64,000 bases of DNA from positions 60,823,567-60,887,566 of the forward strand of contig CM057227.1 of assembly GCA_029891385.1 (NCBI GenBank), read 5' to 3'. Both the position numbers and the translations under genes were made by a program. Positions 1 through 64,000 of the stretch are shown piece after piece (the stretch's first letter is position 1; each line of letters starts with the position of its first letter). Source of the DNA: Erythroxylum novogranatense. Its lineage: Eukaryota; Streptophyta; Magnoliopsida; Malpighiales; Erythroxylaceae. Under the pieces are notes generated by a model, which was not told the DNA's origin, did not search any database, and saw nothing but the letters and a program-made list of their open reading frames with translations.

Positions 1-1146
1 AATTAATTCCAATGAGATTAAATTAATTCTGGGCTTATTGGAGCTTGAATTATCAAAGTCCAATAAGATTCCCCTCTTGGCTTTAAGGAAGGTTATCAAG
101 CTAAGTAAGAAATATAAATAGAAGTTAATTAGAAGCCCATAATTGAATCTTGGGATTGGTCTAATTAAAGAAGCCCAAATGTACATTTAGTAATGGGCTT
201 GGTTTTTGGTTTAATGTAATTAATTAGATTAATTATATTAAAACAATTTTTTAAGAAGAAGATAACAATTTCTGTTATTCCTAGGTTAAATGTGTAACCA
301 CACATTTGACATTAAAATGTTAAATAAAGATGGTCTTTATTATAGGTAATCATCATTAAATGGAGTTATGAACTTACCATTAAATGGTTTAATGGTTGTC
401 TTTTAATGTTGGCTTGTAACCTATTTGAATTCATTAGATTAAAGATGAAAGATGTACATTAGATGGACCACCTTCCTTCTTTCTTCTTGTCAAAACCGAA
501 ATTGGGTATTGAATTTTAGGTTATGGTCTTTTCAAATAGCCATCATAAAGATAAATGAAGATAATCTCATTTATTGGCTATTTTATGAGTGATTAATGAA
601 AGAAGTGATGCATTTGATGCCTCTCTCTCCTTCCATCCATGCATATACGAAATTGGTAGGCAAGAAAGAGTTCTTGCATGTTCTTTACACCTTCTCTCCT
701 TTCATGAAAGAGAGAATCAAAAATACCAATCGAAAGAGTTTCAATTTTGCTTTTTCTTCTTCTAAGAAAATCTCCTCCAAACATTTCTTCTCCTTTCCCA
801 CCAAAGGATTTTGTTAACCTAATTGTCCTTGAAGAACATGTGGTAAATCTAATTGTTTGAGGATACTACAACAAGGAGAAAGTAGATTGCTAAAGGAAAA
901 GAGTCAAAGACAAAGGATTTGGATACACGAAGAAGGAGAGGATAGCACAGCGAGGATTTATAGGTGTAGCGAAGGAGTCGGTAATACTCCTGATCTTGTT
1001 TATATTTTATTGTCCTTATACCATATCATGTATGGATTGGCATGTTGATTTGGATTTGTTGCTTCTGCTGCAAGTAATGATTTCTTAAAAGTTTTGAAAT
1101 CTACCGTTTTTCCAAACAAAGCATGTTTTCTTTTTCCAATCTAGCA
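1..1146 (+). repeat. Copia A 5' LTR, 3' portion
   Basis: Base 1 aligns with 36846 of the 3' LTR and the two copies stay collinear to their CA ends at 1146 and 37992. About 0.93 kb of this LTR therefore lies left of the window. Small open frames here (for example 596-817) recur at the same place in the other LTR and are not genes. Confidence 0.93.
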
Positions 1147-1148
1147 AT

Positions 1149-1160
1149 TGGTATCAGAGC
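1149..1160 (+). other. Copia A primer-binding site (initiator Met tRNA)
   Basis: TGGTATCAGAGC begins two bases after the CA end of the 5' LTR. This is the usual complement of the 3' end of plant initiator methionine tRNA and primes minus-strand synthesis. Confidence 0.92.
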
Positions 1161-2598
1161 CAGTTTCTAATGCATGATTTCGGTTCCTATATATTGGATG
1201 CATGGGTTGACAATCTTTTTGTGTATGCTACATATTTTTATGTGATAGAAATATACATGGTTTATGTTTGCTCTTTTGGTTGTCCATAGAAGTTATATTT
1301 ACCTTGTACGATTTCTTCATTGGTTGTAACAAGGAGGGTGGTCTATCATCACCATGTTTCCTCCTTGGTTTCTTTTTTCTATTTTCTTTGATTTTATAAT
1401 GTACAAATTGATGTAATGATGAAGATGGAGCAGCCATGGATTGAAGAAATGGAAAGGAAAAATTTTCGGTGTATCCTTTTGTGTATTGGCATAATTTTTG
1501 TGAAAACATAGTTGCTGGAATTTTGTTTCAATGGATCACTTTTCGGTTTTTATTGTAAAAACAAGTGCTGGATTTTTGTTTCAAAGAATCAAATTTCGGT
1601 TTTACTAATGAAAAATAGTGCTGGAATTTTTTGTCAAAACAAAGATTTGGTTTTCTAAAATCTGGTGCTGGAATTTTATTTTTCAAAGTGACAAAATTTG
1701 ATTTTCATATATGCCATTACATTTTGTTTACCGAATGGGCCAGATCATGTTTGTGAAGAGTTCGAAGCGGAAGATCCAAGTCCAATAAGAATACTTTGGG
1801 CCTAAAAGGCTTATAATTATTTAATTTTTCTAGGATGGACAATCAAAAGTGGCTTTATTAGTTCATGTGATGAATGGAGAAATGAATGCTTATAATATGT
1901 GATATTATGTGATTGCATGTCATTTAGAAAATTGCCAACCCTAGGCTTTGCCATGCATTCATTATGTATGAGATATATAATGAAACAATATAGGATGGAT
2001 AATAAATTGCATCTAGACATGATGGTATTTAAAACTTAAAGCCCAAAAAGATTGAGTGGGAGAGGATGCTCCTGTGAGAGTCCACGGTCTCCAAATGATA
2101 GCCCGTTTGCATGTGGTGAAGTGTTACTCCCCATCGAAGGGCATGGATCCTAGATCTTGCATGGTTTGGGTCTCCTTAAGGATAAGTCCACTTAATGATA
2201 GCAAATGTGACCTCCCACCGAGGCATGGTTTGTAGGTATCTTTAGTGAATGAATCAAATGGTTAAACACTCAACATTTTTTATTAATAAACTGCCCACCG
2301 TAGCTCTGTTGGTAAAAGTATGGACCAAATTAAGACGCTTCTTAAAAAATTGGGCATGAGATGCTTGGTAGTTTTTGAGTGGGAGGGTCTCAGTTTTTCT
2401 TTTAATGGATAAGATGGCCCACTGTCACTTAGTCTGTTATAGATAAGAAAAATAACCGTCGTATAATGTTTTAATTTTTTAAGTTTTGTTAAATCTATCA
2501 TCATGCATACATGCATCATGATTTTATACAAAGTTCCATAAATTGTTGACTAGTATGCTCATGTTTTAATAATTTATATAGACATAATCAACCACAAA
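1161..2598 (+). other. Copia A untranslated leader
   Basis: About 1.4 kb lies between the primer-binding site and gag. I see no credible gene on either strand; the short open frames lack codon structure or family resemblance. It contains the degenerate tandem repeat at 1511-1710. The leader would carry packaging signals, inferred only from position. Confidence 0.7.
1511..1710 (+). repeat. Degenerate tandem repeat in the Copia A leader
   Basis: Four units start with G(T)TGCTGGAATTTT-like sequence at about 1511, 1565, 1618 and 1665 (spacing about 53, 53 and 47 bp). Each has a T-rich tract and a TTTCGGTTTT- or TTTGGTTTT-like block. The function is unknown. Confidence 0.7.
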
Positions 2599-3436
2599 AT
2601 GAATCCACTCACCCTGCTCTTGACTAATAACAAATTGGAAAACGGATATAATTTTAATGAATGGAGATGTAACCTTGACATTGTTCTTCAATATGAATGC
2701 ATTTCATGGGTGTTAACTGAAAATGAGCCTACACCTCCAAGTGGAGATTCAACTCCTGAGCAAGTCCAACAACATGAGCGTTGGCAGAATGCTGACAAGA
2801 CTACTAAGTGTTATATTAAAGCTTCACATCGGTGGCATGTTGCAAAAGCAAATTGCTTGTATGAAAACTGCTAGTGCAATGGTCCATCACCTACATGAGA
2901 TGTTTGGTGTGAGGACTAGGTCTGCAAGAGTGAAATCTATCCAAACCTTTCATAATCTCAAATAGAAACCTGGTGAACCGGTGCGGGATTACATGATGAA
3001 GGTAATCTTTGCGGTCACTGAGGCTGAGATGCTTGGGGCGGATATCGATGCGGACACGCAGATGATTATGATCATCAATAGCTTAAACTCTTCTTTTCAG
3101 CAGTTTAAGTTGGACTATGAGCTCAACAGCAAGGATTACACCTTGAGTGAGTTGATGAATACCCTCCAGAGCACGGAGGAGATATTGAATATTAAGGCTC
3201 ATGGGCCAGAAGCTAATGTAGCCTCTTCTTCTAAGCCCAAGGGTAAGGGCAAGGAAAAGAAGAAAGGTCCAATGAAAAAGAAGGCCCAAACAGGGGTCAA
3301 GGTCAAATCCATGAAAAAGAAGGCCAAAGAGAACATCAAAGGAAAGTATTTCCACTGTGATGAGATGGGTCACTGGAAAAGAAACTGTCCAGTCTACCTA
3401 GAGTCCCTCAAAAGCAAACAAGGTTTGGGTTCCTAA
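2599..3436 (+). pseudogene. Copia A gag (broken)
   Basis: The start MNPLTLLLTNNKL resembles the UBN2/gag_pre-integrs-type capsid of plant copia elements. The frame opens at 2599 and shifts (frame 1 to frame 2) near 2860-2875. It hits an in-frame TAG at about 2963, then runs 2981-3436 through a Lys-rich linker to a zinc knuckle near 3349-3394. The knuckle reads YFHCDEMGHWKRNC: the first Cys of the CX2CX4HX4C pattern is Tyr, a TGT to TAT change if the family residue was Cys. Gag forms the virus-like particle and binds RNA; this copy cannot make intact Gag. Confidence 0.88.
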
Positions 3437-3475
3437 GTTTGTTAGGAACTAGAAATGTGGCAGATTTATCTACTT

Positions 3476-5718
3476 ATTGGATATTAGATTCAGGAGCCAC
3501 TAACCATGTTTGTGTGGTTCCATGTTTGTAATTCTTTGTAGGGGTTCCAGCAAAGGAAAAGACTACCTAAAGGCCAGTTTCAAGTCAAGATAGCAGATGG
3601 TTCCTATGTTTCAGTAGAATCAGTGGGAGTAGTTATCTTGGATTTTCCTAGTGGTCATAGGTTATTTTTGGAGGACGTTTATTACATGCCAATGATTGTA
3701 AGGAACATGATTTCTGTTTTTTATCTAATAAAATCTGGTTATTCCTTATATTTTGAAAAGGTTGTTTCAATATATGAGAATGAAGATTTTATTTGTGATG
3801 CGATAACTAAACATGGATTGTTTTTTATAGAACCTATGAAATGCTCACTAAACATCACAGAATTGATAAAACCAAGACAATCCAAAATCTCTAGGTAGTA
3901 ATTCAAAGTGTCTGTGGCACTTAAGAATGGGTCATATCAATCAGAAAAGACTTGACAGGCTAGTAAAGGATAGGATCCTTATGGGCTTGGATAGTGATCC
4001 ATTACCTACCTGTGAATCTTGTATTGAAGGGAAAATGACCAAAGCCTCATTTCCTTCTAAAAGAAATAGATCTGAATCCACATTGGACCTGGTACATACT
4101 GATGTGTGTGGGCCCATGAATGTACAAGCTAGAGGAGGTTATGAATATTTCATAATTTTTACAGATGATTACTCAAGACATGACTATTTGTATTTGATGC
4201 ATAAAAAGAGTGAATCTTTTGAAAAGTTCAAAGAATTCAAAGTCGAAGCTAAGAAGCAACCTGGCAAGCCATTAAAACAGCTTCAATCAGATCGAGGTGG
4301 TGAGTATTTATCTGGAGAGTTCCAGCAATATTTAATTGACAATGGAATTGTTTCTAATTTGTCAGTTCCTCGTACACCTCAACAGAATGGTGTAGCAGAG
4401 AGGAGAAATAGAACTCTATTGGAAATGGTAAGATCAATGATGTCCTACGCTAACCTTCTATAATCGTTTTGGGGATATGCCATACAAATGACAACATATC
4501 TTCTTAACTTTGCTCCATCCAAATCGGTGCCTAAAACACCTAGAGAGTTATGGACTGGCCGAGTGCCTTCATTGAGGCATTTGAGGACTTGGGGCTGCCC
4601 AGCCCATGTTCTAAAGCCTGAATCCACAAAGATGGAACCAAGGTCAGAAGTATGTTTGTTTGTAGGATATCCTACAGAAACTTGAGGGTACTATTTTTAC
4701 AGTCCTCATGATAAGAAGGTATTTGTGTAGACAAATGTAACCTTCTTAGAGGAAGAGTTTGTGAAAAATCACAAAGGAAGAAGTGAAGTAGTACTAAAGG
4801 AGTTAGCTATTTCATCCAAACCAAGAGTTGTTTTGGATATGACAGAACAAGATGTCGAAATGGATTCAAGAGTTGAATCAAAAGTGCAACCTGAACATCA
4901 AGGTGTGCCTAGACGTAGTGGGAGGGTTGTTAGACAGCCAGATAGGTATCTGAGTTTACGAGAAGGCTTAATTGCCATCTCCGACCAAGAAGAAATAGAT
5001 CCCATTACGTATACAAAGGCTATTAATGATATTGATGCAGGAAAATGGCTCAAGGCAATGGAATCGGAAATAGATTCTATGTATACTAATGAAGTCTGGG
5101 TCCTTGTAGATCTACCACTAGGTCTAAAAGCCATAGGGTGTAAATGGATCTACAAAAGGAAAAGGGGATCGGATGGAAAGGTAGAGACCTTTAAAGCTAG
5201 ATTGGTAGCTAAAGGCTATACTCAAAAGGAGGGTATAGACTATGAGGAGACTTTTTCTCTGATTGCCATGCTTAAGTCCATCAGGATTCTTTTGACCATA
5301 GAAACCTATTTCGATTATGAAATATGGCAAATGGATGTCAATACCGCATTTCTTAATGGGGATCTTGAGGAGACCATTTAAATGGCCCAACCAGAAGGAT
5401 TCATTGGGCCAGGTAATGAGCATAAGATTTGCAAGTTGCAAAGGTCCATTTATGGACTTAAGCAAGCATCTAGGTCTTGGAACATTAAGTTTGATAAGGC
5501 TATCAAAACCTATGGGTTCATACAAAACCTAGATGAGCCTTGTGTTTATAAAAGAATACAAGAAGGTAAGGTTACTTTCCTAATCCTGTATGTTGATGAC
5601 ATTCTGCTAATTGGGAATGATGTGGGAATGTTATCTACGGTTAAGGGATGACTGAATGAACAGTTTTTAATGAAGGATTTGGGAGAGGCTACCTATGTTT
5701 TAGGGATCAAACTTATAA
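3476..5718 (+). pseudogene. Copia A pol, first part: protease, integrase and N-terminal reverse transcriptase (broken)
   Basis: The protease active site LDSGATNH is read at about 3484. A following segment (3623-3898) is in another frame. From about 3900 one frame runs to the insertion at 5718. It holds the integrase HHCC zinc region (WH, GH, then CESC), the core acidic residues in HTDVCGP, SDRGGEY and NGVAERRNR, the linker with GYP, and reverse transcriptase with MDVNTAFLNG and YVDDIL. Five in-frame stops interrupt it (4461, 4683, 4728, 5379, 5649), with no frameshift in that stretch. The usual copia protein encodes protease to RNase H as one polyprotein. Chromo A cuts the palm/thumb region; the C-terminal part is at 35042-35927. 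Confidence 0.92.
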
Positions 5719-7183
5719 TGTAGCGCCCCCTTACCGTAGGGTATGCACCGAGACGCCCGTAGGTCGTTCCGATATATAACCCACGATGAGAGTGCACTAC
5801 GAACGATCAATTCTATAAACCTCATGGCATCAATATAATTTAAACTGCAATATCCACATTTCTAAATTTTTAAAAACCAAAATGCTTTCATTTCATAACC
5901 TTAAAACAGAATTTACAAGTCTATTAGTTTTCATAAACTATACAGATATTTCCCAAAAAGGAACTGAAACAAAATCCTAAACTAGGTCATCCCTCAAAAT
6001 CAACCTCAGCTAACCGACCTGTGAGCCATACTTCGCTTGCCAGCACTCACACAGTGGGAAAAGTCGAACCTTGGAGCTAAAAGCCTACAATCGCTGTCAT
6101 GCATATACACACAGTTCATATTATATCATGTATTATCACAACCAGAGAATCATATGCATTCAATTTCACATTTATAAGGCGGTTCGCCTTTCATACAATT
6201 CACATTTGAACATTCATATATGCGATGTACATGTGACTCTTTCATTTTATTTCGTTGTTGTGACCGCGTGCCTAAGCTCATTAACGTTGAGCTAGTGGCT
6301 CTGAATTTCGTTGGGCTTGAAGCCCTAATACATTGAGCCTGTGGCTTTAAAATCGTTGGGCACGAGACCCTGATGCGTTGAGCTTAAAGCTCTGAAATAC
6401 GGTGGCTGCACCGGTCACAACTGTCTTTATCTTATCATACCTTTATGCATGTATGCAAATGTCCAATTTACAATACTTGTGTCACGATAAAATTCCATAT
6501 GTTTAATTTTGCATTTAAAGCCAATTAATTTCAGTTAATGCACCTACAACACTTCTATATCACATTCCAAATGTTTCGGACACTTTTGGTCCGAAATCAA
6601 TCAAAAGCAAGCACACAGATCCATCCTTAACCCCACATGGCATAGATACATAAATGTAACACATACTGGTTGAGAAACCAACTAAGTTACTCACCTCAAA
6701 CTTCCGAAGCTCTCGCCGGAAGTCTCAGCTATATCGGACGATCGACGGTCCACTTGCGCCTCTAAAACAAATCAGAATAATCACCCATTACTAATTGTAC
6801 AATTTCTAAGATTCAATAATGCATATGCAACGATTGAATTATGTACTGTACACGTTTATGACATTCCCGATCCTATTCCCGAATCTTCTCAATTCAACTT
6901 TTTCACTCTAATTCATAACAATTCCTAATACCATAATTCAATAGACTAAATTCTGAACTCTGTAAAGTCCAATTCCAAATCATAGGAATTATCTTTATAT
7001 CAAAATCAAATTCACTATTCAATCACCACCCGATTTCGAGAACCACTGAAATAAATTCCAAATTTCTATTTTTATAAATTCACAATTCTTAGTCCCTATA
7101 ATCAAGATCGATCCATCCCTAACCACTTCATTAAGAATTAACCCTCAAATATCATCACTTAAACATTTGAAAATCAGCTCCCT

Positions 7184-7405
7184 CTCCGCGGCGCAAGGTC
7201 ACTCGTCGCGGCGAGTTATCTCGCCTTCGTCGCGACGTACGCAAAGCTCTCCCACGGCGTGCTCACCTCTGCTCGTCGTGACGTGCGTCCTTGCTCGTCG
7301 CGACGTGCGGGAGGAATTGGCTCGTCGCGGCGCAGAATTAATTGCTCGTCGCGACGTCCAACTCTCCGTTCGTCGTGACGTCTAATTAATTACACGTCGC
7401 GACGT
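7184..7405. repeat. CG-palindrome array in the Chromo A 3' LTR
   Basis: About ten units of the type CGTCGCGACG / CGTCGCGGCG / CGTCGTGACG recur every 19-26 bp. They stand out from AT-rich surroundings. ACGTCGCGACGT at 7394-7405 is a perfect 12-bp palindrome. The equivalent in the other LTR lies at about 33896-34130, with several CG to TG or CA changes. Confidence 0.9.
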
Positions 7406-7787
7406 ACGAGCTCTGGTTCGTCTTCTCTAATCGACCTTCAACATTCTCTCTCTAAAAACCAGTATCAAACTACTCTCAACTACCCATTCTTACACAATAA
7501 ATACCATACATGCATCAAACAACAATAAATAACAACATTAAACCATTAAACTTACCAATCAAGCCTCAAATCCTTAAACCTCCTAAAATCTCCTCCAAGC
7601 TCTAACAACTACGGTGATCACCCAAAGCCAAACAAAACCTCATCATCCCCAAGGATCAAACAGAAGGAAGAAGCAAGCAACGATCGAAAGCTCACACCAA
7701 AAGGAGAAATCAAAAATCACCAACAGAGGGAAGAGGGATTTTTTCCCTAGGAGAAAAGAAGATACCCTTCTAAATTTCAAAACCTAG

Positions 7788-7799
7788 AGTATATATAAA
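7788..7799 (-). promoter_or_regulatory. Candidate LTR TATA box, Chromo A
   Basis: On the - strand TTTTTATATATACTC lies about 525 bp inside the LTR and precedes a pyrimidine/purine-rich leader. It is conserved as TTTTTATATATCC near 34505-34515 in the other LTR. The call rests on position and motif only. Confidence 0.45.
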
Positions 7800-8322
7800 A
7801 AGGTTTGATTTAAGCCTATAGATTATAGTCCTCAAATTCATCAAATTTCAGTCTCTAATTTCCAATGACTCAACATTCTCGTTCCTAAAATCACAAATTC
7901 TAATTCTCCATGCCATTTGCCCATCAATTTCAGAACCGAAATCTAATTTATCAGTCATCATGTCATTTTTTCAGTCCGGACATGAAACTCCAAAAAATTC
8001 CGGAAAAATTCCTATAAATCCTCAAAAATATATGACACATGTTCCTACACTCCGATTTCGATTTTCAACTCTTAAAAATTCAATTTCTCTCCAATCCTGT
8101 ATTCAAAACTTAATCTATGCAATTATCACCCAATTTCTAATTTACACAATTAAATCGGGAAATTGTCATACATGCGTGTACATACATATACTCGTGCAAT
8201 AATAATCATTTATCAAGAATTTATAGAGGCTAAATGCATGTGCAATTTAAATCATGCATGCACCCAGTCCTAATCCATCCGAATTACCAATATGCCCTTC
8301 ACATCTGTAACGGGATGTTACA

Positions 8323-8335
8323 ATTCTCCCCTCCT
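8323..8335 (-). other. Chromo A polypurine tract
   Basis: On the - strand AGGAGGGGAGAAT directly abuts the TG of the 3' LTR and is the expected plus-strand primer. It is also coding: it specifies the last residues of pol. Confidence 0.88.
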
Positions 8336-11300
8336 AATAAAAATTTCGTCCCGAAATTTCTTACCTGACTGATCGAACAAGTGAGGATACTGCCTCCTCA
8401 TGTGCTCCTCAGTCTCCCAAGTCGCTTCCTCAGTGGAGTGGTTCTTCCAAAGGAATTTCACCAATGGAATCACCCTGCTCCTCAACTGCTTGACCCGCGA
8501 TCCTAAAATCTGTACCGGCTCCTCCACATAACTCAAATCACTGGCTATCTCAATCTCTTGAGTCGGAATCACATGGGTCGGGTCTGATCGATATCTCCGG
8601 AGCATACTCACATGGAAGACGTCGTGCAACTGCGACATCTCACTCAGTAACGCCAATCTGTACGCCAATGGTCCGATCCTCTCGAGGATCTCATAAGGAC
8701 CAATATACTGAGGACTCAACTTGCCTTTCCGGTAAAATCTCATAACTCCTCTCCACGGAGACACTCAGAGGAACACTCTATCACACACACTGTACTCCAT
8801 CTCCCTCCGATGCTGATCTGCATAGCTCTTCTGCCTATCCTGAGCCGCCTTAATGCGACTCCGAATCAGCTGTACCTTATCCACAGTGTCCTGAATCAGC
8901 TCGGGACCCTCTAACATCCTTATACCCTCTTCATCCCAGTAAAGAGGCGACCTACACTTCCTCCCATAGAGAGCCTCATACGGTGCCATACCAATGCTAC
9001 TCTGGTACTGATTATTATAAGCAAACTCGACCAGAGGCAAATACTGATCCCAAGCACCTCGGAACTCCAATACACAGGCTCACAGCATATCCTCGACTGT
9101 CTTAATCGTCCTCTCACTCTGCCCATCTGTCTGAGGATGAAATGCTATGCTGAAGTTCAATCTCGTACCCATAGCTGACTGCAAACTCTTCCAAAACTTC
9201 GAAGTAAATCTGGGATCCCTGTCAGAGACTATAGATACCGGAACCCCATGCAGTCTCACTATCTCTGCCACATACTTCTGGGCTAACTGATCGAGAGTAT
9301 TGCTCTCCCTCACTGGCAAGAAGTGAGCCGATTTAGTCAACCAGTCCACTATGACCCAAATCGCATCGTGTTGCCTTGGCGTCCTAGGCAACCCCATAAT
9401 AAAATCCATCGTGATCCGCTCTCATTTCTACTCCGGAATGGGCAGCGAATGCAATCTCCCCACTAGAGTCTGGTGCTCAGCCTTAACCTGCTGGCACGTC
9501 AGACACCGAGAAAGAAACTCTGCCACCTGCCTCTTCATGCCTGGCCACCAGAAATGCAACTTAAGAGTGCGATACATCTTGGTAGTACTAGGATGCATAG
9601 CATAAGCAGCCACATGCGCCTCCTCCAAAATCTCACGCCTCAAATCATCTACATCTGGAACACAGAGTCTCTGACCCAACCATAATGTCCCATCTCTCAA
9701 CTCAAACTCAGAGACCACGTCAGATCTCACTCTGTCCATCAACCTCACTACCATAGGATCCTGATCCTGAACTCTCTTGATCCGGTCATGCAACATCAGC
9801 CTAAGCCTCAAAGTAGCAATCAAAACTCCATCCTGAGCCAAATCTATCTGCACATTCAGAGCTCTCAACTGAATCAGACTAGGCAATCTCTCATTCTGAA
9901 TCTGAGTTGCACTGATATGAGATCTCCTGCTCAAAGCATCTGCCACCACATTAGTCTTCCCTGGGTGATACTCAATCGTGCAGTCATAATCCTTAAGCAG
10001 CTCTAACCATCTCCTCTGCCTCAGATTCAACTCTCGCTGACTCAGCAAATACCGCAAACTCTTATGATCAGTGAAGATCTGGAACGTCTCACCATACAAA
10101 TAATATCTCCAGATCTTCAGGGCAAAAACCACTGCTGCTAACTCCAAATCATGTACAGGATAATTCATCTCGTGAGACCTCAACTGTCTCGAGGCATAAG
10201 CTATCACTCTCCCATGCTGCATCAAAACGCATCCTAAACCCTGCTGCGAAGCATCACTGAATACCTCAAAACCTCCAACTCCTGATGGTAAAGCTAATAC
10301 CGGCGTCGTAGTCAACCGATGTTTCAGCTCCTCAAAACTCCTCTGACACTCATTAGTCCACCTGAAAGCCACATTCTTCCACAGAAGTTTTGTCAGAGGG
10401 GCTGAGATTAATGAAAACCCCTCGACAAACCTCCGATAATAACCTGCCAATCTGAGAAAACTCCGCATCTCCGACACATTCCTTGGAGTCTCCCAACTCC
10501 TTAAGGCCTCAATCTTATGAGGATCCACTCGGATACCCTCACCAGATACAATATGTCCTAAGAACACCACCTCATCCAGCCAAAATTCACATTTAGTGAA
10601 TTTGGCATACAACTGCCTCTCTCTCATAATCTGTAAAACTGTCCTCAGATGTTCCGCATGTTCCTGCCTACTCCTCGAATACACCAGAATATCATCAATA
10701 AACACAATTACGAACTGATCCAGGTAGGGCTGAAAAACCTTATTCATCAAAGCCATGAAGGCTTCCGGGGCATTAGTCAACCCAAACGGCATCACTAAGA
10801 ACTCGAAATGCCTATACCTGCTCCTGAAAGCACTCTTAGGCACATCGACCTCTGCGATCCTCAACTGATAATATCCAGATCTCAAATCCAACTTAGTAAA
10901 CACCTGAGCTCCCTGCAACTGATCAAACAAGTCATCGATCCTAGGTAGTGGATACTTGTTCTTGACTGTAACCCGATTCAGCTGCCTATAATCGATGCAC
11001 AACCTCAAAGTCCCGTCCTTCTTCTTCACAAACAACACTGGAGCTCCCCAAGGCGAAACACTCGGCTTAATAAACCCCTTATCTAACAGCTCCTGCAACT
11101 AAGCCTTAAGCTCCCTCAGTTCCACCGGTGCCATCCTATATGGAGGTATAGATATAGGAGCGGTATCTGGAACGAGGTCAATCGAAAACTTCATCTCCCG
11201 ATCTGGCGGCAAACCCGGTAACTCATCGGAAAACACATCTAAAAATTTCCTAATCATAGGAACATCCTGCAACCTCTGCCCAACTCGGGAATCTACCACA

Positions 11301-11630
11301 TAAGCCAAATAAGCCTCATAACCTCTCCGCATCAACCTAAAGGCACTCATAAAGGAAATCATCCTGGCTGGCACTGCCTGACTAACACCTCAAAACACAG
11401 CTCTGGGCTGACTAGGAGACTCTAACACGACCTCCTTGGTATAGCAATCCATAAAAGCCCTATGGGCAGTGAGCCAGTCCATCCCCAGAATCAAATCTAT
11501 CTCTCTCAATGGCAAAACTATCAGGTCTGCACTCAACATTGCTTGATCTATCTGGATCGAGCATCCCTTGCAGACCTCTCCCAAAGCAGTAGTACTACCC
11601 AGAGGTGTACTCACCTGCAACCCATACTGC

Positions 11631-11667
11631 AACATCTCTCTATCCCCATACAATCTACGTGCTACAT
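11631..11667. repeat. 37-bp duplication, left copy (flank of E)
   Basis: This segment of the Chromo A protease region is repeated at 14668-14704 with two A/G differences. Both copies translate on the - strand to VA(R/C)RL(Y/H)GDREML. At 37 bp it is far longer than the 5-bp duplication expected for an LTR element insertion. Confidence 0.88.
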
Positions 11668-11933
11668 TGATTGAGCCCAAGTTTAATATATAATTGGCTA
11701 CACTTTCATGGTTGTTAATGCACTTTTTGACTCTTAATTCATGATTTTTGTGTTTAAATTAGCCTCTTACGGTGAGCTTATGTTTTATGCAATTTGCTAG
11801 TAAAATTGTACAAACTGACATTAATTGCATTATAATTTTTCTAAGAACAATTGTTACTGCAAATTGTTATTTTATATTGTAGGAGAAAAGGAGTCAAAAA
11901 GGATCTGAAGAGTCGGCATGAAGTCCTTAAGGC

Positions 11934-12145
11934 ACATCGCGGCGTGAACTAATCACCTCGCCGCGGCGAAATGTAACTCCCACATCGCGGCGCATCAACA
12001 CACGATCGTACGTCGCGACATCAACAATTCCCACGTCGCAGCGAGCAAGCCAGATCGTACGTCGCGACGTCAACAAATCAACACGTCGCAGCGAGCAAAC
12101 CAGAGCACACGTCGTGGCAAATATTAATTCGCATGCCGCGATTCC
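11934..12145. repeat. CG-palindrome array in E
   Basis: Nine units such as CATCGCGGCG, CGCCGCGGCG, CGTCGCGACG and CGTCGCAGCG start at about 11934, 11957, 11982, 12009, 12032, 12058, 12081, 12109 and 12132, roughly every 23-27 bp. ACGTCGCGACGT at 12059-12070 is identical to sites in Chromo A and LARD B. Confidence 0.88.
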
Positions 12146-12898
12146 CGACGGGTATTCTGACTTTAAATGGAAAAATCACTCACTATACTGACCCGACCTG
12201 TGAACCATCCCTTAAATATTGCTGAATTAGGTTAGAACGTGCATCATCTTCTGGGGATCGACATACGGCAAAGAGAAGGGAGACGAGCGAAGAGAGAAGA
12301 AGAGGAAGCAACATCATCCACCACCCAGGGTTCCCTTCAGGGTTCCCTGGGGATAATTTCACATAGGTTTTGTTGCCCATTTTTACTGCCGACTCCATCA
12401 TGGTAGCTTGGATTCGTCACGAGTTGTGAAGGTTCCGGTTGCTATGCGTGGCTTGGCATTTCTTTCCTGTTGAAGATGCAGTGATGGCTGGAGTTCATCG
12501 AGCTTTCAAGGGGAGTAGCTTAATCTATAGTTTAGCTATGATTTATAAATGCCTAGGTCTAGGGTTTGTAATTTGTAGTGAAGCTATTTGATTATAGTTA
12601 AATGTTGGACATTTAATGCGTTGTTTGGATTGGTAGTTTACATTGTCAAATTTAACTACATTGTTATGAACAGCCGAGTTGAGGTTTATTGCTTTGCAGT
12701 TAGATTTGCTTAATTAGAGTTTAATTAAGCGTTGAACAATGTAAGGTGTTGTGGGTTTGTTTATGTAGAATTATGTGCTTAAATATATGAAGTCTCATAT
12801 ATGTCAACTTGTGATCTTGTCGATTCTCTTTTATCTGCCTAGTTGTGTTTGATATTGAGTTTATGCTAGATTTCATTTGACCCATTGCATTGGCAAAT

Positions 12899-13330
12899 CC
12901 ACCGCACACACTAAGATGCTTTTAACAAGGTTTTAAGCAATGGAGTTCATTGATTAAAGCCTTGGACTTAAAGAATTCTTTAAGGTTCTGAGGCTCAAGA
13001 GCACTCAATGAGGTCTTGAGAAATGGAGTCGAGAGTGACAGGAGTCCATTAATCAAGATCCTAGACTTAAAGATAGTTCTTTAAGGTTTACCATTCAAAC
13101 TTAGTGATTTCTAATCCCACCGCACACACTAAGATGAGCTTAACGGGATCTTGAGCAATGGAGTTCATTGATCAAGATCCTGGACTTAAAGAATCCTTTA
13201 AGATTCTAAGGCTTAAGAGCACTCAATGGGGTCTTGAGAAATGGAGTCGAGAGTGACAAGAGTCCATTAATTAAGACCCTAGACTTAAAGTGAGTTCTTT
13301 AAGGTTTACCATTCACACTTAGTTTTGAAC
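12899..13330 (+). repeat. 218-bp tandem duplication in E
   Basis: Two copies begin CCACCGCACACACTAAGATG at 12899 and 13117. Each copy also has two related halves: both contain a GCAATGGAGTTCATTGAT- or GAAATGGAGTCGAGAG-like block followed by GACTTAAAG and TTCTTTAAGGTT. An older period of about 110 bp is therefore likely. Confidence 0.85.
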
Positions 13331-13644
13331 TGTGATAGCCAAAGCTCGTTTTCAAGAGGATTTTATCACTTGTTTTAGTATTTTCTTTTTCTATTTTCAA
13401 AAATCCAAAAATGCTTTTTACATGCTTTATAGTGTAGTTAATGTTTTCAAACAAAACCCCCTTTTCCTCACTGATTTCACTTGCATTTTATGACATATAG
13501 GCTAGTTTAGGTCCATTTCATTAGGTTCCGATTAAGTGAGACGACCCGAGGTTGCATCCTATACTGCAATCCTTGGTATAAATAATTTTTGACCGGTTTT
13601 CAAGGATAGATCGTAAGGTCGAATCGACAAAGCCGCGATCAAAA

Positions 13645-13662
13645 TGGAGTCGTTGCCGGGGA
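13645..13662 (+). other. E primer-binding site, Athila/Tat/Ogre type
   Basis: TGGAGTCGTTGCCGGGGA differs at two positions from TGGCGCCGTTGCCGGGGA, the primer-binding site typical of Athila and Tat/Ogre elements. It lies three bases after the CA at 13640-13641. Confidence 0.75.
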
Positions 13663-14246
13663 ACCGCGAATTGGTTCTCTAAGTTAGCTTTTGTCATTTT
13701 GTTGCTGAGTGGAGTTAGGAGTTTTTTCTTTTAGGTTGCATTTTCATTTATAGCTTTCCTTCGTTTTTAATAGTTAGCATTTTACATATTACACCTTTTG
13801 TGAAAGTTCGCTGAACCTAACTCTTACTATTTCTGCGACAAACATTTCAGGTGAATCTGGCTTAGTGGAGGATGACACGGACATGGAAATGGATGAAGTT
13901 GTTTCACCACAACATGGCCATCGGTCGAAGGTTTATCGGAAGTATCAAGAACCTCCATAACTCCCAGGTTGTCTCTCTCTTTCACGTGTTTACTTACTTA
14001 AGCCTCGTGATTACTTGTAATATATATTTGTGCATTAGTTTGTTAAGTAAGTGTCAGGGAGAAACAACCCTTGTAGGAAAATAGTTTAGCTTTTAGTTTA
14101 GTAAGTAGCCTTTCCATTCAATAATTTCCCCCTTTTGAGTTCTATCTCTTGCCCTCCTGTTGTTGTGTTGAATTGTCCTTTGTGCTTCCTTCCCTTATGC
14201 CTTATCTTTTCTTGTTTACCATTAAGGACAATGTGTGATTTAAGTG

Positions 14247-14257
14247 TGGGGGAGTTG
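14247..14257 (+). other. E polypurine-like tract
   Basis: TTTAAGTGTGGGGGAG matches the purine tract found near the 3' end of Athila/Tat interiors. Only about 585 bp separate it from the primer-binding site, so nearly all of the interior is missing. Confidence 0.55.
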
Positions 14258-14384
14258 TTTCCCTATCTATCTTTTGTATTGCCGACCTGTTGATGTCTTG
14301 TTAATACTTGTTTTAGCCAATCTTGCATTCTGTTAGTAAAAACTTGGTAAATTTAAAAATTTGCTGTCATTCTGCTATTCCTCG

Positions 14385-14470
14385 CTGTGGCGACAGGTCA
14401 CACACTGCGGCGAGGCTCATATTCATCGCTCAGACGTCATGGCGTGCATCTTTGCACGCTATGACGCCCA
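14385..14470. repeat. Second, decayed CG-motif array in E
   Basis: Units CGCTGTGGCGAC, CACTGCGGCGAG, CATCGCTCAGACG, CGTCATGGCGTG and CACGCTATGACG follow each other over about 85 bp. They resemble mutated versions of the array at 11934-12145. Confidence 0.55.
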
Positions 14471-14667
14471 CCCATTTTTGCAGAATGAAAATTTTTCTCA
14501 ATTCAACTTCTTCCACATGAAACTTTTGTACCTTTTGTGTTTCAAAGACCTTATAAGTTCAAAGTGGTACCTGAGTTTATGAAAATTCCCTCCATTCTTT
14601 TAATGATAATTGGTCTTGGCTAATTTTATTTTTGATATTTTCAATACAAAGTGAATTACAGCATGCT

Positions 14668-14704
14668 AACATCTCTCTATCCCCATGCAATCTACATGCT
14701 ACAT
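14668..14704. repeat. 37-bp duplication, right copy (flank of E)
   Basis: This is the partner of 11631-11667. It is continuous on its right side with the upstream part of the Chromo A gag-protease frame. Confidence 0.88.
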
Positions 14705-15760
14705 GCGGTGCAATAAAAGAATGCGTGGAATCTGGATCTATCAAAGCATAAACCTCAAAGTCGGAAATCAGAAGCATACCCGCAACAACATCCGGAGAAT
14801 CCTGGGCCTCCTGCCTAGTCATGGCATAGACCCTGGCCTGGGACTGTGGTCGGCTGCCAAGACTCTCGGTCCCCGTAAAGGAATCTCCAGCTCTACCCCG
14901 AGCTCTGCCTCGGCCCCTGAATCCAGATCCACCACCGCAGCTCTGCTGCACTGTCATGCTACTACCAGCTCTCCCACTCTCAGCAGACTGAACTCCCAAA
15001 GTCATAGGGCAATTCCTAATCATATGATCCATGGAGTCGCATGCCAAGCAGGCTCCAGTCACTCTCCAAAGACTTCCATCCGCCCTCCGAAGATCTAAAG
15101 AACTCCGCCTGCACTTTCTTGACACTCCTACCAGAGCTGCCCTGACTGTCACTCGATCTCTTACCTCGATCCTCGCCGCCTCACTGACTCTATCTCGGTT
15201 ACTCAATCCAAGACCGCAGCAGCTCTCAACTCGACAAAGGTGCCAATATCAGACCGGGCTAACCTGGTACGGATCTCCAGATTAAGCCCTTCCTCGAATC
15301 TCCGGCACCTATCAGACTCTGTAGCAATCAGAACAGAGGCATAACTCATCAACTCATTAAACCGCACCTCATACTCAGCCACTGACATCTGACCTTGTCT
15401 CAACTCCAGAAACTCCTGCATCTTCATCTCCAAATAGACCTTGGGCATGAAATTATCCCGAAAAGCTCTCAAGAAGTCCTCCCATGTCAGAATACAGGGT
15501 CTGGTGGTACTACTCGGGACAGTCTTCCACCACTGATACGCTGGACCCTGAAGCAAAGAGACAACATAATCAAAGCACTCCTCAGAGTCGCAATCCATCT
15601 AATCTAGGACCCTCTCAGTCCTCTCTAACCATCCCTCAGCCTCAACAGGGTCTGTGCTGCCATAAAAGTCAATAGCTCCCTGCTTGCGCAGTCGATCATA
15701 CCTCCTTTCCCGTCTCATGGGAACCCTAGGAGGCTGCTCCTCAAATAGAGGCACTGAATG
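14668..15760 (-). pseudogene. Chromo A gag and N-terminal protease (broken)
   Basis: Reading down from 15760 on the - strand, the capsid core is recognisable (DFYGSTDPVEAEGWLERTER, then LLQGPAYQWWKT). An in-frame TAG at 15599 and a TGA at 15203 interrupt it, and a frame change near 15150-15205 leads into the nucleocapsid part. The zinc knuckle CLACDSMDHMIRNC fits CX2CX4HX4C. A Gly/Arg-rich linker follows, then the protease, where the active-site D(S/T)G reads DPD in ALIDPDSTHSFI, which should abolish catalysis. The frame then runs into E. The gag N-terminus is separated by LARD B and would lie at 32190-32300. Confidence 0.87.
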
Positions 15761-16440
15761 TTGGCCCCCGAATTATTGTATTGAATTAAGCACGATTATA
15801 ATTCAATTTAACTGAATTATGAGATTTGATGGATAAAGTTTTGGATCTATTTGTTATGTAAGTGTTGGTCGAATTTATTTTATGGTTTGGTTGTATTAAA
15901 AATGGTAAGAATGTATAAGGGTATTTTGGTCATGGCACTTAAGGTTATAAGGCCTAAGGCTTAAATGAAAGGGGCAAAATGGGCATTTGACAATTAAGAG
16001 AATTAAAAGAAGAAGAATTGAGAAAGAGGAAAGGAAGAGTTATCGTAGGGTGAGAAAGAAAAGAAAAGGGGAAAGGAGAGAAGAGAGGGAGAGTGTCGTA
16101 TGAAGAAGAAGAAGAAGAAGAAAAGAGGGGAAAGCTAGAGTCTTTGATTTTTGAAGGATTGAAGCCTTCCAAGTAAGTATAAGCTTCTTTTAATCTTGTT
16201 TTAGTTGGATTAAACCTTAGAATCGTTTTGTTTGAGGTTAGAACCGATTATGTAGGGTTTTCGGAAAAACCTAGATGAAATCGTTGGGTTGATGAGCTTG
16301 TGACTGATTTTGAGGTTTGATTGAGTTAAAAATGTAGTTTGAGACTTGATATAAGGTTTAGATGTGTTGCATTTGCGTTTGTGGAAGGATTGAAGTGAGA
16401 AAAGCTAGAAAATTTGGGGTTCGGGGTCGGTTCCCCGATC

Positions 16441-16650
16441 CGCACGTCGCGACGTGCTCTTGAGCACGCTGCGGCGTGCGAGGAGAAGTTTCGCCGCATC
16501 CATCCAGGGTGCACGTCGCGTTGTACAAAAGATTATGTGCACATCGCGGCGCACATGAAGGTGCACGCCGCGGCGAACGTCCATGCGTGCGTGCCGCAAC
16601 GCATGCGGATCGTTCGCCGCGGCGAGCGTGACCCTCGTCGCAGCGAACCC
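16441..16650. repeat. CG-palindrome array in the LARD B 5' LTR
   Basis: About nine units (CGTCGCGACG, GCTGCGGCGT, CGCCGCGGCG and variants) start near 16445, 16468, 16492, 16513, 16541, 16565, 16592, 16616 and 16636. CACGTCGCGACGTG at 16443-16456 is a perfect 14-bp palindrome. The 3' LTR counterpart (28390-28600) differs far more than flanking LTR sequence. Confidence 0.9.
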
Positions 16651-17442
16651 CCTGTTTCCAGTTATTTTGGTTATATCTTGGGATGTAGATATCCAAATGA
16701 GATGATTTTTGATTCATTGGAAAATAGAGTCAAAGTTTTACAAGATTTATGAAGCAATGAAATTGAAAGTCAGATTATAAGAATCTTAAAGTTTGGTCAG
16801 AAGTTGGGTATAGATTCCTGTTTCAGCAAAAGGATAGTCTTCACTTGTTTGGGTATAACTTTTGGGTTTTTGAACCAAATTGAATGCTTTTGGAGTCAAT
16901 AGAAATGTAAGACAATGAGGACTTTTATGGAAAAAGTGATCTGAATGTTTGGACTTTGGCAGAGTTGGGTTTGTTTAGAATTTATCTTAGTGAATGTGTG
17001 CTTTTTGGGTCCCTAATTTGTATTCCTATTTGAATAGGAATTTTGCATTTGATTAAGGGAATCAAGGAAGGCAAGAGGATCAAGATGAGAGGTATCTTTT
17101 ATGCATGTATCCGAGCAAAGATTTCAGGTGGGTTTCATGTTTATGATTTAGTAATGAGCCACTAAATTTTTCTCCCAAATCAAGAATCATTTCAATTTCT
17201 TTATAAATATCGTTTTGTTTCGATTGAATGATTTGCAAAAATTTCTACATGTTTCAGCATTGAACTTTTCTAATGAATTTCAAAAATAGAGATGAAAATG
17301 CATTGAACATTTTATGTCATGCCTTGGGAAAATTCATGGCATTTTGTATATTCGGAAAAGAAAGAATAGAGCATGAAAAGTACGAAAGCTTCGATAAAAT
17401 GCTTTGAGCATAAAACGAATGGATATGTGCTTTGTTTGGGTA

Positions 17443-17530
17443 AGAGAGTTACGGATGGAGTCACGTGCACATTGACATAAAGCTTTCTCCTGGCTGCCTG
17501 CTTGAGGCCACGAGATCCTTGAGAAATCAA
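17443..17530 (+). promoter_or_regulatory. Conserved LTR module 1 (G-box bearing), LARD B
   Basis: GAGAGTTACGGATGGAGTCA is followed by CGTGCAC and then a CTTTCTCCTGGCTGCC block. The module recurs in solo LTR D (23697-23800) and, inverted, in LARD C (about 41830-41880 and 48050-48100). CACGTG is a plant G-box; a regulatory role is inferred from conservation only. Confidence 0.6.
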
Positions 17531-17840
17531 ACTCGTTTTGTTTACGGATTTACCTTCGATTTATCCGGATCGTTTACGGAACTCTCGAGCCGTTTGTTTG
17601 TGCATTGCATCTATGAATTGTCAAGTATGTGCATAAATTGAGCATTTTATATTATTGATTGAATGAATATGTTGTGTTGATGTGATGACATTTTTCACTA
17701 TGAAATTACACTTTTCAATTACGAGATTGACTCAGAATTTGACTGAGAATTTGGGAGCAAAACGTTTTATGAACTTATTATGATTTTTGTACAACAAATG
17801 AAATTTTTCAACGGTTTTGCTTGTTCTTCATTATAAACTT

Positions 17841-17910
17841 GTTACCCACGAGCTATAAGCTCACCCCCCCCCCTTCATTCCCATCCACAGGTGATGAGAA
17901 GAAGATCGGG
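17841..17910 (+). promoter_or_regulatory. Conserved LTR module 2 (poly-C), LARD B
   Basis: GTTACCCACGAGCTATAAGC, a run of C, TTCATTCCCATCCACAG and GTGATGAGAAGAAGAT are shared with D (24105-24182) and, in diverged form, LARD C (41470-41560, inverted). The C-run length differs between copies. The function is unknown; the CACAG|GTGATG step resembles a splice acceptor. Confidence 0.55.
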
Positions 17911-18523
17911 TGAAGGGAAGTGAAGGTTTCGATTTATATGTGTACTTATTATATTGTTCTAAGTTAAATTGGTATTGGAAATTTTGGGATCGGTATATTT
18001 TGTATATTTGGATTTAGATATTGATACTGTATTGTGGCTTGGTATTCCATGAGAACTTGTAAATTCTATTCCTTGATGTAAATGAATTATGTATGGCTGA
18101 TAACCAATGGAAGTACGCATTTGTGTAAATGGACCAGATGGAGTGAGAAATTGGTTTACTTGAGGGAGTTATGATTATGATATGATTTTTGGATTGTGAA
18201 TTTTGGTTATACATATGTAATTATATACCACAACGAGGTGTGTTATGGAAAAAGGAATGTAGAAATGAAATGAGATTGTAAGCTTCACGATTTCGGTGGT
18301 ATACACCAACGTTTTGGTTCAATGGTCGGATTCCGAGTTCGGGGCTCATCATGTTTAGTAGCAGAGTAAGAAGAGATTTCAGCGAACCATGCTTTAGTAT
18401 AATGGTATTTTGTACCGAGGTTAGGTTCGAAAAATGGAGCCCAACATTTGCGGTATCAAAGCAGGTTAGTAAGTGTTATGGTTTTGGTTTGAGTTGGATT
18501 CTAGAAACGGAGTCCAACATTTG

Positions 18524-18537
18524 TGGTATCAGAGCCC
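18524..18537 (+). other. LARD B primer-binding site
   Basis: TGGTATCAGAGCCC starts five bases after the CA of the 5' LTR and matches initiator Met tRNA. The following leader (to about 18610, with CATGGGCG and GGTTACACGCATAA) is shared with LARD C. Confidence 0.9.
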
Positions 18538-19291
18538 AGCATTATGATCCTGCATGGGCGCATGTGTATGGGTTACACGCATAATGAGGTGTTAGAATCT
18601 GAGAAGCCAAGGTGATTGTTTGACTTAGATTGACAAGAATTTTGAGGAAATTGAGCTGTGAATATTGTGATGAATTGGGATAAAGTAATGATGAGTCTCC
18701 ATGTGTGCGAGATAAAGTTGGAAAGATGAGATAAAGAAATGATGATTGGTCCATTTGTCATGATCTAAAAAAAAAGAAAAAGGGAAAGTTGTGGATAATT
18801 AGAAAGGAGAAATAGAGGATGGGTAAACAGAATAGATAATGACTCCATGCAATGGTATTGGAGGATGTATTAGAAGTATTATAGCAATATTGTACTGTGG
18901 TGATTTGTTTTGAAAGTGATATGAATACGAATGTATTGCCATGGAATGTTTGAGGAGTATAGGGATATAAGTATGCATGATGAGAGTAGAGTGCACAAGT
19001 AGAGTGCAATGGAAACATAACTTCACTATGATCTTACGACGAAGTGATTGTTCTCGACGTCAAAAGTGACGATCCGCAGTAAGAATAAATTAGTGGATTT
19101 GAGGTCAGAATGTCATTGTGATTATGCATTGATAATTTCAAATTGATTGAGGATATACATGTCGAAGATGAAATAAAGAATAATTGGAAAATGAGATAGA
19201 AGTGAGGACGTAGAGAAAGGGAAATGAAGTAGACATAAATGACCTTGTATGAGACGAATGAAATGATATGTAGTATGGGGAAAATCGCAAA
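18538..19291 (+). other. LARD B interior, left part
   Basis: This non-coding interior contains no convincing frame on either strand. It ends at the GCAAA duplication (19287-19291) where solo LTR D is inserted and resumes at 24903. Confidence 0.8.
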
Positions 19292-20447
19292 TGTTGGACC
19301 CCGATCCTTAAGTGGCAAATTAGAGATATGAAATGAATTCAATGAGTGTTTTCGGATATGAATTGTGTTATAGAAGTGTTTACACATTGAGGAAATTGAT
19401 GAGAAAAGGAATTTATTGGTTTTGATGACTTTGAAGATTAGTCTTGGTTATGAAAGTTTAGGTGGATGAGATGATTGAAATGGAAGTTGAAAGTAAGAAA
19501 TAATTAGTGAAAGTGTTATATTTTGAAGAAAATTAGAAAGTTTGACTTTTTGGAGTAAAAAGTTGACTTTTGGTTTAGGCAAAATTTGAGAAAATGATCT
19601 TCATGAAATTGTAGCTTATGTTGAGAGCTTTTCGTAGCCATAAAGTATGCTATTTTTCGATATCGGGATTGAAAGTTATGATCTTTGAAAGTTAAGTGTA
19701 TTTTGCTTTGGTTTTGAAAAATGCTCTAAGTGTAGGATGGTATATGTTGTGTTTTGAGGCAATTTCCGTACTGATGTGGTTTGAATTGGATTAAATAGTT
19801 ACGTGAAAGTTATATAGAATTTGAATAGCTTTAAAATGATGTATGATATGTGATTTTTGGTTGTGGAGGTTGAAAAATATGATAATGTGAAATTTGGATA
19901 TTGCGTAGGTGATGGATATCAGGGCAGAAACTTCGATTGAAAAATTAACTTATATAGAGGATGAAGTTGTTTTGGAGTTCTTCATGAACATTGTAGAGCT
20001 TGTTTTTATCTTTCTATTGATATAAAGCACGAAAATATTAGACAAGGGAGGAGAAAATTATGATTTTTAGAGGTTCTGATACTGGTTAGTGTGAAACTGA
20101 TCGACCAGTCAGCTTTGTGTGGAGTTTTTGACCCATTTAGAGGTTGATCTGATTCTTAAAGCCTTCATAAAAGTTGTAGAGGGTTCTTTTACCTTTCCAT
20201 AGACACCAAGTTTGTCAAATTTGGAGTTCTGGATCTAAAGTTATGATGTTTACAAGTTTTGGTACTATTGAGGAGTTCATCGATCGGTCACCTTGTAGCA
20301 AATTTTTGATTCATTTAGTGTCCGAGATTGCCTTTGAGTCCTTCTTAAAAATGGTAGAGCTATCTCTTAGCTTTCCAACGAAACAAACCGCGTGTCATTT
20401 GGAGCTCGGAGTCAAAAGATATGAAAGTTTGAATTTTAGAGGTCGGA

Positions 20448-20560
20448 TCGCGTGGTCGATCGCTCGGCAGCAGGCGATCGCTCGGCAGCGAGTGCCCGCG
20501 TGAATCGCTCTGCAGCGAGCGCCCGCGCGCGCGCGAGCGACCCGCTCGGCAGTTGGTCAA
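20448..20560. repeat. GATCGCTCGGCAGC array in solo LTR D
   Basis: Units GATCGCTCGGCAGC (20458), GATCGCTCGGCAGCGAG (20476), AATCGCTCTGCAGCGAG (20503) and CCGCTCGGCAG (about 20540) form a short GC-rich array, with a (GC)n-like tract at about 20523-20535. The layout resembles the palindrome arrays of the other elements but the core differs. Confidence 0.75.
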
Positions 20561-20724
20561 TCGACCCACGGGGTAGAATTTCAGCCGACCGACCTCTCTT
20601 CTTTGTTTTGGCCATAACTTCTTCGTCCGACATCCGATCAACCTGATTTTCAAAGCGTTGAATTTCTAAGACATTTTTCTATCTTTTCATACTATATTGA
20701 TCAGTTTTGGAATTAAATTGAAAA

Positions 20725-21600
20725 AGGTGCATTGAAACAAAGTGAGCTGATCAGTTGTAAAAGTTTGAATAGTGTTCAGTATTTTGGATATATCTCGATC
20801 TCTAGAGCTCATATTGAGTTCATTCTTGTTTCTAATTAAACTAGAAACATGGGGCTACAAATGTTATGAAGGAGCCGATCAATAATGTAGCCTCCAAGAC
20901 TTTCAAATATGGGTCGGAAGTTAGGTATAGAGTTCAGTCTTAGCTTTGTAATAGTATGAGCAGTGTTCAGTATTTTGGAGTTATATCGGTCGCTAGAGCT
21001 CCGATCGATCTGATTATTTTGTAAATTAAACTAGAGACATATATCTATAAATGTTATTAAGGATCCGATTGACTATTGAGCCTCTAAGACTTCCAAATAC
21101 GGGTCGGAAGTTAAATGTAGAGTTCAGTCTCAGTTTTGTAATGGCTGAACCGACTTCGGTATTTTGGATATATCTTGAGCTATAGAGCTCTGATTGAGTT
21201 GATTATTTTTGGAAATTAAAATAGAGACATGGGGCTACAAATTTTATGAAGGAGCCGAGCTATAAGGTAGCCTCCAAGACTTTCAAATATGGGTCGGAAG
21301 TTTGAGGTAGTGTTCAGTCTCGGTGTTGTAATGGCTGAACAGTGTTCAATATTTTGGAGATATATCGATTGCTAGAGCTCGAATTGAGCTGATTCTTTTT
21401 GAGAATTAAACTAGAGAGATGAGGCTACAAATGTTATGAAGGAGCCGATCGACAATGGAGCCTCTAAGCCTTTCAAACATGGATCGGAAGTCAGGTGTAA
21501 TGTTCAGCCTCGAGTCTGAAGAACAGATGTCAGTATTTTTGAGATATCTTGAGCTATAGAGCTCCGATCGATCTGATTCTTGAAGCGATGGATTCGTAAG
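20725..21600 (+). repeat. 190-bp tandem repeat in solo LTR D (about 4.5 units)
   Basis: The anchor G(G/A)GTCGGAAG-type block lies at 20911, 21101, 21291 and 21481, exactly 190 bp apart. Each unit contains GTTCAGTATTTTGG, CTAGAGCTC or ATAGAGCTC, AATTAAACTAGAGACATG, GGCTACAAATGTTATGAAGG and CCTCCAAGACTTTCAAATA-like blocks. The array lies upstream of the candidate TATA box, so in U3. Confidence 0.9.
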
Positions 21601-21738
21601 ACATAGAGGGACATTTCTCTAAAGTTTTTAAGGCAAAAAGGAAGGGGCAATTTTGGAAGTTTACTTAAAGGGGTTAAGTTTATACGCTTAAATGGAGGGG
21701 CATATGGGTCATTCCCCATTCATTAAATGACATGGCAA

Positions 21739-21746
21739 TATAAAAG
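21739..21746 (+). promoter_or_regulatory. Candidate TATA box, solo LTR D
   Basis: TATAAAAG is followed by a purine-rich leader-like stretch, as in plant LTR promoters. It would give a U3 of about 2.45 kb. Confidence 0.5.
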
Positions 21747-22589
21747 ATAGTGGCTGTCGTATAAGGCATAAGGAAGCACAGAAATGAAAGACTTAAGAAA
21801 ATAAGAGAGAAGAGAGAAGGGAGAGCAAACTTCGGAGAAGAAAGAAGGGAGATCTTAGGGTTTCGGATTTTTAGGGGTTCAAGCTCAGTTTTTCGTTGAT
21901 TCAAGAAGGAAAAAGATGGAAGGAGAAGAGAGCTTCCTTCCAAGCCTAATAAATCCAAAAATGGTGAAAAGTTTGAGGTAAGAGAAAAGTTGAGCTTTGA
22001 ATTTTTCTTCGATTTATGGTTTAGAAATATGGAAAATGGTATGGGTTTGTGGAGTATGAAGTCAATTTTGATGATTGCTAAGTATGATGGGTTTAATTTG
22101 GGATTTTGAGAATTAGGGTTTATGCCCAAATTTGGAATTTGGGGCTTTTGGAAATTTGTAATTTAGAAAGCTTGAATATATGAGGGATTTATGTTTTCTA
22201 AGTTCAATTTGAGGATTAAGTTATTTATGATGTTGAATTTGGGTGAAATTGCTTTAAGTGAAGTTAAATTGGAAGAAAGAAGGAACTAATGGACAAATTG
22301 GAGCTAGGAACAACTTTCTAGCATCGAATCGAGGTGAGTACCTGTTTATAATAGAATTTATAAGCCACTACTGCTTTCTTTAAATAAAGGAATTTTCTTA
22401 TTTCAATTGCATCATAAGTGTTGCATCATTGTGTGAATGATTTGAAAAATCATCATTGATTCCATACATGAGCTTTTGATGAATTGCAAAATACATTTGT
22501 GTTATGCCTCAAAAGATTCCATGGCATTTCGTATATTCGAAAGAAAGAGCATTCAATAAATGATATTGAGCTTGAATATGATAAAGGTT

Positions 22590-23110
22590 TGGAAAATTAT
22601 GATTTCCGATTAGTTTTAAGAGCTTTTATAAAATATGGTTTTATGTAAAATTTTGAAAACTTGTGATTTCTGCATAAATTCGGAAGTGTATAGAAAATAT
22701 TGTTTATGGAAATATTTGAAAGTTTTGATTCCTAAAAATGCTTTGAAATTGTCTAGAAAATGGTTTATGCAAATGTTTGAAATTTTATGATTTCTGAATA
22801 CTTTCGAAACTAGTTAGAAAATGTTGTTTATAAAAGTGGTTGAAAGATTTCGATTTTCGAATGTCTAATGTTTATAAAAAAAAGTATTTGAAAAATTATG
22901 ATTTCCGACATTGTTTATAAAAGTGTTTGAAAAGTTTACGATTTCCAAACTTGTTTATAAAAATGTTTGACAAAGTGTGATTTCCGAAATGCATTTGAAA
23001 TTGTTTAGAAAATAAGGTTTATTTAAATGTTGAAAAGTACGATTTTCGAAAGGTGTTTGAAATGGTTTTAGAAACTGTTTTAAGAATTTATACAAGTTTT
23101 AAATGTTTGA
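22590..23110 (+). repeat. Degenerate AT-rich tandem repeats in solo LTR D
   Basis: Blocks of the form GATTTCCGA, TTTAGAAAAT, GTTTAT(A/G)AAAATG and TTTGAAA recur about eight times at uneven spacing of roughly 45-80 bp. LARD B has only one equivalent stretch at this point. Confidence 0.65.
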
Positions 23111-23696
23111 TAAATTAAGAAAATTTCTGAAGTTTTGAAAAAAAATGACACAAAGGCCCAATTTCTTGTCTTCAAATGATTTGGGAGATTGATTGAAAAA
23201 TTGAGAAAGTATTGAATTTTATTGTTCTTAATATTTTTGGAAAAGGGTTACGAGTTTTAAAATGAATTGAAAATGAAGAAAGATTTTGAAATTTATTTCC
23301 GTGATTTGGATTTAAGAAATTATGTAAAGTGTTAAATTTGTTATTTTGACTTAATTTGATAAGTTATGAAAATGTTTTCGGAATGTTTTTAAGAAAGTAC
23401 AAGATTTATAAAAAAATATAAAATAAAATAAAATAAAATAAAATTGAATAATGTGCTTTATGAACTTGCATACGTCGATTTATGTCTTAAAGAAATCACT
23501 TGCATTCATTGTTCTGATGTTGATCCATACGTGATTACATTGTTGAATTGAGATTGAATATGTTTATTGATGTGATAATGTTATGCCATTGGAGTGTGCC
23601 ATGGCATTTTGATTTGAATGGAAAGAAGAAAAGAAAATGGAAGCATATCATTTTGATAAATGATCTTGAGCATTGCTTATATGCTTTTGTGTGGGC

Positions 23697-23800
23697 GAGA
23701 GAGTTACGGATGGATAGTCACGTGCACGTCGACGTATAGTTATAGCCTTCTCCCGACTGCCCGCTTGAGGCAACGAGATCCTTGAGAAATCGGACTCGGA
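23697..23800 (+). promoter_or_regulatory. Conserved LTR module 1 (G-box bearing), solo LTR D
   Basis: GAGTTACGGATGGATAGTCA is followed by CGTGCACGTCGACG, then a CCTTCTCCCGACTGCCCG block. It is collinear with 17443-17530 in LARD B and, inverted, 41830-41880 in LARD C. Confidence 0.6.
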
Positions 23801-24902
23801 TAGTTTACGGTATAAACTTTGGTTTATCCGTTGTGTTTACGGAACTCTCGAGCTATGTGTTGTTGTGCATTGCTTATGTGATTACCATTGCATCTATGAA
23901 TTGTCAAGTTGATGCATTCATGTTTTATAAACTTATGGGTTTATGGCCGAAAGCCTAAAAATCATATGTTTTGCAAATGGAGATTTTGGCTACAGCAAGG
24001 AAAATAATCTTTTGAAAATGTGCTTTACGGATTTCAAAGAAATGTTTTCTAAGACCAGAAAAGAAAAAGAATTTCAAGGATTTTGCTTATATATTTGTTA
24101 TAAACTAGTACCCACGAGCTATAAGCTCACCCCCCCCCCCCTCCCCTTCATTCCCATTCACAGGTGATGAGAAGAAGATTGGGTGAAAGAAAATGAAGAT
24201 TTCTATTTGCATGTGTTTATAATGTATTATTGGTAAGTTAAATGGTTGCTGAGAAGTCTAGAATTGTTGTGTATTATGTAATTTGGTTTAGGGTTATGGG
24301 TAATGTTTAAGGCTTGAAAATGCCACTATGAGTTGTATAAAGCTTTGATTTATGAAATTGTGTATGTAATGAGCATAAGGTGTATGAATTCTGGAATTAT
24401 GTATTGATTTAAGTTATGTATGGGATGTGTATATGATTATGAGTATGATAAGGTATTGTGGTTTGCGATTTGGATAAGGCTATTGAGCTATGGTATTGCA
24501 CATGGATAGTGCGATTGTATGTGAATGTATTTGGATTATGGAATGAGAAAAGAGAGAAAAGAAAAGAAAAAGAAAAAAAATTATACCGATTTCGGATTAA
24601 GGTTAGTCCAAGGTTTCCAACGCGACGCTTTCTCCTAAAAGTATATTATCAGATGTCAATACTTGTGTTTCAGTTCGAATGTTTCGATTCGATTTGTGAT
24701 TTGTGATCGTTTGTTTGGTTTGTCCTCGAGCCAATTCGATTTGACTTTGTTTGTATGCTTCGCTTCCAAGTTGGCTTTCGATTCGTTAATGATTTGTTTC
24801 ACTTTGTAATCAATCATTTATTCGTTCCGCTTCTTTGTGATTCGTTCTGTCTTCCATTTTCGGGTTGGGGCGCCCGTCTCCGGATCGAGTCCCAACAGCA
24901 AA

Positions 24903-27694
24903 TGCGTATAAGATGCAAATGCGTATAAGCTCCCATCTTATGCATGAATGAGATTAAGAAAAAGAATAAAGAACTTCACCTCGTAAAAAGACACGAGGAG
25001 TTCTGAAAAGATCAGTTGCACCTGACTCTCCGATAAGAGAGGAAAGTACTGATGAATCGATAGCCCAGAAAATGATGAAGCTTCTGTAAGGCAAGGAAGT
25101 GAGCCCTACGTAATCAATATGGTAATGGACCCATGATGAAATGATATAGCGTGAGAAACGATGACTTCTGGAAAAACTAGCATAAAATTTGTGTTATTCT
25201 GTTCGATAAGGGCGAATGCGATAGCAAGAATGTTTGTTACTCCTTGAGTTTTGAGTGACTTGAACATTATCATCTTATGAAGATGAGAGAAAAAGGTCTT
25301 CTCGAGGGATTAAAGGTAACTGATGATGTGATGATGATAGCACGTGAGTGATAAAGATTTGTATGAATGGTATCTCTTTTGCAGAAGAACTTCGCTAAGT
25401 TAGATTAAGCATATCAGATGGTTTGTATAAAGATTGATCAATAAAAGAACAGATAAAAAGGGAGTATGTAAGGATTCGAAAGCGAGTATTGGAGTCCTAT
25501 CCCTAGCAGAGACTCAAGTAAAGAAGGTAGAAGATATTACTGAGACTGTATGTATTTTTGTTTGATGTCAAGGATCCAACCATGAGGGTGGATTCCTACA
25601 TTGAGGAAGCACTAATTGCCAATATGAGGAGTATATCATATCGGTTCACGTTATGTTTTGGATACATATGTTTGGGAAATACAAGTTTATCCGATGAAGG
25701 TGTGACAAGCATAGGAAGCTAAGATTTCAAATAAACTAAAGTGTGTGGAGGAAAGCAGACATCAGAATACGTCAATGCGAAATATGAGGAAACCTAAAGA
25801 ATGGAGAAAATTAGTCAAGAGAGGTAAGACAATTGGGAATTGGAAAATAACAAGAGGTAAGATTTCATCATTGAGAAATTAGTTAATTGAGGAATTACCT
25901 GGACCAGTTGTGGACATATGGAGTTCTCTGACAATACTATAGTATTGAAGAGTAAAGTGATCCAAGCGAGGTTTGATGATATGTTAAGTGTATTCGTGAG
26001 GAAAATGAGTAAATTATATGAGAGACGAAGGTAAGGAAAATTTTGAGGATATTAGATATATCATTTGGAATTGGAATTGATGGTATGCAACGGTGTTGCA
26101 TGAGAGATCAGGATAAGATCCACGAAGTAAAATAAATGCGAATTGGATTTGGATAATGTGATTAGGATTGAGTTTGGATTTTTGGGCGGGAGATCCGAGG
26201 AATTTTGTGATTTGTTGAGCTGGTGTATACAAGTATTTAAAGTTATTTGCAGGTTTGGGTTTTAAAATACAGTCGTGATGCTGTCCGATTTTTGTATGGT
26301 AGTCTATGGATTTGTGTGGTAAATGTCAGTTGGTAAAAGAGAGGAATGATAAGATTTTGTATAAGTCATGTGTGAGATTCTTTGGCAAAAAGGCATATAA
26401 ACTTTGTTATAGATATGTATTTGATGTAGGGAATTAAGTTATAAATTTGCGTATGATTGTATATGTATTGGATTGGGGTACGTTAGGAGTAAATTGGGAA
26501 TTTGTATATGAAGTTCGCATGATTTGCAGCTGCAGTGATTGCCGAAAAATTGGAGACATTATATGTACAGCAAGATTTTGACTGTGTGGAAGATATATAG
26601 ATCATGCAATTAAGGTACATATTGAGTTGAAGAAATTGAATGCGAGATGGAGACAAGGGACAGAGTTATAGGAAGTTTATGTTGTTCTAATGAGTATTCA
26701 AGAATGGTAAAGCTAGTGTTGTAATCAAACGCATTGAATAGAGAATTCAATAACAGTGAAGTATGAATTCAGTTTTAGAGGTTATCAGATCAAGTGCAAT
26801 AAAGAGTGTTGAATGGAGTCGAATTCGGGCAAAATAAAGTACCCTTAGTCACTGAAATGGAAGATCGGGTTCGCATGATCAAAGCTCAAATGGAGGATTA
26901 AGGAATTGTGAACCCTTCCAAGAAAGCGAAAATGAATGTGCATTTTGAGCTCGAGTAGGAAAAAGGATACTGAGTGATTGAGATAAAAAGTATGCGTACC
27001 GGTAAAGATGATTGAGTAAAGAGACTGTCAGAAAAGTATAAGTGGTGATTTAAGCTATATGTCCTAAAAGAAATATGTCAAGTGACGGAGAGTTTTTGTA
27101 TTATGATGAGTAAGGTCTACTGATTATTGACGGCTAGAAGTGGAGATGTTATGGACGGGTGATATTAAATAATTCAAGAAAGATGGATGAATTAGACGGA
27201 TCCGTGCCAAGAGCATGGAATACAGTGAGATAGATATAAGAGGCAAATGTACTGATACTAAAGTGATGTGAATTGTCTAGTGAAAGATGATTTGTCTTTG
27301 AGGGTATCACCTTAAAGGGTGTGTGCTTATATGAGGTACAAGGTGTGCTCAAGTTAGGACAGAGGAGTTGCTAAACCCAATATGAATTGGTCTATATGAA
27401 ATGACTATGAGTTAGCACTACTTATAAAGGATGTCTTAGCTCGAAATGTGATATACGTAAGTAGGTCACGGAAATATGGATATGATATGATATTAGTTTT
27501 ATCGATATAAAAGTGGGAAAAATTGTGACTGACATGAAAAGTGAATAGCCAATTAAGGGGTTCAAAGATCGAGCGAGTCTGTTGACCACAGTCGTTTGAA
27601 AGAAAGTATTTGAGTGAAGACGTTAAGCGGGAATTGCAGGAACATCCTGCACTCCTTATCGATCAGATAAGAATTTCGAGGAAGAAATTCTTTT
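24903..27694 (+). other. LARD B interior, right part
   Basis: About 2.8 kb without a recognisable gene; I could not find gag, reverse transcriptase or integrase motifs in any frame. The segment at 27155-27360 (GAAAGATGGATGAATTAGA, then TTGTCTTTGAGGGTATCACC and TATATGAGGTAC) is homologous to the equivalent position of LARD C (43440-43690, inverted). This supports a conserved non-coding interior. Confidence 0.8.
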
Positions 27695-27709
27695 TAAGAG
27701 GGGGAGAGT
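27695..27709 (+). other. LARD B polypurine tract
   Basis: TAAGAGGGGGAGAGT precedes the TG of the 3' LTR. The bases just upstream (GAATTTCGAGGAAG) match the corresponding coding end of Chromo A and the end of LARD C. Confidence 0.88.
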
Positions 27710-28389
27710 TGTTGGCCCCCGAATTTTTGTATTGAATTAAGCAAGATTATAATTCAATTTAACTGAATTATGAGATTTGATGGATAAAGTTTTGGATCTA
27801 TTTGTTATGTAAGTGTTGGTCGAATTTATTTTATGGTTTGGTTGTATTAAAAATGGTAAGAATGTATAAGGGTATTTTGGTCATGGCACTTAAGGTTATA
27901 AGGCCTAAGGCTTAAATGAAAGGGACAAAATGGGCATTTGACAATTAAGAGAATTAAAAGAAGAAGAATTGAGAAAGAGGAAAGGAAGAGTTATCGTAGG
28001 GTAAGAAAGAAAAGAAAAGGGGAAAGGAGAGAAGGGAGGGAGAGTGTCGTATGAAGAAGAAGAAGAAGAAGAAGAAAAGAGGGGAAAGCTAGAGTCTTTG
28101 ATTTTTGAAGGATTGGAGCCTTCCAAGTAAGTATAAGCTTCTTTTAATCTTGTTTTAGTTGGATTAAACCTTATAATCGTTTTGTTTGAGGTAAGAACCG
28201 ATTATGTAGGGTTTTCGGAAAAACCTAGATGAAATCGTTGGGTTGATGAGTTTGTGAATGATTTTGAGGTTTGATTGAGTTAGAAATGTAGTTTGAGACT
28301 TGATCTAAGGTTTAGATGTGTTGCATTTGTGTTTGTGGAAGGATTGAAGTGAGAAAAGCTGGAAAATTTGGGGTTCGGGGTCAGTTTCC

Positions 28390-28600
28390 AGATCCGCACA
28401 TCGCGGCGTGTGAGGAGAAGTTTCGCCGGGTGCATCTAGGGTCCACGCCGCGGCGTGCTAAAGATTATGTGCACGCCGCGGCGCACATGAAGGTGCACGC
28501 CGCGGCGAACGTCCATGCGTGCGTGCCGCGGCGCATGCGGATCGTTCATGCATGGCGCCTAAGTGGTCGTTCGCATGGCGAAAGATGGCCCTCATCGCGC
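28390..28600. repeat. CG-palindrome array in the LARD B 3' LTR
   Basis: Units include CATCGCGGCG, CGCCGCGGCG (three times) and TGCCGCGGCG. Compared with 16441-16650 one unit is missing near the start, several cores differ (GCCGCGGC against GTCGCGTT), and the right end is rearranged. Confidence 0.88.
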
Positions 28601-30380
28601 AAACCCCTGCTTCAAAGAATGATGAATTTTGTTATTTTGGTTATATCTTGGGATGTAGATATCCAAATGAGATGATTTTTGATTCGTTGGAAAATAGAGT
28701 CAAAGTTTTACAAGTTTTATGAAGCAATGAAATTGAAAGTCAGATTATAAGAATCTTAAAGTTTGGTCAGAAGTTGGGTATAGATTCTGTTTTAAGGATA
28801 AGGATAGTCTTCACTTGTTTGGGGTATAACTTTTGGGTTTTTGAACCAAATTGAATGCTTTTGGAGTCAATAGAAATGTAAGACAATGAGGACTTTTATG
28901 GAAAAAGTGATCCGAATGTTTGGACTTTGGCAGAGTTGGGTTTGTTTAGAATTTATCTTAGTGAATGTGTGCTTTTTGGGTCCCTAATTTGTATTCCTAT
29001 TTGAATAGGAATTTTGCATTTGATTAAGGGAATCAAGGAAGGCAAAAGGATCAAGATGAGAGGTATCTTTTATGCATGTATCCAAGCAAAGATTTCAAGT
29101 GGGTTTCATGTTTATGATTTAGTAATGAGCCACTAAAGTTTTCTCCCAAATCAAGAATGATTTCAATTTCTTTATAAATATCGTTTTGTTTCGATTGAAT
29201 GATTTGCAAAAATTTCTACATGTTTCAGCATATGAACTTTTCTAATGAATTTCAAAAATAGAGATGAAAATGCATTGAACATTTTATGTCATGCCTTGGG
29301 AAAATTCATGGCATTTTGTATATTCGGAAAAGAAAGAATAGAGCATGAAAAGTACGAAAGCTTCGATAAAATGCTTTGAACATAATCGAATGGATATGTG
29401 CTTTGTTTGGGTAAGGGAGTTACGGATGGAGTCACGTGCACGTTGACATAAAGCCTTCTCCTGGCTGCCCGCTTGAGGCCACAAGATCCTTGAAAAATCG
29501 GACTCGTTTTGTTTACGAATTTACCTTAGGTTTATCCGGATCGTTTACGGAACTCTCGAGCCGTTTGTTTGTGCATTGCATCTATGAATTGTCAAGTATG
29601 TGTATAAATTGAGCATTTTATATTGGTGATTGAATGAATATGTTGTGTTGATGTGATGACATTTTTCACTATGAAATTACACTTTTCAACTACGAGATTG
29701 ACTCAGAATTTGACTGAAAATTTGGGAGCAAAACGTTTTATGAACTTATTATGATTTTTGTACAACAAATAAACTTTTTCAACGGTTTTGCTTGTTCTTC
29801 GTTATAAACTTGTTACCCACGAGCTATAAGCTCACCCCCCCTTCATTCCCATCCACAGGTGATGAGAAGAAGATCGGGTGAAGGGAAGTGAAGGTTTCGA
29901 TTTATATGTGTACTTATTATATTGTTCTAAGTTAAATTGGTATTGAAAATTTTGGGATCGGTATATTTTGTATATTTGGATTTAGATATTGATACTGTAT
30001 TGTGGCTTGGTATGCCATGAGAACTTGTAAATTCTATTCCTTGATGTAAATGAATTATGTATGGCTGATAACCAATGGAAGTACGCATTTGTGTAAATGG
30101 ACCAGATAGAGTGAGAAATTGGTTTACTTGAGGGAGTTATGATTATGATATGATTTTTGGATTGTGAATTTTGGTTATGCATATGTAATTATATACCACA
30201 ACGAGGTGTGTTATGGAAAAAGGAATGTAGAAATGAAATGAGATTGTAAGCTTCACGATTTCGGTGGTATACACCAACATTTTGGTTCAATGGTCAGATT
30301 CTGAGTTCGGGGCTCATCATGTTTAGTAGCATAGTAAGAAGAGATTTCAGCGAACCACGCTTCAGTATAATGGTATTTTG

Positions 30381-32074
30381 TAGGGGTGTTCAAAAAAATT
30401 CGCGAACCTGTGAACCGGACCTGAACCGCATGAACCGAACCTGTAAATAAGGTTAACCGAACCTGAGTTTAGGTTCGGTTCGAACCAAACCTGAAAAATC
30501 AGGTTCATGGTTCAGGTTCAGGTTTCTAACTTGCGGTTCTAGGTTAACCAAACATAAACCGCACCTATAGCAGTTAACCGAACCGAACCTGATTTATAGG
30601 TTTAGGTTTAAACCTAAACCTGAAATACCTAAAAAAATTATCATATATTTAGATACAATTTAAGAGAATATCAATAATAATAAATTCACTAGTATTTACT
30701 ATATTAATTCTTTAAAAAAAGGAAAAAAAAAACTACTTTACTTCTATGTTATTAAATGTTAATATTAAACATTGCTATTATAAGTAACAACTAATGCATA
30801 AAACTCAATACTTCTACTTCAAATAGTAATTAATATGTGTCAAAGTTATTGATCAAGTATTAAACTATTAATAAAAACATTCATTGACTAAAATAATATA
30901 ATCGTTTAGAGATTAATTAAAGAAATTAATGTAAAACACATTTATTAAAAATCCTACAATTTTAGTTTTGAAGGCACATATATTAGTTTAGATATTCATA
31001 AGATATTATAAAATTAAACTAGCAAGTAATACTTGATTCTTAAAATATATATATATAGTTGCTAATAAATAATAAGAATATAATAATATTGTCTTGTATA
31101 AATACAAACATAGTTTTATTTATTATAAACGAATGAAAATGAGTTGATTTAGTAATAGACTATGGGATTGTATTTTTTATATGGCTACGCTTTTATAATA
31201 TAATATTTGAAGTTTTAACTATGATTGCATTTTTACACTAAGTTGCAATAAGAAGAAGGATACTTTTGTGCTTATTAGTTTATTATTATTATTATTATTA
31301 TTTTAACATGATAAAATAAGATTTAATGATGTTAGAAGAATAGTTTTATTATTATTTTAATCAATGAGATCTAGTAGAGTAGTTCGTTCCCTCACTATTG
31401 CATTTAAGTCAGCTTTTAGTACAAGAGGTCGAGTGCTTGATTCATTTCATAGCTCTCTTACTCCAAAGATGGTGGAGACTCTTGTTTGTAGACAAGATTG
31501 GTTAAGAAAATCACAGGCTCCTCTTTACATGGAAGAGACTTGAAAAACTTGAACAAATTGAATCGAGCAATCTAATTTACTTTACCTTGTTTTAATATAC
31601 AAATAAATAAAAAATTCTTTTTAATTAAAAAGAAATAAAGAGTCTAACTCTTTTATTTTTATTTTCTATAGATGTGGCTTCATGTATAACGTTGAATCAT
31701 CCTACCATTCTATTCAAAGAATAATTGTTTAATATTTTATCTTTTTTTCTAGCATGGATCTTTTATAAGACATTGTTTGGCTTATTTTTACTTTACTTTG
31801 GTTTAACATATTGGATTAATCTTTGATGGATTTTATATGCATACTTTTATGAAAATTTTGTATTTTTTCACCAATTTTTTATAATTTTATCATATATGTT
31901 GATATGAATAGGTTACGTTACCACGAGAACCGAACACGAAAATAGGTTAACCAATCCTGTAGGTTCTTTAGGTTCGAGTTCAGTTCGAGTTCGTGAAATT
32001 GTCGAACCTGACGTTCAGGTTCAGGTTCAGGTTATTTATAAACGGGTCAGGTTACCCTACCATGAACACCCCAA
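30381..32074. mobile_element. hAT-superfamily DNA transposon, internally decayed
   Basis: The element is bounded by the 8-bp duplication GTATTTTG (30373-30380 and 32075-32082), the hAT hallmark. The termini TAGGGGTGTTCA and TGAACACCCCAA form a near-perfect inverted repeat. Both ends carry dense subterminal repeats of GAACCTGAACC/GGTTCAGGTT type (about 30400-30625 and 31905-32060), as expected for transposase-binding sites. The middle is AT-rich with a short relic of transposase (31373-31543), so it is non-autonomous. Confidence 0.9.
31373..31543 (+). pseudogene. hAT transposase C-terminal dimerisation relic
   Basis: A 56-codon open frame ending in TGA carries the signature of the hAT C-terminal dimerisation domain: AFSTRGRVLDSF, then SSLTPKMVETLVC and QDWLRKS. 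No upstream transposase exons are recognisable within the element. It is a fragment left by internal decay or deletion, not a functional gene. Confidence 0.82.
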
Positions 32075-32194
32075 GTATTTTGTACCGAGGTTAGGTTCCG
32101 GAAATGGGGCCCGACATTTGCGGTATCAAAGCAGGTTAGTAAGTGTTATGGTTTTGGTTTGAGTTGGATTCTGGAAACGGGGTCCAACACTGAA

Positions 32195-32350
32195 GACTCC
32201 CTACTAGCTCCGACTAATCCATGGTCAGTTGGTTGATCTACCTGATCACCAAGGACGGATGACCTACAACAAAACCACAATTTCAATCAATTTCTGCTTT
32301 TCTCACAATAACTCAAGCCTAACATACACTATGCCCAAAAAATGTCAAAC
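32195..32350 (-). pseudogene. Chromo A leader and possible gag N-terminus
   Basis: This short piece lies between the LARD B insertion and the Chromo A primer-binding site. On the - strand an open frame of roughly 100 nt enters the gag frame on the other side of LARD B (15760). I cannot identify the gag start codon with confidence. Confidence 0.55.
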
Positions 32351-32365
32351 CATGCTTTGATACCA
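32351..32365 (-). other. Chromo A primer-binding site
   Basis: TGGTATCAAAGCATG on the - strand lies five bases after the LTR end and matches initiator Met tRNA with one substitution in TGGTATCAGAGC. Confidence 0.85.
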
Positions 32366-32370
32366 CCTAA

Positions 32371-35036
32371 TGTAGCGCCCCCTTACTGTAGGGTATGCAC
32401 CGAGACGCCCGTAGGTCGTTCCGATATATAACCCACAATGAGAGTGCACTACGAACGATCAATTCTATAAACCTTATGGCATCAATATAATTTGAACTGC
32501 AATATCCACATTTCTGAATTTTTAAAAACCAAAATTCTTTCATTTCATAACCTTAAAACAGAATTTACAAGTCTATTAGTTTCCATAAACTATACAGATA
32601 TTTCCCAAAAAGGAACTGAAACAAAATCCTAAACTAGGTCATCCCTCAAAATCAACCCCAGCTGACCGACCTGTGAGCCATACTTCGCTTGCCAGCACTC
32701 ACACAGCGGGAAAAGTCGAACCTTGGAGCTAAAAGCCTACAATCGCTATCCTGAAAAATAATTGCAATGTTGGGTGAGTTTGCGAACTCAGCGAGAAACC
32801 ATCATCGATGGTCCACCCAACTCATGCATATACACACAGTTCATATTATATCATGTATTATCACAACCAGAGAATCACATGCATTCAATTTCACATTTAT
32901 AAGGCGGTTCGCCTTTCATACAATTCATATTTGAACATTCATATATGCGATGTACATGTGACTCTTTCATTTTATTTCGTTGTTGTGACTGCACGCCTAA
33001 GCTCATTAACGTTGAGCCAGTGGCTCTGAATTTCGTTGGGCTTGAAGCCCTAATACATTGAGCCTGTGGCTCTAAAATCGTTGGGCACGAGACCCTGATG
33101 CGTTGAGCTTAAAGCTTTGAAATACGGTGGCTGCACCGGTCACAACTGTCTTTATCTGATCATACCTTTATGCATGTATGCACATGTCCAATTTACAATA
33201 CTTGTGTCACGATAAAATTCCATATGTTTAATTTCGCATTTAAAGCCAATTAATTTCAGTTAATGCACCTACAACACTTCTATATCACATTCCAAATGTT
33301 TCAGACACCTTTGGTCCGAAATCAATCAAAAGCAAGCACACAGATCTATCCTTAACTCCACATGGCATAGATACATAAATGTAACACATACTGGTTGAGA
33401 AACCAACTAGGTTACTCACCTCTGAACTTCTGAGCTACTGCCGGGAAGTCTCAGCTATATCGGACGATCGACGGTCCACTTGCGCCTCTAAAACAAATCA
33501 AAATAATCACCCATTACTAATTGTACAATTTCTAATATTCAATAATGCATATGCAGCGATTGAATTATGTACTGTACATGTTTATGACATTCCCGAATCT
33601 TCTCAATTCAACTCTTTCACTCTAATTCATAACAATTCCTAATACCATAATTCAATTTACTAAATGATGAGCTCTCTTAAGTCCAATTCCAAATCATAGT
33701 AATTATCTTTAAATCAAAATCAAATTCACTATTCAATCACCACCCGATTTCGAGAACCACCAAAATAAATTCCAAATTTCTATTTTTATAAATTCACAAT
33801 TCTTAGTCCCTATAATCAAGATCGATCCATCCCTAACCACTCCATTAAGAATTAACCCTCAAATATCATCACTTAAACATTCGGAAATCAGCTCCCTCGT
33901 CGCGATGCAAGGTTGCTCGTCGCAGCGAGTTATCTCACCTTCGTCGCGACGTATGCGAAGCTCTCCCACGGCGTGATCGCCTCTGCTCGTCGTGACGTGC
34001 ATCCTTGCTCGTCGCGACGTGCAGGAGGAATTGGCTCGTCGCGGCGCAGAATTAATTGCTCGTCACGACGTCCAACTCTCCGTTCGTCGTGACGTCTAAT
34101 TAATTACACGTCGCGACGTACGAGCTCTGGTTCGTCTTCTCCGATCGACCTTCAACATTCTCTCTCTAAAAACCAGTATCAAACTACTCTCAACTACCCA
34201 TTCTTACACAATAAATACCATACATGCATCAAACAACAATAAATAACAACATTAAACCATTAAACTTACCAATCAAGCCTCAAATCCTTAAACCTCCTAA
34301 AATCTCCTCCAAGCTCTAACAACTACGGTGATCACCCAAAGCCAAACAAAACCTCATCATCCTCAAGGATCAAACAAAAGGAAGAAGCAAGCAACGATCG
34401 AAAGCTCACACCAAAAGGAGAAATCGAAAATCACCAACGGAGGGAAAAGGGATTTTTTCCCTAGGAGAAAAGAAGATACCCTTCTAAATTTCAAAACTTA
34501 GAGGATATATAAAAAGGGTTTATTTAAGCCTATAGATTATAGTCCTCAAATTCATCAAATTTCAGTCTCTAATTTCCAATGACTCAACATTCCCATTCCT
34601 AAAATCACAAATTCTAATTCTCCATGCGATTTTCCCATCAATTTCAGAACCGGAATCTAATTTATCAGTCATCATGCCATTTTTTCGGTCCGGACATGAA
34701 ACTCCAAAAAATTCTAAAAAAATTCCTATAAATCCTCAAAAATATATGACACATGTTCCTACACTCCGATTTCGATTTTCAACTCTCAAAAATTCAATTT
34801 CTCTCCAATCCTGTATTCAAAACTTAATCTATGCAATTATCACCCAATTTTCAATTTACACAATTAAATCAGGAAATTGTCATACATGCATGTACATACA
34901 TATACTCGTGCAATAATAATCATTTATCAAGAATTTATAGAGGCTAAATGCATGTGCAATTTAAATCATGCATGCACCCAGTCCTAATCCATCCGAATTG
35001 CCAATATGCCCTTCACATCAGTAACGGGATGTTACA
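32371..35036 (-). repeat. Chromo A 5' LTR
   Basis: This 2666-bp copy is collinear with 5719-8322. It retains the 73 bp around 32749-32822 that the other copy lost. Its CG-palindrome array is at 33896-34130 and its TATA-like site near 34505. Confidence 0.95.
33896..34130. repeat. CG-palindrome array in the Chromo A 5' LTR
   Basis: This is the same array as 7184-7405. Differences are mostly CG to CA/TG (for example CGTCGCGATG and CGTCGCAGCG), which fits deamination of methylated cytosines. Confidence 0.88.
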
Positions 35037-35041
35037 TATAA

Positions 35042-35927
35042 GGGATCGAAAGAACAAGCAGATAGCTTTGTTTCAACTAACCTACATTGAGAATATGCTC
35101 AATAAGTTCACCATGCAAGATTCCAAGAGGGGTTTTACTCCTACTAGACATGGAATCAAACTTTCAAAGGAACAAGCACCTAAAACCCAAGAGGAGGTTG
35201 AACGCATGCATATCATTCCATATGCTTCGGCAGTTAGTAGTTTAATGTATGCAATGCTGTGCACTAGACCGGATATCTATTACGCAGTAGGACTGGTAAG
35301 CAGATTTCAGTCTAATCCAGGAATGGAACATTGAATCATGTTAAGTGTATACTTAAGTATCTTCGTAGGACGAAGAACTTAATGCTTGTTTACTCTGGAA
35401 GTAATCTTATTCCGACAGGATATACGGATTTTGATTTCCAATCAGATGTTGATTCAAGGAAATCAACTTCTGGTTCTATATTTACTTTAAGAGGTGCAGC
35501 CATAGTTTGGAGGAGTGTCAAACAATCTTGTATTGCTGATTCGACTATAGAGGCTGAGTATGTTGTTGCTTGTGAAGCAGCAAAGGAAGCAGTCTGGCTC
35601 TGGAAGTTTCTAAATGATTTGGAGGTAGTTCCAGAGGCGGAAAAGGTCATTACACTTTATTATGATAATAGTGGGGCAGTGGCTAATTCTAAAGAACCTC
35701 GGAACCACAAAGCTGCTAAACACATTGAGCAAAAGTATCATCTTATAAGGGAGATAATACAACGTGGAGAAGTGGATGTGGTAAAGATTCGCACCGAGCA
35801 AAACCTTGCTGATCCGTTCACAAAGACATTGACTCAAAAGAGCTTTGAGGGTCACCTAAAAGGGATGGGAATGAGGGATATGTCAAACTTGCTTCAGGGC
35901 AAGTGGGAGATTGTTGGAGTTATGTAA
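35042..35927 (+). pseudogene. Copia A pol, second part: reverse transcriptase C-terminus and RNase H (broken)
   Basis: The frame continues the reverse transcriptase interrupted at 5718. It runs with copia thumb motifs (SKRGFTPTRHGI, MLCTRPDIYYAV) to a one-base frameshift near 35330. From 35331 it covers the connection and RNase H domain: TGYTDFDFQSD, STIEAEYV, and DNSGAVANS with the expected acidic residues, then ADPFTKTL, ending at TAA in the 3' LTR start. The stop lies just past the polypurine tract. Confidence 0.92.
35901..35911 (+). other. Copia A polypurine tract
   Basis: AAGTGGGAGA immediately precedes the TG of the 3' LTR (35912), the standard copia arrangement. Confidence 0.88.
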
Positions 35928-37992
35928 ATATAGTGCCCTGGAAAGCAAGTGTATTTACATGTAAGTTTATCTTCTTCGCCATGCTTTATAATGAAAATAT
36001 TTATTATTAATAAAACAAAAGAGTTTGGTTTTATCTGTATTAGCATTATATATCTGGTCATAAGGTACCAACATTCTTTTTAAGTAATATATATATACAT
36101 AGAGATGTATGGAAACATGTATATTATTAGAATCAATTAATTGATTCACAGTTGAATAATCAAGTTGGTCGCTGATTATGGTTTACATTATAGTGTTGCG
36201 ATTTATCTCCATATAAGTAAAGGAGTTTACTTGAGGAATGATGAGTTTCATATCATGATAGTAGTTGACTATCGATAATGGCACTATTAAATGAATCGAA
36301 TCAAGTATGTTTTCAAGAATAAAGTGGGCGTTACTTTAATCTTAAAACATACAACTTAAGCATTCGCTTATTATGAACCATAATCTTGATGAGTGGTGAA
36401 CTCATATATGTTTCATTATAATTTTGATATGATCGTAATGGATTTTTACAGAGTATTAATCCATTGTGCGCATGTTGGAATTATTAATTGAAACATGTAT
36501 CGTGAACATTCACTCAAATAAAGAGTTTATAGTGTTATCATCTCTTCAGATGTTTTAAGGAGATTTGGTGATTAAATCTGGCGCCAGATAGTTTGATGGA
36601 CTAGCTACCCATCAAGTCTTAACATTGAGATGAGATCTTATGTGTTAATCACCATATAAAGTAAAATGAGAGATCAAGAAGGAAAAACCAACATAAGGGC
36701 AAAACAGTAATTTTACCCTTTGTTGTGCGAATGACTGTAATAAGTTCTAAATAGGGTTTGCAATTGGACATATTCTCATAATATTTAATAATTCAAGAGT
36801 TCAACTAATTGTCTTTAGTGGAATGACATTTAGTTAATAAGCTAGAATTAATTCCAATGAGATTGAATTAATTCTGAACTTATTGGAGCTTGAATTATCA
36901 AAGTCTAATAAGATTCCCCACTTGGCTTTAAGGAAAGTTATCAAGCTAAGTAAGAAATATAAATGGAGGTTAATTAGAAGCCCATAATTGAATCTTGGGC
37001 TTGGTCTAATTAAAGAAGCCCAAATATACAGTTAGTAATGGGCTTGGTTTTTGGTTTAATGTAATTAATTAGATTAATTATATTAGAACAATTTTTTTTA
37101 GAAGAAGATAGCAATTTCGGTTATTCCTAGGTTAAATGTGTAACCACACATTTGAAATTAAAATGCTAAATAAAGATGGTCTTTATTATGGTTAATCATC
37201 ATTAAATGGAATTATGAACTTACCATTAAATAGTTTAATGGTTGTCTTTTAATGTTGGCTTGTAACCTATTTGCATTCATTAGATTAAAGATGAAAGATG
37301 TACATTAGATGGACCATCTTCCTTCTTTCTTCTTGGCAAAACCAAAATTGGGTATTGAATTTTAGGTTATGGTCTTTTCAAATAGCCATCATAAAGATAA
37401 ATGAAGATAATCTCATTTATTGGCTATTTTATGAGTGATTAATGAAAGAAGTGATGCATTTGATGCCTCTCTCTCCTTCCATCCATGCATATACGAAATT
37501 GGTAGGCAAGAAAGAGTTCTTGCATGTTCTTTACACCTTCTCTCCTTTCATGAAAGAGAGAATCGAAAATACCAATCGAAAGAGTTTCAATTTTGCTTCT
37601 TCTTCTTCTAAGAAAATCTCCTCCAAACATTTCTTCTCCTTTCCCACCAAAAGATTTTGTTAACCTAATTGTCCTTGAAGAACAGGTGGTAAATCTAATT
37701 GGTTGAGGATACTACAACAAGGAGAAAGTAGATTGGTAAAGGAAAAGAGTCAAAGGCAAAGGATTTGGATACACGAAGAAGGAGAGGATAGCTCAGCGAG
37801 GATTTAAAGTTGTAGCAAAGGAGTCGGTAATACTCCTGATCTTGTTTATATTTTATTATCCTTATACCATATCATGTATGGATTGGCATGTTGAATTGGA
37901 TTTGTTGCTTTCGCTGCAAGTAATGATTTCTTAAAAGTTTTGAAATCTACCGTTTTTCCAAACAAAGCATGTTTTCTTTTTCCGATCCAACA
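35912..37992 (+). repeat. Copia A 3' LTR
   Basis: The 2081-bp LTR begins TGTTGGAGTTATG and ends GATCCAACA; its 3' 1147 bp align with 1-1146. No genes lie inside it. Confidence 0.93.
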
Positions 37993-38170
37993 TCTACTCC
38001 TTCAACCCACTTAATAATATAATTCTAACACTTCATTATAAATTCTAATTTCCATTCAATGCACCATTCATCCTTGCTAAATTTAAAGACTCAACTAAAT
38101 AATAATAATAAAACAATTAAAACAAAATAAAGAATAAATAAATAAATAAAAATTTTGGGACCCAACATTT
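37993..38170 (-). repeat. Probable fragment of an older gypsy LTR
   Basis: On the - strand the fragment begins TGTTGGGTCCCAAAATTTTT, like the start of the LARD B and D LTRs, followed by an ATTT-rich tract. Copia A appears to have inserted into it; the rest would lie outside the window. Confidence 0.45.
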
Positions 38171-38299
38171 CGTGGATTCAACAGCTTGCTTATGTAATAC
38201 AAACAAATCCAATACATGCACAAATCTCTTTCATAGAAGTTAACCTTTGATGAGAAACCAAAAAATAATGACTACTTGAGGACATACCTACTCATATTA

Positions 38300-40246
38300 T
38301 GTTAGATTATTCTGTAGAACTTTAGGAGATTGCTCCATTAACAACCATCTATATGAGTTATTGGAGAATGTCCTCGATTGATGTCTCCTCCATTTAATTT
38401 GGTCTTTTTTCTAGTTATAAGCAAATTACCAAGTCTCTTGTACATATTAAATTGGATGTCAATTCATTGTGAGTGGTGAGGGACTAATAAATAATGGTGT
38501 CTTTGCTCAATTCATTCCTTAAGTTATTTAGATCTTGAACTTCAGATAATCATCCTAAAAGGACCATTTATCATTTTTAAAGGAAGTTAAGGTACCTATT
38601 TATTCCTATTATAGGAAAATAACCTATACTCTACTTCGACTTTAATATGTGATTATACAAGATGTATCATATTTAGGTGACTAGTTCCAAACGCTCCCTT
38701 GCTTGATATAATATAAATCTAACCATTTCACCCATAAGGAGTTCTTACCTATTAGAAGCCTCTAAACTCTTTTAATCATTTAAAGCTAGTTAAAGGTTTA
38801 TAGTGTAATGATTCCAAAGCCCCTTTCTTTTCTATCCTTGCATATCTCTAAACATTGCATATCTCAAACCATTTGTCTTTCACAAAGGCTCTATCATTAT
38901 TCCGATTTAACCATATGAATTTACTCAGTATTCTATCATTAGCTTTGCTTAAGCTTTTTGGAAACCAGAGGTGAGATGTCCAATAAACATGTAGGCTACT
39001 AAGAACATTTTTCATTAGTTGAATTCTTCCTACCATTGACAAACTTTAATTCTCCTAACCTTCATCTATAGTTAATTCAAAAAAAAAATTCTCTACTTCT
39101 ATCACTATATTTTTGGTTTGGTTCCATGTTTTATGAATGAAAAAGGCATTGGAGTCATTTATTCTTAGATCCTTATTGGGATGTAGGGAAAGGAATACTT
39201 CTTGCATATCTTTTTCTACAAAGGGCTTAGTTAAAGCCTTTGCTAGATGGGCTAAGATTTAGTTCTTCACAATAATTCTCAATCGATTGAAATTGAAACA
39301 GGCTTCAACTTTTATGCCTATTATTTTAATGAAATATACATAAGCCTCTCTATATATGTCCTCTTTGGCGGTGAGGATGTTACCATTATCATATTTTAAA
39401 AGGTTGATCTTTGTTTGTGTTCCTCCTTTTTTGTTGATTTATATGGAAAATTTTGATGTTTTTATCACCATCCCCTAACCACATTGCCTTATATCTTTTC
39501 CTTAACATAGAGCTATCCATTTTTGTCATTCTAATATAATATTGCAAGGCTTTCACTTCTTATCCTGTAATTAGTTCACTATGAGGTTCTTTATAGAATG
39601 CATGTTGAATCTTCTCTAAATCCTTACTAACCTCATGGGTTGCAAGTTATGTGTTTGATCCATTTACCTTATTAAGGATCTTAATCTCTATTTTGATTAG
39701 ATGTAGCTTTCTCATCCACTTACATAGATGATTTTTGAACCAAAATGGGAAGCTCCTCCTCTATTGATTATAAAAGCATTGTATGAGAATAGGCATGTGA
39801 TCAAAAAGCCAATGGCTATTGAAGTATGCTTTACTCCCTTGAAATTTCTGTATTCAAATATCATTGATTATAACATTATCCAACTTCTTTCAAATTATTC
39901 AATTTCCTTTATGGTTTTTAGCTAATAAAAGAATTATCCCTCCATTCTAAAGTCAATGACCTAAATTTGATTGACACACTTTTGCATCTCATCTAAATGA
40001 TTCCTTAAGCATACTGCCTCTCCTTCTACTGCATTTACATGTAGTGTACGATTGAAGTCGTTGATTAACATCCAAGACTCATTCATACTATTCCTAATCA
40101 TCCTTAATTTATTCCATAGTAGTGTTCTTTGAAAACTGTGATTGAAGGTATATGTTAATGAGATTTGAAAGCTAACATTATTTCTCTTCTTCTTTATCAT
40201 CAAATGCATCATTTATTATTCCACCAGGATTGGAGTTGCTTCCACT
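38300..40246 (-). pseudogene. L1-type LINE ORF2 remnant
   Basis: Reading down from 40246: an endonuclease segment (39961-40212; LTYTFNHSFQRTLLWNKL and NESWMLINDFN), a linker (about 39390-39750, with MWLGDGDKN and a KTWN-type region to about 39110), then the reverse transcriptase C-terminus (38848-39042; MVGRIQLMKNVLSSLHVYWT and LSKFIW), then weak zinc-finger-RVT-like sequence to about 38300. The catalytic core with the YADD motif is missing between about 39060 and 39110, an internal deletion. Frames and stops break it throughout. The 5' continuation is at 58940-59060, beyond LARD C. Confidence 0.78.
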
Positions 40247-40951
40247 TCACCTGTCGGAACCCGACCCGGAGACCGGACCCCAACTGTTAGATCCAAGACC
40301 CAACTACATGGAACTTACACTTATCACATTTGATCTAATACCACAGATGTCAGACCCCGCTCCCGGAGCCCAACTTTCGTAGTCCTGAAACCTTATGCTT
40401 ATAACCTTGCAGAATTCTTAACTGTGACTCCACCTTCGAGGCGAGTGCACACTACTTAAACATCACAAATACATATTGACTTGTTCATATCAAATATAGC
40501 TTGAAGCCTCACGCTCGTATAGAGGCAAGAATCACCTTGATCGGAGTTATATAACTCAAGATATGCATCAAAAACCTAAAGGAGTTCATAACTGAAACAT
40601 GCTCTCTTAACCAACCATTCACGTACTTTTATGTAAAATTCTTCAATTTAACTTAAAATGATACCAAATTTTGTGGAAAGAAAGATGTATGTCTTAGGAA
40701 ACTAATGGTTCAAGCCTCACCTCAATTGGAGGTCGGGTGGGGTAGTTATGCTCAAAAGAAACAAGTATGTTCATGTCCTAAATCGGTTCGAACCTCTTTT
40801 AGCGCGATTTCTATAACTTTCAATGTATAACTCATAATTCTTTCGTTTTTGCACCATTAGAAAGTAGACATCTAGATCTACAACTTTCATGAAGACCACG
40901 AAACGAGATTCAGCCCTAACATTTTCAAAAATCACCAACTTTCTCAATCAT

Positions 40952-41065
40952 AAGTCGACATACACTAACATACAACTTGACTTATACATACAAACAAGTC
41001 GACTTATGCTTCACAAGTCGACTTATGGGGGTCGACAAGTCGACTTATGCTTCACAAGTCGACTT
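40952..41065. repeat. AAGTCGACTT palindrome array, LARD C 3' LTR
   Basis: Units lie at 40952, about 40974 (mutated), 40996, 41015, 41037 and 41056, spaced 19-22 bp, with an extra GTCGAC at 41031. Each intact unit is a perfect 10-bp palindrome. The copy in the other LTR is at 47173-47285. Confidence 0.9.
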
Positions 41066-41829
41066 ATTCTTACATCTGACTTGCCTCTACACTCTCCTAA
41101 TCAATCCCAAACACCATGAACACTTCTAATCTTACCAACTTATCCATTCCATGCCAAAACACTCCTTAAAGATTTAACACTTATATCAACTCATTAGTTT
41201 CTCAAACTTCAACTCATGTATTACATGGCATCTTGCAATACCTATAATTCCGTAAGATACATGAAATTAACAATGTAAAGCTCCCATTGACATAAACATA
41301 CATGCATTTTATTTACATCAAAACCAATGTGTTACAATGCTTTAATAGGCATTTCAAGCCCATTTACAAAAAAATATCCAAACTACTACATTTGCCTAAA
41401 ATGCACCTAAAGCATTGATGTCCAAAAAAAATCATTTCAATCACAAAACCAAAAGAAAACTCTTGGAGTAAATGCCTTCAAGCTTGCTCCTCGGGATCCT
41501 GCTCATTTCCTGGGGAATTTGAGGGGGTGCGCTTTAATCTCGTGGGTAACACATTTATATTTATATAACAAGCATGTCCATTTAATCATTCATACTTTTA
41601 GCAATCTTTCAATGAAGTCATGATAGATACATCATGCAATTTTCATCAATACATAAACATAATTTCTCACAATTCAATCATTCATAATTCTTGCACTTTC
41701 ATGTTATCACGTATGAAACACATCAAATGGCTCGGTAAGTCCATATTCTTGGCAACCATATAGTCTCATTTAATGAGGTTATATGGGCAAATCTTGAGGA
41801 GTCCAAAATAATGGATCATCCTATGCCAC

Positions 41830-41885
41830 AATCGGGCAGCCGGGCGAAGGCTTTCATGGTCGACGTGCACGTGACGGTTCTTAGG
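41830..41885 (-). promoter_or_regulatory. Conserved LTR module 1 (G-box bearing), LARD C
   Basis: On the - strand CCGTCACGTGCACGTCGACC is followed by AAAGCCTTCGCCCGGCTGCC. The same order of blocks is found in LARD B and D. Confidence 0.6.
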
Positions 41886-42760
41886 ACTATACCTTACCCA
41901 CATAACACAACAATCATGCATCATACAAGAAAATTTGACTGTTCTTGTCCAATTTTCCATTCCTTTAAAAATCATCTTTGTCATACATCATTCATGCTTT
42001 TCATCATATTCATTTAACAAGTTTCTCCAAAACAACTTCATTCGCCATCATACAATGTACATTTATAAGCATCATAATTTCATACTCATTTAGGCTATTT
42101 CATTCAATACTAGCTCAACCATCATCAAATCATCAACATGTATCATTTTCATTTACACAAAACTCATGATTAATGATATCTAACCACTACTATCACAAGC
42201 ATTTAATACAATCATCAAGTAATCAAAACTCATTAATGTCATGCATTAATTTACATTTATAGCTTATATACATAAAGATAAATATGAAACCCACCTTTTA
42301 TCCTTGCTTAAACTTGCCTAAGGAAGTTCTTCCTCTTATTGTTCTTCTCCTCTTTCTTGCCCTTCTTGAATCATAACAAGAAAGTAACCTCATATTACTT
42401 AGGGTTTCAAAATTGAGAAATCTCATAAACTTTAATCATGAAATTAACCCTAGAATCACTAAACCCACTTCATTTCTAAGCTTTCTAAACCATAACTCAA
42501 GCAAAAGCTTAACCTTGAAAACATGACTTACCTTGAATCTTGACTAAACCAAAGGGTTTCTTAGCTTAAAGTGTAGCTTGAACCTTCCTCCACACTTTTT
42601 CTTCTTGCACTTTCTTCAAAAACCCACTTGAATCTCTTGGAAAATCAAAACCTAAGCAAGCTCTTCTTCTTTTCTCCTCCACCACCGAAACTTTCTCCCT
42701 CTCCCTTTGATTTTCGTAAATCTCCTTTCTTTTCCCTACACCAATTCATTTAACTCCTTC

Positions 42761-42768
42761 CTTTTATA
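42761..42768 (-). promoter_or_regulatory. Candidate TATA box, LARD C LTR
   Basis: TATAAAAG on the - strand lies about 425 bp inside the LTR and is followed by purine-rich sequence. Confidence 0.5.
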
Positions 42769-43189
42769 CTTCCTCCTAACTCACTTAAGCCCATTAACCT
42801 AAGGCCCATCTCATTCCTCTTCTTTCCTTCTTCCTTCCTTCTTATCTTCTTTAACCTACTCAAACCCAAAGCCCAAGTCCACTTCATTTCCTCCTCTTTT
42901 CTTCTTTTACTTCCCTACTACATTAAAGCCCATTTCATATATATCCTCTCTTCTTTTTATTTCATTTGGACCCAAAGCCCCATTTAACACATTAAATTAC
43001 CTCTAATTCATTTAAACCAACTAACACATTTAATACTTGCTATCTAACTCATTTAATCACATTTATTCATTACCTAACTCATTTAATGTCATATGCTAAT
43101 TCATGCTAACTTTATTAAATACTAAATTAATTCACCCCATTAATCTAATCATGCTTGATCTGTCATAAAAAAAAATTCTAGGGGTAACA

Positions 43190-43203
43190 TTTCTCCCCCC
43201 TTA
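43190..43203 (-). other. LARD C polypurine tract
   Basis: On the - strand TTAAGGGGGGAGAAA abuts the LTR start TGTTACCCC. Upstream, AATTTCGAGGACGAAATTTC reads like a Tekay pol tail (FEDEIS) now followed by a stop. Confidence 0.85.
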
Positions 43204-46200
43204 AGAAATTTCGTCCTCGAAATTCTTACCTTACCCCACTTGCTTCCTCTTGCACTCTTTGTGTCACCATTTTACTCCATCATTCCTAAGCTTTCTTTCA
43301 AATGACCTTGGATAACGGATTTAAACAATCCCTTTTTAAATGCTACAACATCTTATCTATTTCTTCCATATTCTTCAAATTAGTCAAAATTTTATTTCTC
43401 ACTTCAACAACCTATCAATCTTCTTAACATACCCTTACTCGAGCTTGGGCACACCTTGGCATGGTGGTATTCATAAACATGTACTCATATGAGTATAAGC
43501 GTATAGCTCGAGAGTATCACAAAGAAAATTTGTCTTATGCTTAATGACTCACAACAGTAGTAGTGCCAGTATTTGTATGCCAACACACTTAATTCTCATG
43601 CCTATTTTTACCCAAGTTTCATGCCTCGACATCGATCCTCCTAATTCATTCATCTTTCTCATTTCACTTAATTCTTATTATTTGTCCATTTCACCTGTTT
43701 AAGACATCTCTAATTCTAGCCTTCAAAGACTTGCAAGCCTTACTCAACCATAAGACAAAAACAATGACTCATTCTATTATCTAAGTTCTCATACAAGTGT
43801 TCACCTAAACTCCCTAGGGCGGTGACTTTTGTGCTAGGGTCAAAAGACTATACTTGGATCTCATGTTCCTAAGAACCTCAAACGATATGTTTTAAACATA
43901 TTCTTGCTAATTACGACTATCAATTCAAAACTTCACTTGCTTACTTTGACATTTTTAGTCACTAAAAAGGTCTTTCAATGTATCCCTACTAGGATACGAA
44001 ACTTATGCCACAAATTTTTATTTTTTATTTTACTTGCAATCTCTTCATCTTTATTGATTTCACACACTCCTTATTTCATTCACGATGTATCATTCTTCTC
44101 ATTCGAACTCGAAATTCAGATCTGCTTTCAATCTCTTAATAAGGTTCAAAATCTCATAATCCTCAATTTGGGCTATACTTATTTACATGTTAAGCTTTCT
44201 TTCACTCTAGTTTTGGTGATCATAAAATCAAAGTTACACTTAACATATCTGAATATAACACTTAGCCTTACTTGGAAAATCTCACTTGTACAATTATAGT
44301 CTTTTGGTAATTATGTCAATCTCCGGGTCTTATATTTAATTCTCCCAATTCAGTGATTGTCTCATACTTGTTCGATCTGTACTTGCATATGTATATCTAA
44401 GATGTCTCTGCATATACTGTCTCCAAAACTTTCAAAACAATCATATCAATTAAGTAAGACTTGAGTTGTCTCCATACATATGAAATCACTTTGCTACACC
44501 GCATTGGATTTTAGCCAAATGTCTTACACAACATCGGTTGCATTTCATAAAATCTTCAAATCTATATGTAATATATGATATAGTCCACATCAAGATAATT
44601 CTTTCAAAATTCTCTTTACTTACATTACTAATACGCTTTACACATTTTCTTCATGTATTCAAACGATTTTCTCCATTCCTTGAATATCCTTAATACATCA
44701 TCAAATCTCTCTTGATTAGCCCTCGTGATTTCCTTAAACAACTGCTTCCTCAATGAGGTACATTGTCTCACTTTCTTTTCCATTTCCCCCTATTAACTTC
44801 CTTCCGCAAATGATCTTCTCTATTTCTTGCATTTCATCAATCCTCACTTGGACTCACTATCATGTTTGCTCATCCCTACCAATTTCTCCACCCATTGCAA
44901 TCTATTTGAAAATTTAACTTTTGGTGATTTTAATACATTCCTCAAGTCAGATTAGTTCCTCCCAAACATATTTTCACATAACATGTGCTTATATATTCCT
45001 CATACTAGCAATCCATGTCTTCTTAAATTCAGAAATCCACTTATGTGATCCTTTACATCAACCTCGATACATACTTTCGAATCATTATATTTCCTTCCCA
45101 ATCAGTTCTTTCATCGATCACTCTTAATATAAGCCTATCTAATCTGCTTATTCTAACTTAATAAAATTCTGATGAAAGGGGGGTTTCTTGCTACCATTAT
45201 CTATGCTATTTATGCAATCTTGATCAAAACCTATTATCCTCCTTATCAACTATTCTTAATACCTTGGGAAGACCCATTTCTATCATCCTCATAAGGTTAT
45301 AAGGTTCAAGTCACTCAAAACTCAATGGAGTAAAAGAACATACTTGCTGTTGCATATGCTTGGGGGGCATCATCAAATTCAACCCATTTTGTTCACTTGC
45401 TTATCTCCACCAATTCCCTAACTTGTCTCTTACATGATTGATATTTTGATCTTCATTAATCCTAGAAAATATTCTTCTTTTGATCCTTTGACTTTATTTC
45501 TCATTGTAGTATCGTCAACAATTTTCCATCAATCTTGACGATCATTGTGAACACTTTCATGTGTCACTGCATTTCCTTAGGCTCTAAACTATGGGAACTA
45601 TGACTAACAAATATTTAATGAGTCATAGGGTTTTATATATCTATCCTATACTCACTTGTGTATGATGATAGATCATTATATAACTACTCACAATAGCTAT
45701 CAATTTAACCGTCACGGACTTGTATTTAACATTACTATCATTCATCACATCTTCCCATTTCTTCCCATTACATTTTACATATATTGATATTAACCATTTG
45801 TTCGAACTTATAGATGAAAATCATCACACAATTCACATATCAAACATGTAGCAACTTCTCAATGCATTCAAGGCACAATTTATGCAACAATCGTGATGCA
45901 ATTTAAATTATTCATAAAGAATCGTCGTAATAATTGAAAAGATTTCTTAGATCATTCGAAAACCATGAACTTGACAATTCATAAATCATTTGGAAAACAA
46001 TAACTTATAAACATGCTTATTTTCTTAATTTTCTTGAAAATACATTAAGGGCTCATTACTTAAATTATAAACATGAAAACCCACTTAGGTTCGGTTTCAT
46101 CTTGGAAGACCATATGCATCTCTTTTTCAAAACACTTTACTTGTTCACTTCAAGCTCAACATTTCCACTCACATCCTCGATTTCCCCAAACAAGCCATGA

Positions 46201-46461
46201 TCATACATTTTCATCGAAATCACATTCAAAGGTATACCATCATAATGCCACACACTGCATCCCCCACTAGAAATACATTGAATCATTACCTATCATCTTT
46301 GACCATGTACTATTTCTCATTTCCATGTATCCATAGCTTTGCATTTTCTAATATCATGAAACAATATCACCTTGCGCACTAATTCAAACGGCCTAAACCC
46401 TTAACAATTACTTATGTGTGTAACTTATACACCCACGCCCATGTAAGATCTCAATTCCGGC
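43204..46461 (-). other. LARD C interior, non-coding
   Basis: About 3.3 kb with no gag, reverse transcriptase or integrase motif in any frame. The 131-residue frame at 43904-44299 is antisense to the element and has no family resemblance. Blocks near 43440-43690 and in the leader (46390-46461) are homologous to LARD B at the same relative positions. Confidence 0.8.
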
Positions 46462-46473
46462 GCTCTGATACCA
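46462..46473 (-). other. LARD C primer-binding site
   Basis: On the - strand TGGTATCAGAGC lies four bases after the 5' LTR end. The following CGCCGGAATTG leads into a leader shared with LARD B (CATGGGCG, then GTTACAC-CATAA). Confidence 0.9.
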
Positions 46474-46557
46474 CAGATGTCGGAACCCGACCCGGAGATC
46501 GGACCCTAACTGTTGGATCCAAGACCCAACTACATGGAACTTACACTTATCACATTT

Positions 46558-46569
46558 GCTCTGATACCA
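46558..46569 (-). other. Relic primer-binding site inside the LARD C LTR
   Basis: TGGTATCAGAGC occurs on the - strand 96 bp inside the LTR, preceded by an LTR-end-like CTCCGGGAGCAGGGTCTACA. It repeats the layout of the true LTR/primer-site junction. The 3' LTR has a mutated copy at 40332-40343. Confidence 0.75.
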
Positions 46570-48360
46570 CAGATGTAGACCCTGCTCCCGGAGCCCAACT
46601 TTCGTAGTCCTGAAACCTTATGCTTATAACCTTGCAGAATTCTTAACTGTGACTCCACCTTTGAGGCGAGTGCACACTACTTAAACATCACAAATACATA
46701 TTGACTTGTTCATATCAAATATAGCTTGAAGCCTCACGCTCATATAGAGGAAAGAATCACCTTGATCGGAGTTATATAACTCAAGATATGTATCAAAAAC
46801 CTAAAGGAGTTCATAACTGAAACATGCTCTCTTAACCAACCATTCACGTACTTTTATGCAAACTTCTTCACTTTAACTTCAAAACCCAATTTTGTGGAAA
46901 GAAAGATGTATGTCTTAGGAAACTAATGGTTCAAGCCTCACCTCAATTGGAGGTCGGGTGGGGTAGTTATGCTCAAAAGAAACAAGTATGTTCATGTCCT
47001 AAATCGGTTCGAACCTCTTTTAGCGCGATTTCTATAACTTTCAATGTATAACTCATAATTCTTTCGTTTTTGCACCATTAGAAAGTAGACATCTAGATCT
47101 ACAACTTTCATGAAGACCACGAAACGAGATTCAGCCCCTAACATTTTCAAAATCACCAACTTTCTCAATCATAAGTCGACATACACTAACATACAACTTG
47201 ACTTATACATACAAACAAGTCGACTTATGCTTCACAAGTCGACTTATGAAATCGACAAGTCGACTTATGCTTCACAAGTCGACTTATTCTTACATCTGAC
47301 TTGCCTCTACACTCTCCTAATCAATCCCAAACACCATGAACACTTCTAATCTTACCAACTTATCCATTCCATGTCAAAACACTCCTTAAAGATTTAACAC
47401 TTATATCAACTCATTAGTTTCTCAAACTTCAACTCATGTATTACATGGCATCTTGCAATACCTATAATTCCGTAAGATACATGAAATTAACAATGTAAAA
47501 GCTCCCATTGACATAAACATACATGCATTTTATTTACATCAAAACCAATGTGTTACAATGCTTTAATAGGCATTTCAAGCCCATTTACAAAAAAATATCC
47601 AAACTACTACATTTGCCTAAAATGCACCTAAAGCATTGATGTCCAAAAAAAATCATTTCAATCACAAAACCAAAAGAAAACTCTTGGAGTAAATGCCTTC
47701 AAGCTTGCTCCTCGAGATCCTGCTCATTTCCTGGGGAATTTGAGGGGTGAGCTTTAAACTGTGGGTAACACATTTATATTTATATAACAAGCATGTCCAT
47801 TTAATCATTCATACTTTTAGCAATCTTTCAATGAAGTCATGATAGATACATCATGCAATTTTCATCAATACATAAACATAATTTCTCACAATTCAATCAT
47901 TCATAATTCTTGCACTTTCATGTTATCACGTATGAAACACATCAAATGGCTTGGTAAGTCCATATTCTTGGCAACCATATAGTCTCATTTAATGAGGTTA
48001 TATGGGCAAATCTTGAGGAGTCCAAAATAATGGATCATCCTATGCCACAATCGGGCAGCCGGGCGAAGGTTTTCATGGTCGACGTGCACGTGACGGTTCT
48101 TGGGACTATACCTTACCCACATAACACAACAATCATGCATCATACAAGAAAATTGGACTGTCCTTGTCCAATTTTCCATTCCTTTAGAAATCATCTTTGT
48201 CATACATCATTCATGCTTTTCATCATATTCATTTAACAAGTTTCTCCAAAACAACTTCATTCGCCATCATACAATGTACATCTATAAGCATCATAATTTC
48301 ATACTCATTTAGGCTATTTCATTCAATACTAGCTCAACCATCATCAAATCATCAACATGT

Positions 48361-50184
48361 TGTTAGAGTAGTGCCCTAAAGGCAATCCCCTTTAGCGCTT
48401 TTTGTTCATAGTCATGTACAGACTTTATGAATAAATAAAGAAAGGCATGTTTCATTTATTTGATGTTCTTTATGAATTGATATTGATCTTTAATCAAATT
48501 AATGAAGTCCATGATATATGACATAGCATGAAGGAAATTATGATGTGATCATACTCCTGAGATTCCTATCATGTGCAATTATGTCAGTATCTAAATTTTT
48601 CCTAGTCATAGGATTAATGAGACTGGACATCATTAATCCTACAGACTAGCATATGTCATACTCCTTGATTGGATCAGCAGGTGGATCTCGAAACGTAAAT
48701 ATGAGATATTTAGAGTTGACATATGGATGCTTACTAGCGGTAGTAAGTTCATTGGATGACTCGCCATGAGATCATCACATGGATTTAATGTCGATGATAA
48801 TCTCATCATAGCAATGGTGCAAGTATCCTTAGACTTGAGGTACTCGAGGATATCTTGAATCTTGATCCTGTACTTTTGACTCCATTCCTTGTGGCCTTCA
48901 GAGGTTACTCATAGGGTGGTGCTTGGAGTGCGTTTGAGGTATTGAAGGTAATTGAGTAGCCAATAAAGGATTCATCACTTGTGAGAATGAAGAGATACCT
49001 GACCTCTTGTCGGGATCATTACTTTAAGTCTCGGCGAGCATGACTATGTCATGAAGAGTGTCTTCATGGACATATAAAGTAATGAGTCCTCGACAGAATC
49101 GATTTCACTTGGGCTAGACTTAGTCTAGTAAGAGTTGACATATTAGCCATACTCATAACCAAGTGGGGTATAGGATGATGAAAGGACGAATTGCACAGTA
49201 ATTGTTTATGGAAGGGTTCGTGATCTGGTTCGTGATGAATTCATCAAACCAATTACTTTCCGGTCAATTGGGGGTCATGATGTGTTGCTAGATACCGCTC
49301 ATGACTTGCTCAGATTAATTGTTAATCTAAGTGGCCAACATAACCGGGAACCTAAAGGGTCACACGCATAAGAGTGACTCAGAGAATCTGTAAAATAGTA
49401 ATTGGACAGAGTTCCAATTATGAAGAGCATTAAGATTAAATGGATCCCAATGGGATTGGGATATGTCCCGATGAGATCGCGACATCAATATTGCTAAGAA
49501 AGGTTTCCGGAGCTATTTCATATCTGAGCCCGGTAGGCCGGTAGGACCGACCCCAGTTTGACTGGACCTCTTCAGCAAATATATATATATATATTAATTA
49601 ATTAAGAATTAATTAATTATATATATAAATGTTGAATTTCGTGGAACCAAAAGATGGAGAGAAAGATGTGAGTTTGAAAAGTCAAAGCTCATCATCATTT
49701 AGCATTTTAAGGCATTTTATGCCTTCTACGTGGATGCCTATCCACCAAGCTTCTAATATGTGTTTTAAGTGTTAAAAATACATAGAAGAAGCATTGAAAA
49801 AAAGCTTGGTCGTGGGTTTGAGAAGAAGAAACGATATGCTTAATTGTTAAGCTTGGAAAATTGGTTTTCATCTTCTTCATCTCTTCCATTCAAGATTCCT
49901 TCCACTCTCCAAGACTCCACCAAGATCATTTCTCAAGATCTCCAGGACAGAGGTAGGGTCTAGCAGGCTTTATTCTGTTCTAGCTATTCCCGGGTCAAAA
50001 GGGTTTGACTCGGTTAGGTTTTCTGATCTCTGCGTGGATACCTTTAGAGATAGTCTTTATTAGCTATTCAGGTTTGAGTTTTCATACCGACACCGGGATC
50101 CTGGGTTTTCGGGAAGGTCCCGGGACTAAAAATTTTTGTTTCTGCTGCTGGAACATGTGATGTTCCTCCCGGGATTTTCCTACA
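48361..50184 (+). repeat. Copia B 5' LTR
   Basis: The 1824-bp LTR matches 56117-57910. It includes a long AT-only inverted repeat at 49578-49628. It ends CCTACA one base before the primer-binding site. Confidence 0.94.
49578..49628. repeat. AT-only inverted repeat in the Copia B LTR
   Basis: A TATATATA/TTAATTAATT arm is mirrored around AAGAA, giving a near-perfect hairpin of about 22 bp per arm. The counterpart is at 57322-57369. It includes TATA-like sequence and may overlap the LTR core promoter. Confidence 0.75.
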
Positions 50185-50185
50185 G

Positions 50186-50197
50186 TGGTATCAGAGC
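50186..50197 (+). other. Copia B primer-binding site
   Basis: TGGTATCAGAGC, initiator Met tRNA type, one base after the 5' LTR. Confidence 0.92.
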
Positions 50198-51298
50198 GTT
50201 TGGTGTCGTGTATGAAGCTTTAACTGAAGCTAGATCATAAACCCTAATTGCTTGTGATGTTGATGCATGCTTGCTGTCCAATTTTCGAATTGCTATAGAG
50301 ATAGGGTTTTCGAAAATTTTCTGCCCAGGATTGTTCATAACATGTTATAGAATATGTCTATGAATTTTCAGAATTTATCTATTTGATTTGATATAGTTTT
50401 GCTAATTAATTCCCTAAGGTTCCAGATGCTGTTTTGTGAAACACTCTGTGGACAGGCAGTAGTATAAAATCGAGAATAAATTCTAGAAAAATATTTTTCT
50501 GGATTTTCCTTCATCTACATGTCTCTAAGATGTTGGTGAATGTCTGTGAGCATGGAAATTGGATTTCAAGGTGATTGGATATTTATTCACGAATTTATTC
50601 TATACTGTTGGGAATTGCTGTGCTGATGAACACAGTTTTTGAATCGGTTTTGTTATTTTGGTTGACTATGTTTTTGATGGCCTAAAATCCTGAAAAAATT
50701 CAGGTAGCATTTTCTGAACATTTAGTAACCTATATAATTTTCTCATGATTTATTGAAATTGTTTCATTGATCATTTCGAGCAATGTACAGAACTGGACAG
50801 TTTTGATGAAAATTGTTGGGACTGTTTTGCTTGGCTTGATTGAGTGTGCTTTTTCAATTCCAATGCCTTGCACCATTTTTAATGTGATTAAAAATGTGTT
50901 ATCTTGATGTGGTATGATTGCCAAAGTGAATTGCTTGAAGTTGCTTTTCCAAGAATTTTTGAATGCCGAATTGGTCACATTTGTGTCTCGTTAGTATATT
51001 TCATTTTCTTGCTTGTTTTGGCCGTCACAATTTTTGTGACTAGAGCCGGAGTAGTTTTGAGAGTGTATACACTAGCTTGAGATGCTTAGGGTGATAATTT
51101 GGGTGTTCCTAAATTATTTGAAAATCTTAGAGTTATGACTCATTTTAAGCTTTTCATGTATGGTTTGACCATATAAGGCATTCATGGATCAATGAAGTGT
51201 TCATTGATACATCTATTTACGAATATTACCCTAGGTATGATGGTATTGTGAATTGGAATTGCATGGATTGAGAAATTAGCGATTAGAAAGTAGGGCGA

Positions 51299-51465
51299 TT
51301 CGATCGACTAGAACATGTTCGATCATTGGAAAGTGTCTGATGATTAATTCGAATCATTAGAACATATTCGGTCATTGACCGAACGCAGATACCCTTTAGT
51401 CGACTAGCTCAAGTTCCAGTCGACTGGCACATGTACCAGTCGACTAGAACATGCACCAGTCGACT
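51299..51465. repeat. AGTCGACT palindrome array in the Copia B leader
   Basis: AGTCGACT occurs at 51398, 51418, 51438 and 51458, exactly 20 bp apart, with partly conserved spacers (GAACATG, GCACATG, CACCA). Upstream, GATCGACTAGAACATG and TCGGTCATTGACCGA-like sequences look like older, mutated units. Confidence 0.88.
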
Positions 51466-51670
51466 ACTACCACATGCAAAGGTGGGATGATGGATGATTT
51501 TAGGTATAAATTCAATGTGATTGATGATATAACCTAAATCATTCCATATAGTCATGGTGACTATAATCCTAAGCCTTGGAGAAGAAGAGACTTGAAAAAA
51601 CCCTCCTCGGTATATGAAAACTGACGCCTTCCATTAATGTGGTAAGAACCAGAGTTCTTATAGGGTTGGG

Positions 51671-52065
51671 TTGTTGGGTAAACCTAAGCTCACTCTATAC
51701 AGATATGTTCGAACCATGAAAATATGATTTTCTGATTAATGGGTTGGTTTTCACTAGAAGCGTTGGTTTGTTGAGTAAACTCAAGGTCAACGTGGACAGA
51801 GGCGAAATTGGGTAGCATACATCGGATGTATGCGCATCAAGAGTTGATACCCAATGTAAGTGCATACATCAACAAGTTGATAGCACTGATCGATAGTTGT
51901 GTCAAAGATGTAATTGGTATATCGATACCTCCGAGACATAAGGTGGCTTGTTAGGTAAACCCAAGGTCATTCTCAATGTCGGTTATCGATGATGCAATTG
52001 GTATGTTCGATATCTACCGATTGACCTAAGTTGTGGCTTGTTGGGTAAACCCAAGGTCATTCTTA
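51671..52065 (+). repeat. Spaced repeats with TTGGGTAAACCCAA in the Copia B leader
   Basis: GG(C/T)TTGTTGGGTAAACCCAAGG-type blocks lie near 51671, 51765, 51945 and 52035, fitting a unit of about 90 bp with one position lost. The centre is itself an inverted repeat. Confidence 0.65.
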
Positions 52066-52246
52066 GCAATATCGGATATCAACCCACTAGGACATTATGT
52101 CATTTTGTTTCTTTGGATTCGTAATGAGGGTTATGAATTCTATGAAACTAGTGGGAGCTCTTTTTGCATATCATTCAAGTCCTTATGATTATGCAGCTAT
52201 TCCTATTCTAACATTCTTCCTCTCTATCCGTGTAGGTTGTTTGAAA

Positions 52247-53052
52247 ATGTCGTCAAGTGTGAATCTTCGTTAAACTTATGGATTCCAACAAGTTAAGCTG
52301 GACCGAATTTTCTTATTTGGTTAAGGAATCGAGAATAGTTCTCGATCCAAGGTGCAGGATATATCCTATATTTTCCGTTTCGGATGCACTGCTTTGTCGA
52401 TGCTTCGATGATGATCGAAGGCATATAGTAAGCATCTAAGGGCGATGACATTGCTACTTGCATCATGCTTGCCTCGATGTCACCAGAGCTGCGAAGCGAC
52501 GAGTCCATGGATGCTCACACTATAGTATTTCATCTTAGGGAGTCGTTTGACGAGCAAGCCGGTCCGAAAGGTTCGAGACCTCAAGGCTTCTCTTCACCAC
52601 AAAGATGGCTCGGGGACATCTGGCATGCGATATGCCACGAAGATGAATGGCTATATTGAGAGATTGGCCGTCTTAGGTTTTGCAATGGATCATGAGTTAA
52701 GTATAGACTTAATTACGGTTGGATTGTCCGGCGATTATGCACGTTAGTGTTAAACTATCGGATGAACCAAATATCCACTACAATACAGTGATCAATCTGC
52801 TTTCAAGATACAGTGAGCGGACTATCAAGAGTGATAGTAAGCAAGTCTTGGTAGTAGCTTCTTCTTCTTGAGTTCGAAGAAAAGAACCCAAAGAAGAAGA
52901 AGGCAAAGAAACCAAAGGGAAGCGCCATCAAGAAGAAGACCAAAGAAGCGCCCGAAAGGAACTTGCTTTCATTCGGTAAAGATGGCCATTGGAGGCTTAA
53001 TTGCAAAGTCTATCTGGAGTCGTTGAAGCGTAAGAAGGCATCGGATGCCTCG
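52247..53052 (+). pseudogene. Copia B gag (broken)
   Basis: The start MSSSVNLR at 52247 soon meets a stop. UBN2-type capsid sequence is recognisable across frames (HTIVFHLRESFDEQA at about 52517, then KMNGYIERLAVLGFAMDHEL at 52640-52700). A Lys-rich linker (52870-52950) and a zinc knuckle near 52966-53010 follow; GKDGHWRLNC is intact, but a missing base displaces the first cysteines. At least four frame changes occur, each explained by a 1-2 base loss or gain. Confidence 0.82.
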
Positions 53053-56000
53053 ACTACTTCAGGTTTGTATGTCATTGAAGTTAATCTTATTCTTGATCAC
53101 AACATTTGGGTATTTGATCTGGTTGTGGCTCACATATGTAATGATATCACGGGCCTAAGGGACGATGAGCAGCTCATGAAGGAGAAGTAGACCTCGTGTT
53201 GGAAATGGAGCAAGAGTTCTTTGCATTAGCCGTAGGAACCTATGTTTTGTATCTCCTATTGGGCTTGTCTTTGGAATTGGATGATTGTTATTTTGTACGT
53301 TTGACAAAGAATATATTATGCATTTCTTGTGCGAATAAATTTGGATTCCATATGAATTTTAATAGCAATGGTTGTTCTATCAATTCTAATGGAATGCTTT
53401 ATGGAACTGGTACATTGTGCAATGGTATATACATATTAGATATGTCTAATCAATTTTAAATGTCAATGACACCAAGCGGTATAAAGAGATAATCTAAAGT
53501 CAACTTACTTATGGCATTGTCGACGGCCATATAAATGAGACACGCGATCGCTAAACTCCATAAGAGTGGCGGTTTAGGGTCATTTGATTATGAATCATAT
53601 GACACATGCGAATCTTGTTTATTAGGCAAGATGACTAAGTTACCCTTCAAAGGAAAGGGTGAACGAGCGATTGGAGTATTAGACCTAATACATTCAGATG
53701 TATGCGGTCCGATGTCCATTCATGCCAGAAGTGGTTGTCGTTACTTCATTACCTTTATCGATGATTATTCTCGATATGGGTACTTGTATCGATGAGATAC
53801 AAATCTGAAGCGTTTGAAAAGTTCAAACAATTCAGAAATGAAGTAGAAAACCAGCTTGGTAAAAGTATCAAGGCATTACGATCCGATCGTGGTGGAGAAT
53901 ACTTAGACCAACAGTTTCAGGATTATCTCAGAGATAATGGGATATTATCTTAGTGGACTCCTCCTTACACGCCGCAAAGACAATGGTGTGGTGAAAGGAG
54001 AAATCGAACCTTGTTGGACGTGGTACGATCAATGATGGGTTTCGCAGTTACCAAAATCGTTTTGGGGTATACGCTAGAGACATTTGTTTACTTGTTAAGC
54101 GAGTTCCCTCTAAGGCAGTTGATGTTACTCCATATGAGATGTGGACTAACGAAAACCTTATCTTTCTCATCCGAAAGTATGGGGTTGTCACCTTCGTGAA
54201 GCGGATTGATCGAGATAATTTGGGCGAAATCGACAAGTGTTTGTTTGTAGGATATCCTAAAGAGACTATGGGATATCAATTCTACCTTCTTTGAGGAACA
54301 AAGGTGTTTGTTTGAAGCATCTGTCTTTAGAGAAAGAGTTTCTTCTGCGAGAAGGCGGTGGGAACAAAGTTGAACTTGAAGAAGTTCAAGATGCTCAAAC
54401 AACCTGAATCAACTGCTTGAACACGAGGCATCACTCATTCGGATGAAGTAATGATTCAACCTTCAGGACACACGAAGTTCGTAGGTCAGCGGGATGCGCC
54501 TTTGTTCGAGAGATATGGATTTCTTGTAGCGAGCAGAATGACGTATTGCTCATAGAAAATGATGAGCCTGCTACCTATGAAGAGGTTACGAAAAGTTGAG
54601 TCCGAAAAATGGCTTTGTGCCATGAAAGCGAAATGGATTCCATGTACATAAACCAAGTATGGACTTTGGTTGATGCACTGAAGGATAAAACCTATAGGGT
54701 GCAAATGGGTTTTCAAGAAGAAAACCGACATGGATGGTAATGTGATTACCTCTGAAAGCAAGGCTTGTGGCCAAAGGATTTCGTCAAAGACAAGGAGTTG
54801 ACTATGGCGAGACCTTGACCCGTAGCAATGCTTAAATCCATTCGGATACTCCTAGCCATTGCCGCTCATTATGATTATGAGATATGGCAAATGGATGTGA
54901 AGACGACTTTCCTTAACGGAAATCGGCGAGGATGTATACATGACACAACCAGAGGGCTTCACTTCCAAGGATGGCGAAAAGGTATCAAGCTTCGAAATCC
55001 ATCTATGGATTGAAGCAAGCATCCAGGAGTTGGAACATCCGTTTTCATGAGTCAATCAAAGAGTTTGGTTTCTCACAAAATCCGGATGAACACTTTGTGT
55101 ACAAGAAGGTTAATGGGAATGCAATCGTTTTCCTTGTGTTGTATGTAGATGACATCTTGTTACTCGAAACGATGTCTCATTGATGCAATCGCTTAAAATT
55201 TGGTTGTCAAGCAATTTGCGATGAAAGACCTTGGTGAAGCAACTTATATCCTTGGGATAAAGATCTATAGAGATAGATCAAAAGGTTCCTTGGTCTTTCA
55301 CAATCATCGTGCATAGACAAGATGCTAAAGAGGTTTAGCATGGAGCAATCCAAGAGAGGTTTCTTCCATTACTCATGGGATAACACTCTCGAAATCTATG
55401 TCCTAAGACACAAGATGAGAGGATTCGCATGGATCGGATCCTGTATGTATGCTGCGATAGGATCGATCATGTATGCTATGTTATGTACGAGGCCCGATGT
55501 ATCGTATGCTCGAGTGTCACGGCGGATACCAATCGGATCCTAGTGAGGTCATCGGGTGGTGTCAAGAATATCCTCAAGTACTTGCGAAGGACTAAGGATG
55601 TTTTCTTGATATATGGAGATGGAAATCTCAGTGGCGAGCATCTGGATGCGATTTTCAATCGACAAGGATGACTCGGATCCCGGTCGGGTTATGTTTTCAC
55701 GCTAAGCGGTGGAGCGGTCGGTTGGAAGAGTTCCAAACAAGAGACGATCTGCGATTTGACGATCGAGGCGAGTACATTCTTTGCATCGAGGCGCGAAGGA
55801 AGCTTTGGATCGAAGTTCATTTCGAACTTGGTGTGGTTCCTAGTGTGATGGACCCATACGGTTGTATTGTGACAACAATGGGGCTATTGCTCGAGCAAAA
55901 GAATCGAGGTCTCACCAACGATCTAAACACGTACTCGCAGATATCATCTAATTCGAAAGATCATTGCTAGAGGTGATGTCGCGATCGAGAGGATTCCCAT

Positions 56001-56105
56001 ATAGCGAACATTCTTGATCCGATTGACGAAGCCATTGTCACGGAAGAATTTTGATTCTCATGTACTCGCTTATGGTATTAGATACCAAGGCGATTGGCTT
56101 TAGGT
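53053..56105 (+). pseudogene. Copia B pol (broken): protease, integrase, reverse transcriptase, RNase H
   Basis: Protease is near 53108 (WVFD...AHICND, with the DTG motif damaged). Integrase follows at 53535-54080: CESCLLGK, HSDVCGPM, SDRGGEYLD at about 53884, and ERRNRTLLDVV at about 53995. Reverse transcriptase spans about 54800-55300 with QMDVKTTFLNG and YVDDILL at about 55143. RNase H and the C-terminus run from about 55550 to 56030 (LKYLRRTKD, then degraded acidic motifs). Frame changes come every 100-300 bases, mostly from 1-3 base deletions. The order is that of an ordinary copia polyprotein; the copy cannot be translated intact. Confidence 0.88.
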
Positions 56106-56116
56106 CAGTGGGAGAT
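56106..56116 (+). other. Copia B polypurine tract
   Basis: CAGTGGGAGAT precedes the TG of the 3' LTR. Confidence 0.85.
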
Positions 56117-57910
56117 TGTTAGAGTAGTGCCCTAAAGGCAATCCCTTTAGCGCTTTTTGTTCATAGTCATGTATGGACTTTATGAATAAATAAAAAAGGC
56201 ATGTTTCATTTATTTGATGTTCTTTATGAATTGATATTGATCTTTAATCAAATTAATGAAGTCCATGATATATGACATAGCATGAAGGAAATTATGATGT
56301 GATCATACTCACGAGATTCCTATCATGTGCAATTATGTCGAGATCTAAATTTTCCTAGTCATAGGATTAATGAGGCCGGACATCATTAATCCCACGATAA
56401 CATATGTCATACTCCTTGATTGGATCAGCGGTGGATCTCGAAGCTGTAAATATGAGATATTTAGAGTTGACATATGGATGCTTACTAGCGGTAGTAAGTT
56501 CATTGGATGACTGCCATGAAATCATCACGTGGATTTAATGTCGTTGATAATCTCATCATAGCAATGGTGCAAGTATCCTTAGACTTGAGGTACTCGAGGA
56601 TATCTTGAATCTTGATCACATACTTTGACTCCATTCCTTGTGGCCTTCTAGAGGTTACTCATAGGGTGGTGCTTGGAGTGCAGTTTGAGGTATTCAAAGG
56701 TAATTGAGTAGCCAATAAAGTTCATCACTACGTGAGAACGAAGAGATACCTGCCTCTTGTCGGGATCATTACTTTAAGTCTCTAGCGAGCATGACTATGT
56801 CATGAAGAGTGTCTTCATGGACATATAAAGTAATGAGTCCTCGACGAGGCGATTTCACTTGGGCTAGACTTAGTCTAGTAAGAGTTGACATATTAACCAT
56901 ACTCATAACCAAGTGGGGTATAGGATGATGAAAGGACGAATTGCATAGTAATTGTCTATGGAAGGGTTCGTGATCTGGTTCGTGATGAATTCATCAAACC
57001 AATTACTTTCCGGTCAATTGGGGGTCATGATGTGTTGCTAGATACCGCTCATGACTTGCTCAGATTAATTGTTAATCTAAGTGGCCAATATAACCGGGAA
57101 CCTAAAGGGTCACACGCATAAGAGTGACTCAGAGAATCTGTAAAATAGTAATTGAACAGAGTTCCAATTATGAAGAGCATTAAGATTAAATGGATCCCAA
57201 TGGGATTGAGATATGTCCCGATGAGATCGCGACATCAATATTGCTAAGAAAGGTTTAGGAGCTATTTGACGCCGGAGCCCGATAGTAGTAGGACCGATCC
57301 CGGTTGATGGACCTCTTGACAAATATATATATATATTAATTAATTAAAATTAATTAATTATATATATAAATGTTGAATTCGTGGAACCAAAGATGGAGAG
57401 AAAGATGTGAGTTTGAAAAGTCAAAGCTCATCATCATTTAGCATTTTAAGGCATTTTATGCCTTCTACGTGGATGCCTATCCACCAAGCTTCTAATATGT
57501 GTTTTAAGTGTTAAAAATACATAGAAGAAGCATTGAAAAAAAGCTTGGTCGTGGGTTTGAGAAGAAGAAACGATATGCTTAATTGTTAAGCTTGGAAAAT
57601 TGGTTTTCATCTTCTTCATCTCTTCCATTCAAGATTCCTTCCACTCTCCAAGACTCCACCAAGATCATTTCTCAAGCTCTCCAGACGACGGTAGGGTCTA
57701 GCGAGCTTTATTCATTCTAGCTATTCCGGGTCAAAAGGGTTTGACTCGATTAGGTTTTCGATCTCTGCGTGGATACCTTTAGAGATAGTCTCTATTGGCT
57801 ATTCAGTTTGAGTTTTCATCTGACACCGGATCCTGGGTTTTCGGAAGGTCCGGGACTAAAAATTTTTCCGTTGCTGGAACATGTGATGTTCCTCTCGGGA
57901 TTTTCCTACA
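56117..57910 (+). repeat. Copia B 3' LTR
   Basis: The 1794-bp LTR is about 30 bp shorter than the 5' copy through many scattered small indels. Confidence 0.94.
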
Positions 57911-58939
57911 CATGTATCATTTTCATTTACACAAAACTCATGATTAATGATATCTAACCACTACTATCACAAGCATTTAATCTGATCATCAAGTAATCAA
58001 AACTCATTAATGTCATGCATTAATTTACATTTATAAATTATATACATAAAGATAAATATGAAACCCACCTTTTATCCTTGCTTAAACTTGCCTAAGGAAG
58101 TTCTTCCTCTTATTGTTCTTCTCCTCTTTCTTGCCCTTCTTGAATCATAACAAGAAAGTAACCTCGTATTACTTAGGGTTTCAAAATTGAGAAATCTCAT
58201 AAACTTTAATCATGAAATTAACCCTAGAATCACTAAACCCACTTCATTTCTAAGCTTTCCAAACCATAACCCAAGCAAAAGCTTAACCTTGAAAACATGG
58301 GTTTCTTAGCTTAAAGTGTAGCTTGAACCTTCCTCCACACTTTTTCTTCTTGCACTTTCTTCAAAAACCCACTTGAATCTCTTGGAAAATCAAAACCTAA
58401 GCAAGCTCTTCTTCTTTTCTCCTCCACCACCGAAACTTTCTCCCTCTCCCTTTGATTTTCGTAAATCTCCTTTTTTTTCCCTACACCAATTCATTTAACT
58501 CCTTCCTTTTATACTTCCTCCTAACTCATTTAAGCCCATTAACCTAAGGCCCATCTCATTCCTCTTCTTTCCTTCTTCCTTCCTTCTTATCTTCTTTAAC
58601 CTACTCAAACCCAAAGTCCAAGTCCACTTTATTTCCTCCTCTTTTCTTCTTTTACTTCCCTACTACATTAAAGCCCATTTCATATATATCTTCTCTTCTT
58701 TTTATTTCATTTGGACCCAAAGTCCCATTTAACACATTAAATTACCTCTAATTCATTTAAACCAACTAACACATTTAATACTTGCTATCTAACTCATTTA
58801 ATCACATTTATTCATTACCTAACTCATTTAATGTCATATGCTAATTCATGCTAACTTTATTAAATACTAAATTAATTCACCCCATTAATCTAATCATACT
58901 TGATCTGTCATAAAAAAAAATTCTGGGGGTAACATCACC

Positions 58940-59060
58940 ACTATCAAAAGCCACAAGAATTCTTCCATTATAGTGCAAGAATGGTTTGTTAAGTACTTCT
59001 AATGCTTCCTTAAAAAATTTAGTTATTTATAATTAATCTCTTTAATTATGGTTTTCAAGA
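58940..59060 (-). pseudogene. LINE ORF2 endonuclease fragment, 5' continuation
   Basis: On the - strand a short segment reads NHSCTIMEEF or, one frame over, NKPFLHYNGRILVAFDSG, like the start of the plant L1 endonuclease. It joins 40246 exactly at the TCACC target site of LARD C. Upstream sequence is no longer recognisable. Confidence 0.5.
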
Positions 59061-60120
59061 GACCAATCAGAAAAGGTCTAAGCTCTCAAATATGATTTGC
59101 TACCATTTATTATTTATTAGGGCTATTAAGTCTTCTAGTGTTATAGACAAATATATCAATACCCATATAAGATAACTTTGAAGATCTCAAATCAAATGAT
59201 CATTTATATGTTCATCACAATGATAATTTTCATAAATATATAAATAATGTTTTAAATGAATTTTTATATAAAGTCGATTCAATGAACTTGTTCTTTAATG
59301 AGACATTCACACATTTGTTTAATTATCTCCATACTTTATTCTATGAGATTGACTATTTCTTTCATAAGGAAAAGCGTAATGGGTGTTAATCTTTTTACGT
59401 TCCATTAATGTCCAGCTTTAATAGAAGAACGATTAAAATAATTTAGAGATAATACATAAATACAACGTGAATCTCATAATTATAATCTCATCATAATTTC
59501 ATTTATAACGTGTAATATTATCATGAACTTTATTATATAGATCTAAATATATATATTACAAAGGTTATCTTTAAATTATTTTGTCACTAAATTATAACCA
59601 ACCGATTGACTTTAGGACATAAACCAACAACTTACACCATTTCTTTGCAACTTTTAGATATAATTTTACTATAATTTCCATCGTTTCTTTACAACCATAA
59701 TCTATAATGAAGAAGACCTAATTAGCATTTTCGCATGACTTGTGGAAGAATTATTAAGAATATTTTGTAGGAATCATGAAAGAATTATTAGCGATAGATT
59801 TTTGGATTTTAGGTTTTAGTATTTTGGTATTTTTAAAATTATGTGTTTAATATCATATTAATAATGAATTATCTTTTAAAAATTGAAAATTAAATTATTT
59901 TATCATTATTTTATTATTATAAATTTTAGTAAATTTAATTTTTCTTAAAATTAATTAAATAATCGGCATTAAAATTAAAATAATTATTAATAAAATAAAA
60001 TTTTAAATTATGTTTAATTCAAAATAAAAGTTGAAATATTGAGATCCTTCAAATAGGACTTGGAATAGATTTAATAATATTTATAAATATCAAAATTTCC
60101 TTTGCGAAAAACACAGACCA
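59061..60120. other. AT-rich intergenic DNA
   Basis: About 1.06 kb of very AT-rich sequence between the LINE relic and the host gene. I see no open frame, repeat array or element terminus. Confidence 0.7.
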
Positions 60121-60570
60121 AATCAACTGGACTGGACCTGGTCTTTGGGTGGTGGAGTTAACCCGCCCATAGCTTCGACTCCGACCCATGCACTTTTCTG
60201 GTCGCCAAGTAAAAATGTGGAGAAGTAGAGCGAATCGGTGAAGACTTGCTCAACACGAGTCGTTGCCAAGCACATGAAGGAAAAGAAAGAACAATACACA
60301 TCCGCGACATTTTTAAACAAATTAGGGTTTTCTGTTCTTCTCCTCCCCGTCTAACGGACACACAAAGGAAAAAGGAAAAAACATAACCAAAAAAACAAAA
60401 AAAGGAGCGGTTGGTTCTCTTCCCACAATTTTCTTTTTCTTTCTCTTGATTTCTGGCTTTCATCACTCTTATTTTCTCTCCTCCCAAACACCAACCTGAA
60501 TATTGCCTTTGTCAATTTCTACGTAACTTGAACCTCCCCAAAAATATCTCCAAATTTCCGAGCATAGCCA
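60121..60570 (+). promoter_or_regulatory. Upstream region / 5'UTR of the LRR gene
   Basis: The stretch lacks transposon signatures and becomes CT-rich (60330-60500), as plant 5'UTRs often are. TTAGGGTTT at 60322-60330 is a telo-box-type motif common near plant transcription starts. Antisense frames at 60123-60487 show no domain. The transcription start cannot be placed from sequence alone. Confidence 0.5.
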
Positions 60571-61121
60571 ATGCAGCTTTCTGATTCTCAAGAAGCCGAT
60601 TCAAACCCCTCTGACACGCCAGAAAGCCCTAGATCTCTTAAATCTACTCTCACCGACGGACCTGACAAGAATGACGGTGGCGGCAGTAATAAGAAGAATG
60701 AAAACAACGAAGGCGACAAAAATGTGGAAGACGAGTTGGTTCTCGATGTTTCTGGGAGGAATTTGGAGTTTGAATTGTTAGAGACGACTAAAGATTCCGT
60801 GGAGGAACTTTATGTGTACAAGAACGCTTTTAGTCTGGTGCCCAGGTCAGTGGGGGGGCTTGAAAGATTGAGAACGTTTAAGTTTTTTGGAAATGAAGTA
60901 AATTTGCTTCCGGAGGAGTTTGGCAATCTGATTGGGTTGGAGTGTTTGCAAGTGAAAGTGTCTTCGCCTGGTCTGAATGGCTTGGCTTTGAGTCAATTGA
61001 AAGGATTGAAAGAACTTGAGCTTTCAAAAGTGCCGCCAAGACCTTCGGTTCTGACAATTCTTAGTGAGATTGCTGGGCTAAAGTGCTTGACTAGGCTCTC
61101 TGTTTGCCACTTCTCTATAAG
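60571..61121 (+). CDS. LRR gene exon 1
   Basis: 551 bp; it codes the acidic N-terminus and the first repeats, ending CHFSI plus two bases of an Arg codon before GTAAC. Intron 1 (61122-61957, 836 bp) ends TTGTTGCAG. Confidence 0.9.
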
Positions 61122-64000
61122 GTAACACTTTCTAAGGGTTTTGAACTATTGTGTGTGTGTATTTAGAGTAACTAGGGATGCTTTTATTTGATTTTAGTAG
61201 CTATTACTTGGAATGGGGAAGTGGTTGCATAAAGCTAGCAACTTGTGTTTTGACAGAGAGAATATAACTGTATTCTTGTAGAGGATGCAAAAGTACTTAG
61301 TTGCTCCAGTTATTGTATTCTTGTAGGTTTGCTTCAGTGAAAAGACAGTGAGATTGTATGGTTTAGTCACATTAGGTGCACTAAAGAAACCTGTTTGTTT
61401 TATTCTCGCTCTATGTCAATTGTTGTTGATTTAAATTGAGCACTCAGTATGAAAACATGTAAGTGGTTTTCAAATTCTTGAACTGGTCAGGATTTTGGCT
61501 TGTAAGGTATGGTGGTTAATGCTTAGAATTCTTTAAAAGATAAATTTAAAAGAGAAACATCAGGACTACAGTCACCTTTTTCGTATCAACATGAATAGGA
61601 TAGGTGATATGGACCAGGGTTCTTACCTCATATTGTGCTTCTTGTTTTCATTATTTGTAGTGATATTAAATAATTTGCTTAGTAAAAGAGTTTGCAGTAT
61701 TTTTCTTCAAAGATTTATGCTTGTCAACCTTTCTGGGCTTTGCAAGCAATTTTTAACTTCAACCCATTTCCTTGAAGCGCTAAGTGAATCACTACTGTAA
61801 CGATCTTGACAATGCAAAAATATTCCAAATTTCACTGCAGACGTTTAGCATTTTGCCATATTGTTATGTAGCATAATTAATTTTTCATCTGGTTCATTGG
61901 AATTAAACTTCAGAATCTTAAGCGACTCAAGTATATGTTTCATATTTTTTGTTGCAGATATCTTCCCCCAGAAATTGGTTGCTTAAAGAACTTGGAGTAT
62001 TTGGACCTTTCATTCAACAAGATAAAGGATTTGCCTGAAGAAATTAGTTTTTTGGATGGCTTGATAACCTTGAAAGTTGCTAATAATAAATTAGGGGAAC
62101 TACCCTCAGGATTGTCTTTACTACAAAGATTGGAGAACTTGGACCTGTCAAATAATAGATTGACGTCACTGGGGTCTCTTGAACTCAACTTAATGCATAA
62201 GCTCCAGTATTTAAACCTTCAGGTACTCTTTTATGATTAAGATAGATTTGTTCATTTAAGGAGAAGGAAATCAATTTTAATTCTCAATATCATCCTTGGC
62301 TCATGTGATTCATTAATGAATTTGAAAGGGTTCTTCATTTTCTCCTTTTTTTTCTTTGGAATTTGGTTTCTAAATGTTAGTCCTTTGAATTTTTAGTGGT
62401 AGTTATTAAGGATGGCAATGGGAATCGGGTTGGGCTATGTCTGATTCTGGCCCAACTTGGCCCAACGCCATTGCTTGTGGCCTGAGCCTAGCTTGAAGCT
62501 TGATCAAGCTCGAGTCTACTTGGGCCACCACAAAACTATGTTGTTTTGGTGCAATCGACTAAGATGATGTTATTTTGGTGAAACTTACAGTCCAAAACGA
62601 CATTGTTCTGGGCAATTATACCAAAATGATGTTATTTTGGCAAGGGATTTCGAGCTGGGCTTAGCCAGTTGACTTCAAGTTGGGCTGGGCCGAGCTTTAA
62701 TTGTCAACCTTAGTAGTTATGTTGAGTTTATCGTTATAAATTTTGCTACCTTGTATGGCCTTCAATTGTGGGATAAGATATGCATTTTCCACTGGACAGC
62801 TTTAACTTTGGAATTCTCTTGAGATCGAAATTGTTTGGTGATTTCCTTTAGTTTGTAGTCTCAGACTAGGTATTATCTATAAAATTTCTTTTATGAATCT
62901 TGTAGTTCTTAACAATCATTGTCCTTGTGGCATATTTTGCATATTCATGTTTATGTGTCTGAACCTGACATTTTTGTTTATCTTCTGATTTCTGATACAT
63001 CAAGTACAATAAACTACTCAGATGTTGTCACATACCTCCGTGGATATGCTGCAACTTTGAGGGAAATGGAAAGGATTCATCAAATGATGATTTTATAAGC
63101 TCTTCAGTTGAAATGGATGTTAATGAGACCAACATTGAGGAGGGTGATATAAATTTTGCATGTAAAGGTGAGGGACTGTTCATTTTAATTTCTTTATGCT
63201 TTCCTTGGGTTTTCTGATAGATATTTTGGTTTTTAATTATTGCAGGCTCGCGACATTCTGTCTCAGGTTCATTAGTGGGGACCGCATCCAGTGGCAGATG
63301 TTTTGCCACCCGAAAGTTGAGTAAGAGGTGGAAACGGCGGCATTATTTGCAACAAAGAGCTCGCCAGGAACGCTTAAACAATAGTAGGCAGCGTAAAGGT
63401 GAACTGCACAATGAATGTCCGACTCTGTGGGAAAGCGAGAATGACAATTTAGACAATATAGATGTGCCTACATCTGAAAATCATGCTAAAGTGGGGTTAG
63501 AAATTGTTTGTCTGGATGGTGGTGATGATAAAGTACTTTCTGCTGGTGAAGCTGAAGGTGAAAACTTGCTTGGTAGTGTTGATGATAATAAATTCAGTTC
63601 AAAGAAGGGATCTGACAGAGAGGATTGCTCTTGTTACGTTGAATCTGTGAACAAAGGAAGGGAGGATGACCATTGTGTGCATGAAAAGCTGTTAGCATCT
63701 ACGCCTAATGGAGCTGTTGTGCAAGATGAAGATTCAACTTCTGAAATATTAAAAATAGCATGTAAATCGAAAAGGCATTCGGATAGGGATTTGGATAATC
63801 CAAAACCATGCAAGTATAGGAGGCCTATGGAAGACTGTTCAAATCTGTCATGCAAATACAGTAGTTTTTCATTTTGTGGCATTAAAGACCATCTGGCAGA
63901 TGGATTTTATGATGCAGGCCGGGATCGGCCTTTTTTACCTCTAAGTGATTATGAGAAAATTCTACATCTTGACTCACGTGAGGTTATTCTTTTAGACAGG
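60571..64000 (+). CDS. Leucine-rich-repeat protein (probable LRR protein kinase, At1g04210-like), 5' part of the gene
   Basis: Four exons are visible (60571-61121, 61958-62222, 63005-63167, 63246 to the window edge) with GT/AG introns and consistent phase. The ATG at 60571 is preceded by an in-frame TAG at 60565. The product starts with an acidic Ser/Asn-rich region, then leucine-rich repeats from about residue 60 to 290 (for example LEYLDLSFNKIKDLPEEI and LENLDLSNNRLTSL). A basic block (KRWKRRHYLQQRARQERL) and an acidic low-complexity region follow, then DGFYDAGRDRPF and LDSREVILLDR. This order and wording match the Arabidopsis At1g04210 family, where a Raf/MAPKKK-like kinase domain follows; that part is outside the window. 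There is no signal peptide or membrane segment, so it is probably intracellular. The frame is intact throughout. Confidence 0.88.
61958..62222 (+). CDS. LRR gene exon 2
   Basis: 265 bp; it completes the split Arg codon and codes YLPPEIGCLKNLEYLDL and further repeats to YLNLQ. The donor GTACTC is at 62223. Intron 2 is 782 bp and contains a MITE. Confidence 0.9.
62407..62712. mobile_element. hAT-type MITE in intron 2 of the LRR gene
   Basis: The 306-bp element is flanked by an exact 8-bp duplication GTAGTTAT (62399-62406 and 62713-62720). Termini TAAGGATGGCAAT and ATTGTCAACCTTA are inverted repeats matching at 11 of 13 positions. It has no coding capacity; the interior carries repeated TGATGTTATTTTGG-like blocks. 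Confidence 0.85.
63005..63167 (+). CDS. LRR gene exon 3
   Basis: 163 bp, beginning YNKLLRCCHIPPWICCNFEG after a CATCAAG acceptor and ending with one base of a Gly codon before GTGAGG. Intron 3 is 78 bp (63168-63245) and ends ATTGCAG. Confidence 0.85.
63246..64000 (+). CDS. LRR gene exon 4 (continues past the window)
   Basis: The open frame runs 755 bp to the window edge. It contains the basic block, a long Asp/Glu/Ser-rich linker and the conserved DAGRDRPFLPLSDYE segment. No stop is reached. Confidence 0.88.

What the first reader, a model, noticed from the sequence alone, without database searches (positions are those of the whole stretch)
7184..51465. Unrelated retroelements share the same architecture: 20-27 bp arrays of CG-centred palindromes in the LTR or leader
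Seen directly: arrays at 7184-7405 and 33896-34130 (Chromo A), 11934-12145 (E), 16441-16650 and 28390-28600 (LARD B), 20448-20560 (D), 40952-41065 and 47173-47285 (LARD C), 51299-51465 (Copia B). Cores are TCGCGA/CCGCGG in A, B and E, GTCGAC in C and Copia B, GCTCGGCAGC in D. ACGTCGCGACGT is identical in A (7394), E (12059) and B (16444), although these use different primers and families. Spacing is near two DNA helical turns. In A, C and Copia B the arrays lie downstream of the candidate TATA box or in the leader, so they would be transcribed. Inference: repeated recruitment of a DNA- or RNA-binding host factor, a methylation/silencing target, or sequence exchange between elements. I know of no described feature type that covers this.
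Basis: partly seen in the sequence, partly recalled or inferred. Interest (0 to 1): 0.85.

Follow-up and report, generated by a model that had tools for sequence, protein, structure and literature searches.

The report
Swappable palindrome arrays in retrotransposon LTRs
Many jumping genes of the coca plant carry, at a matching place in their control region, a row of short, mostly mirror-symmetric DNA words whose spelling differs from one lineage to another, which looks like an exchangeable docking address for a DNA-binding protein not yet identified.

Summary
The arrays are real and far above chance, but the framing changes. The genome is coca (Erythroxylum novogranatense). Neighbouring exact CGTCGCGACG units number 6,214 genome-wide against 0 for the reversed pattern and 3 for a permuted palindrome; AAGTCGACTT neighbours 59,268 against 0. 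Mixed neighbours, searched in one narrower form, gave 2 places, so arrays look class-pure. The gypsy-type bearers are not unrelated: A-like relatives, B, C and D share a homologous ~80-bp block just downstream of the array (65 hits, 0 in reversed sequence). The array thus fills one homologous LTR slot, in which different motifs occur: TCGCGA, AAGTCGACTT, GCTCGGCAGC, others, some not palindromic. Copia B is the one bearer seen to share a motif class without that slot. In A-like LTRs a splice-donor-like GGTAAG (23 of 25) lies ~140 bp before the array, suggesting a leader intron. CpG decay in A and B arrays is like that of their flanks, suggesting methylation of silent copies. Best reading: class-specific arrays of sites for a dimeric DNA-binding factor. 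Sirevirus palindromes and VANC target arrays are close precedents, so 'no described feature type' is wrong.

The parts
33896..34130 (-). TCGCGA-class array, Chromo A 5'LTR (9 units)
7184..7405 (-). TCGCGA-class array, Chromo A 3'LTR (9 units)
32371..35036 (-). Chromo A 5'LTR (TSD TATAA); primer site next to it at 32354-32365
5719..8322 (-). Chromo A 3'LTR
34132..34272 (-). pre-array block (25 copies found, each abutting a TCGCGA array, some decayed)
7418..7558 (-). pre-array block, 3'LTR copy
34264..34271 (-). splice-donor-like TGGTAAGT, ~140 bp before the array
   Evidence: 23 of 25 loci keep GGTAAG
34505..34511 (-). candidate TATA box of Chromo A
   Evidence: inference from alignment
32749..32829 (-). 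conserved 85-bp block with hairpin-like arms, ending TTTTTCAG|G (acceptor-like)
11934..12145 (-). TCGCGA-class array in insertion E (8 units); strand inferred from relative L048
16441..16650 (+). TCGCGA-class array, LARD B 5'LTR (8 units)
28390..28600 (+). TCGCGA-class array, LARD B 3'LTR (5 units found)
15759..18519 (+). LARD B 5'LTR (TSD CTGAA); 3'LTR is 27710-30382 plus 32075-32189
16171..16178 (+). donor-like AAGTAAGT upstream of the B array
16665..16742 (+). post-array block, B 5'LTR
28635..28712 (+). post-array block, B 3'LTR
20448..20560 (+). GCTCGGCAGC-class array (D)
20606..20684 (+). post-array block after D; further copies at 20782, 20973, 21162, 21352 and 21536 (~187-bp tandem)
40952..41065 (-). 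AAGTCGACTT-class array, C 3'LTR
47173..47285 (-). AAGTCGACTT-class array, C 5'LTR
40677..40757 (-). post-array block, C 3'LTR, 195 bp from the array (second copy 40508-40570)
46898..46978 (-). post-array block, C 5'LTR
51398..51465 (+). AGTCGACT-class array in the leader of Copia B, downstream of the primer site at 50186

Best explanation
The arrays are lineage-specific clusters of binding sites for sequence-specific, probably dimeric, DNA-binding protein(s). They fill one homologous slot in the LTRs of a large gypsy-type retroelement assemblage, and in A-like elements the slot is probably the 5' part of a leader intron. Units multiply and turn over by tandem duplication while the symmetric core is kept in replicating lineages. 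Now and then a lineage's array is replaced by one of another class. By position and analogy the bound factor most likely boosts, or protects from silencing, transcription from the LTR promoter, as VANC targets do and as is proposed for Sirevirus and Tnt1 repeats. Shown: the arrays, near absence of mixed neighbours in the form searched, the shared slot, different motifs in that slot, and CpG-to-TpG/CpA differences between LTR pairs. Inferred: intron, methylation, protein binding, and the sign of the effect.
For: Like neighbours 59,268 and 6,214 genome-wide against 2 mixed places for a narrower pattern. Homologous post-array block next to different motif classes: a profile trained only on 18 A-like copies still finds it in B, C, D and in L007, L009, L023, L026, L049, L051. 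L023, A-like over three stretches of its LTR, has AAGTCGACTT instead of TCGCGA. C-like LTRs hold AAGTCGACTT, AAATCAGA or GTCCGTTAAACGGAC-like repeats. Symmetry: the inner bases of the TCGCGA core co-vary (T..A and C..G over T..G and C..A, odds ratio 3.3, p 2e-5; 3.4, p 0.004 in units with all CpGs intact; related units inflate this), with no strand bias of decay (C>T 53, G>A 59), as expected of a double-stranded DNA target. Core identity exceeds spacer identity in 9 of 9 pairs of different subfamilies (for example 0.86/0.68, 0.77/0.49) and in 0 of 5 pairs of recent copies (for example 0.93/0.93, 0.85/0.97). CpG o/e is 1.5-2.0 in TCGCGA arrays against 0.6-0.9 in the rest of the LTR or insertion.
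Against: No factor, expression, binding or methylation data. Aligners anchor on cores and units were defined by the core, so favour this reading by design. Some slots hold repeats that are not palindromic (L007, L024; L006 at a distance), so symmetry is not required. By my rule 13 of 49 examined slots gave no array (2 of these are decayed TCGCGA and L009 is a palindrome run of 5 units). The window's own A copies gave no post-block hit. Most arrays fold strongly as RNA, so an RNA role is open. C and Copia B arrays are partly plain tandem repeats. Single AGTCGACT units are not enriched. Class purity alone could follow from tandem duplication.
Confidence: 0.5

Rival explanations
1. RNA-level signal: the array lies in the 5' leader of the genomic RNA, just 3' of a splice donor, so only unspliced RNA carries it. 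Self-complementary units would drive RNA dimerisation or packaging of like with like, as psi/DIS sequences do in retroviruses (comparison recalled).
For: Position in the leader in A-like LTRs (inferred) and Copia B. Nine of ten arrays folded have sense z -2.6 to -14.2 (60 shuffles each); D is about 0. AAGTCGACTT units in sense carry U..G outer pairs (23) over C..A (4), which only RNA pairing tolerates. Class purity fits homotypic pairing.
Against: The TCGCGA class shows no strand bias: C>T 53, G>A 59; x..y TG 37, CA 45. Antisense folding is as strong or stronger in some arrays (A: z -7.1 and -7.2 against -4.7 and -5.0). The U..G bias comes from 8 arrays: 6 lean to it (2 of them on one unit) and 2 lean the other way (1 of them on one unit). 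Non-palindromic arrays occupy the same slot.
Confidence: 0.2
2. Silencing landmark: self-complementary CpG-dense units are templates for 24-nt siRNA and RdDM, as reported for maize Sirevirus LTR palindromes; the element keeps them only because they are also its promoter.
For: Arrays hold 31-40 of 87-102 CpGs of the LTR or insertion in 8-9% of its length (A, B 5'LTR, E). CpG decay inside A and B arrays is 0.21 and 0.28 against 0.25 and 0.26 outside. Sirevirus precedent (passages).
Against: Decay in arrays is not above that of the flanks; C shows 0 of 6. It does not explain why cores are kept across lineages or differ between them.
Confidence: 0.15
3. Neutral minisatellites: the slot is prone to tandem duplication, and the palindromes are only what happened to be duplicated.
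For: TRF calls C and Copia B as 19-22 bp tandem repeats; non-palindromic arrays in the same slot; B 5' and 3' arrays differ in the number of units found.
Against: In A, B and E spacers differ while cores persist. Besides the two exact classes, three more (D, L009, L026) are palindromic or nearly so by eye. The same AAGTCGACTT core recurs in C-like, A-like and copia leaders.
Confidence: 0.12

Closest known systems
Sirevirus palindromic repeated motifs (Bousios 2010, PMC2829016: passages and one named section read; Bousios 2016 Genome Res not held, known here only from passages in PMC5311732 and PMC10760457)
   Same: Clusters of short palindromes with dyad symmetry in LTRs, bordering CpG islands, sequence differing by element, proposed cis-regulators; small-RNA hotspots in maize
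   Different: There a feature of Ty1/copia Sireviruses, nearly all with a CGG-CCG signature, shown upstream of the TATA box. Here gypsy-type LTRs (and one copia leader), TCGCGA and GTCGAC cores, in A-like elements downstream of a TATA-like box and probably intronic, with different motif classes in a homologous slot
VANC target arrays of VANDAL transposons (PMC5735166, passages read)
   Same: Short motifs accumulated by tandem repeats in non-coding parts including introns; targets vary between related elements
   Different: VANDALs encode the binding protein VANC (that they are DNA transposons of the Mutator type is recalled); no such gene was shown here; the motif YAGTATTAY is not a palindromic CpG core
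Tnt1-type subfamily-specific U3 repeats (recalled; a review passage on U3 variability seen in PMC10794571)
   Same: Variable regulatory module between conserved LTR parts
   Different: U3 position and copia elements (recalled)

Membership tests
Sirevirus palindromic RM | Element is a Ty1/copia Sirevirus | tested here: not met
   Chromo A has gypsy-order PR-RT-RH-IN plus a chromodomain match just under its cut-off; Copia B lineage not assigned, B, C, D, E not typed by protein
Sirevirus palindromic RM | CGG-CCG core signature | tested here: not met
   Cores are CGYCGCGRCG and AAGTCGACTT
Sirevirus palindromic RM | At least 8 copies per element | tested here: inconclusive
   Per LTR or leader: A 9, E 8, B 8 and 5, C 5, Copia B 4
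Sirevirus palindromic RM | Cluster upstream of the TATA box | tested here: inconclusive
   A-like: TATA-like box upstream of the array in 22 of 25, i.e. the other order; other families not settled; no transcript data
Sirevirus palindromic RM | Small-RNA hotspot | not testable with these tools
   No small-RNA data held
VANC target array | Short motif in tandem repeats in non-coding DNA, differing between related families | tested here: met
   mixed neighbours rare in the form searched
VANC target array | Carried by a VANDAL element that encodes VANC | tested here: not met
   Bearers A, B, C and Copia B are LTR elements with primer sites and target duplications; no binding protein was identified, and none was searched for by profile
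Simple minisatellite | Whole unit repeated, core and spacer alike | tested here: not met
   A, B, E: spacers differ in sequence and length; C and Copia B partly meet it
Retroviral-type dimerisation/packaging signal | Needed for RNA dimerisation or packaging | not testable with these tools
   Only folding and strand-bias proxies

The most novel reading that the evidence does not exclude
Coca LTR elements carry an exchangeable 'address' cassette in a leader intron: a class-pure array that assigns the element to one of several trans-acting factors (host or element-encoded, of anti-silencing type). Lineages switch factor by replacing the array, and two superfamilies (gypsy and copia) have converged on one address, AAGTCGACTT, which sits at tens of thousands of neighbour pairs in the genome.
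Probability: 0.25. Interest if true: 0.85.

Novelty: new variant of a known kind. Interest (0 to 1): 0.6.

Why it matters
If right, it gives a sequence-readable record of how retrotransposons change the regulator they obey: same slot, different word. It extends palindromic LTR arrays beyond copia Sireviruses to gypsy-type LTRs, and offers two exact motifs (CGTCGCGACG, AAGTCGACTT) with which to fish out the factor and to test whether it activates or silences.

Tried and rejected
'Unrelated families': rejected for A-like/B/C/D by shared blocks. 'One recent conversion event': rejected, because arrays occur in flanks that are about 66-98% identical to one another. 'Two helical turns': the TCGCGA mode is 24 bp. 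'Different primers': wrong for A, B, C and Copia B. RNA-pairing constraint on the TCGCGA class: no strand bias. Rfam: no match in the window at gathering scores. Proteins translated from arrays, to find other species: no hits, so spread beyond coca is untested. Literature: the listings (capped lists) showed no report of these arrays; most subscription papers are not held. The permuted control AAGACGTCTT and the exact mixed pattern AAGTCGACTT-CGTCGCGACG did not complete, so AAGTCGACTT rests on its reversed control only, and class purity on one pattern that takes only S units followed by A on the inner side. My first clustering joined nearly all TCGCGA loci at a loose cut-off; I re-did it with wider masking, where A-like and B-like still join by single linkage. 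Dropped before counts: the 3-unit run at 14383-14435; 15 downstream-duplicate hits and 1 short one of 65; 5 arrays without known orientation and 9 repeated units. L001-L004 and L029-L052 were picked because they hold arrays, so slot tallies are not unbiased; L005-L028 (four 50-kb blocks and four 10-kb pieces on eight contigs) were taken at random positions.
Full report
What was checked. The window lies at G000:C4:60823567-60887566 of a 1.30-Gb genome. A pol relative in Erythroxylum novogranatense sits on a contig of 111,140,549 bases (P0043), the length of contig C3, so the host is coca. All nine intervals hold the reported repeats. I call the two main classes T (CGYCGCGRCG) and S (AGTCGACT, mostly AAGTCGACTT).

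Elements. Chromo A is coded on the minus strand: gag and PR pieces at 15598-14577, the rest of PR at 11758-11390, RT/RH and the integrase zinc domain at 11098-9428, integrase core at 9421-9080, and the SH3/chromo end at 8764-8318 (integrase core and chromo scores are under their cut-offs). Its LTRs are 32371-35036 (5') and 5719-8322 (3'), target duplication TATAA. LARD B is 15759-32189, plus strand, duplication CTGAA. C is minus strand, 40252-58934, duplication TCACC, its 5'LTR split by Copia B (48361-57910, duplication CATGT). A, B, C and Copia B have a TGGTATCA[G/A]AGC primer site.

Chance. Exact CG-centred runs: 3 against a mean of 0.02 in 50 local shuffles. In 240 kb from random positions, 8 T arrays and 3 S arrays of at least 3 units were found and no array of the reversed words; but single S units (55) are not above the reversed word (71). 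Genome-wide, like neighbours with 5-20 bp between cores: T 6,214 against 0 reversed and 3 for a permuted palindrome of the same composition; S 59,268 against 0 reversed. S next to T, for S units followed by A, gave 2 places; the fully matching mixed pattern did not complete. Among the listed first places some recur with identical spacers 3.7-17.7 kb apart, as two LTRs would (for example C1:7357362/7363948 and 1857480/1864372).

One slot, several words. With arrays masked, 20 of 20 T loci picked from the first places fall by single linkage into the component that holds A and B (17) or into E's (3). A 147-bp stretch of the A LTR just before the array gave 25 hits, each abutting a T array, some decayed. 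An ~80-bp block just after the array, seeded from L023, gave 65 hits and 0 in reversed sequence. Trained without window copies it finds B, C and D in the window (E 1.8e-11, 8.2e-15, 4.3e-13). Trained on 18 A-like copies alone it still finds B, C, D, L023, L049 and L051. The window's own A copies gave no hit; 21 of the 25 pre-block loci did. It begins 15-50 bp after the array in B, D, L023 and L049, and 195 bp after it in C. Of 49 slots examined, my rule scored 23 T, 5 S, 8 other and 13 none. Of the 8 'other', 3 are degenerate T and 5 are other classes (D; L026 twice; L007; L024). Of the 13 'none', 2 are decayed T, and L009 holds five GTCCGTTAAACGGAC-like palindromes. L023 matches the A LTR over three stretches (90% over 82 bp, 72% over 216 bp, 81% over 48 bp) with AAGTCGACTT where A has TCGCGA; the pre-array block was not found in it. 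C-like LTRs hold S (C, L051), AAATCAGA (L007), GTCCGTTAAACGGAC-like (L009) or, a few hundred bp further off, TCTCAGTT (L006, L007).

Place. In the 25 aligned A-like loci a TATA-like box (22), a CT-rich leader and GGTAAG (23; GGTAAGT 21) precede the array, the donor 136-143 bp before the block end. The 85-bp block near the LTR end (16 copies) ends TTT..CAGG in 10. GTAAGT also lies upstream of the array in 4 of 5 aligned B-like LTRs, two of them from element B. I infer a leader intron holding the array; no RNA was seen. Copia B's array is in its leader, with no donor-like site within 700 bp upstream.

What is conserved. Of 255 distinct oriented T units (chosen by at most 2 mismatches, so partly by construction), the CpG positions of the core are 89-96% conserved; flanks are directional (often A before and AGCG after), so only the 10-bp core is symmetric. 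The inner pair co-varies (odds ratio 3.3, p 2e-5, inflated by relatedness). Decay is strand-symmetric (53 against 59). Core identity exceeds spacer identity in 9 of 9 subfamily pairs and 0 of 5 recent pairs (alignment bias noted). LTR pairs show CpG decay at 9 of 43 CpG positions in the array and 17 of 69 outside in A, 10 of 36 and 14 of 54 in B, 0 of 6 and 4 of 34 in C. So silent copies are probably methylated there as elsewhere, and something keeps the CpG-rich cores in the replicating lineage.

RNA side. Nine of ten arrays fold better than 60 dinucleotide shuffles (sense z -2.6 to -14.2; D about 0), mostly on both strands. S units in sense have U..G outer pairs 23 to 4 over C..A, from eight arrays: a hint for RNA in S, absent in T.

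Known relatives. Sirevirus palindromic motifs (PMC2829016, passages and one section; passages of PMC5311732 and PMC10760457) and VANC targets (PMC5735166, passages) show that palindromic LTR arrays and motif-changing arrays in introns are described. What seems new is gypsy-type LTRs, a homologous slot with different classes, a probable intron position, and one class shared with a copia leader. Spread beyond coca is untested.

Noticed in passing
32749-32829 (-), 16 copies incl. L020, L021, L048: 85-bp LTR block kept at ~83-96% identity in aligned relatives while its surroundings diverge; hairpin-like arms (TGGGTG/CACCCA, AACCATC/GATGGTT, TGAGTT/AACTCA) then a polypyrimidine-CAG end. No Rfam match in the window. 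Deleted from Chromo A's 3'LTR.
   Followed up: partly
20606-21616; 40508-40757; L007 5523/5709; L026 3624/3807/3974: The post-array block itself recurs in tandem at about 167-204, mostly near 187 bp, close to a nucleosome repeat length (recalled); the 190-bp tandem repeat of D contains this block.
   Followed up: partly
20351-20423 (-): An inverted copy of the post-array block lies on the other side of the D array, so that array sits between two facing copies.
   Followed up: no
A 5'LTR position 2061 (window about 32971-32976): An AATAAA lies between the putative donor and acceptor, so that poly(A)-like signal would be intronic.
   Followed up: no
1-64000: Deep nesting: a copia element (LTR copies 1-1141 and 36846-37987) holds Chromo A, which holds E and B, which holds D; C holds Copia B.
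   Followed up: partly
14383-14435: A second, decayed 3-unit TCGCGA run near the other end of insertion E.
   Followed up: no
60568-62240: Leucine-rich-repeat gene pieces, the host-like coding found among the frames that I scanned.
   Followed up: no
46569 (-): A second primer-site-like TGGTATCAGAGC about 100 bp inside the LTR of C.
   Followed up: no
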